Source of the DNA: an uncultured Paracoccaceae bacterium
GTDB taxonomy: Bacteria; Pseudomonadota; Alphaproteobacteria; Rhodobacterales; Rhodobacteraceae
Assembly: GCA_937883775.1 (NCBI GenBank)
Contig: CAKZXZ010000033.1
Coordinates: 1 to 38,253 of the forward strand
Length of the DNA: 38,253 nucleotides
Reading direction: 5' to 3'
Under the pieces are notes generated by a model. It ran no database searches. It was not told where the DNA came from and worked only from the letters and a program-made list of their open reading frames with translations. The position numbers and the translations under genes were made by a program. Shown piece after piece: positions 1 to 38,253 of the stretch (its first letter is position 1; each line of letters begins with the position of its first letter).

Positions 1-697
1 TTTCGGGCAGGGTGAACGCTTCGTTGCCGTCAAGATGGGCGCGGAAGGCTTGCAGCTGGCGGCCCTCAAGGGCGTAGTCGGTTTCCTCGTGGAGCTGGCG
101 GCGGGCCTCGGTCAGGTAGGGTTTCAGTTCGAACCCAGAGGGCAACAGCCCCGAAACCTTCATCAGCGCGCCGACATTGGAGACATCGCTGTCGATGCTT
201 CTGGCGACGCCGGGATATTGCACCTTGATCGCCACGTCGCGCCCGTCCTTGAGTTGTGCGCGGTGGACCTGCCCGATCGAGGCGGCGGCGATGGGGTGGA
301 CGTCGAAGCGTTGGAATTCCTTGAGCCAACCCTCGGGCCAGTTGGCGTTGAGTACTTTCTTGAGCTGTGACGGGGGCATGAAATCGGCATCTGCGCGGAG
401 GCGGGCGAAGATCTGGGCCAGCTCGGGCGGGAGCACGTCGCCGGTATCCATCGACACAAGCTGGCCGATCTTCATCGCCGCCCCGCGCATCTTGGCCAGA
501 TCATCTGCGATGCGGCGCATGTTGCCGGGGGTCAGCAACAGATCGCGCATCTTGGGGCGCTGGCCGCGGGCCAGATCCTGAATTGCACCGCCCGCCATAG
601 AGCCGCCTACGCGCGCGGTCATTGACGCAAGGCGATTGAAGCGCGACAGGCGGGTTGCGGGAATGGCGCGCGGTTGGGATCGGGGATGTTCGGTCAT
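1..697 (-). CDS. ABC1/UbiB (AarF)-family atypical kinase, C-terminus cut by window edge
   Basis: The reading frame opens at an ATG at 695-697 on the minus strand and runs off the left edge after about 232 codons without a stop, so only the N-terminal half is present (the family is usually about 430-550 residues). The translation shows family hallmarks: KMGQLVSM, the KxGQ motif unique to ABC1/UbiB kinases, then AAASIGQVHRA, the Ala-rich nucleotide-binding loop, and VAIKVQYPGV with the kinase lysine. Family members are atypical protein-kinase-fold ATPases that support ubiquinone biosynthesis or lipid handling; the substrate here cannot be read. The start lies 23 bases downstream of the stop of the OxyR-like regulator on the same strand, so co-transcription is likely. 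True E. coli-type UbiB has C-terminal membrane helices, which would lie outside the window, so the bona fide UbiB role is undecided. Confidence 0.85.
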   Translation of the reverse strand, partial: MTEHPRSQPRAIPATRLSRFNRLASMTARVGGSMAGGAIQDLARGQRPKMRDLLLTPGNMRRIADDLAKMRGAAMKIGQLVSMDTGDVLPPELAQIFARLRADADFMPPSQLKKVLNANWPEGWLKEFQRFDVHPIAAASIGQVHRAQLKDGRDVAIKVQYPGVARSIDSDVSNVGALMKVSGLLPSGFELKPYLTEARRQLHEETDYALEGRQLQAFRAHLDGNEAFTLPE

Positions 698-720
698 GGG
701 CGAGAGATAGGGCGTCGCGG

Positions 721-1647
721 TTAACGCTCAACCTGCACGAGGCCTTTGAACCGGGTGCGCGCGATTTGGGTGATCGCGTCAGCGATGCGTTCGAACGCGG
801 CGGTCTTGCCTGAGCGTTTGCGCCAGACCAGCCCGACAGATCGGAAGAGCTTGGCGCGAGGCCGGATCGCGAGGGACGGGTCGGCCTCTCCGATCTCGGA
901 TGCGATGTAGAGGGCGGGCAGGAAGGTGGCACCCATGCCCATGCCGACCATCTGGCGCAGCGCATCAAGGGAGGTGCCTTCGTAGTCGCGCTGCAACTCG
1001 GCGCCGGTGTCGGAGCACAGCGCCGAGATCTGGTCGTGCAGCGCGTAGCCGGGGCCCAGCGACAGGATGGCCTGCCCGGCGAGGTCATCATCGGTGATCT
1101 GAGAGAGCCGGGCGAGCGGGTGATCGGAGGCGGTCACAAGCGAAAGCGGTTCGCGGAACAGGCGGCGCGTGGTCAGATCGGCGCCGGTCATGGGCAGCTG
1201 GGTCAGCACGATGTCATGGCCGCCGCGTTCCAGTTCGAAGCGCAGATCACTGGGCGCGCTTTCGCGGATGTAAAGCGAAAGATCGGGATAGGCGCTGTGC
1301 AATTCGGCGACGACCCAGGGCATCAGGTAGGGGCCCAGCGTGGGGCTGACGCCAAGGCGCAGCGTGCCCGACAGGCCGGATTTCAGCGCGGTCGAGACGT
1401 CCATCAGGCGCTGCACATCGTCAAGGATGGCCTGAGCGCGCAGAAGAACTTCGCGGCCTGCGGGGGTCAGGGTGACCGGGCCGCGCCCGCGTTCGACCAA
1501 GGGCAGGGCGAGGGTTTCTTCGAGATTGCTGATCTGGACGGAAAGCGAGGGTTGGCTGATCCCCTCCCGCTCGGCGGCTTTGCGGAAATGACGAGTGTCG
1601 GCAAGGGCGCTGAGATAGCGGAGTTGGCGGAGTGTGAGATCGGACAT
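721..1647 (-). CDS. OxyR-like LysR-family transcriptional regulator lacking the peroxidatic cysteine
   Basis: A 308-residue LysR regulator. Residues 1-60 form the winged helix-turn-helix (LRQLRYLSALADTRHFRKAAE, then SQPSLSVQI), and about 90-300 form the periplasmic-binding-like sensor domain. The sensor aligns well with OxyR: GYALHDQISALC fits E. coli GHCLRDQAMGFC, followed by TSLDALRQMVGMGMGATFLPAL. At the place of peroxidatic Cys199 this protein has Ala202. Cys211, matching resolving Cys208, is retained and is the only cysteine in the protein. It therefore cannot form the classic intramolecular disulfide. The gene is divergent from mrpA across a 229-base intergenic region that holds an OxyR-type half-site, and the ABC1 kinase gene follows it. 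Family placement is firm. A role as a true peroxide sensor is doubtful. Confidence 0.88.
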   Translation of the reverse strand: MSDLTLRQLRYLSALADTRHFRKAAEREGISQPSLSVQISNLEETLALPLVERGRGPVTLTPAGREVLLRAQAILDDVQRLMDVSTALKSGLSGTLRLGVSPTLGPYLMPWVVAELHSAYPDLSLYIRESAPSDLRFELERGGHDIVLTQLPMTGADLTTRRLFREPLSLVTASDHPLARLSQITDDDLAGQAILSLGPGYALHDQISALCSDTGAELQRDYEGTSLDALRQMVGMGMGATFLPALYIASEIGEADPSLAIRPRAKLFRSVGLVWRKRSGKTAAFERIADAITQIARTRFKGLVQVER

Positions 1648-1667
1648 GCGTCAGGATTTACCAATTA

Positions 1668-1682
1668 ATAGGAAAAAGCTAT
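1668..1682. promoter_or_regulatory. OxyR-type half-site (ATAG-N7-CTAT) within a longer inverted repeat
   Basis: ATAG at 1668-1671 and CTAT at 1679-1682 are separated by exactly seven bases, matching the half-site spacing in the OxyR consensus and containing the generic LysR T-N11-A. The element lies 21-35 bases upstream of the ATG of the OxyR-like gene, a typical autoregulatory position. The second tandem half-site expected at 1690-1704 is poor. Instead a perfect 10-base inverted repeat links 1667-1676 (AATAGGAAAA) with 1705-1714 (TTTTCCTATT), with an A/T-rich centre. Regulator identity is inferred. Confidence 0.5.
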
Positions 1683-1767
1683 GAAAAAATATAATATGGT
1701 TGTCTTTTCCTATTGAATTTGATGCGTATATTTCTTTCATCCGGAGCTAAATATTGAGACGGACGTC

Positions 1768-1808
1768 AGCCGGGGCGGACCACACGGGGGGTGGGGTCTG
1801 CCCCGGCT
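1768..1808. promoter_or_regulatory. Very GC-rich hairpin in the mrp leader region
   Basis: Bases 1768-1781 pair with 1795-1808 to give a 14-bp stem (AGCCGGGGC at the base, one G-T wobble) around a 13-base loop; weaker pairing continues outward to about 1762 and 1814. It sits between two divergent genes and about 70-120 bases before the mrpA start, and no T-run follows it, so it is not a convincing intrinsic terminator. It could be a leader-RNA structure or a protein-binding palindrome for the antiporter operon; function is unknown. Confidence 0.4.
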
Positions 1809-1876
1809 GTCGACATTCTGGGAGAATCTCCTAGGTTACGAGTTGAATACGCCTGATGTGGGTCAGGTGACTATGA

Positions 1877-4207
1877 ATGAGGGACGGCATGGCAGCATCT
1901 AAGCCAGGGGCATCTGCCTCAAACGGCGTTATTGGGTGGGTGCCAGTGGCCATTGCGGCCAGCCTCTTTGCTTATTTTCTGCAATTTCTGGGACCTGTGA
2001 GCCAAGGTGAGGTCATTCGCCTTGTGTGGAACTGGGTGCCGTCGTTGGACATCGCGCTGTCGTTCACCGTGGACGGCTTGAGCCTGACATTCGCCCTGTT
2101 GATTTCGGGAATCGGCACGGCGGTGATGCTGTATTCAAACAGCTATCTGGCTGGGCATCCGCAATATGACCGCTTTGCGCTGTATCTGACCAGTTTCATG
2201 TTGGCGATGTTGGGGCTGGTGCTGGCGGACAATCTGATTGCTTTGTTCGTCTTCTGGGAATTAACCACGATCACCTCGTATCTGCTGATCGGCTTTAACA
2301 ACGAGGAAGCCAAATCACGGCGCTCGGCGTTGCAGGCGTTGTTGCTGACGGGGGCCGGGGCGTTGGTGCTGCTGGCAGGCATTATTCTACTCGGCGTTGC
2401 TGCTGGCACCTTTGAGATATCCGAGATTTTGGCCCAAGGCGACGCGATCCGCGAGCATCCTTGGTATGTGGGGATCGTGATCTTGGTCCTTGTGGGCGCG
2501 TTCACGAAGTCGGCGCAGGTGCCGTTTCACTTCTGGTTGCCAAACGCGATGGCAGCACCGACGCCGGTGTCGGCCTTCTTGCACTCGGCCACGATGGTGA
2601 AAGGCGGCGTTTACTTGATGGCGCGCTTGCATCCGGGGCTGTCAGGGACGGAGTTGTGGCTGTGGACGCTCACGGTGTTCGGCGCTGTGACAGCGGTTTT
2701 CGCGTCGATTCTGGCGTTCCGGCAGACGGATTTGAAGCAGGCGCTGGCCTATACGACGCTGATGGCGCTTGGCACGTTAACCATGTTGCTGGGCTCGGCC
2801 GAGGGCTATGCGATCACAGCGTTTGTGACCTTTCTGGTGGTGCATTCGCTTTATAAAGCGGCGCTTTTCCTGGTTGTGGGCTGTATCGACCACGGCACCG
2901 GGACGCGCGATGCCAACGTGCTGGGAGGCTTGGGCAAGGCCATGCCCGTGACGGCCTTTGCGGCGGCTTTGGCGGCTTTGAGCATGGCGGGTATCCCGCC
3001 TTTCATGGGCTTTATCGCGAAAGAACTGGCCTATAAGGGCGCGGAGGAAACGCTGACAAACGTGACCTTTGTGGCGGGCATGTCGCTGGCGGCGAACGCG
3101 CTGATGGTGGCCGTTGCGGGCATCGTGGCGCTGCGCCCGTTCTGGAGCAAGGCGGAAGGGGAGATGCCCCACACCCCGCATGAGGCGCCTTGGCCGATGT
3201 TGGCGGGGCCAGTGGTTTTGGCGGTGCTGGGGCTGCTCTTTGGGCTCATGCCGGGCTATGCGCAGACCTATCTTGTGAACCCGACGGTGCAGGGCTTTCT
3301 GGGCTCGATGGAGGCTGCGAAAGAGCTGAAGCTTTGGGCCGGCGTCAACCTGGCGCTTTATCTGTCGATTGCGACTTTCGTGATTGGTGGTCTGCTGTAT
3401 GCCTTCCACCGAACGCTGCGGCCTGCGCTGATCCGCGTGAACATGGCATCGCCGAAATTCGACAAGGGCTGGGACAACATTCTGGACGGGTTGAAAGCCG
3501 TGGCGGCGTGGCAAACCCGCCTGCTGCAATCGGGCGTATTGCGTCAGTATATGTTCGTGATTTTCGCCACACTTCTAGTGGGCGTTGGCGGCACGCTTTG
3601 GGCGAAAGGGGCGTTTCACTGGCCGCTGGTGTTCGAGGGCGAATTGGCGCCAAAGCACTGGACGGTGATCGGCCTTTTGATGGTCGGCACGCTGGTGACG
3701 GTGACGACCCGCTCCCGTATTCTGGCGATCGCCGCGTTGGGGGTGGTGGGCATCGCGGTCGCCATCATCTTTATCATCTACGGCGCGCCGGATGTGGCGA
3801 TCACGCAGCTGCTTGTTGAGACGCTGGTTGTCGTGCTGGTGGCCGTCGCCATGCTGCGCCTGCCATTGCTGGATCAGAAAGGCAAATCGGATCACCGGCC
3901 TTTGGACGCGGTGCTGGCCGTGGGCGTGGGCGGCGTTGTGACGATGACGATCCTGCTGATGCTGGAGCAACCGATTGATCTGCGCCTGAGTGCGTATTTC
4001 AACGAAACGGCCTGGCCGGATGCGTTTGGGCGTAACATCGTGAACGTGATCCTTGTGGATTTCCGCGCACTTGACACCTTTGGCGAGATTGCGGTCGTGC
4101 TGATCGCGGGGCTGTCGGCCTATGCGTTGCTGCGCACGACGCAACCGGTGCGGCACCGCCGGGGAATGCGCAATAAAGACACGAATGTCCAAGAGGATAC
4201 GCCATGA
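1877..4207 (+). CDS. mrpA: Mrp-type Na+/H+ antiporter subunit A (MrpA/MnhA)
   Basis: This 776-residue, highly hydrophobic protein has the expected length for MrpA. The N-terminal two thirds is a complex-I NuoL-like antiporter module: [17 protein letters not shown] carries the conserved membrane glutamate, and [25 protein letters not shown] is the classic proton-channel helix region. The C-terminal part has the MrpA-specific domain ([18 protein letters not shown]) related to hydrogenase MbhD/E subunits. It forms the large ion-translocating subunit of the inner-membrane Mrp complex. Two starts are possible: ATG 1877 with AGGTGA at 1865-1870, or ATG 1889 with GAGGGA just upstream; the first is given. 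The mrpB ATG overlaps its stop. It is the first gene of the operon and presumably is transcribed from the region at 1690-1876. Confidence 0.96.
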
Positions 4208-4623
4208 ATTCGCTGATCCTTCAGGTGGCGACGCGGTATCTGTCGTCGCTGTTGCTGGTCTTTTCGATCTACATGCTGTTGCGGGGTCATAACGAACCGG
4301 GCGGCGGCTTTATCGGCGGGCTCGTTGGGGCGACGGGGTTCATTCTTTATGCAGTGGCGTGTGGCACGTCTGGCGCCCGGCAAGCGTTGCGGGTATCGCC
4401 ACAGAACATCGCTGCCATTGGCCTGGGTATTTCGCTGCTGTCTGGCCTCTTTTCGATGTTCTTTGCCGATGCGCCTTTCACCGGGCAGTGGCTGTTCATT
4501 GGTGCGGAGGGCGACGACAAGGGGTTGCCGATTTCGACCATCCTGTTCTTTGACATTGGCGTTTATCTGGTCGTGCTGGGCGCAATCCTGACGCTGGTCT
4601 TCGCGATGGAAGAGGAAATCTGA
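4204..4623 (+). CDS. mrpB: Mrp antiporter subunit B
   Basis: A 139-residue membrane protein of standard MrpB length with four likely transmembrane helices. The conserved segment [21 protein letters not shown] is diagnostic for MrpB/MnhB. It is a required small subunit of the Mrp complex, packing beside MrpA at the cation-pathway end of the complex. Its ATG lies inside the mrpA stop (ATGA at 4204-4207), and its own TGA overlaps the mrpC ATG, which implies translational coupling. Confidence 0.95.
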
Positions 4624-4988
4624 TGGAGACCCTTCTTGCCCTCGCCATCGGCGTGCTTGTTGCAGCGGCCGTGTACCTGATGCTGGCGCGCAATGTGCTG
4701 CGGTTCATCTTTGGGCTGATCTTGATTTCCAACGCTGCAAACCTGACGATCTTTGTCAGCGGGCGCCTGACCCAAGGCTTGCCGCCACTAATTGCCGACG
4801 GGGCCTATGCACCTGTTGTGGGGTCGGCCAATGCGTTGCCGCAAGCGTTGGTGCTGACTGCGATTGTGATCGGCTTTGGCCTGTTTGCCTTCGCGCTGGT
4901 GTTGGTCTTTCGCGCCTACACGACGCTTGGCACGCTGAATTCTGACAAAATGCGGGTCGCCGAGCCGCGCGAGGACGCTGCCAAATGA
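4623..4988 (+). CDS. mrpC: Mrp antiporter subunit C (NuoK-like)
   Basis: This 121-residue protein has three predicted transmembrane helices and the NuoK-like fold of MrpC. It opens with a helix (LLALAIGVLVAAAVYLML), followed by RNVLRFIFGLILISNAANL with the conserved asparagine-rich turn, and then the helix PQALVLTAIVIGFGLFAFAL, which resembles the NuoK consensus. It forms part of the membrane core joining MrpA to MrpD. The start overlaps the mrpB stop (TGATG at 4621-4625), and the mrpD start overlaps its end (ATGA at 4985-4988). Confidence 0.95.
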   Translation: METLLALAIGVLVAAAVYLMLARNVLRFIFGLILISNAANLTIFVSGRLTQGLPPLIADGAYAPVVGSANALPQALVLTAIVIGFGLFAFALVLVFRAYTTLGTLNSDKMRVAEPREDAAK

Positions 4989-6484
4989 GTTGGATGCTAA
5001 GCCTGCCGATCCTCATTCCGTTTTTGACCGGTGTGTTGGCTTTCCTGCTGCGCGAGCTTCGGGCGGGCGCGTGGATCAGTGTTATTGGGTGCGCGATTTT
5101 GCTGGCCGCAAGTGCGGTTCTAATGGGGCATGTGCTGGATAAAGGCGTGGTTGCCGGGCAGATGGGCAACTGGCCTGCACCGTTTGGCATCACGCTGGTT
5201 GCGGATTTGCTGAGTGCGGTCATGGTTGTCATCACGGCGATCACCGGGCTGGCCGTTTCGATCTATGCGCTGGCCGAGATCAACCGCCGCAAGGAGTATC
5301 TGGGCTATCACGCGCTTTTTCAGGTCCTGCTGGCCGGTGTCTGCGGCGCATTCCTGACGGGCGATCTGTTCAACCTTTATGTCTGGTTCGAGGTCATGCT
5401 GATCTCGAGCTTTGGTTTGCTGATCCTTGGGGGATCGAAGGCGCAGATCGACGGTGGCATCAAATATGTGACGCTCAACCTCGTCTCGACCATCCTGTTT
5501 TTGTCAGGCGTCGGCCTGCTTTACGGCCTGACCGGAACGCTGAACATGGCCGATCTGGCACTGGCCGTGGATCAGGTCGAAAATCAGGGGCTACTGACCG
5601 TGATCGCGGTGATGTTCATGATCGCGTTTGGGGTGAAAGCGGCGGTCTTTCCTTTGTTCTTCTGGCTGCCTGCGGCCTATCACACGCCGTCATTCAGCGT
5701 GTCGGCTGTTTTTGCCGGTTTGCTGACCAAGGTCGGGGTCTATGCGCTGATCCGGATGTTCACCTTGGTCTTTGACCATGACGTCGGCTACACCCATACG
5801 ATCCTGCTATGGGTGGCAGGTTTCACGATGGTGACGGGCGTTTTGGGGGCGGCGGCGCAAAGCGATTTCCGCAAGATCCTGTCGTTTCATATCGTCAGCC
5901 AAATCGGCTACATGATCCTTGGTCTGGCGCTTTACACACCATTGGCGCTTGTCGGCGCGGTCTTTTATCTGGTGCACCACATTGTGGTTAAGGCAAACCT
6001 GTTCCTGATCTCGGGCGTGGCCGAGAAACTCACCGGCTCGACCGAGCTGAAAGAGATCGGCGGGCTTTACAAATCCGCGCCGCTTCTGGGCATCCTGTTC
6101 CTGATCCCGGCCTTCTCACTGGCTGGCTTCCCACCGCTGTCGGGTTTCTGGGCGAAGTATATCCTTGTGAAAGCCTCGCTTGATATCGAGATGTGGATCA
6201 TCGCCGGGGTCGCGCTGTTTGTGGGGCTGCTGACCATTTATTCGATGACCAAGATCTGGGCGCAGGCGTTTTGGGAGCCGCATCCTTACGGTCTTGAGCC
6301 GAAGCTGAGTATTCTGACGCCCGAGCAGCGGTGGTCCTACCTGTTGCCGATCGCGTTTCTGGCGACGCTGACGATCATCATCGGGTTCTACCCCGAGCCG
6401 TTCGTGCAATTCGCCGAACGCTCTGCGGCGCAACTTCTGGATCCCGCGCCCTATATTGAGGCGGTACTGGGAGCGCAGCCATGA
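4985..6484 (+). CDS. mrpD: Mrp antiporter subunit D (NuoM/N-like)
   Basis: The protein is 499 residues, the usual MrpD length, and is hydrophobic throughout. Complex-I antiporter motifs are plain: LFNLYVWFEVMLISSFGLL with the conserved glutamate, VKAAVFPLFFWLPAAYHTPS with the lysine, and VSAVFAGLLTKVGVYAL. It is the second large proton-channel subunit of the Mrp complex. Gene overlap with mrpC upstream and mrpE downstream (ATGA at 6481-6484) places it in a single translation-coupled operon. Nothing is missing or unusual in the motifs that can be seen. Confidence 0.96.
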   Translation: MSWMLSLPILIPFLTGVLAFLLRELRAGAWISVIGCAILLAASAVLMGHVLDKGVVAGQMGNWPAPFGITLVADLLSAVMVVITAITGLAVSIYALAEINRRKEYLGYHALFQVLLAGVCGAFLTGDLFNLYVWFEVMLISSFGLLILGGSKAQIDGGIKYVTLNLVSTILFLSGVGLLYGLTGTLNMADLALAVDQVENQGLLTVIAVMFMIAFGVKAAVFPLFFWLPAAYHTPSFSVSAVFAGLLTKVGVYALIRMFTLVFDHDVGYTHTILLWVAGFTMVTGVLGAAAQSDFRKILSFHIVSQIGYMILGLALYTPLALVGAVFYLVHHIVVKANLFLISGVAEKLTGSTELKEIGGLYKSAPLLGILFLIPAFSLAGFPPLSGFWAKYILVKASLDIEMWIIAGVALFVGLLTIYSMTKIWAQAFWEPHPYGLEPKLSILTPEQRWSYLLPIAFLATLTIIIGFYPEPFVQFAERSAAQLLDPAPYIEAVLGAQP

Positions 6485-6960
6485 ACCTATTCCTGCTCAA
6501 TCTGATTTTGGCGATCAGCTGGTCAGCCTTGGCGGGCAGTTTCACGCTGAGCACTCTTGCCGTGGGATTTGTTTTGGGGTTTGGCACGCTTTGGCTGTTG
6601 CAACCGCTTCTGGGCGGTCCAAGCGCCTATTTTTTGCGCGCCTATTACTGGGTCCGGCTGGCGGTCATGTTCCACTATGAGCTGGTTGTGTCGTCACTGG
6701 CTGTGGTCTGGGACGTTATCACACCCACGCAGCTGAGCAGACCGGGCATAGTCGAAGTGCCGTTGGACATCAAAAGCGATACCGGTATCTTGCTGGTGAC
6801 GAACCTGATCTCACTCACCCCTGGCACGCTGTCGCTGGACGTGAGCGAGGACCGCAAAACATTGTTTGTGCACGCAATGTTTGCGGATGACCATGAAGCG
6901 GTGCGGTCGCAGTTGAAAAACACGATGGAGAAATGGGTGCGGGAGGCCTTGGAGACATGA
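6481..6960 (+). CDS. mrpE: Mrp antiporter subunit E
   Basis: A 159-residue protein with N-terminal membrane helices (residues about 1-60) and a cytoplasmic C-terminal domain, as in MrpE/MnhE. The segment LLVTNLISLTPGTLSLDVSED is strongly characteristic of the family. MrpE is needed for assembly and activity of the Mrp complex. Overlaps of ATGA type join it to mrpD and to mrpF. Confidence 0.95.
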   Translation: MNLFLLNLILAISWSALAGSFTLSTLAVGFVLGFGTLWLLQPLLGGPSAYFLRAYYWVRLAVMFHYELVVSSLAVVWDVITPTQLSRPGIVEVPLDIKSDTGILLVTNLISLTPGTLSLDVSEDRKTLFVHAMFADDHEAVRSQLKNTMEKWVREALET

Positions 6961-7277
6961 GCGATGCCGAGTTCCTTGATCTGAGCCTGAGCATCGGTTT
7001 CGTGGTGATGGGCCTATCGCTGGTATTGGGTTTTTATCGCCTTGTCCGCGGCCCCAGCCTTCCTGATCGCGTGGTCGCCCTCGACATGATGACGGTGCTT
7101 ATCATCGTCTTTTGCGGCTTGTTCGCCATCGCCACAGACGAACGCGCGTTTCTGGATGTGGCCATCGTGTTGGCGCTGATCGGCTTTCTGGCAACCGTGG
7201 CCCTTGCCCGCTTTGCCGAGCGCCGTCTGGCCCGGCGCGACGACGCGGAACTGGCGGACCTGGAGGACGAAACATGA
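6957..7277 (+). CDS. mrpF: Mrp antiporter subunit F
   Basis: A 106-residue protein with three membrane helices. The start chosen is ATG 6957, which overlaps the mrpE stop and gives MSDAEFLDLSLSIGF; an upstream in-frame extension to 6933 would lie within mrpE. Family features are YRLVRGPSLPDRVVALDMM and the helix near ERAFLDVAIVLALIGFLATV. It is a small subunit of the Mrp complex. The charged C-terminal tail (ERRLARRDD) is cytoplasmic in related proteins. Confidence 0.94.
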   Translation: MSDAEFLDLSLSIGFVVMGLSLVLGFYRLVRGPSLPDRVVALDMMTVLIIVFCGLFAIATDERAFLDVAIVLALIGFLATVALARFAERRLARRDDAELADLEDET

Positions 7278-7579
7278 CCGAGGTCATCATCGGCGTGCTG
7301 GTCCTGACCGGCAGCTTCTTTGCCTTCATCGCGTCTTTGGGCGTGGTGCGCTTGCCCGACGTTTTGGTGCGGATGCATGCCTCGACCAAGGCTGGTACGC
7401 TGTCGGCCGGTTTGGTCATGCTGGGCGCCGCGATCTGGTTCTGGGACCTCGCGGTTGCCTTTCTGGTCGTCGCGCTGGTGCTGTTCTTGCTGCTCACCGC
7501 CCCGGTCGCCGCCCATATGATCGGTCGCGCTGCTGTACGCACGGGTGTCAAGATGTGGACGGGGCGGGAGGAGGACTGA
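7274..7579 (+). CDS. mrpG: Mrp antiporter subunit G
   Basis: This 101-residue protein has three hydrophobic helices. The segment GVVRLPDVLVRMHASTKAGT is the diagnostic MrpG/MnhG motif. The start is ATG 7274, overlapping the mrpF stop (ATGA). It completes the seven-subunit set in canonical order A-B-C-D-E-F-G, a group-1 Mrp system. The high-GC flank ends with this gene; the next gene begins 76 bases on, with clearly different base use. Confidence 0.94.
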   Translation: MTEVIIGVLVLTGSFFAFIASLGVVRLPDVLVRMHASTKAGTLSAGLVMLGAAIWFWDLAVAFLVVALVLFLLLTAPVAAHMIGRAAVRTGVKMWTGREED

Positions 7580-7655
7580 GCCGCTACATTTTGTCAAAGA
7601 CATCTTGAACATGCGGTGGTAGTGAGCCGGAATCAAACTGCACAGGAGGAGAGCC

Positions 7656-8534
7656 ATGCTGAACAGTGATCTGAGGCCTATTCTTGTAAGGGGTATGAGT
7701 AGATCCGGCGGCACGCTACTTTGCACCTTGCTGGATGCTCACCCCGACGTCTCTTTTTCCTTTGAGCTTTATCCTAATCTGCTCTTGCTCGAACAGCCAA
7801 TCGACCAGATGGCACTTGCCAGATCCTTTGCAGGGACCTCGTCGCTGAAAGAGGCGGCAGCTTTGGCTCCAACTCCAAGGTTTGGCACATTTATCAATCG
7901 TTTGCCACGCGGGGGCCTCGACGCCGACGATTTTGCCGAGTTGTTGAAAAGAGCAACGAAAGAAGGGTCAAGATTAACTGAGCTGAAGGGTTGCATGCGG
8001 GTTATGCAACTTTGCTGCGAACTTAAGCAAAGTCGCGATCAGACACAGCGATGGGGTTTGAAGTGTAACAACGCTGTTGAAGCATATTTGGATGTTTTTC
8101 CAAACGCGCAGTTCGTCGATATCATCCGAGACGGTCGCGACGTTCTCGCAAGTCAAAAGAATACCGGGGCCTTCAATCCAGAAGTGAGTGCTCTTGCGAA
8201 CTCGTGGATGAAGACACATCAGAAATTCGAACGTCTTCGGACGGACTACCCTGATCAGATCATGATCATCCGCTATGAAGATCTGACGATGCGGCCGATT
8301 GAAACGACGCAGGAACTTTGCAATTTTCTAAATCTGCCGTTTGTCAACGAGATGCTTCAGTTTCACGAGATGGATCTGACTGTCTTCAAGACACGGCATC
8401 TGTCTTTGAATCGCATTACTAAGAAAATAGATGCAACCAAGATTGGCCGTTGGAAAACAGAGCTTACTCAAGAGGAGGTTGCGACTTTTGCTGAGATCGC
8501 AAGCGAGTTTATGAAAGAATGGGGTTACGAGTAG
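7656..8534 (+). CDS. PAPS-dependent sulfotransferase family protein
   Basis: A 292-residue cytosolic sulfotransferase-fold protein. Residues 12-20 (RGMSRSGGT) form the 5'-phosphosulfate-binding loop. IIRDGRDVLASQ near 156-167 is the 3'-phosphate-binding motif with the expected Arg and Ser. The C-terminal KIGRWKTELT is the usual third conserved block of carbohydrate sulfotransferases. It should transfer sulfate from PAPS to a hydroxyl or amino group of a sugar; the acceptor is not deducible. A strong Shine-Dalgarno, AGGAGGA at 7644-7650, sits five bases before the ATG. It is the first gene of the lower-GC carbohydrate block and ends flush against a convergent methyltransferase gene. No PAPS-synthesis genes are in the window. 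Confidence 0.88.
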   Translation: MLNSDLRPILVRGMSRSGGTLLCTLLDAHPDVSFSFELYPNLLLLEQPIDQMALARSFAGTSSLKEAAALAPTPRFGTFINRLPRGGLDADDFAELLKRATKEGSRLTELKGCMRVMQLCCELKQSRDQTQRWGLKCNNAVEAYLDVFPNAQFVDIIRDGRDVLASQKNTGAFNPEVSALANSWMKTHQKFERLRTDYPDQIMIIRYEDLTMRPIETTQELCNFLNLPFVNEMLQFHEMDLTVFKTRHLSLNRITKKIDATKIGRWKTELTQEEVATFAEIASEFMKEWGYE

Positions 8535-9173
8535 TCAGCCCGACAAAGCAGGCTTCAAGTTTTTGGTAAAGATAATGTTGTTACCAACCGTCCCGTTCAC
8601 ACCGTACTTTTTGGCCTGATCGACTGTCAGAAGTGTGGATTGGAAACCAAGGTCCTCAAATGCTGTCTTTTGCATCTCTAGTATTTCGCTCAGCTGCCCT
8701 TCGTTGAGATCACTGCTTTTAGGAACACCATTCCAAGGCGCGATCCAAGCCCAGCCTTCTTTTACAACTAAATTATTGATTGCGTTGGCCATTTCTTTTT
8801 GCGCGTCTTCGTTGTAGCCAGTCCAATAAGCGTTCAGAGCGAATTTGTTCCATACGCCATCAAAGGTCTGATCGAAGTGAGCTTGTGGAAGTGCTTTAAG
8901 ATTTAACTCAAGTGTTTCAAAGCCTTTATATCGCCCCAGTTCAAGAACTGCTGGGTCAAAGTCGACGCCCATGCTTGTGCCGCCGTGAAGACGCGCCAAC
9001 TCGCCAAAGTCATATTGCCCTGGGCCAAGATCAAGATAATGGCCGTTCAATCGAACCCCTTGGAAGAAGTCAGATAGAATACTCTCAAAATGCGCCCGGG
9101 AGCGCTGCGGATCGCGAACATTTTTTTGCTTGGCGCCTTGAATGATTTTGATCTCGGCAGGGTCTGTCAGCAT
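8535..9173 (-). CDS. SAM-dependent class I methyltransferase-like protein
   Basis: A 212-residue protein with a Rossmann-type methyltransferase core: YLDLGPGQYDFGELA (46-60) fits motif I, and GVDFDPAV (69-76) supplies the acidic residue that binds the SAM ribose. The middle of the protein (FDGVWNKFALNAYW) sits where motif IV is expected. The substrate is unknown; the setting suggests a glycan or sugar nucleotide. AGGA lies eight bases before the ATG. It appears to be the last gene of a minus-strand unit neuB2-hisH-methyltransferase, with 36 bases between hisH and this gene. Its stop directly abuts the sulfotransferase stop on the opposite strand. The fold is fairly clear. The reaction is inferred. 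Confidence 0.72.
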   Translation of the reverse strand: MLTDPAEIKIIQGAKQKNVRDPQRSRAHFESILSDFFQGVRLNGHYLDLGPGQYDFGELARLHGGTSMGVDFDPAVLELGRYKGFETLELNLKALPQAHFDQTFDGVWNKFALNAYWTGYNEDAQKEMANAINNLVVKEGWAWIAPWNGVPKSSDLNEGQLSEILEMQKTAFEDLGFQSTLLTVDQAKKYGVNGTVGNNIIFTKNLKPALSG

Positions 9174-9209
9174 CTGCTTTTCCTATATGTTCCGGAATGC
9201 TTCGATTTC

Positions 9210-9821
9210 TCAAAGTTTCAAGAAGTTCGAGAGGATCGTCAAACCGGTCACTTCGCTTTTTTCCGGATGGAATTGACATCCATGAACGTTGTCACGTGTT
9301 ACCATGGATGAGAACAAGATCCCATACTCTGTTCGCGCAAGACTGTGTGCCTGATCCTTACAATCAAAGAAGTAGCTGTGAACGAAGTAGGCATGACTTT
9401 CCTCGGGCAAGTCGGAAACGAGGGGGTTCTGCTGATCAAGTTCCAACTCGTTCCAGCCAATGTGCGGGACGGGACGATTTCGAGCGCTTTCCAGTCGGCG
9501 CACCGTGCCTGGTATCAGTCCAAGGCATTCCTGACCGTTATCTTCATCAGAGAAATTAGCCAACAGCTGCATACCAAGGCAAACGCCGATAACTTGTTTA
9601 CCTGTTCTGGTGAACTCTGTGAGAGCATCTCCAAGACCTGTGCTGTTTAGCTCTGCCATTGCGTGGGATGCCGCGCCGACGCCGGGAAGGACCAGTCTGT
9701 CCTGCCCCGCAACCTGATCTGGATCCTTGACGATCATGACGTCTGCCCCGAGGTATTCGAAGGCATTTCGGAGGGACTTCAGATTCCCAATCCCGTAGTC
9801 GATCAGTGCGACGCCTGACAT
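9210..9821 (-). CDS. hisH: HisH-like glutamine amidotransferase of the sugar-amidation system
   Basis: The 203-residue protein is a class I glutaminase of HisH type: oxyanion strand PGVG (46-49), nucleophile Cys81 in GVCLGMQ, and His185 and Glu187 in FHPEKSE, so the triad is complete. It would release ammonia from glutamine for a HisF-like partner. No histidine genes are nearby, and the HisF-like partner, 4 kb away, lacks the cyclase aspartate. This setting therefore points to amidination of an N-acetyl sugar with the PseA/WbpG-type enzyme, as in Pseudomonas O-antigen and Campylobacter flagellin-glycan clusters. Its ATG shares one base with the stop of the upstream neuB-like gene (TGATG), so the two are translationally coupled. 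Confidence 0.9.
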   Translation of the reverse strand: MSGVALIDYGIGNLKSLRNAFEYLGADVMIVKDPDQVAGQDRLVLPGVGAASHAMAELNSTGLGDALTEFTRTGKQVIGVCLGMQLLANFSDEDNGQECLGLIPGTVRRLESARNRPVPHIGWNELELDQQNPLVSDLPEESHAYFVHSYFFDCKDQAHSLARTEYGILFSSMVTRDNVHGCQFHPEKSEVTGLTILSNFLKL

Positions 9822-10873
9822 CAGAAATGCGAAACAGTCAAAGCGTCACCCTCGGAAAGATCGGTTGAGAGGGGCTTTTCGTTCAGGATTACAAACTCGC
9901 TGTACGTAATACCGGTTCCCGGGCGTCGGAAGTCCACATCCTCAAGCTCAATCTTCTCCCCGGCAGCCATCGCGCGGCGCGCAAACGCGCTACGGCGCAC
10001 CTTGCTGCGGGCGATCACCTCCGCCTCGCTCAGCACTCGACGTTTTTGGCCGAGGGCAGGACGCACATTGCGAACTGCCTCCACAAAGGCTGCCGCTTCG
10101 TGAGGCTCCATTGACATGACGTGTTCGATGCTTGGCGTCGTACGATCCTCTGTAATGGTTTTTTCGATGAGGTTGGCACCGAGGACGACCGCAGCGATAT
10201 CCATCTCCCAGCCGGTACTATGGTCCGAGAATGCAACAGGCACATCGAACATTGATTTGAGAGTGCTGAGAATGCTGAGGTTCACGCCGTCGATACGGGC
10301 TGGATAACCGGTGGGGCAGTGATGAATGATGATATTCAAGTTACCCGTGGCCTTGATACAGTCCACAGCTTTCTCAATCTCTCCGAGAGATGCGTTACCG
10401 GTATCGAGCTGGATACAAAGTCCTGTTTTCGCTGCGTATTCGATGAGGCCAAGCTGATCGACATCCGCACTTGCGATTTTGATTGAATGAGCTCCAAGCT
10501 CCTGGACGAAATCAACCTCTTCCGGAAAGCAAACTGTTGCGAAGAATGCCAAGCCCAATGCATCGGCTTCTGCCTTTGCCTCGCGCCATTCATCAGCGGT
10601 CATCATACGTCGTTGAAGTGGTGCGATCAGGGGCTCGGTGACAGTTTCGGTCGTTCCGTCTTTTTTAAGGATCCCGTAGTCAATCGTCACAGTCGGATCT
10701 GCGATCAGTCGATCTGCGTCGATGATTTGGAATTTAATAGCATGTGCTCCGGCCTCTGCCGCGCTGCGGATCAATCGCTTTGCTGAATCTAAGCCGTTGT
10801 GGGTCGGGCCCGCTTCAAAGACGATGTAGGTTTCGTGCGCATCTCCGATTGGTGTTCCTGCTATTTCAATCAT
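9821..10873 (-). CDS. NeuB-family nonulosonic acid synthase paralogue (second NeuB)
   Basis: This 350-residue NeuB-family protein has a PEP-condensing TIM barrel (residues about 10-265) and a C-terminal antifreeze-like SAF domain (about 290-350). Barrel landmarks are EAGPTHNG, KFQ at 47-49, KIASAD at 132-137, HHCPTGYPAR and SDHSTG at 216-221. At the second Mn2+ ligand (His236 in Neisseria NeuB, EKHF motif) this protein has Thr239 in EKTITEDRTT. PseI in the same window keeps His at the equivalent position. The substrate is unknown, and activity with a metal is uncertain. The start was set at ATG 10871-10873; a longer frame begins at TTG 10909 but adds a non-family extension. It is coupled to hisH and divergent from the MDR dehydrogenase gene. 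Confidence 0.85.
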   Translation of the reverse strand: MIEIAGTPIGDAHETYIVFEAGPTHNGLDSAKRLIRSAAEAGAHAIKFQIIDADRLIADPTVTIDYGILKKDGTTETVTEPLIAPLQRRMMTADEWREAKAEADALGLAFFATVCFPEEVDFVQELGAHSIKIASADVDQLGLIEYAAKTGLCIQLDTGNASLGEIEKAVDCIKATGNLNIIIHHCPTGYPARIDGVNLSILSTLKSMFDVPVAFSDHSTGWEMDIAAVVLGANLIEKTITEDRTTPSIEHVMSMEPHEAAAFVEAVRNVRPALGQKRRVLSEAEVIARSKVRRSAFARRAMAAGEKIELEDVDFRRPGTGITYSEFVILNEKPLSTDLSEGDALTVSHF

Positions 10874-10993
10874 GATGTCGCGCTCTCTATTCTGCTGGTC
10901 TTTGAACAAGGTGTACGGTCTGGTATGCGCTTGGAGACATAGGCGTCAAGAAGCGAATAGAGATGCAGGAAACGAGGGGCAACGGAAGCAAGA
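10874..10993. promoter_or_regulatory. Divergent intergenic region between neuB2 and the MDR dehydrogenase gene
   Basis: This 120-base gap must hold the promoters of both units. On the minus strand TTGACG (complement of 10944-10949) is a fair -35 element, but the -10 at 17 bases spacing (10921-10926) is weak. No convincing plus-strand promoter is seen. No palindrome stands out. Confidence 0.3.
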
Positions 10994-12010
10994 ATGACTG
11001 ATTGGTTTTACCGATTGCGAGCCGAGCGACAGCTTGAGCGGATCGCGGATCAAAAGATATCTCTGGAGAGCGATGCCTTTGCGGCACAAACTGTTTTGTC
11101 GTGTATCTCTCCCGGGACAGAGACTGCCGCTTATGCGGCCTTAACGCCCTTGAGGGCGGGGGTTGACCGCTTCCCGCGGCTCATGGGCTATATGAACGTG
11201 GCTCGTGTGAGCGAAGCTGGTGAGGCAACATCAACATGTCCCGGCGACTTGGTATACACTCATAAACATCACTGCTCAGGCTTTGTCGGCAAGGACTCGG
11301 ATCTTTTGCTGAAGCTACGCGATGAGGATCTGTCGCTTGGAATTGAGGTTCTTTATCTTTACCGACTTGCACTGAATGCTGTTCGCAGGGGCAACGGCCA
11401 AGCGGGACAGGACGTTCTTATTCTAGGATCAGGAGCGATTGGTCTGGCAAGCGCTGATCTTGCTTATGCCTTGAGCATGCGCGCGAAAATTCTGTCAGAT
11501 CACGATCCCGTATCGGACAAATGTGTAGAACTTAATATTGCTCATTCCTCAAAATCCAAAGCGATTGACGAACTCGACAACATGACAGGGCGCCTTGAGG
11601 GTATCTGCGATCTTGTAATCGTTACCTCCAACACTTGGACAGACTGGCAGGTTGCGCTCCGCAGTGTTCGTTTCAACGGCACTATAGCGGTTCTTGGCTT
11701 CCCAGGACGAGGATTAATTGAAATCCCACGAAATCCTTTGGACTCAGCGTTTTTCTATGATCGTCAGATCACTATTGTGTCATGTGGTTTTGGCCAAGAT
11801 CAACCGATGGGTGCCGAAAACGAGATTGCGCCGCCCCAGACTTTGCAGAGCGACATGGCGTATCTTTTGGAACTGGCCAGAGCCAAGAGAATTCGCCCCA
11901 AGGGCCTTATCGGCACGATGATGGCTGCGACGGATTATCCGAACGCACTCGACACCTTGATTGGGTCGCGCGACTTCGCGGGTACGATTTCGCTGGATTG
12001 GTCTAGTTAA
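10994..12010 (+). CDS. MDR-superfamily (zinc-type alcohol dehydrogenase-like) oxidoreductase
   Basis: A 338-residue medium-chain dehydrogenase/reductase. The N-terminal GroES-like part contains SCISPGTETAAY (36-47), and the Rossmann domain starts with LILGSGAIGLASADLA (142-157), the NAD(P)-binding glycine loop. The set of four cysteines for a structural zinc is absent, and the SxISxGTE pattern resembles the BchC/threonine-dehydrogenase-like subgroup more than classic alcohol dehydrogenases. A role in oxidising or reducing a sugar hydroxyl or keto group is inferred from the neighbours only. It is a single plus-strand gene between two minus-strand units. Its last eight bases overlap the 3' end of the convergent glycosyltransferase-like gene. 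Confidence 0.8.
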   Translation: MTDWFYRLRAERQLERIADQKISLESDAFAAQTVLSCISPGTETAAYAALTPLRAGVDRFPRLMGYMNVARVSEAGEATSTCPGDLVYTHKHHCSGFVGKDSDLLLKLRDEDLSLGIEVLYLYRLALNAVRRGNGQAGQDVLILGSGAIGLASADLAYALSMRAKILSDHDPVSDKCVELNIAHSSKSKAIDELDNMTGRLEGICDLVIVTSNTWTDWQVALRSVRFNGTIAVLGFPGRGLIEIPRNPLDSAFFYDRQITIVSCGFGQDQPMGAENEIAPPQTLQSDMAYLLELARAKRIRPKGLIGTMMAATDYPNALDTLIGSRDFAGTISLDWSS

Positions 12011-13739
12011 AGAGATGTCCGAGGCGCTTTTGCAGCCAGGATTTCTTTAGCCGTCGCTTTGGGGGCTTTTGTTGTTCGCGTTCAAGCCTCTTTCCGTAAA
12101 GGCCATCGTCGTTTTTCATCGCCGAGGATGTAAGGGGTAGGGCCTCGCGTCTTACCTTTTCAGCCAAGCCAACTGTCGCCCAAAGGTCTTCCACTGATAC
12201 GGAAACGGCGTCTTCGTTGACGCCAGTCCCAGACTTACCTGTTTTGAGGCCTGTTTCGATAAGCTCGGATAGCCCGCCGGCCGTTTCACTAAAACCAAGC
12301 AGGCCGAGTTCGATCTCTTCCCTGAAAAGTGGAAATCCTGCTTCGTGACAGATCGCGGATGGTACGCCAAAGGCCAAAGCTTCGCGAACAGAGGTCGAGA
12401 ATGGTGTAATGTGATAGTCTGCGACAAACAGGGCTGTTTGCAATTGCACCAAAGTGACCTGATCAATTTCGAAGCTGACGCCGTCGATGTTTGCCAGTCG
12501 GTCGCGGATTTGTTGTTCGGCTTTCTCGGGGCGATGAATCGGATGAAGGCGGATCATCCAGTGCAAATCCAGTCGTGCCTCGATCAGGTCGAACAACATC
12601 AGTGGCATCAGCGGATCAATTGCATAGCTAAGTGTAATCAGAACGCATTTTTTGTCTCTTTTCTGAGACAGGAAGGTCTTGTCTGCGTCGGGAAGCTCCC
12701 CGTTGGATTTGCTTGCGATCCAGCTTGCCACACCCCGGTGCCCGCCAACTGACGGGAGATGCCTGCTTCGCGCTGCTCCCGGATTCCATGGAAGCGCATG
12801 GTTTAGATTTTGCTTACCCCACAGCCAGAAAACGTCGGGCAGGAGATGATAGCCGGTTTCAGGGAAACGAGCGTAATGCGTGCTTGGGAAATGGATTGGG
12901 CCCTGGCCGCCATGCTGAACATCTATGACCGGGATACCGAGGTCTTTCGCCGCCCACAGCGCATGCATCCAACCTGTGAAAGAAGACACCACGATTGTTC
13001 TGGGCTTCAGAGCGCGAAAAATCTCAAAAAAGAAGTCTCGTCTCTCTCTCAGCCTGTCAATTCGAGACAGGACTTGGTTACTGGTGATCTTCCAATCGGG
13101 CCATCTGACCGCCGCGTAGTCTATGATCTCATTCAGCGAGGCCCTTACGGCAGGATTCGCCTCTTCTTTGGTCCAACTATGGCAGGCGAGGTAGGCATCT
13201 GCATCAATCTTTAGAGGTGTGTGAACAAAGTCGATATCACATGGTTCGATCGCCAAGCGAACGACACTGCTGCGTTCCGATAAATCAGATGAAATCGGGT
13301 CGAGGATCGGAGCAAAGTAACCGTCTTGCTTCTTCAGATAGTACTTTTCGATTTTGGTTAGGACTGCGAAGTCTGACCCAGAATGGCGCTTCATCGTTTC
13401 GAGGTCGGTTTGAAATCGGGCTTGAGATGCGTCAAAGTTGGTACGTGCAAGCTTAGCATGCTCCCTGATCAGTTGGCTGCGCTCATGTTTGTTCCTCGGC
13501 ATCCCGATGATCGGACCGGCTTGCGGCTGGTCTGCTTCGTTGACGTTCCCGAGCTTGCCCGCATCTGTCAGGACATCGCTGTACTTGAAGCTTCGACCCA
13601 GTTGAAGTCGTACAAGGGGCCAAAGATGTACGTCATAATGGACAAGGGCATTCACATCAAACTTCGTTTCGATCTCGTTGAAGAGTTCGGTCAGGAAGGC
13701 ATGGTCCTTGATGGTGTCAACTTGAGTTGACTTCATCAT
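12003..13739 (-). CDS. Large GT-B-like surface-carbohydrate biosynthesis protein
   Basis: A protein of about 578 residues from ATG 13737-13739, two bases from the stop of the hisF-like gene; the open frame extends to 13928 but that part lies inside hisF. The first 230 residues are family-specific and helical. The later part looks like a GT-B fold: IVVSSFTGWMHALW, then VQHGGQG (274-280), the typical HGG loop of capsule-type transferases, WLWGKQN, MIRLHPIHRP, and TPFSTSVREALAFGVPS near 455-475, which resembles the donor-binding region of such enzymes. The C-terminal tail is basic (KKPPKRRLKK-like). As the last gene of the pse operon it could transfer the CMP-nonulosonate or another sugar. The exact activity is unknown, and no standard DxD motif stands out. 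Confidence 0.7.
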   Translation of the reverse strand: MMKSTQVDTIKDHAFLTELFNEIETKFDVNALVHYDVHLWPLVRLQLGRSFKYSDVLTDAGKLGNVNEADQPQAGPIIGMPRNKHERSQLIREHAKLARTNFDASQARFQTDLETMKRHSGSDFAVLTKIEKYYLKKQDGYFAPILDPISSDLSERSSVVRLAIEPCDIDFVHTPLKIDADAYLACHSWTKEEANPAVRASLNEIIDYAAVRWPDWKITSNQVLSRIDRLRERRDFFFEIFRALKPRTIVVSSFTGWMHALWAAKDLGIPVIDVQHGGQGPIHFPSTHYARFPETGYHLLPDVFWLWGKQNLNHALPWNPGAARSRHLPSVGGHRGVASWIASKSNGELPDADKTFLSQKRDKKCVLITLSYAIDPLMPLMLFDLIEARLDLHWMIRLHPIHRPEKAEQQIRDRLANIDGVSFEIDQVTLVQLQTALFVADYHITPFSTSVREALAFGVPSAICHEAGFPLFREEIELGLLGFSETAGGLSELIETGLKTGKSGTGVNEDAVSVSVEDLWATVGLAEKVRREALPLTSSAMKNDDGLYGKRLEREQQKPPKRRLKKSWLQKRLGHLFN

Positions 13740-13740
13740 C

Positions 13741-14529
13741 TTATCTGTTCCCTGGTCTAAAAGAGCGACCCTCATTTCTGATCTCAAAACCTTCCTCGGC
13801 GAGGTACGTCTTGGCGGATCGTGTTGCATGCTCTTTGTAATGAAAGATGTTGGCAGCTGCGACAGCGCTTGCGCCGGACTTATACCCATCAGCGAGATGT
13901 TTCCAGAACATGACACCCCCGAAGGCAATCACAGGGACCGAAACACGTTCGGAGACGTCTTTTAGGATCGGTAGGTTATACCCTCGACGAGCACCATCAT
14001 GCTCAACCGAGTTCAAGAAGATTTCTCCCGCTCCAAGCCCTACAACGCGTTCCGCCCAGTCGGCGGGACCATGCTCCACAATTCTGCGGGCACGATCGAC
14101 AGCGATGTACTGTTTACCGTCTTCTGTGCATTTGGCATCGATTGAAGCAACTATACACTGCTGCCCGTATCGTTTTGAAAGCCGCTGGACCAATTCAGGA
14201 TCATCTTCGAAAGCGGTGTTTAAAACCAGTTTATCTGCGCCGGCCTTCAAAAGACGATCTGCTTTTTCGTCATCGGTGATCCAACCGCCAATCGACAGTG
14301 GCACAAAACATCTTCTTGCGGTTCGGTCTACGAGTTCTACGAAAGTGTCTTCGGCTGGTTTACTTCGAGAAACATCGAGTAGGACGATCTCATCAACAGA
14401 CCAACGACTAAATGTTTCAATTGCATGTATAGGATCGGAATGAATTACATTGGTGTGCTTGAACCGTACGCTTTGGACGACGGTGCCATCGCGAATGATG
14501 ATAACAGCAATGAGTCTTTTCTTTAGCAT
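13741..14529 (-). CDS. hisF: HisF-like amidation-system protein (WbpH type) lacking catalytic Asp11
   Basis: The 262-residue TIM barrel aligns along its whole length with HisF: MLKKRLIAVIIIRDG at the start, LSIGGW, GADKLVLNT, QQCIVASIDAK and GAGEIFLNSVEHDGAR. The two catalytic aspartates of imidazole glycerol phosphate synthase behave differently. The Asp130 equivalent is kept (Asp131), but Asp11 is Ile11. It is therefore unlikely to make histidine and fits the WbpH-type role of guiding HisH-derived ammonia to a sugar amidotransferase. The start at 14527-14529 overlaps the pseI stop by seven bases; an upstream ATG (14550) would add seven non-family residues. The next gene starts one base after its stop. 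Confidence 0.9.
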   Translation of the reverse strand: MLKKRLIAVIIIRDGTVVQSVRFKHTNVIHSDPIHAIETFSRWSVDEIVLLDVSRSKPAEDTFVELVDRTARRCFVPLSIGGWITDDEKADRLLKAGADKLVLNTAFEDDPELVQRLSKRYGQQCIVASIDAKCTEDGKQYIAVDRARRIVEHGPADWAERVVGLGAGEIFLNSVEHDGARRGYNLPILKDVSERVSVPVIAFGGVMFWKHLADGYKSGASAVAAANIFHYKEHATRSAKTYLAEEGFEIRNEGRSFRPGNR

Positions 14530-15578
14530 GGTTGGTTGAGCATATCCCAAGCCAAAGGTTCGCCGCGCTGTATATCACGCGCCGCCGTACTGGTTAGGAC
14601 TTCGTCATAGTATTTGGGTGCAAGACCGAATGCCGGGCGGATCGAGCGGATATTTGCAGATGTGAGCCCGTCGCCTTTTTTGATGTCTTCAACCGCATAT
14701 AGTGAGCGACGAAAGCGCAGATTTCCGGCTTCTGATGCCTTGTTGCCGTACTTTACTGTACCAAGTGCTTCGGCTGCTTGATTGACACTTTCAACAAGTG
14801 CTGAAAACTCGCTCGGTTCCAGCGAGAACTCGGCATCAGCTCCTCCGTCCGCGCGCGAGAGTGTCAGGTGTTTTTCTAGCATTGTCGCTCCCAATGCGAT
14901 TGCGGCCGGAGCAACGCCGATCCCTGGTGTATGATCGGATAAACCTACCTCGACATCAAAGCGTGCCTTTAGGTCCGCGATTGTTGAGATATTTGCGTCT
15001 GATACAGGAGCCGGATATCCACTGATGCAATACAGCAAGCCAAGGCTTTCGCACCCTGCCTTGCGGGCGATACTCACAGCATCCTCGATCTCCGCGGGTT
15101 TCGCCATACCTGTCGACATAATAATAGGTTTGCCTTTTGATGCGACATGTCGGATCAGCGGAATGTCGACCAATTCAAAAGACGCGATCTTGAAGGCCGG
15201 CACGCCAAGCTCATCAAGGAAATCAACAGATTTAGGGTCGAAGGGAGAGCTGAAAACGGTCAGTCCGAGTTTGCGACAGTGGTTGAAGAGTGTCTCATGC
15301 CAGTCCCACGGAGTCGCAGCCTCGGTATAGAGATCGTAAAGTGTTCTCCCCGCCCAAGGACCGTTCTTGATATGAAAGTCCTCCCGATCACTATCAAGCG
15401 TGATGCTGTCCGCAGTATAGGTTTGGAGTTTTAATGCAGAGGCGCCGGCCGACGCTGCCGCATCGCAGATACGTTTCGCACGCTCGAGATCATTGTTATG
15501 ATTTGCAGAGAGTTCAGCGATAACGAAGGGTGGTTTCCCTCGCCCGATGCTGCGTCCATCAATCTCAAATGTTGCCAT
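14523..15578 (-). CDS. pseI: Pseudaminic acid synthase (PseI)
   Basis: A 351-residue NeuB-family synthase that condenses PEP with 2,4-diacetamido-2,4,6-trideoxy-L-altrose to give pseudaminic acid. The N-terminal TIM barrel has FVIAELSANHN (18-28), KLQTYTADSITLD, MSTGMA and SDHT (214-217). EKHLTLSRADGGADAEFSLEP (235-255) is the PseI signature and retains both Mn2+ histidines (216 and 237). The SAF domain follows from about 280 (RRSLYAVEDIKKGD). It sits between pseGH (41 bases upstream) and the hisF-like gene (overlapping), in the same order of functions as the Campylobacter pseA-pseI region. Confidence 0.94.
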   Translation of the reverse strand: MATFEIDGRSIGRGKPPFVIAELSANHNNDLERAKRICDAAASAGASALKLQTYTADSITLDSDREDFHIKNGPWAGRTLYDLYTEAATPWDWHETLFNHCRKLGLTVFSSPFDPKSVDFLDELGVPAFKIASFELVDIPLIRHVASKGKPIIMSTGMAKPAEIEDAVSIARKAGCESLGLLYCISGYPAPVSDANISTIADLKARFDVEVGLSDHTPGIGVAPAAIALGATMLEKHLTLSRADGGADAEFSLEPSEFSALVESVNQAAEALGTVKYGNKASEAGNLRFRRSLYAVEDIKKGDGLTSANIRSIRPAFGLAPKYYDEVLTSTAARDIQRGEPLAWDMLNQPC

Positions 15579-15619
15579 GCTCTGTTTTCCGGTACCGCAA
15601 TTTGTTGGTTGGATTTACT

Positions 15620-16987
15620 TCATCTCTCTCTTTGGAGCCAGCCGTTTTTGAGCAGGTATCCCGCACGCTGGAAAAGGGCCTTTGATGCGGTGTTATCGGG
15701 CGAAACATATGCAATCAGTTTTAGTCTCGGCACGAGTGAACTCAGTAAGTTGAGAGCAGCCAGACCGACCCCATCTCCCCTGACGCGGTCCAGCAGATAA
15801 ATGGAAACTTCCATAGCGTTGGACATGGCATTCGTTGGTGACAACCTGACATTGCCGCATGGCTGATTGTCAACAAGGATGATTTCAGAGATAATCTGCG
15901 GATTGGATAGGGTTTGAGAAAACCAATTGCAATGGTCTTCCCAGCTTGGAGGTTCTGGGTTTCGAGCGAACTGTCTGACGCTTGGTTCGCACTGCCAGTT
16001 AAAGACAAGCTTTCTGTCTTCGGCCACCATCGGTCTGAGGTAGACTGCTTGCCCGGATTTGGTCTTCGGACCTGTGAGGTGATTTGCAATCCGACCTGCG
16101 CCTAGCCCATCCGTCAAACATGACAAAGATGTCGCGATGGTTCCCAATTTTGTGTGTTCTCGAAAGAGGATTTTGCAATCGTTGACCACGTCGTCAATGA
16201 AGGTCGGGTTGCCCAATTGATGCGGTGTGATCCCTGTCGCTTCTTTATAGATCTGACCATTCTGGTTCTGGTTCTCTGCCGTTTGGACAGCCAGAGTAGG
16301 TTTTGCGAGTGTTGACGATTCCCAAAAACCTCCTCCCAACGCACTGATGATAAATTCATTTTGTTGAATGTTTTTAGCGACCTCTAAAGCTGAAAGCTGC
16401 TGGAGGAGAATGGCGTTGTTCGGATCAACTGTCGCTTCCAGCTGACTTGTTAGGCACGATACCTCGAATCCCGCCTTATGAAGACCAGCGCATAAGGCCG
16501 CTTCGTGATCGGAGACCTGCCCGCCGCCAAGCGAAACGAGAACTGTGTTCGGGTTTGGTTTCCTTGTTTTCAACCGTTCCTCGAAGAACACGTCTCGTAA
16601 GGGAATGTACATAGCACCTGCAAGATGGTCGGGTGCCGTTCTGATACTGGTGCCGAAAAGGTCGATCCTAAGATCGCAGGCTAGAGATATGTGCTGGTCG
16701 GGAAAGTCACAAATCAACGCGGATCGCGTCTTTGAACCGAAGCGACCAAGCTCAATATCTGTGGAATAACTATCTGTCACTATCCAGTCATAGTTTTTGT
16801 CCGGAAGAGATGAATATCGATCGCGAAAAACACTATCACCGACCCAGGAAGGTAAAGGATTTTGGCTTGAACTGATCAGATCGCATGGGAATTCCTTTTC
16901 ATTTAAGCATTGCGCAAGAGAGACACAGCGCGCCAAATGACCAAAGCCGATGTCATTGCCGAATTCGAGCGCGAAGCCAACTTGCAT
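15620..16987 (-). CDS. pseG: Fused PseG-PseH: UDP-6-deoxy-AltdiNAc hydrolase / PseH-like GNAT acetyltransferase
   Basis: The 455-residue protein joins two pathway enzymes. Residues 1-305 are PseG-like: IGFGHLARC with His17 at the exact position of the catalytic histidine in Campylobacter PseG, LVSLGGG (150-156), ISALGGGFWESSTLAKP (214-230) and the TAENQ loop. This half removes UDP to release the free sugar. Residues about 313-455 are a GNAT acetyltransferase (VYLRPMVAEDRKLVFNW, then DRVRGDGVGLAAL as the acetyl-CoA loop and NTASKALFQRAGY), matching PseH, which acetylates N-4 before hydrolysis. The linker is short and no internal stop or start splits the frame. The gene lies one base after pseF and 41 bases before pseI. 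The fusion supplies both otherwise missing steps. Confidence 0.92.
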   Translation of the reverse strand: MQVGFALEFGNDIGFGHLARCVSLAQCLNEKEFPCDLISSSQNPLPSWVGDSVFRDRYSSLPDKNYDWIVTDSYSTDIELGRFGSKTRSALICDFPDQHISLACDLRIDLFGTSIRTAPDHLAGAMYIPLRDVFFEERLKTRKPNPNTVLVSLGGGQVSDHEAALCAGLHKAGFEVSCLTSQLEATVDPNNAILLQQLSALEVAKNIQQNEFIISALGGGFWESSTLAKPTLAVQTAENQNQNGQIYKEATGITPHQLGNPTFIDDVVNDCKILFREHTKLGTIATSLSCLTDGLGAGRIANHLTGPKTKSGQAVYLRPMVAEDRKLVFNWQCEPSVRQFARNPEPPSWEDHCNWFSQTLSNPQIISEIILVDNQPCGNVRLSPTNAMSNAMEVSIYLLDRVRGDGVGLAALNLLSSLVPRLKLIAYVSPDNTASKALFQRAGYLLKNGWLQRER

Positions 16988-16988
16988 C

Positions 16989-17678
16989 TTACTTCAGAAG
17001 AAGAGCTTCAGCCACCGCGAGATCCAGCGGATTGTCAATGTCGACTGCGCGTTCTTGCGGCATCTCGTATCCTATTACCGGCGACGCCACGTAGCTATGT
17101 TCCGCTCTCAGCCTGTCAATGCCCACAACATGGATCGCTCCATTTGGACGGTAGGCTTTTGGCATCTCTTGAGACTTTCTTCCAAAATGCTCAGGAAAGA
17201 AAGGCTTGAGCGTCTGATCATTTGATAACTCAAGAGCAGCGAATGGAGTATGGGAAAATTCTGACACACTCATGACAAAGTACCCCGGGTTTTCTTCGTA
17301 GAGCGTGAACGCTGCATGAATGTCTGCAGCCGTCCTTAATGGCGAGCAGGGAGCCAAGATTGTCAGTACATCAAAGTTCGAGTTCTGACTTTTGAAATGA
17401 TCTACAGCATGTAAAGCTACATCGACAATGCCCGCTGGATCGCGTGCCAGTTCTCTTGGTCTATCAATGATGTACTGAATACCAATTTCATGCCCATGCT
17501 GCGCAACTGCTGAACCTTCTGTCGAGAGAGCGATAGTGTCAAAGAGATTAGTTTCTCTCGCGATGTCGAATGTCCACTGAAGCAGTGAACGGTTACCCAA
17601 CCGCGCGATATTTTTCTTCGGGAAGCGGGTCGATCCCTGTTTGGCGGGGATGAGGCAAAGATGACGAGTTCCCGTCAT
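16989..17678 (-). CDS. pseF: CMP-pseudaminic acid synthetase (PseF-type acylneuraminate cytidylyltransferase)
   Basis: A 229-residue nucleotidyltransferase. Residues 10-23 (IPAKQGSTRFPKKN) form the CTP-binding signature loop of the CMP-sialate synthetase family, with Lys instead of the usual Arg at position 13. ILAPCSPLRTAADIHAA and the C-terminal VDIDNPLDLAVAEALL carry the expected metal-binding aspartates. It activates the nonulosonic acid with CTP for transfer. The start ATG overlaps the stop of the Gfo/Idh gene (ATGA), and pseGH follows after one base. It could act on the product of the second NeuB as well; no other CMP-synthetase is in the window. Confidence 0.9.
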   Translation of the reverse strand: MTGTRHLCLIPAKQGSTRFPKKNIARLGNRSLLQWTFDIARETNLFDTIALSTEGSAVAQHGHEIGIQYIIDRPRELARDPAGIVDVALHAVDHFKSQNSNFDVLTILAPCSPLRTAADIHAAFTLYEENPGYFVMSVSEFSHTPFAALELSNDQTLKPFFPEHFGRKSQEMPKAYRPNGAIHVVGIDRLRAEHSYVASPVIGYEMPQERAVDIDNPLDLAVAEALLLK

Positions 17679-18766
17679 GCTGCCAATCCGTTTTGTGCCC
17701 CAGTGATCCGCAGATCTTGATCGACATCATCAAGAGATATCCAGCCACCACCTGCTAGGTGCGATTGTACAAAACCGGAGAGGATGCGTTGTTGCTGGAA
17801 GATGTTATCCATTAGCGCGGTGTCGACTGTCTGGCTCTTGACGGCCTCCACAAGCTCACCCAGGGCAGTCAAACGCCCACTTCGAGAGGATTTTTCCTGC
17901 GTCATTCTCCAAGTTTCAGGCGACTTGAATTCAGATCCCGTCAGATGATTACTTTCAACGATTAGACTGCCATCCCCTAGAACCGCCAATTGGCCTTCGG
18001 TTCCAGAAGCGATCATGTTCAGACCTCTGACAGGAGAGATCGTCGCCTGACGTCCTGATGAGAATCGGATCGTTGCTCCTATCAAAACAGGGTCCCGATC
18101 GAGGCAGTTGTTGTTGATATCTTTAGTCGTAAGATCGTGAAAATCAGCTTTTACCTGTTCCGGTTGATCTTCGTAAAAGAAGAACCCGATCAGATCGACA
18201 CTGTGAGGATGTACCCAAAGCAGCCCACCCAATCCAAACTGAATGTCGAGATGCTCAAACTCGCCGATGGCTCCGCCGATAACGCGCGCTTGAGCATCTC
18301 GGTAAATTCCCATGTACCGCCTCAAAGCGCCATAGGTGAAGCAGATGTCTGCCCTTTTTAAACTTTTGATCGTTGAATCGACCTCTTTAACGCTTTGTCC
18401 CAAAGGTTTTTCTGCGTGAATTCCTTGGATGTTGTTTTCAATAGCTTGATTGATCAAAGCTGAGCGATGATCGGCACGTGTTGCTATCATGAGAACATCG
18501 AGGGTTTCCGCACCAAACATTGCGCTTGGATCAGTGTAGACGCAGGCGTAGCCCGTCTTGTCTGCGGCTGCTACCGCAGCTGCCTGATCAACATCGCACA
18601 CGGCCGTCACTTTCAATGCGGGTATTGCAATGGCTGCGTCCAGATGACTTAGCGGTAACCAGTTCGCACCCAATCGCTTTTTCAGGTCGTCACGTGTATT
18701 TGCCCCGATCCGACCGCAGCCGATTAACCCGGTTCTCAGAACTTTGGCTGGGTCGGCGCTCGTCAT
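17675..18766 (-). CDS. Gfo/Idh/MocA-family oxidoreductase in the pse operon
   Basis: The 363-residue protein has an N-terminal NAD(P) Rossmann domain (LIGCGRIGANTR, 14-25), the EKP motif with the family lysine at 119-121 (HAEKPLGQS), and a C-terminal substrate-binding domain with WVHPHSVDLIGFFF, which includes the usual His-x3-Asp type pair. It probably oxidises or reduces a sugar or sugar nucleotide. None of the steps from UDP-GlcNAc to CMP-pseudaminic acid needs such an enzyme, so it likely modifies the product or makes a companion sugar. It is tightly embedded: one base after the PseA-type gene and overlapping pseF. Confidence 0.85.
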   Translation of the reverse strand: MTSADPAKVLRTGLIGCGRIGANTRDDLKKRLGANWLPLSHLDAAIAIPALKVTAVCDVDQAAAVAAADKTGYACVYTDPSAMFGAETLDVLMIATRADHRSALINQAIENNIQGIHAEKPLGQSVKEVDSTIKSLKRADICFTYGALRRYMGIYRDAQARVIGGAIGEFEHLDIQFGLGGLLWVHPHSVDLIGFFFYEDQPEQVKADFHDLTTKDINNNCLDRDPVLIGATIRFSSGRQATISPVRGLNMIASGTEGQLAVLGDGSLIVESNHLTGSEFKSPETWRMTQEKSSRSGRLTALGELVEAVKSQTVDTALMDNIFQQQRILSGFVQSHLAGGGWISLDDVDQDLRITGAQNGLAA

Positions 18767-18767
18767 A

Positions 18768-20057
18768 TCAGAGTGTCAAAGGTGTTGGGCTTTTGATATC
18801 GAGTGCATACTCGCCGCGTGCCTTGGGGAGATTTTCAGGGTTGTAAAAGATCGCCCGATTTTCCGGTCCGAAGGTTCGCAGATCGACCTGTTCAATACGT
18901 GCAGCCTCATTAGATGTATTCATGCGTGCTGACACAACCGAAGCGTTTGGGACCCATTTGCCGTTCTTTTTCTCCCAGATATTCTGATCGCGCATAGGTT
19001 CTACCCATTCGTAGAACTGCTTTTTTGTGATGCCCATGAAATCGCAATAATGTCCGAGCGTTGATGGGGTGTTTGCATCATAGAGTCGGACCTGTTCGAT
19101 ACCTTCCTCACGAGTCATTCTACCGTGCCGGATTTCAATGCTGGCGTCATCTGTTGCGCGACCGTAACCAAATTTGAGGTACTTCAAGTAATCATGTACG
19201 TCGTTTGCATGATCTTCGATCTTTGACATCAAGCTGAATGTGCGTTCGCGTTGATAGGTGATCGTACCGAAATCCCACTCATTTATCATCTTGATGCCTT
19301 GGGTTTGGGCGTCCCAGGGGAAAAAGTTGGATAGGTAGATGCCGCGGATTTCTGCGCGACCGATTTCCTCGTCGGATGGGTAAATGTACGGTCGGATGTC
19401 GTGTTCGGTGATGCCACTATGTCCGACGAGGTCTTCCGGCTCGAAGCCTCGCATGTCATGTTCTTTTCGGGTCCATTTTGTGAATTCGACAAAGTCTTCC
19501 AAAGAGACAATGCCGGTAAGTTCAGCGAAACCATGTTCACCCCAAACGATAAGGGGAATATTATATTTGACCGCAATCTGAAATGGGAAGGTCCGAATGC
19601 CCGCATGATAGTGCCACGTCAGATCCCCTACTGTTTGCAGCATGTGACGTGATATTTTCCGCACGGAGTCCAGACCAGCCGTATAGCGTATTAGGTCGCA
19701 GCCTGATTTGCTGACCAAATTGTCCAGATTGCGGTGACCGGCCGGGGTATTGAAGGCATGGTTGAATGTAACCAGAAGTGGGTTAAGCCCGTAGACTTCT
19801 TTCAACAGCCAGACTTGGAAATGGCTGTCTTTTCCGCCGCTTACCGGGATGATGCAATCATGACTGTTCCCTAGACGTTTGCGCATTCGTCTGGCTTCGT
19901 CGATGATGTCTTCAAATACCAATTTGCGCTCATCCCAATCGATTTCGAGATGCTTGCGGCTTTCATGATATCTACAGCCACTGCATACGCCCTCATCATC
20001 GAAGATAATGGTCGGTTTGGCATTTTCAGGATACAGGCACCTTGCGCAATACCGCAT
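18768..20057 (-). CDS. pseA: N-acetyl sugar amidotransferase (PseA/WbpG family)
   Basis: This 429-residue protein has two CxxC pairs (Cys4/Cys7, Cys25/Cys28) that form a zinc site and the PP-loop ATP pyrophosphatase motif SGGKDS at 73-78. Further conserved patches are FNHAFNTPAGHRNLDNL and the WGEHGFAELTG segment. Members adenylate an N-acetyl group and use ammonia from HisH/HisF to form an acetamidino group. Campylobacter PseA does this for pseudaminic acid, and WbpG acts on ManNAc(3NAc)A. The HisH and HisF partners are both present in the window. AGAGGA lies six bases before the ATG. Given its place in the pse operon, pseudaminic acid is the favoured acceptor, but the wbpABDE product is a real alternative. 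Confidence 0.92.
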   Translation of the reverse strand: MRYCARCLYPENAKPTIIFDDEGVCSGCRYHESRKHLEIDWDERKLVFEDIIDEARRMRKRLGNSHDCIIPVSGGKDSHFQVWLLKEVYGLNPLLVTFNHAFNTPAGHRNLDNLVSKSGCDLIRYTAGLDSVRKISRHMLQTVGDLTWHYHAGIRTFPFQIAVKYNIPLIVWGEHGFAELTGIVSLEDFVEFTKWTRKEHDMRGFEPEDLVGHSGITEHDIRPYIYPSDEEIGRAEIRGIYLSNFFPWDAQTQGIKMINEWDFGTITYQRERTFSLMSKIEDHANDVHDYLKYLKFGYGRATDDASIEIRHGRMTREEGIEQVRLYDANTPSTLGHYCDFMGITKKQFYEWVEPMRDQNIWEKKNGKWVPNASVVSARMNTSNEAARIEQVDLRTFGPENRAIFYNPENLPKARGEYALDIKSPTPLTL

Positions 20058-20093
20058 AATTTTTCCTCTTCGTGGTGGAAGGTGTCAAATGGA

Positions 20094-22493
20094 CTAGGTG
20101 TCCTGAGAGAGGCGTTGTTTTATCTGGTCATCAGTCAGGGACTTCAGAGATCCCCAGTCGATAGCCTTAGGCACACGCTCTAGTCGGGAAGCGAGTTCAT
20201 TGTCAATTGCCACACGGTCTTGCTCGTCAAGCGCCAACAAGATCGAGGGCATTGTCGGAGGCCTAGTTTCGGTCAGTATGGGAGGCGATAACTCGTCCAA
20301 AGACATTAGGTTGATGCCGATATCGAGGAGTTTCTTGGGCACTTCTTCCTCGGTTGACGACAGCAGCATTGTCACGCGACCGAACCCAAGACGCGCCAGT
20401 CGCAAAACATCTTCTGTCAAACTTTGGGGATCCCGGATGGGCGCTCTCAAAAGGAGTCCGACGTTTTCTTTGAACAGTGCTGGTTCTAGCTTGACCACTT
20501 CTTGATCTTTGCGCAGCTTACGAAGGGTAATCTTGCGAAAAGATAATTCGCGTTCCGTCTCGGCGACGGGAGCTGAAAGAGCGATGCGAAACGCTACGCC
20601 TGAAGCGCGAACTCGAAAACGCCAATCTTGCGAGCCCTCGGATAGACGAGCTTCAAGCCTTTTGAACTCCAGACGGTCTCCAACGGCATCGTATATGGTG
20701 ATTGCGAGTTGCCAATGGCCTATAAGCTTCAGGTTTTTGATATCTAGCAGAAAAGTTGTTCCGCCCGAATTGGGAATATCGAATTTGGTGTTTGATCTTC
20801 GCGCTGCCAAAGTTCGTTTTTTGCGACCCAGGCCGCGTAAACCGATCTGCAAGATAGCTGGCGCGCCCGCTTCAACCGAAGCTCGACCCATCTTATAGGT
20901 CATTTTCTTTGAAGATGGCAGGCAGGCAAGTGATCGTGACCAAGGAAGTCGCGTCCAGCGATATTTTTCGAGTTGCTTCTCCGTCGTCTTTGTCTTGACA
21001 GAGAGGGCGTTCAGAGTTGACCCCGCCGCGGATCCGTTTGGGAGTAGTCGCGCTATGCTTTCCTGATCGGCTTCTGATAATTGACTGATGTGGCTGATAT
21101 CATTGAACTTACCAGCATTTCGCTTTTCGCCGAAGATTGGTTTGGCGAGAAGCGGATAAAACGCCAAGCCGATGGATCGGTAGAAGCTCGCTAGTGCGTT
21201 GATGTCAGATGTGATTTTGTCGAGTTCAATGACTTTTACGTCAGGCGTTAGTTCTGCCTGAGCGCGACAGTACCGGATGTAGTGCGCAATCTTTTCGACT
21301 TGAGACAGGGAGCCCCAGTCAGTTCCGGGGATTGTTGGTCGGGCACTATCATCCTCTGTTTCATACCAGCCGCGGTTATAAAGAGACAGAAGGACTTGCT
21401 CTGGGTTGCGCCTTAGCGATACGTAAGAAGCATCGTCATTGAGTTGTCTAAGTTGAGTTGTCACGAGGGGTAGATAGACGTTGCATTCCAAAACATCGTC
21501 TTTCGATTGATCGAACCAGTCCCTTCGCTCACTCAGCAGCCTCGCCACTTCTTCATCGTTTGCCACGAGCGCATCAATCTGGTGATCGGTTCGTTTTTCG
21601 GGAACCAACCCACCATCTTTCAGGCGTGCGTTCAAAGTGGTTTCATGTAAGCCCCGTGCGTTTGTGGCGGATGCCGTCATATTGGCTAACCAAGTAGAGC
21701 CGCTGCGTGCTGGCGACAGAACAAAGACCTGTCTAGGGGGGGCGCGCCAATGGATCGGATGAACCAAAATCATTGTTCGGCCCGAAGCTATGTCCGGGAC
21801 CGTCATGGGGTCAGGTGATCGTGTCCAGTTCCCACCGCTGTCGGTATAATATCGGTCCCAGTTGACCCGATGGGCCAGAAATTCCGTCTCACATTCTTCT
21901 AGCGTATTTGCCCATAGTTTCGTCGTTTCACCATCCTCTCGGACAAGCCCATCCGACGGAGGTCTCAAAATCTGGTAGTTCGAATCTGTGACAGGGATGC
22001 CCTCTGCACTCAGACACGTATCCGATGTTTCGAGGGGGTCTTCCGAGGCGAACATCCAGAAATTTGGCGCACCATGAGTATAGCATAGCCTGTCACCGTG
22101 AGCAGCAGCACCCTTTGCATTACCGCCCAAAGCGCGCAACCTTCCAAGAGCATCCATGTAATCTTCTTTTGGAGATTGCGCACGGCCAGCCAGCCAGTTG
22201 GCGATGGAGTTGAAATGCAGCCCGACCTCATGACCGAAAGCAAGCAGTTGTTTTACTTTCACGTCAAATTGGGGGTCGTCCCAATACGGGGTTGAATTCA
22301 ATAAATAGTAGGTTGCTTTCAGGCCCTTCTGATGCTCCCAAAATGCCATCTCAAGAGCGACATCAAGCGAGTGATCAATATCGTGTCTTAGGGCGATAAG
22401 GTCGGTTTTTTCAGGCTTGGACCACATCTCATCAACAGTGCATGTTGACCCGAAGTGGTCCATCAAATCGAAGTACTTTTTATTCAGCGTCAT
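20094..22493 (-). CDS. NodB-like deacetylase-family / sulfotransferase multidomain protein
   Basis: A 799-residue protein with an unusual arrangement. Residues 1-250 resemble the NodB polysaccharide deacetylase fold: LIALRHDIDHS (32-42) for the catalytic Asp motif, GHEVGLHFN (87-95), AAAHGDR and ILVHPIHW at the end of the barrel. Residues 254-510 are a sulfotransferase domain with VFVLSPARSGSTWLAN (256-271) as the PAPS loop and YVSLRRNPEQVLLSLYNRGW (357-376) as the 3'-phosphate motif. Residues about 520-690 look beta-rich and basic, and 690-799 form a further unrecognised domain. It may couple N-deacetylation with N- or O-sulfation of a glycan, in the manner of animal heparan NDST enzymes, but this is inference. 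It lies 36 bases upstream of pseA. Confidence 0.75.
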   Translation of the reverse strand: MTLNKKYFDLMDHFGSTCTVDEMWSKPEKTDLIALRHDIDHSLDVALEMAFWEHQKGLKATYYLLNSTPYWDDPQFDVKVKQLLAFGHEVGLHFNSIANWLAGRAQSPKEDYMDALGRLRALGGNAKGAAAHGDRLCYTHGAPNFWMFASEDPLETSDTCLSAEGIPVTDSNYQILRPPSDGLVREDGETTKLWANTLEECETEFLAHRVNWDRYYTDSGGNWTRSPDPMTVPDIASGRTMILVHPIHWRAPPRQVFVLSPARSGSTWLANMTASATNARGLHETTLNARLKDGGLVPEKRTDHQIDALVANDEEVARLLSERRDWFDQSKDDVLECNVYLPLVTTQLRQLNDDASYVSLRRNPEQVLLSLYNRGWYETEDDSARPTIPGTDWGSLSQVEKIAHYIRYCRAQAELTPDVKVIELDKITSDINALASFYRSIGLAFYPLLAKPIFGEKRNAGKFNDISHISQLSEADQESIARLLPNGSAAGSTLNALSVKTKTTEKQLEKYRWTRLPWSRSLACLPSSKKMTYKMGRASVEAGAPAILQIGLRGLGRKKRTLAARRSNTKFDIPNSGGTTFLLDIKNLKLIGHWQLAITIYDAVGDRLEFKRLEARLSEGSQDWRFRVRASGVAFRIALSAPVAETERELSFRKITLRKLRKDQEVVKLEPALFKENVGLLLRAPIRDPQSLTEDVLRLARLGFGRVTMLLSSTEEEVPKKLLDIGINLMSLDELSPPILTETRPPTMPSILLALDEQDRVAIDNELASRLERVPKAIDWGSLKSLTDDQIKQRLSQDT

Positions 22494-22557
22494 ACTGCCC
22501 AGGCTCAGTTCTTTACAAAGCCCATCCTTTCTTAAAACATGGTGGTGTGAAACCTGC

Positions 22558-23538
22558 TTAAAAGGCTAAGGTCACATTTTTCCAGAGTGAGTCTGACGGA
22601 TCGCGTTGATGCTGTGCGAGTATATCGTCATACCAAGCCGTGCCGGTGAACCTTTCCGAGATATTGAAGTCAATGTCATAGTACTGTGGATGCAGCAGAA
22701 TTCTATATCTGCGGCCGGGCTCCATTTTCTCAAACAGCCGTCGAAGATCGCGACCTTCCGGATCTCTCGCTGGAGAGTTGTGCCCGCCATCACTGAAGGA
22801 TCCGGCAAAACGGAGGCTGATCCCATTATGTACCCAGATGGCCTTTTTGCGCCAGGCCGGATGGTATGGAAGGCCGTTATTATTGCGCCCGTCTTGATCG
22901 GGGACGCCGCCATGAGCTGAGAAAAAACGTACTCCAAATCTAGTGTTCAGCGCAGTCATATCCTCATCGAAGACCTTCAGCGCGCGCTCGACATCAAATC
23001 CTGCAAGCTCGTAAGCGTTGGTATGGTAGCCAATCACGAATCCCCTCTTCTGGGATGATTTTAGGAGCGCTTCGTCCAAGTCATACTGAGTTGTTCTCAC
23101 TACTCCAGTATTTTTCAAGTGACGCCGGTCGATGCGACGGTTGAATATCATGATATTGGCTGGAACGGCGGCGTGCGTCTCCTCCTTAAGCAAGCCGTGC
23201 AATCGTTCGGGGCGACTATCGATGTCATACTGAAGAAAGATATGTGCTTTGGGGGCTTTGGCGGGATCTGCTTTGACTTTCTTTGTCCAGTGGCTGTACT
23301 CGCTTGGGTAGTTCAGCCGAGCATCTTCCAAGGTAGGAAATTCTAAGTCTTCATAGGTGCTTACAGATAGTTTGTCGTTGTTTGCCTCAATGAACCTGAA
23401 CATGTCTGTGAGATATCGCCGTGGGAAATAAGAACCACTCTTGCCCGAAAGATCCTGATCGGTAGCTCCTGGCTCTTGGAACGGGTTATCGTTTGACGCT
23501 GAGAGCGCATCTGGTCGGGATCTGTTTGCATCTGTCAT
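22558..23538 (-). CDS. NodB-like polysaccharide deacetylase-family protein
   Basis: A 326-residue protein from ATG 23536-23538, preceded by GGGAG eight bases upstream; a GTG nine codons earlier is less likely. It resembles the first domain of the next gene: IFLQYDIDSRPE (DID motif), FVIGYHTNAYE, FFSAHGG and YRILLHPQYYDID match HDID, VGLHFN, AAAHGD and ILVHP there. The canonical second zinc histidine of NodB (HxxxH) is not evident, so the metal site may differ. The N-terminal 40 residues are Ser/Asp-rich and look disordered. It is the first gene of the long minus-strand pse operon and divergent from pseB. The substrate is unknown, and a deacetylase function is not proven. Confidence 0.68.
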   Translation of the reverse strand: MTDANRSRPDALSASNDNPFQEPGATDQDLSGKSGSYFPRRYLTDMFRFIEANNDKLSVSTYEDLEFPTLEDARLNYPSEYSHWTKKVKADPAKAPKAHIFLQYDIDSRPERLHGLLKEETHAAVPANIMIFNRRIDRRHLKNTGVVRTTQYDLDEALLKSSQKRGFVIGYHTNAYELAGFDVERALKVFDEDMTALNTRFGVRFFSAHGGVPDQDGRNNNGLPYHPAWRKKAIWVHNGISLRFAGSFSDGGHNSPARDPEGRDLRRLFEKMEPGRRYRILLHPQYYDIDFNISERFTGTAWYDDILAQHQRDPSDSLWKNVTLAF

Positions 23539-23570
23539 GGCTGGTTCTCCCGCACCTTCTGTCACTGAAT

Positions 23571-23600
23571 TCTATATGCGAAAGCAAATCCACCAATCAA
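23571..23600 (-). promoter_or_regulatory. Candidate promoter of the minus-strand pse operon
   Basis: On the minus strand TTGATT (complement of 23595-23600) and TATAGA (complement of 23571-23576) are separated by 18 bases and would place a transcript start about 25 bases before the ATG at 23538. The full gap between this gene and pseB (23539-23692) must also drive pseBC on the other strand; only a weak TTGAGC at 23633 is seen there. Confidence 0.35.
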
Positions 23601-23692
23601 GCAGGTGGTCATCGGTTAAATAGGTTTCGGCCTTGAGCAACTGATCAGATGTGGGTAGTCCGGAGGAACTTCTATGGGTTAGGAATTACAGG

Positions 23693-24724
23693 ATGAGTCT
23701 GACGAAGCTCTTTGGTCATAATGTTTCTTTCGATAACCAGTCGGTTCTGGTGACAGGGGGGACCGGGTCTTTTGGTAAAACCTTCGTCGACTATCTGCTC
23801 AAGAAGCATTCGCTCAAACGACTGATTATCTTCTCACGAGATGAGCTGAAGCAGTTCGAGATGCAGGCAGCATACCCGCGGGAAAAATATCCAAATCTTC
23901 GCTTCTTCATTGGGGATGTACGCGATCCAGAACGGATGCGAATGGCGACCAAAGACGTCGATCTGATTGTGCATGCCGCGGCGCTCAAGCAGGTCATCGC
24001 GATGGAATATAATCCGTTTGAGTGCATCCAGACCAATATCATGGGCGCGCAAAATATCGTGACGGCAGCCTTGGAAAACAATGTCAAGAAGGTTTTGGCG
24101 CTTTCAACAGACAAGGCGGCAGAACCGATCAATCTTTATGGGGCCAGCAAGCTTGCCTCTGACAAGATTTTCACGGCGGCGAACAACCTTTCGTCTAAGG
24201 ATGGGCCTAAATTCTCCTGTGTCCGTTATGGTAATGTTATCAGCTCACGCGGTAGCGTTGTTCCATTCTTTTCGGAGTTGATCGCGAAAGGCACCGACCA
24301 TCTTCCGATCACCCATGAGGAGATGACCCGATTTGTTATCACGCTGGATCAGGGAGTTTCGTTTGTCTGTGCGGCGATCGAAGTGATGCGTGGTGGAGAG
24401 TTGTTTATTCCGAAGATCCCGAGCGTCCGGATCATGGATCTTGCAGAGGCGATGGCCCCAGAGCTTGAACGGCGTGTGGTTGGTATACGACCCGGTGAGA
24501 AACTTCATGAAGTTCTTTTGCCGGCCGCTGCTGCTCATGTGTCTCTTGAAACGAATGAATACTACATCATCAAGCCAGAGCTTGCCTATCAAGAATACGA
24601 AGCGCCGGTATCGCCTGTTTTCGAACCAGTAGATCCGGCATTCAGTTATGCCAGCGATAACAATCCCAAGTTTCTAAGCGTGCCAGAGATCAGAACCGTG
24701 CTAGGTGACCTAGGACTTTTCTAA
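23693..24724 (+). CDS. pseB: UDP-N-acetylglucosamine 4,6-dehydratase, inverting (PseB)
   Basis: The 343-residue SDR enzyme performs the first pathway step, 4,6-dehydration with 5-epimerisation of UDP-GlcNAc. Seen are GGTGSFG (22-28) for NADP, SRDELKQFEMQ (48-58), which is the PseB/FlaA1 signature, the catalytic Asp140-Lys141 (STDKA) and Tyr149-x3-Lys153, then RYGNVISSRGSVVPFF, PKIPSVRI and GIRPGEKLHE. The length matches the family. The start used is ATG 23693 with AGGA at 23681-23684; a GTG at 23651 would add an unrelated leader. AAALKQV replaces the more common AAAMKHV. The gene is divergent from the rest of the pse operon and 14 bases ahead of pseC. Confidence 0.95.
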   Translation: MSLTKLFGHNVSFDNQSVLVTGGTGSFGKTFVDYLLKKHSLKRLIIFSRDELKQFEMQAAYPREKYPNLRFFIGDVRDPERMRMATKDVDLIVHAAALKQVIAMEYNPFECIQTNIMGAQNIVTAALENNVKKVLALSTDKAAEPINLYGASKLASDKIFTAANNLSSKDGPKFSCVRYGNVISSRGSVVPFFSELIAKGTDHLPITHEEMTRFVITLDQGVSFVCAAIEVMRGGELFIPKIPSVRIMDLAEAMAPELERRVVGIRPGEKLHEVLLPAAAAHVSLETNEYYIIKPELAYQEYEAPVSPVFEPVDPAFSYASDNNPKFLSVPEIRTVLGDLGLF

Positions 24725-24738
24725 GAGGATTTGCAGTC

Positions 24739-25935
24739 TTGGCAAAGACACTTCCATATGGTCGTCAAAGTGTTACTGAAGCGGATATCAATGCCGTTGT
24801 CGATGTTTTGCGGGGACCTTTCTGGACGACCGGTCCGAAGGTTTTGGCCTTTGAGGAAGCCTTGGCCGAGGTCACAGAAGCCGATCATTGTGTTTCTGTA
24901 TCTAACGGAACAGCGGCGCTTCAGATACTCTACCAGGCAGCCGGTTTAACCTGTGGGGATGTGATCATCGTCCCTGCAATAACCTTTCTTGCCACTGCAA
25001 ATGCCGCCGAATTCCTAGGCGCGCGTGCAGTCTTTGCAGATGTCGATCCACAGAGTGGCTTGATGACCCCGGAGACTTTTGCGGCTGCGATTGATCGATA
25101 TCCCGAAGCGCGATATGCGGTTGCTGTTCATTTGAACGGGCGAAGCTGCGACATGCAAGGACTTGCAGAGTTGGCTCATGCCAATGACGTCATGCTGTTT
25201 GAGGACGCCGCACATGCTCTTGGTTCACAAACAAGAGCTGACAATGAAGTCGTGCCGGTCGGTAAGAACGCATTCTCCGCAGGGAGTTGTTTCTCATTTC
25301 ATCCGGTGAAGACGGTTGCGATGGGCGAGGGCGGCGCTATTACGTTCCAAGATGCAGCAACAGCTGAACGGGCAAGGCTACTGCGAAGTCACGGGATGTC
25401 GCGCAACAAAAACACTGCGCACGAACTGCTGTTGGATGATGACGGGCAGCTGGAACCTTGGTGTTATGTGATGGATCAGCCAGGGCACAATGTTCGTGTG
25501 ACGGATATTCAGTGTGCCCTTGGGTTGTCACAGCTAGCGCGGTTGCCGGAGACGATCGAAATCCGTCGTTGTCATGTTCAGCAGTATAACGAACGGTTTG
25601 CTGATCACGCCGAGTTGGTCTTTCCAGTTGCATCGGAAGATATCGATGTCACGACATGGCATCTATATCCGATCTTATGTCAGGCAGGTCGGGCCGCACG
25701 AGCGGCACTGTATAGAGCGTTGAGGGATCAGCACATCAATCCGCAGATCCACTATATTCCTCTGCCGCTACAACCTTACTTTAAGGGCCGTTGTGATATG
25801 AACCAGATTCCAGGTGCCATATCATATTATGAGCGTTGCCTTTCGCTTCCACTTTACGTTGGTCTGACACCAGAAGACATAGACCGTGTCGCGGATACGG
25901 TTATCGACTTTCTTGAGGTGTTCTCAGAACCGTAA
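24739..25935 (+). CDS. pseC: UDP-4-amino-4,6-dideoxy-N-acetyl-beta-L-altrosamine transaminase (PseC)
   Basis: A 398-residue DegT/DnrJ/EryC1-type PLP aminotransferase acting after PseB. PYGRQSVTEADI at the start, TTGPKVLAFE, VSNGTAALQILY, FEDAAHALGS (154-163) and CFSFHPVKTVAMGEGG with the PLP lysine at 191 are all typical of PseC. The start is TTG 24739, with AGAGGA nine bases upstream; no ATG lies near enough to restore the conserved N-terminus. The last 35 bases overlap the 3' end of a convergent methyltransferase gene. With PseB it forms a two-gene plus-strand unit. Confidence 0.94.
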   Translation: MAKTLPYGRQSVTEADINAVVDVLRGPFWTTGPKVLAFEEALAEVTEADHCVSVSNGTAALQILYQAAGLTCGDVIIVPAITFLATANAAEFLGARAVFADVDPQSGLMTPETFAAAIDRYPEARYAVAVHLNGRSCDMQGLAELAHANDVMLFEDAAHALGSQTRADNEVVPVGKNAFSAGSCFSFHPVKTVAMGEGGAITFQDAATAERARLLRSHGMSRNKNTAHELLLDDDGQLEPWCYVMDQPGHNVRVTDIQCALGLSQLARLPETIEIRRCHVQQYNERFADHAELVFPVASEDIDVTTWHLYPILCQAGRAARAALYRALRDQHINPQIHYIPLPLQPYFKGRCDMNQIPGAISYYERCLSLPLYVGLTPEDIDRVADTVIDFLEVFSEP

Positions 25936-26677
25936 AGAACATCTCGGTCAGAGCTGGCGCAAGCTTTGGAGTTACAGTTCTTTCAAACCAATCAACAAAA
26001 GATCGAACATCGGGCTTTAAGAGATGCTTGTGGTAATCCTTTCTAAAGGCCTCATGTGCAGATCCTCGCTCGAAGGCGGTCTCGAAGAATGCGGAGTTGG
26101 CAAGAAATAACCCTATAGGTGCTGTTTCAATGACATCACATCCGAGCTTCTCTGCAAGCTCATTGAAATCATCTGGGGTGGCACAGCTTCGGGTTGTTTT
26201 CATTCTTTGTTTTAAGACAGCGTCCCTGACTCTTGACTCCGGGAAGTAGTCATTCAAGACATCGACAATTCCTTTGGAACGGTGGTGCGCAATAACCACT
26301 CCACCAGGTTTGCAGACGCGGACTTGTTCGGAAAGCGCATCTCTCCATCTTGGCAGATGTGACAACAACATGCGGGAGTAGACGACGTCAAAGCTATCTT
26401 CTTTGAATGGAAGATCATGACAGTCTCCAACAATTGTTTGAATGGGCAGGCCCTTCCCCAAGTTTGAAATTTGCTGAAGACGGTCGGGTTGTTGATCAAA
26501 ACAAGTCACATGCGATTTGCAGAGATCAGCTACGGGGAGCGCAACAGCGCCATCACCAGCACCTACATCAAGCACTTTGCTACCATTCTCCACATACTTC
26601 ATGATAAAGTCGCAACTTTGATAGCGGAAGATTTCGTTGTCAGGATCAATAGCGGCGTTTTGATCTGGATATGTCAA
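25901..26677 (-). CDS. SAM-dependent class I methyltransferase
   Basis: A 258-residue methyltransferase. Residues about 34-46 (KVLDVGAGDGAVA) are motif I, CFDQQPDRLQ gives the SAM-ribose acid, GDCHDLPF is the adenine motif, and SFDVVYSRMLLSHLP is motif IV of the UbiE/Methyltransf_11 group. The C-terminal third is a separate helical part. The start is TTG 26677, which overlaps the stop of the upstream capsule-type gene (TTGA) with AAGGA nine bases before it; the nearest ATG would remove motif I context. The target, probably a sugar or glycan hydroxyl, is unknown. The 35-base 3' overlap with pseC is unusually long for convergent genes. Confidence 0.83.
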   Translation of the reverse strand: MTYPDQNAAIDPDNEIFRYQSCDFIMKYVENGSKVLDVGAGDGAVALPVADLCKSHVTCFDQQPDRLQQISNLGKGLPIQTIVGDCHDLPFKEDSFDVVYSRMLLSHLPRWRDALSEQVRVCKPGGVVIAHHRSKGIVDVLNDYFPESRVRDAVLKQRMKTTRSCATPDDFNELAEKLGCDVIETAPIGLFLANSAFFETAFERGSAHEAFRKDYHKHLLKPDVRSFVDWFERTVTPKLAPALTEMFFTVLRTPQESR

Positions 26678-28302
26678 ATCTGACTGTCCTTTTGCTTTAG
26701 TTTTTCAAAATCCGTAAGGAGTGCGACGACACGTTCGACTTGTTCTTCCTCGCTGACATTTACACCAGCTTGAAAACTTGCATTGCCGTAACAGATCTCG
26801 CCCGCATCCTCGAGCGCTCCAATAAATGCCCTGACATCGTCAGGATCTGGAACTCTACCAGCTGCGATGGCTTCTAGCGCATCATGACAGGCTTGAGGCC
26901 CCCTGATGTAGTGAACGCTTTCACAGTCGCGGTACCATGCATTCCCAAACACAAGAACAGGTATTCCGCGCAGGCTGGCCTCGACACCCACGAAGCCGGT
27001 CAGCGTTGCCACTGCTTTGGTCTCGTCCAACAGGTCTGACGTTCTAACGTTCATTGAAACCAGCTCTGTCCGCGGGAGTTCCGCAAGTCGAACGTAGTCT
27101 TCTTCACGTCTAGACATCTCTCCTTCCCCTCCGAACGAAAACTGCGACGGATGTTCCTTGATCAGCAGTTGCCAACCTCTTGGTAGCGACTGACTTAACA
27201 ACTGCGCGACAAGGAACTGGTCGGAGTAGCTTTCAGCGTCAGGACAAGACGTACGCTCTGGCTGGTAATGCAATGCCAGCAGAACAAATGGCTTTCCTGT
27301 GTCAGGCAGTTTCGCGTTCTCTTCATAGGCTCGCTGGAGTCTAATTTTCTGAAGATACGCCCATATCTGGTAGTCGCTATATGCGCCTTTGGTTAGCTTT
27401 GGGGCCCGCAAGGGTTTACCTGGTTGTTTGAATATCTTCCGGATTGGCTGCGCTCGATTGGCGAGACGGTCAGGTGACAAATTGTGCTTTGATTTCACAA
27501 GCACATTTTCGGCCTCAGGCTTCGGATCCATCACCAGTGGCAGATTGAAGTCTGGGTCCGCATCCAAAATGGTCTCGATCTTTTGTCGCAGAACAACCTT
27601 CCGGTCTTCGCGTTCACGCACCTGATTAATATACCATGGATCTTCTTTCCGCGGTGCTGTTATGCCGCTAAGTAACTCTGACATTTCAGGGGATATATTG
27701 GTATCTCCGGTGGCTCGGCGGCGTGTGTAGTGATGTTTGAGAGCTGGTGCGCTTTGGGCGAAATGTGGAAGAACAAGGTGGCGGCCCAGCAACTGTGTCG
27801 GCGTGATCATCCTGACAGGAATTTCATGGGCAACACAGACATCATGTAGTACCAGATCCGCTGGCGAATGTGGAGGTGCGTTGAAGATGCACATCTTGAT
27901 CCCGCGTTTTAATACTACGGAATGCCAGTGATGAAGATACCATTGATAGGCTGTTCTTCGCGCACGCGTTTCAAACGACTCCGCCAAAGACATCCGATCC
28001 ATCAACTCCATGATGCGTTGCTCCGTTACGGCGAAGGACTTCATCAGGTCATGGTCGAGGCAGATTTCCGGAAATGCAACTGACCCTTCCGAACTGATGC
28101 AACGATTGAGATCTGCAAACTCATGCAACACGGTTTCTGGAAAGTTGCTTGCAAGTACTTCTTTATCAAGAGAATTGACGATCCAATAAGATGGTTTCCA
28201 GCCCAGCGTATCCGAAAGTCTCTTGACGATTTCGATCCATGTTTCCGACCGTCCCAGTGAGTATACTGTAGGCAGGACAGGCGGAGTATCTCTCTGGTTC
28301 AC
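26674..28302 (-). CDS. Capsule-polysaccharide-synthesis-type (KpsC/KpsS-like) GT-B protein
   Basis: A protein of about 542 residues. The chosen start is GTG 28300-28302, with GGAG nine bases upstream; the frame could extend five codons to a TTG. The C-terminal half carries LLIKEHPSQFSFGGEG and TGFVGVEASLRGIPVLVFGNAWY, which strongly resemble the Lys-Glu-His-Pro and Thr-Gly-x3-x-Glu-Ala blocks of the capsule synthase family, whose best known members are beta-Kdo transferases. The N-terminal half is helical with many basic residues. Whether it transfers Kdo, a nonulosonate or another sugar cannot be said. It is coupled to the methyltransferase and divergent from the GT4 gene. Confidence 0.76.
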   Translation of the reverse strand: MNQRDTPPVLPTVYSLGRSETWIEIVKRLSDTLGWKPSYWIVNSLDKEVLASNFPETVLHEFADLNRCISSEGSVAFPEICLDHDLMKSFAVTEQRIMELMDRMSLAESFETRARRTAYQWYLHHWHSVVLKRGIKMCIFNAPPHSPADLVLHDVCVAHEIPVRMITPTQLLGRHLVLPHFAQSAPALKHHYTRRRATGDTNISPEMSELLSGITAPRKEDPWYINQVREREDRKVVLRQKIETILDADPDFNLPLVMDPKPEAENVLVKSKHNLSPDRLANRAQPIRKIFKQPGKPLRAPKLTKGAYSDYQIWAYLQKIRLQRAYEENAKLPDTGKPFVLLALHYQPERTSCPDAESYSDQFLVAQLLSQSLPRGWQLLIKEHPSQFSFGGEGEMSRREEDYVRLAELPRTELVSMNVRTSDLLDETKAVATLTGFVGVEASLRGIPVLVFGNAWYRDCESVHYIRGPQACHDALEAIAAGRVPDPDDVRAFIGALEDAGEICYGNASFQAGVNVSEEEQVERVVALLTDFEKLKQKDSQI

Positions 28303-28465
28303 GGAACTGGTCTCCAAAAAAGCTTAGTTGCGCTGCGATACGATGGAACCTGGCGGTAGAGCAACAGCTACAATCGCTATCTGTGTCGCTGCTTAGCATT
28401 GCCCAGTTGTGTTCTGCCGCTTATGGAGGGACATCTGCGACGTGAACGTGCTGGAAGAATTGCCG
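28303..28465. promoter_or_regulatory. Divergent intergenic region between capsule-type gene and GT4 gene
   Basis: This stretch of about 160 bases must hold promoters for both genes. I see no clear -35/-10 pair and no notable palindrome. GGAGGG near 28425 could serve a GTG start at 28442 of the GT4 gene instead of the ATG at 28466. Confidence 0.25.
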
Positions 28466-29962
28466 ATGGTTTCGATCTTAGTTCTAACTTACCATGAGAT
28501 CACCGAGGACCCGCGCGTGTTCAAACAAGCTCGTGCTCTTGCCAAGGCTGGACACTCAATCACAGCGATCAGCGATCGGCCAGAGGGTTATGCTGCAGCC
28601 GAGACATGCGAGGGTATTGATGTCACACGTGTCGTTGCGTTCGATCCCTGGGCGATGAAGCCGGATGACATGGAATTCACACTGGACTACGTGCGTTCTG
28701 GCCCAAAGTCTCGCGAACTGCTGACACCTCTTCTCACGCACACTTTTACGCGTCCCGATTACCCACCGATATCTGCTCGGCTTAAAGAGGTTTTGGAAGC
28801 CCCACGTTTTCAGAAGGCCTATTATCGTAATGCTTCCGGCTTGTCGCGCATGCGGCGCAAAGCCGAGCATATCGCGTTCAAGTCTATCGCAAAGCTTCGC
28901 CTTCGGTCGGATGAAAACGCCGCTGCGAAGCTTTTGAAGAAACAGGCCAAAGCTAAGCGCGATCTTAATATGATCGTCCGCGAAATGGCCCAATGCAATT
29001 CATTTATCTTCGCCAAGCAGGTTTTGCAGGTAGAGTTGAAGACAATTCCGGACATTGTGCACGCGCATGACCTTTATACGTTGCCCGCTGCGCTTTTGCT
29101 GAAGAAAAAGTATGGTTGCAAGGTTGTCTACGACGCTCATGAGATCGAAACTGCCCGCGCCTCAAAGATACCCGAGGGTGGAGAGCAGTATGTCGATGAT
29201 CTTGAGTTAGATTGCCTTGAGCATGTCGACGCTCTCGTGACTGTCTCGTATACGATTGCTGATTTCTATGCTCAACGCTTTGATGGTCCTCATCCTACTG
29301 TCGTTATGAACGCGCCGGAGGTTTCCTTAACGAAGGAGCAGGCGCGCGAGCAGGGAAAGGATATCCGAAGTCTTCTTGGTCTTGGTGAAGAAGTGCCTCT
29401 ACTTGTGTATACCGGTGGCATTCAACGCGAGAACCGTGGTCTGGATAAAGTGGCTCAGGCTTTGACTGAGCTCCCAGACGTGCATCTTGTCACTGTGGGG
29501 CCTCGGCATCATATTAATGACGAGTGGCTACGCAATCACGCTGAAGTCAATAAAGTCAGTAACCGTGTTCATCTTGTTGACGCCGTGCCTGCCGATGAGG
29601 TGGTCGGTGTTATCTCGTCTGCCGACTGCGCTATCATACCTATCCAAGGCGTTACGCTCTCTTACCAACTTGCAATGCCAAACAAGCTATTCGAGGCGGC
29701 TACGGCCCAAATGCCTATAGTGGTTTCGGATCTGCCGGATATGCGAGCTTTTGTTGAGGAGCTGGGTATTGGTCGGGCGATATCAGAGAACTCACCGACA
29801 GGGATTGCAGAGACAGTTAAAATTGTTCTGAACAATAAGACCGACTACGCAGGTCGCCGTGACTATGTGCAGATTATGCAGAAACAGTATTCGTGGTCAG
29901 CGCAGGTTGAGCGGTTACTTCATCTTTATCAGGACCTGACAAAAGTCGGACAGTTGACCTAA
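28466..29962 (+). CDS. GT4-type glycosyltransferase
   Basis: About 498 residues from ATG 28466 (MVSILVLTYHEI); upstream in-frame GTG starts at 28442 or 28409 cannot be excluded, as one follows GGAGGG. It is a GT-B retaining glycosyltransferase: EDPRVFKQARALAKAGH near the start, PDIVHAHDLYTLPAA and VVYDAHEIETAR in the acceptor domain, LVYTGGIQRENRGLDKV and LAMPNKLFEAATAQMPIVVSD in the donor domain. These include the late Glu block seen in GT4. A basic, helical insertion of about 100 residues (near 110-200) is longer than usual. It probably adds a hexose or uronic acid to the glycan at the cytoplasmic face. A 45-base gap leads to wbpA. Confidence 0.85.
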   Translation: MVSILVLTYHEITEDPRVFKQARALAKAGHSITAISDRPEGYAAAETCEGIDVTRVVAFDPWAMKPDDMEFTLDYVRSGPKSRELLTPLLTHTFTRPDYPPISARLKEVLEAPRFQKAYYRNASGLSRMRRKAEHIAFKSIAKLRLRSDENAAAKLLKKQAKAKRDLNMIVREMAQCNSFIFAKQVLQVELKTIPDIVHAHDLYTLPAALLLKKKYGCKVVYDAHEIETARASKIPEGGEQYVDDLELDCLEHVDALVTVSYTIADFYAQRFDGPHPTVVMNAPEVSLTKEQAREQGKDIRSLLGLGEEVPLLVYTGGIQRENRGLDKVAQALTELPDVHLVTVGPRHHINDEWLRNHAEVNKVSNRVHLVDAVPADEVVGVISSADCAIIPIQGVTLSYQLAMPNKLFEAATAQMPIVVSDLPDMRAFVEELGIGRAISENSPTGIAETVKIVLNNKTDYAGRRDYVQIMQKQYSWSAQVERLLHLYQDLTKVGQLT

Positions 29963-30007
29963 GTTCGCCACCTACCTAAAGCATGGCGGAGAACTTGGGA
30001 TAGAACT

Positions 30008-31303
30008 GTGAAACCTCTTCAAGATAATGGCTCAACAAAAAAAATTGGCGTAATTGGCCTAGGTTATGTCGGTATTCCTCTCGCACTCCGTATCTCTGAG
30101 GTAGGGATGCCTGTCTTGGGCTTTGACGTTATCCCCGCCCGCGTCGACCAGCTCAATGCAGGTCAAAGCCCGATTAAGCATATTTCTACCGACGATATCA
30201 CCACGATGCGCAACGCTGGTTTCGAAGCGACCACTGATTTCTCTCGCGCCTCAGAATGTGATGCGCTGATTATCTGCGTGCCGACGCCGCTCGACAAAAC
30301 GCGGGAGCCGGATCTGAGCTTTGTCACGGCGACGATGGACTCGATAGCGCCATATCTGAGCAAGGGGCAGTTGTTGAGCCTTGAGAGCACCACTTGGCCA
30401 GGCACCACCAAGGAGGTCTTGTTGCCGTATGTTGAGAAGGCTGGGCTTGAGGTCGGTAAAGATTTCTATCTGGTTTACTCGCCCGAGCGGGAGGATCCGG
30501 GCAACGCCAACTTCAACACGCAGACGATCCCGAAGATCGTGGGTGGGCATACGAAAGCCTGTCTGGACGCAGGTGTCGCGCTGTATGGAGCGTTCATTGA
30601 CCATGTGGTGCCGGTCAGTTCGACCGAAGCGGCGGAGATGGTCAAGCTGCTGGAGAATATCCATCGCTCGATCAATATCGGCCTCGTGAACGAGATGAAG
30701 ATCGTGGCCGATGCCATGGATCTGGACATCTTCGAGGTGATTGATGCGGCCAAGACGAAGCCTTTTGGCTTTACCGCGTATTATCCGGGGCCGGGGATTG
30801 GGGGGCACTGCATTCCGATTGATCCGTTCTACCTCACCTGGAAAGCGCGTGAATATGGGTTGCATACGCGGTTCATTGAGCTGGCAGGTGAGATCAACGC
30901 GAAGATGCCGCAATATGTGGTCGACAAGACTGTGCGCGCTTTGAATGAGGCTGGTAAGTCGTTGAAAGGCGCCAAGGTTTTGGCCTTGGGGATTGCCTAT
31001 AAGCGGGACGTCGATGACATGCGCGAGAGCCCTTCGGTTTTCGTCATGGAGCTGCTGCGCGATTGGGGCGCGGACGTGGCCTATTCGGACCCGAATGTGC
31101 CGGTCTTCCCCGAGATGCGGGAGCATGATTTTGATCTGAGCTCGGTTGATCTGACGCCGGAAAGCCTGGCCTCTTATGATGCGGTGATCCTGCTGACGGA
31201 TCACTCGGATTTCGATTATGAGATGATCCGCGATTACGCGAAGATCGTGGTAGATACACGCGGGAAATTCCGTGATGGCGGCGATCATATCCGCCGCGCT
31301 TGA
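30008..31303 (+). CDS. wbpA: UDP-N-acetyl-D-glucosamine 6-dehydrogenase (WbpA-like)
   Basis: The 431-residue nucleotide-sugar dehydrogenase shows [11 protein letters not shown] (16-26) for [32 protein letters not shown] and the catalytic Cys268 in [29 protein letters not shown] follows. The pattern fits the UDP-GlcNAc/UDP-GlcNAcA group (WbpA) better than UDP-glucose dehydrogenase. It starts with GTG 30008. The following genes encode WbpB, WbpD and WbpE homologues, so it most likely makes UDP-GlcNAcA for UDP-GlcNAc(3NAc)A. Base and codon use changes within the gene: the first roughly 250-300 bases resemble the lower-GC block before it, and the rest resembles the high-GC flank, with many GGG, CGG and G-ending codons. 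Confidence 0.92.
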
Positions 31304-31313
31304 GGAACGACAC

Positions 31314-32249
31314 ATGACCAATTACGCCCTGATCGGAGCCGCCGGCTACATCGCCCCGCGCCATCTGAAAGCGATGAAAGAGACGGGCGGGACGCTGGTT
31401 GCGGCCTATGACATCAATGACAGCGTCGGGATCATGGACAGCCATTTCCCCGATGCCGCGTTCTTTACCGAGTTTGAGCAGTTCGATGCGTTTGTGCAGG
31501 ATCGCGGTGGGATTGACTATATAGGGATTTGCTCGCCCAACTATCTGCACAAGTCGCATATGGCGTTTACCTTGCGCGCGGGGGCGGATGCGATTTGTGA
31601 AAAGCCGCTTGTTCTGAACCCGTCGGATCTGGATGATCTGGCCAAGCTGGAGGCCGAGACGAGCCGGAAGATCAACACCATCCTGCAACTGCGCTTGCAT
31701 CCGGCGATTATGGCTTTGCGCGACAAGATCAAAGCCGGGCCGAAGGACAAGATCTATGACGTCGATCTGGGGTATTTCACCTCGCGCGGGGCTTGGTATC
31801 ACGCCTCGTGGAAGGGTCTGACTCATAAATCTGGCGGCATCGCCAGCAATATTGGCGTGCACTTTTATGACATGCTGTCGTTTGTGTTCGGGCCGATGAA
31901 AACGAATATCGTGCATCACCGGGCGGCGGATAGCTCGGCCGGGTATCTGGAGTTTGAGCAGGCCCGCGTGCGCTGGGTTCTGTCCATCAACCGCGATCAT
32001 CTGCCGCCGCAGACGCCAGAAGGGCAGTCAACTTATCGCTCGATCACCGTAGATGGGGACGAGATCGAATTTTCGGGCGGGTTCACTGATTTGCACACCG
32101 CGAGCTATCAGAACGTGCTGGACGGCAATGGCTATGGTCTAGACGTAGTGCGGCCTTCGATTGAAGTTGTCAGCCACATTCGCGATGCGGCTCTAGAGCC
32201 CGAGAAGGGTGAGCAGCATCCGATGCTGAAGGGTATTCTGGCCGCATGA
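31314..32249 (+). CDS. wbpB: UDP-GlcNAcA 3-dehydrogenase (WbpB-like Gfo/Idh/MocA oxidoreductase)
   Basis: A 311-residue Gfo/Idh/MocA protein: LIGAAGYIAPRHLKAM (6-21), SPNYLHKSHMAFTLRAGADAICEKP with the EKP lysine at residue 97, and GGIASNIGVHFYDML with the substrate-domain His and Asp. This is the WbpB pattern. It oxidises C-3 of UDP-GlcNAcA, in Pseudomonas in a linked cycle with the aminotransferase WbpE. The start is ATG 31314, with AGGA seven bases upstream; the open frame extends into the 3' end of wbpA. Its stop overlaps the wbpD start (ATGA at 32246-32249). Confidence 0.92.
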   Translation: MTNYALIGAAGYIAPRHLKAMKETGGTLVAAYDINDSVGIMDSHFPDAAFFTEFEQFDAFVQDRGGIDYIGICSPNYLHKSHMAFTLRAGADAICEKPLVLNPSDLDDLAKLEAETSRKINTILQLRLHPAIMALRDKIKAGPKDKIYDVDLGYFTSRGAWYHASWKGLTHKSGGIASNIGVHFYDMLSFVFGPMKTNIVHHRAADSSAGYLEFEQARVRWVLSINRDHLPPQTPEGQSTYRSITVDGDEIEFSGGFTDLHTASYQNVLDGNGYGLDVVRPSIEVVSHIRDAALEPEKGEQHPMLKGILAA

Positions 32250-32818
32250 TCGACCCCACCGCCTTTGTCCATGAAAGTGCCTATGTCGATGATGGGGTCG
32301 AGATCGGGGCAGGGACGAAGATCTGGCATTTCGTGCATGTGCTGGGCGGGACCCGTATTGGTTGCGATGTGATCCTTGGGCAGAACGTCATGGCGGGGCC
32401 GAATGTCGTTATCGGAGATGGCTGCAAGGTTCAGAACAACGTGGCGCTGTACAAGGGCGTGACGTTGGAGCGGGACGTGTTTTGCGGGCCGTCTTGTGTG
32501 TTTACCAACGTGCTGACCCCGCGCGCGCATGTGGAGCGCAAGGACGAGTTTGGCGAGACATTCGTGGGGCAGGGCGCGACGATTGGGGCGAATGCGACGG
32601 TCGTTTGTGGCAACCGCCTTGGTGCGTTTTGTATGATTGCCGCAGGGGCTGTGGTGACTAGGGATGTGCCTGATTTCGCGCTGGTTGCCGGCGTGCCTGC
32701 GAAGCATATCGGATGGGTCAGCCGGTCCGGTGACCGTTTGGGCGATGATCTGATTTGCCCACGCACGGGTGAGCGGTATGTGGAAGAGAACGGTGTACTC
32801 CGGCTGGAGGAAAGCTGA
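32246..32818 (+). CDS. wbpD: UDP-GlcNAc3NA N-acetyltransferase (WbpD-like)
   Basis: A 190-residue left-handed beta-helix acetyltransferase with repeated hexapeptides (for example IGAGTKIWHF, IGCDVILGQNV, IGANATVVCG, IAAGAVV). The segments HVLGGTRIG, KVQNNVALYKGV and GPSCVFTN are typical of WbpD. It acetylates the 3-amino group using acetyl-CoA, giving UDP-GlcNAc(3NAc)A. The start is inside the wbpB stop, and its TGA overlaps the wbpE ATG. The short C-terminal extension (CPRTGERYVEENGVLRL) is common in relatives. Confidence 0.93.
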   Translation: MIDPTAFVHESAYVDDGVEIGAGTKIWHFVHVLGGTRIGCDVILGQNVMAGPNVVIGDGCKVQNNVALYKGVTLERDVFCGPSCVFTNVLTPRAHVERKDEFGETFVGQGATIGANATVVCGNRLGAFCMIAAGAVVTRDVPDFALVAGVPAKHIGWVSRSGDRLGDDLICPRTGERYVEENGVLRLEES

Positions 32819-33933
32819 TGCAATTCATTGACTTGGCCGCTCAGCAGGCGCGTTTGAAAGATAAGATCGACGCGCGGATACAAGCCGTTCTAGCGCATGG
32901 GAAATACATCCTCGGGCCGGAAGTGGCAGAGCTGGAAGAGCAATTGTCGGCCTTCTGCGGGGCCAAGCATTCGATCACCTGCGCCAATGGCACGGATGCC
33001 TTGCTACTGGCGCTGATGGCGCTTGATATTCGCGGTGGCGATGCGGTATTTGTGCCCGCGTTCACCTTTGCCGCGACAGCTGAGGTGGTGCCCTGCATGG
33101 GGGCGGTTCCCGTCATGGTCGATTGCGATCCGGTGACGTTCAATATGGACCCTGAAAGCCTCAAGCGCTGCGTTACGATGGCGCGGCAGATGGGTTTGAC
33201 GCCGAAGGTCGTGATCCCGGTTGATCTGTTTGGGCTGCCCGCGGATTACACAGTGATTGAACCTATTGCCCGGGACGAGGGGCTGACAGTGATTGCCGAT
33301 AGCGCGCAGGGCTTTGGTGGGCGGATCGGGAACAAGGTCACGGGTACTTTTGGACAGATCACGACGACCTCGTTTTTCCCCGCGAAACCGCTGGGGTGTT
33401 ACGGCGACGGCGGTGCGATTTTCACCGATGATGACGCGCTGGCCGAGCTGATGATCTCGTACCGCTTCCACGGTAAGGGCGATTACAAATACGACAATGT
33501 ACGGATCGGGATGAACTCGCGATTGGACACGTTGCAGGCGGCTATCTTGTTGGAAAAGCTCGCTGTTTATGATGAGGAAATCGAGTCGCGCCAAAGGGTT
33601 GCAGAACGTTATTCAAGCGCTTTGACTGAACGCTGGACGGTGCCGACTGTGCCTGGCCGGATGCTTTCGGTCTGGGCGCAATATACGCTGAAAGCCGAAG
33701 ATCGTACGGCGCGCGATGCGGTCATGGCGCGGCTGAAGGAGGCGGACATTCCCAGCGTGGTTTACTATCCGATGCCGCTTCACCAGCAGACCGCCTATAA
33801 AGCGTTTCCCACCGATCCCGAGGGTTTGCCGGTCTCGGAAAAGGTCGCGGGGCAGGTGTTCTCCTTACCCATGCACCCGTATCTGAGCGAGGCCGATCAG
33901 GACCGTGTCATCGAGGTTTTGCTGGCCGATTAA
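32818..33933 (+). CDS. wbpE: UDP-3-keto-GlcNAcA aminotransferase (WbpE-like)
   Basis: A 371-residue DegT/DnrJ/EryC1/StrS PLP enzyme. FIDLAAQQARLKDKIDAR at the N-terminus, GKYILGPEVAELE, CANGTDALLLAL, DSAQGFGG and SFFPAKPLGCYGDGGA with PLP Lys190 identify it. In the WbpA-B-E-D route it installs the 3-amino group on UDP-3-keto-GlcNAcA. All four genes of that route are present in the order A-B-D-E, but no WbpI-type 2-epimerase is seen. The stop overlaps the end of the convergent ABC transporter gene by four bases. Confidence 0.93.
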   Translation: MQFIDLAAQQARLKDKIDARIQAVLAHGKYILGPEVAELEEQLSAFCGAKHSITCANGTDALLLALMALDIRGGDAVFVPAFTFAATAEVVPCMGAVPVMVDCDPVTFNMDPESLKRCVTMARQMGLTPKVVIPVDLFGLPADYTVIEPIARDEGLTVIADSAQGFGGRIGNKVTGTFGQITTTSFFPAKPLGCYGDGGAIFTDDDALAELMISYRFHGKGDYKYDNVRIGMNSRLDTLQAAILLEKLAVYDEEIESRQRVAERYSSALTERWTVPTVPGRMLSVWAQYTLKAEDRTARDAVMARLKEADIPSVVYYPMPLHQQTAYKAFPTDPEGLPVSEKVAGQVFSLPMHPYLSEADQDRVIEVLLAD

Positions 33934-35675
33934 GCGGCAGGCGTAGGCGCAAAGATCGCCTTGAAGTGATCCGATGTCTTGCGGACATTTTCCACCGTAT
34001 CGAAAGCAACCACCTGGCCTTCGTCCAGCACCAGAACCTTATCCATCCAGTCCAGCGTTGAGGCGCGGTGGGTGACGAATAGCACAACGCTATTTGGCGC
34101 TGTCTCGCGGATGGCGCGCATGACGCGCTGTTCGGTTTCGCCATCAAGGGCGCTTGTGGCTTCGTCATAGATAAAGACCTTGGCCGGTTTGATAAGCGCG
34201 CGCGCGATGCCGACGCGTTGCTTTTGGCCGCCGGACAGGTTCGAGCCGTTCGGGCCGATCTCGGTATCGAGGCCGTCGGGCAGCTTGTCGGCAAAGTCAA
34301 AAACAGTCGCCTTGCGCGCGGCTTCTTCGATCTGCGCATCGGTCGCTTCAGGATTGCCGTCGCGGATATTGTCTCGGATCGTGCCATCGAAAAGGAAGAC
34401 GTCTTGAGAAATCAGTGCGATTTGCGTGACGCGTTGAGCAGGCGAAAGTGTTGAGATATCAACACCGCCGAGCAGGATTTGACCTGTCTTTGGCGTGTAG
34501 AACCCCTGAACGAGGTCAATGAGGGTCGTCTTGCCAGCGCCAGAGGGGCCGACGACGGCGATATGCATGCCGGGCGCGGCGCAGAAAGACGCTTGGTTCA
34601 ACGCCGGAGGTCCACCAGAATAGCGATGCGTCAAGTCATGGATTGTCAGATCCGCGCTGGTCGGTTCTTTTCCATCTATCACCGTCTTTGTCGCGACAGG
34701 GCTGTCCAGCAGGTCTTTCATCTGCGCCACGATGACCAGTCTGCGTTGCAGTTTGACCCAAGTGCCGGACATCCGTTGCGCAGGTTGATAGGCCATCAAA
34801 AACGCTGTGATAAAGGCGGTGTACGCACCTGCGTCAACGTCTTGGGTGGCGACCTGACGGCCCGCGTAGAGCACGAAGAGGGCAAGTGACAGGCCGCCAA
34901 GAAGCTCCATCAATGGGATCGTTGCGCCGGTGATCTTGGCGATTTTCATCAGACGGGATTGCATCTGGTCAACAGCGCCACGAAAGCGGCTCTCGGACTT
35001 TTCCTCGATGCCATAGCTTTTGACTGTTTTGATGCCTTCAAAAGTCTCGGCACCGATCGAATAGATAGCGCCATCCATCGCGGCTTCGGCTTGTGTCAGC
35101 TCTCGGATTTTGCGGGAGAGCAAGGAGATGATCAGATAGATGAAGGGGAGCAAGAGCACAGTGAAGAGAGACAGAACCGGCGCTTGAGTGATCATCACAA
35201 ACAGCAATGAGATGAGGGTCAGGGCATCGGTTAGCATCTTGTTAGACAGCCCGACGACTGCGGCGCCTGCTGCGCGTCCGAACAGGATCGTCTTTGCGAT
35301 CTGGTTGGCCGAGTGTGTGATAAAGTAGGTGACGTCCTGTACAACGATTTCGTTGAACACGCGCTTTTGGTAGCCAGCGGCGACAGATCGATTGAAGATC
35401 ACGCTGAACATGGTGTTTGCGTAGAGGGCCACGCTTTTACCCGCAAAAACCGCGATCACAAAGCCAGCAACCATCATCGCGGTCATATCAGTGCCACTGC
35501 CGAAGACATCGTTGACGATCAACTTGGTCGAATAGGCTTGTGCGGCGGTGAAAACCGACACGCCGACCATGGCAATCAGTGAAACCGTATAGAGCTTCCA
35601 GCGCAGTGGCAGCGCATCACGTAGCAACCATAAAATCAGTTTGCCTTTTGAAGGCTCTTTCGCAGGCGTGTTCAT
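33930..35675 (-). CDS. ABC exporter, fused membrane and ATPase domains (MsbA/PglK-like)
   Basis: About 581 residues from ATG 35673-35675; an in-frame ATG at 35732 would add 19 residues, and neither start has a good ribosome site. The N-terminal half has six likely membrane helices. The C-terminal ATPase has Walker A GPSGAGKTT, Q-loop ISQDVFLFDGTIRDNI, signature LSGGQKQR, Walker B VFIYDEATSALD and the switch His in VTHRAS. The layout is that of homodimeric exporters such as MsbA and the lipid-linked oligosaccharide flippase PglK. Lying beside the wbpABDE genes it is a candidate flippase for the lipid-linked glycan or an export pump, but its substrate cannot be told from the sequence. Confidence 0.87.
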   Translation of the reverse strand: MNTPAKEPSKGKLILWLLRDALPLRWKLYTVSLIAMVGVSVFTAAQAYSTKLIVNDVFGSGTDMTAMMVAGFVIAVFAGKSVALYANTMFSVIFNRSVAAGYQKRVFNEIVVQDVTYFITHSANQIAKTILFGRAAGAAVVGLSNKMLTDALTLISLLFVMITQAPVLSLFTVLLLPFIYLIISLLSRKIRELTQAEAAMDGAIYSIGAETFEGIKTVKSYGIEEKSESRFRGAVDQMQSRLMKIAKITGATIPLMELLGGLSLALFVLYAGRQVATQDVDAGAYTAFITAFLMAYQPAQRMSGTWVKLQRRLVIVAQMKDLLDSPVATKTVIDGKEPTSADLTIHDLTHRYSGGPPALNQASFCAAPGMHIAVVGPSGAGKTTLIDLVQGFYTPKTGQILLGGVDISTLSPAQRVTQIALISQDVFLFDGTIRDNIRDGNPEATDAQIEEAARKATVFDFADKLPDGLDTEIGPNGSNLSGGQKQRVGIARALIKPAKVFIYDEATSALDGETEQRVMRAIRETAPNSVVLFVTHRASTLDWMDKVLVLDEGQVVAFDTVENVRKTSDHFKAIFAPTPAA

Positions 35676-35761
35676 TGCGCAGATATAGGCTCGTAAATCG
35701 TTGAACGCAAAGCTGTGATCAATTTGGTGCATTCCGATATCGGCGTACTATCAGATGGACC

Positions 35762-35778
35762 TTGGCAGGATATGCCAA
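35762..35778. promoter_or_regulatory. Palindrome TTGGCA-N5-TGCCAA
   Basis: A perfect 6-bp inverted repeat with a five-base spacer lies in the 250-base region between the ABC exporter gene and preT. Such a spaced dyad is typical of a LysR- or LacI-like operator. It is closer to the exporter gene (about 30 bases from the alternative start at 35732, 87 from 35675). A sigma-54 reading fails because the GG and GC elements are too close. Confidence 0.35.
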
Positions 35779-35911
35779 ATGTCCGCGACTTTTGTCCGGC
35801 CTCGTTCTAACGCGTTGGCCTACACGAGCTTTCAACCGTGTGATTGTCTGAAAATTAAGCAAAAGCTATCGGCTTTGACCCTCGCACGCTATTAAAACGC
35901 CGATGCGAAAT

Positions 35912-35927
35912 TTAACCATATGGTCAG
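35912..35927. promoter_or_regulatory. RutR-like operator upstream of preT-preA
   Basis: TTAACCATATGGTCAG at 35912-35927 contains a perfect ACCATATGGT core and closely matches the RutR consensus TTGACCA-N2-TGGTCAA. RutR controls pyrimidine metabolism in proteobacteria in response to uracil or thymine. The site is 55 bases ahead of the ATG of preT, a dihydropyrimidine dehydrogenase gene, so motif and target agree. No RutR gene is in the window. Confidence 0.6.
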
Positions 35928-35982
35928 AAATTAAATTCCGTGCTTGGATGATGATGGAAACGTCTAGCAACAGGAATCAGCG

Positions 35983-37323
35983 ATGACTGCACATCTCAGG
36001 GCTTCCGGTGTCGCCGCAGGGCGGTTGGATAAGGAGACGGCGGAGGCGAATTTTGATGATTTGCATCCGGCCTATGCCTCTCATGAGGCGATGGTGGCGG
36101 CGGATCGATGTTACTTTTGCCATGACGCGCCTTGCATCACAGCCTGTCCTACGGCGATCGATATTCCGCTTTTTATCCGTCAGATCGCGACCGGCACGCC
36201 AGAGGCGGCGGCGGAGACGATCCTTGAGCAGAACATCCTCGGCGGCATGTGCGCGCGGGTATGTCCGACAGAGACGCTTTGCGAGCAGGCTTGCGTGCGG
36301 GAAGCGGCAGAAGGCAAGCCGGTGGAGATCGGGCGGCTGCAGCGCCATGCAACTGATACGCTTATGGCGCAAGGCGTGCATCCCTTTGAACGCGCCGCGC
36401 GGTCGGGCAAGACGGTGGCCGTTGTGGGGGCCGGACCTGCGGGGCTGGCTTGTGCGCATCGGTTGGCGATGCTGGGGCATGATGCCGTGATTTTTGAGGC
36501 CCGTGCAAAAGGCGGGGGGCTGAACGAGTTTGGGATCGCAGCTTATAAATCGACCCAGGATTTTGCGCAGAAAGAGCTCGATTGGTTGCTCAAGATCGGT
36601 GGGATCGAAATCCGGTACGGGCAGGCCTTGGGCGATACGATTTCGTTAAGCGGGCTGCGCGAAGAATTCGACGCGGTCTTTCTGGGCATGGGGCTGGGCG
36701 GCGTGAACGCGCTGTCGCTGGAGGGTGAAGGGACTGGCAACGTGCTGGATGCGGTCGATTTCATCGCTGATCTGCGTCAGGCCGAGGATATGACCCAGCT
36801 GCCCGTGGGGCGGCGGGTTGTCGTCATTGGCGGTGGCATGACGGCGGTGGATGCTGCGGTGCAATCAAAATTGCTGGGCGCCGAGGATGTCACCATTGTT
36901 TACCGTCGCGGGTCTGACGCGATGTCGGCCTCGAAGTTTGAGCAGGATCTGGCGCAGCAGAAAGGCGTGCGCATTTTGTGCAATGCGGCCCCGGTTGGCA
37001 TCGAAGGCAACGGATCGCTAACCGGTGTGACCTTCGCCTATACCGATACGCGAGGGGGCAAGCTGGTGACGACGGACGAGACGTTTACGCTGCCCGCCGA
37101 TCAGCTTTTCAAGGCAATCGGGCAGACGCTGAACGGCGCGCCTGAGGATCTGGCGTTGGAGCGCGGTAAGATCGCGGTGGTCGCCGCCGGGCGCACCAGC
37201 GTCGACGGGGTCTGGGCCGGGGGCGATTGCGCGCTGGGGGGCGACGATTTGACGGTGACGGCGGTGGCCGAAGGGCGCGATGCGGCGCTGGACATTCATG
37301 CAAAGCTAGCAGGAGCAAGCTAA
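35983..37323 (+). CDS. preT: NAD-dependent dihydropyrimidine dehydrogenase subunit PreT
   Basis: This 446-residue flavoprotein resembles the glutamate synthase small subunit. The N-terminal domain holds eight cysteines for two 4Fe-4S clusters (Cys43, 46, 51, 55 and 90, 94, 100, 104: CYFCHDAPC, CPTAID, CARVCPTETLCEQAC). AVVGAGPAGLACAHRL is the FAD loop and VVVIGGGMTAVDAAV the NAD(P) loop, and the C-terminal GGDCALGGDDLTVTAVAEG binds FAD. With PreA it reduces uracil and thymine, or runs in reverse, using NADH. Its TAA shares a base with the preA ATG (TAATG). A RutR-like palindrome lies just upstream. Confidence 0.94.
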   Translation: MTAHLRASGVAAGRLDKETAEANFDDLHPAYASHEAMVAADRCYFCHDAPCITACPTAIDIPLFIRQIATGTPEAAAETILEQNILGGMCARVCPTETLCEQACVREAAEGKPVEIGRLQRHATDTLMAQGVHPFERAARSGKTVAVVGAGPAGLACAHRLAMLGHDAVIFEARAKGGGLNEFGIAAYKSTQDFAQKELDWLLKIGGIEIRYGQALGDTISLSGLREEFDAVFLGMGLGGVNALSLEGEGTGNVLDAVDFIADLRQAEDMTQLPVGRRVVVIGGGMTAVDAAVQSKLLGAEDVTIVYRRGSDAMSASKFEQDLAQQKGVRILCNAAPVGIEGNGSLTGVTFAYTDTRGGKLVTTDETFTLPADQLFKAIGQTLNGAPEDLALERGKIAVVAAGRTSVDGVWAGGDCALGGDDLTVTAVAEGRDAALDIHAKLAGAS

Positions 37324-38253
37324 TGGCTGATCTGACAACGACTTTCTGCGGAATAACCTCTCCGAACCCGTTCTGGCTGGCATCCGCGCCACCGACAGAC
37401 AAGGAATACAACGTCCGCCGCGCGTTCGAGGCTGGTTGGGGCGGCGCGGTCTGGAAGACACTGGGCATGGAAGGCCCACCTGTCGTGAACGTCAACGGGC
37501 CGCGCTATGGCGCGATTTGGGGCGCGGATCGGCGGTTGCTGGGCTTGAACAATATCGAGCTGATTACGGACCGTCCGCTGTCGGTTAATCTCGAAGAGAT
37601 GACGCGGGTCAAGAAGGATTTCCCGGCTCATGCCCTTGTCGCGTCGGTCATGGTGCCGTGCGAGGAAGCGGCGTGGAAAGAGATCCTACCGCGCATCGCA
37701 GAGACGGGTTGCGACGGTTTTGAGCTAAACTTCGGGTGCCCGCATGGCATGGCCGAGCGTGGGATGGGATCGGCTGTCGGGCAAGTCCCCGAATATATCG
37801 AAATGGTGACGCGTTGGTGCAAGGAAGCTACCGGCTTGCCGGTGATCGTCAAGCTGACGCCAAACATCACAAACATTCTAGGACCAGCGCAGGCCGCGAA
37901 GGATGGTGGCGCGGATGCGGTGAGCCTTATCAACACGATCAACTCGATTACGTCGGTCAATCTGGATAATATGTCGCCCGAGCCGATGATTGACGGCAAG
38001 GGTACTCATGGCGGCTACTGCGGCCCGGCGGTGAAGCCGATTGCGCTGAACATGGTGGCCGAGATTGCGCGCAATCCATCGACCTATGGCATGCCGATTT
38101 CAGGCATCGGTGGCGTCACCACATGGCGCGATGCGGCAGAGTTCATGGCGCTTGGCGCGGGAAATGTGCAGGTCTGCACGGCGGCGATGACCTACGGGTT
38201 CAAGATCGTGCAAGAGATGATCTCGGGCCTGTCGCAATGGATGGATGAGAAGG
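37323..38253 (+). CDS. preA: NAD-dependent dihydropyrimidine dehydrogenase subunit PreA, C-terminus cut by window edge
   Basis: The frame starts at ATG 37323, overlapping the preT stop, and remains open to the window end (310 codons of an expected 420-440). The translation begins MADLTTTFCGITSPNPFWLASAP (shown in part) and continues with KTLGMEGPPVVN, ELNFGCPHGMAERGMGSAVGQ and SGIGGVTTWRDAAEFMALGA, all diagnostic of the FMN-binding pyrimidine-reducing domain related to dihydroorotate dehydrogenase. The C-terminal ferredoxin-like 4Fe-4S domain would lie beyond the edge. It forms the catalytic half of the PreTA enzyme in reductive pyrimidine degradation. Confidence 0.94.
   Translation, partial: MADLTTTFCGITSPNPFWLASAPPTDKEYNVRRAFEAGWGGAVWKTLGMEGPPVVNVNGPRYGAIWGADRRLLGLNNIELITDRPLSVNLEEMTRVKKDFPAHALVASVMVPCEEAAWKEILPRIAETGCDGFELNFGCPHGMAERGMGSAVGQVPEYIEMVTRWCKEATGLPVIVKLTPNITNILGPAQAAKDGGADAVSLINTINSITSVNLDNMSPEPMIDGKGTHGGYCGPAVKPIALNMVAEIARNPSTYGMPISGIGGVTTWRDAAEFMALGAGNVQVCTAAMTYGFKIVQEMISGLSQWMDEK

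Follow-up and report, generated by a model that had tools for sequence, protein, structure and literature searches.

Pseudaminate-pathway genes, an amidotransferase trio and a divergent second NeuB-family gene in a Rhodobacteraceae contig: a candidate two-synthase pathway

Gene content and layout of the region

The window analysed in this work, a stretch of 38,253 nucleotides from a Rhodobacteraceae contig, encodes a predicted full set of enzymes for the route from UDP-GlcNAc to CMP-pseudaminic acid, an amidotransferase trio, a second protein of the NeuB family (NeuB2) and a number of accessory proteins (Table 1). An earlier sequence-only reading of the region had produced a gene list which is essentially right, its families and coordinates being confirmed by profile searches with E-values that exclude chance for the confirmed assignments, but NeuB2 was absent from that list. 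The same reading described two divergent units, a description which fails because the minus-strand genes are split by the plus-strand MDR gene into blocks at 12003-23565 and 8535-10873, and for its “NodB-like” proteins Pfam offers no support at a threshold as loose as E<=2. As for sulfotransferases, the gene at 7656-8534 is well supported (PF13469, 1.3e-23), while the segment in the two-part protein is weak and under cut-off. Its characterization of the genome as roseobacter-like agrees with the same-family genome G039, which is Donghicola mangrovi, a member of the Rhodobacteraceae. The GC content is approximately 50% (0.50) across the region, compared to 0.58-0.62 in the flanks. The region is a low-GC island, and we are inclined to regard it as a set of imported surface-glycan genes in a marine bacterium, a view which forms part of the overall explanation proposed below.

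Table 1. Features of the window, with the profile or structure matches on which their assignments are based
Feature	Position	Strand	Evidence
Methyltransferase-like protein	8535..9173	-	PF08241 0.0045, under cut-off
HisH glutaminase	9210..9821	-	TIGR01855 223 bits, cut-off 105; one-base overlap with NeuB2
NeuB2, second NeuB-family protein, distinct clade	9821..10873	-	PF03102 5.7e-61
MDR (zinc-dehydrogenase-like) oxidoreductase	10994..12010	+	PF00107 weak, BchC weak; homologues in L020, L052 clusters
Unclassified, probable glycosyltransferase	12003..13775	-	Weak Glyco_trans_4_4 (0.013), BFO_1060 (0.0047)
HisF/WbuZ-like ammonia-channel barrel	13741..14529	-	WbuZ best, 226.6 (cut-off 299.7); HisF 206.9; AglZ/HisF2 194.8 (cut-off 310)
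PseI, pseudaminic acid synthase (canonical)	14523..15578	-	TIGR03586 492.7 bits, cut-off 340.25
PseG-PseH fusion (UDP-sugar hydrolase + GNAT N-acetyltransferase)	15620..16987	-	TIGR03590, residues 2-245, 74.9 (cut-off 153.6); TIGR03585, residues 317-448, 42.4 (cut-off 93.1); best families
PseF-like CMP-pseudaminate cytidylyltransferase	16989..17678	-	TIGR03584 129.9 bits, best family, cut-off 205.7
Gfo/Idh/MocA oxidoreductase	17675..18766	-	PF01408 2.1e-12; homologues in L020, L052 clusters
PseA/WbuX-type N-acetyl sugar amidotransferase	18768..20057	-	TIGR03573 340 bits, cut-off 203.2
Two-part protein, weak sulfotransferase segment	20094..22493	-	PF13469 6.8e-4, under cut-off; 37% homologue in L020
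Unclassified protein (“NodB-like” in the earlier reading)	22558..23565	-	No family at E<=0.04
PseB, UDP-GlcNAc 4,6-dehydratase (inverting)	23651..24724	+	TIGR03589 484.8 bits, above cut-off 407.75
PseC, PLP aminotransferase	24739..25935	+	TIGR03588 393.7 bits, best family, slightly under cut-off 423.5
Methyltransferase	25901..26677	-	PF08241 2.2e-21
WbpA-WbpB-WbpD-WbpE set leading to UDP-GlcNAc3NAcA (possible alternative target of amidation)	30008..33933	+	Nucleotide-sugar dehydrogenase 426.5 bits; WbpB relative, 3oa2 4.9e-111; WbpE relative, 3nu7 4.5e-106; WbpD-type acetyltransferase, 3mqg 4.5e-65

Among the pathway enzymes, PseB and PseI score above the curated cut-offs of their families, and PseC, the PseG-PseH fusion and PseF find their best families below cut-off. 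The fusion weakly matches the UDP-sugar hydrolase structure PDB 3hbm and recurs in the clusters L020, L028, L034 and L052. PseI carries the motif KIASF, in which the Phe that follows KIAS is a mark of Pse-pathway synthases (PMC7371886), and its metal-binding His is present in EKH. The 590-residue probable glycosyltransferase has a homologue next to HisF in L020 (45% identical); its AlphaFold model, built from two sequences, is too poor for use (pLDDT 39).

NeuB2, a divergent NeuB-family protein linked to pse genes

NeuB2 consists of a PF03102 barrel and a weakly matched C-terminal SAF domain (4e-4), and it falls below both the NeuB and the PseI equivalog cut-offs (234.6 compared to 399.65, and 195.6 compared to 340.25). 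It belongs to a clade of 47 sequences from bacteria and archaea; in the tree, the T-type NeuBs lie on one side of a branch with an SH-aLRT support of 81, or 100 once long branches are removed. In all 47 members His236 is replaced by Thr, Asp247 by Glu, Ser154 by Asp and Asn29 by Thr (these four numbers are taken from the NmNeuB alignment; in NeuB2, residue 1 is the Ile that follows the start Met), while His236 is found in every one of 79 other NeuBs and Asp247 in 99% of them. Only one member of the Mn-coordinating His pair, His215, is thus retained, since position 236 is Thr. The equivalents of Glu25, Lys129, Tyr186, His215 and Arg314 are strongly conserved, and the catalytic residues of the NeuB2 set are invariant or nearly so. 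The AF2 model, with a pLDDT of 95.2 and a Z of 36 against the NeuB of N. meningitidis (1XUU/2WQP), has an intact fold, together with a beta-hairpin at residues 62-80 which is in part an insertion. Judged from the sequence, the metal shell and the sugar-binding loop are rebuilt, the metal site in a pattern that is absent from the known enzymes compared, which are a part of the described NeuB paralogues.

The loss of a metal ligand, together with the interrupted copy of NeuB2 in one sampled genome (G345), would fit a degenerate duplicate that no longer has a function, but the replacement residues are strictly conserved across bacteria and archaea, the fold is intact and the gene order is conserved, all of which makes such a duplicate very improbable; the idea of a pseudogene was rejected on the grounds of conservation. 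In the Caulobacter NeuB, the mutation H245A at the equivalent His leaves partial activity (PMC7591256), so the loss of this residue need not abolish catalysis.

NeuB2 is closely associated with pse genes. In the 24 well-flanked NeuB2 loci, PseB is encoded in 21, PseC in 22, PseF in 20, PseG in 20 and a second NeuB in 21, compared to none of 23 control NeuB loci with PseB, PseC and PseG together. Many clusters have NeuB2 between pseC and pseF, and another NeuB is encoded in 24 of 25 NeuB2 genomes, many of which have exactly two in total. NeuB dimers are domain-swapped, with each capping domain completing the active site of the partner, and NeuB2 could conceivably serve PseI as a partner subunit or a regulatory one rather than act as an independent synthase, in a heterodimer which could alter substrate choice or rate. 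The joint occurrence of the two NeuBs in genomes and loci speaks for such a partnership, as do the missing metal ligand and the SAF domain, which is kept but weak; the strong conservation of NeuB2's own active-site equivalents, a substrate loop rebuilt in its own way and a position usually not adjacent to pseI all speak against it, and we consider it rather unlikely.

The amidotransferase trio and the proposed pathway

The sequence-only reading had placed an amidotransferase, a HisF-like protein and a HisH amid the pse genes, and all three are present. PseA contains a PP-loop (SGGKDS) and four N-terminal Cys residues. Whether aligned with structures of HisF or with the HisF encoded elsewhere in the host genome, the HisF-like protein has Ile in place of the cyclase residue Asp11. 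Further HisF and HisH proteins are encoded on host contigs C131/C143, which makes the cluster HisH a second copy, and the existence of these separate host proteins, combined with the absence of Asp11, indicates that the HisH and HisF in the cluster are dedicated to the trio.

The window PseA is 70-77% identical to its counterparts in many NeuB2 clusters. PseA of this type was found only beside NeuB2, often in the order NeuB2-HisH-HisF-PseA, which is contiguous in 11 of the 24 well-flanked loci, and among 397 other Pseudomonadota genomes sampled it occurs in just two (67-68% identity), with NeuB2 adjoining in both. In plasmid searches the relatives found for PseA and NeuB2 were all distant, with an identity of at most ~36%.

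The WbpABDE set lies outside the range covered by the sequence-only reading and bears on the interpretation of the trio. WbpG, HisH2 and HisF2 amidate ManNAc3NAcA, and WbpG is a member of TIGR03573, the family that PseA matches; with a complete WbpA/B/D/E set 10 kb away, the trio might amidate the di-N-acetylated uronic acid of that set rather than pseudaminic acid. Against this, the trio is surrounded by pse genes, the same trio is found inside pse clusters of other phyla (PseA 66-77% and HisF 54-63% identical), and a search for WbpB in 18 genomes found no relative at E<=1e-15 in 12 of the 13 genomes with window-type PseA, the one exception (G309) having a relative that is 30% identical. These distributions argue for a nonulosonic acid as the substrate, and the amidination of the WbpABDE sugar, mostly rejected after this search, is unlikely. 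The enzyme set and trio of the earlier pathway reading stand, but that reading missed the second synthase-like gene, the association of the trio with it, and WbpABDE as an alternative source of substrate.

The region is likely to encode an acetamidino-pseudaminate pathway, and can be classed as a putative two-synthase variant of the known one. The families, the NeuB2 clade, the altered residues and the linkage to pse genes are read from sequence; from these we infer the catalysis, the substrates, the final sugar and the acceptor. PseB, PseC, the PseG-PseH fusion, PseI and PseF would produce CMP-pseudaminic acid; HisH would free ammonia from glutamine, the HisF-like barrel would hand it on without cyclase chemistry, and PseA would use ATP to activate an N-acetyl group, resulting in an acetamidino group. 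NeuB2 and PseI together would then yield either a pair of related ulosonic acids or one with a different N-substitution. On balance we favour the explanation that the island makes an amidinated sugar derived from CMP-Pse and that NeuB2 is most probably a second PEP-dependent synthase, acting in the same pathway on a different sugar. Several points count against this explanation: the below-cut-off scores of PseC, PseG, PseH and PseF, the near-constant company of another NeuB, which suits a partner subunit as well, the nearby WbpABDE set as a possible source of a different acetamidino substrate, and the presence of a single cytidylyltransferase in the window, which a second nonulosonic acid would have to share. 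We also suggest, more tentatively, that NeuB2 may stand for a novel class of ulosonic acid synthases whose rebuilt active site is perhaps metal-independent or differently metallated; with PseI it would form a two-synthase pathway across many phyla, leading to a surface sugar as yet undescribed, with the window-type amidotransferase specific to this variant. The open-access literature searched yielded neither a report of a second NeuB within pse clusters, which does not prove novelty, nor any paper on pseudaminate in Rhodobacteraceae.

Nonulosonic acid pathways are usually predicted on the basis of one NeuB per pathway. The widespread occurrence in pse clusters of a second NeuB with a lost metal ligand and strictly conserved replacements implies that the output of some predicted pseudaminate producers probably differs from pseudaminate or goes beyond it. 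NeuB2 offers a direct test of metal use by ulosonic acid synthases, the sequence marker FEAGPTH...EKTIT can be used to locate such clusters, and for roseobacters the analysis predicts, in concrete terms, a surface sugar that is sialic-acid-like and amidinated.

Comparison with known systems

The acetamidino-Pse genes of C. jejuni (pseB, C, F, G, H, I, pseA and hisH/hisF relatives) belong to the same enzyme families, which lead from UDP-GlcNAc to CMP-Pse with a PseA-type amidotransferase, the two PseA proteins being compared at the family level. The window differs in the fusion of PseG and PseH, in the addition of a second NeuB from another clade, an MDR and a Gfo/Idh protein, and in that no Maf was identified; C. 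jejuni has three NeuBs, one for each pathway (PMC7591256). The O-antigen locus of Legionella pneumophila serogroup 6/12 brings together CapD, DegT, PseG, a cytidylyltransferase, HisF4, HisH2 and NeuB (PMC3694923), which are the same kinds of gene as in the window, but one NeuB is listed, and a class III aminotransferase and an aldo/keto reductase stand in place of NeuB2. According to a reference cited in PMC3694923, the LPS of non-1 serogroups contains a 5-acetamidino-7-acetamido nonulosonic acid. In the group I flagellin glycosylation islands of Aeromonas, genes are inserted between pseC and pseF (PMC7874193), as NeuB2 is in many clusters, but the insertion includes an aldo/keto reductase and no second NeuB is reported. 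The window shares with P. aeruginosa and Bordetella the WbpABDE set and the family of the WbpG-HisH-HisF trio, but the trio stands with pse genes both in the window and in genomes that lack WbpB. NeuB2 shares the fold of the canonical NeuB, PseI and SpsE synthases (1XUU, 8H2C, 1VLI; Z 34-36, with full-length matches to NeuB and PseI), but it alone has the replacements Thr236, Glu247, Asp154 and Thr29 and the hairpin at 62-80.

Pathway genes and their setting

The amidinated-pseudaminate pathway claimed by the sequence-only reading is sound: scores exceed the curated cut-offs for PseB, PseI, the amidotransferase and HisH; for PseC, PseF and the PseG-PseH fusion the top matches are pse families, with scores under the cut-off. 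The window's PseI carries the motif KIASF, the Phe of which is a marker of pseudaminate pathway synthases (PMC7371886). The route would lead from UDP-GlcNAc through PseB, PseC, PseH, PseG, PseI and PseF in that order, with the amidino nitrogen coming from HisH, HisF and PseA, and NeuB2, a second NeuB-family protein, would contribute an additional step. The arrangement in two divergent units, also proposed by that reading, must be abandoned, because the minus-strand genes are split by a plus-strand MDR gene.

The window is a complete contig (C33, 38,253 bases) within a 3.66 Mb genome of 269 contigs. G+C is 0.49-0.53 across about 7.5-30 kb, compared to 0.58-0.62 in most of the flanks, which marks this stretch as an imported island, bordered by an operon for a multisubunit cation antiporter and by an ABC transporter.

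Features of the window and of compared loci (L-handles)
Feature	Location	Strand	Remark
HisH	9210-9821	-	
NeuB2	9821-10873	-	second PF03102 gene of window
MDR	10994-12010	+	
Possible transferase	12003-13775		weak evidence
HisF-like	13741-14529	-	
PseI	14523-15578	-	
PseA/WbuX-type amidotransferase	18768-20057	-	
800-residue protein	20094-22493		weak sulfotransferase segment mid-protein, other parts unassigned; L020 homologue 37%
WbpA-WbpB-WbpD-WbpE	30008-33933		complete set for UDP-GlcNAc3NAcA
Formyltransferase-like protein	L021:15621-16286		PF00551 1.5e-11
Formyltransferase-like protein	L023:15590-16240		PF00551 1.5e-5, just below cut-off
~585-residue protein	L021:17322-19073		right after pseI
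Broken NeuB2 frame	L109 (G345:C1:3904.7-3905.8 kb)		one-contig genome

The second NeuB-family protein

NeuB2 falls outside both the PseI and the NeuB equivalogs. Among the bacterial and archaeal genomes scanned, its set is sharply bounded (47-59% identity, next sequences <40%), and its clade forms one side of a tree branch (SH-aLRT 81, or 100 once long branches are removed). With equivalences taken from the alignment to N. meningitidis NeuB (NmNeuB), all 47 NeuB2 proteins have Thr at His236, Glu at Asp247, Asp at Ser154 and Thr at Asn29; among 79 other NeuBs, His236 is His in all and Asp247 is Asp in 99%. Mn in NeuB is coordinated by two His, and the Caulobacter H245A mutant shows partial activity (PMC7591256); judged from residue spacing, H245 probably corresponds to His236. 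Most NeuB2 proteins have Ala or Gly at the C2-specificity position, as against Phe in PseI. The predicted structure (pLDDT 95) superposes on NeuB over its full length (Z 36) and includes a beta-hairpin at residues 62-80 (Ile after the start Met being 1), a stretch of it aligning with a gap in every other NeuB; NmNeuB positions 70-85 bind the sugar at its C4-C6 end (PMC7371886). The favoured reading, held tentatively, is that NeuB2 is a second synthase, dependent on PEP and acting on a different sugar. One or more additional NeuBs occur in 24 of 25 NeuB2 genomes, the exception being a 1.4 Mb archaeal bin. That NeuB2 is a partner subunit of PseI ranks second and seems unlikely, and catalysis of some other reaction ranks third.

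The 24 NeuB2 loci flanked by 7 kb or more on either side contain PseB (21), PseC (22), PseF (20), PseG (20) and another NeuB (21), and PseB, PseC and PseG occur together at 0/23 control NeuB loci, HMM recall being higher at NeuB2 loci because the HMMs were built partly from them. Five of 397 other Pseudomonadota genomes, drawn independently, have NeuB2, which adjoins pse genes in four.

The closest whole-cluster relative, L020 from a Hyphomicrobiaceae bin, shares PseA, Gfo/Idh, PseF, PseGH, PseI, NeuB2, HisH, HisF, the 590-residue protein of 12003-13775, a methyltransferase, the Capsule_synth protein and MDR. Elsewhere, ~585-residue proteins follow pseI directly in several NeuB2 clusters (L021, L026, L028, L038; 37-45% mutual relatedness, no Pfam match). 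In two betaproteobacterial NeuB2 clusters, L021 and L023, a formyltransferase-like protein lies between pseG and pseI, where pseH is expected, and their product may be N-formylated. At L042 and L044 two PseF-type cytidylyltransferases adjoin NeuB2 and PseI, which is what the activation of two nonulosonic acids would call for. At L109, stops break the NeuB2 frame in an otherwise complete pse cluster.

The amidotransferase trio and its substrate

The genome has one more HisH and one more HisF, the latter divided between two contig ends, so the cluster copies are extra. In alignment to known HisF structures, the cluster HisF has Ile at catalytic Asp11, which is retained in the host's own HisF and is absent from related HisFs of other NeuB2 clusters; this loss fits an ammonia channel better than a cyclase, the channel role being suggested by the WbuZ/HisF2 families.

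In other bacteria the WbpABDE product can lead to amidinated ManNAc3NAcA (WbpG), and the complete set on the same contig makes it the main rival that the amidino group goes onto this sugar rather than pseudaminate. However, 12 of the 13 genomes having window-type PseA and NeuB2 lack a WbpB relative at E<=1e-15, which argues that the trio does not depend on the WbpABDE sugar. NeuB2, HisH, HisF and PseA are contiguous at 11/42 loci; in the 397-genome draw window-type PseA (67-68% identity) occurs twice, each time adjoining NeuB2, and the remaining amidotransferases have <=41% identity to the window's PseA. Distant amidotransferase genes (31-37%) occur in 6/296 other Rhodobacteraceae genomes (L110-L115), where several adjoin NeuB-type genes and NeuB2 is absent.

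A search of open-access papers turned up no account of a pathway variant with a second synthase. Without NeuB2 the finding would be one more fairly ordinary example of a known pathway; the second synthase raises it above this and makes it a pathway variant.
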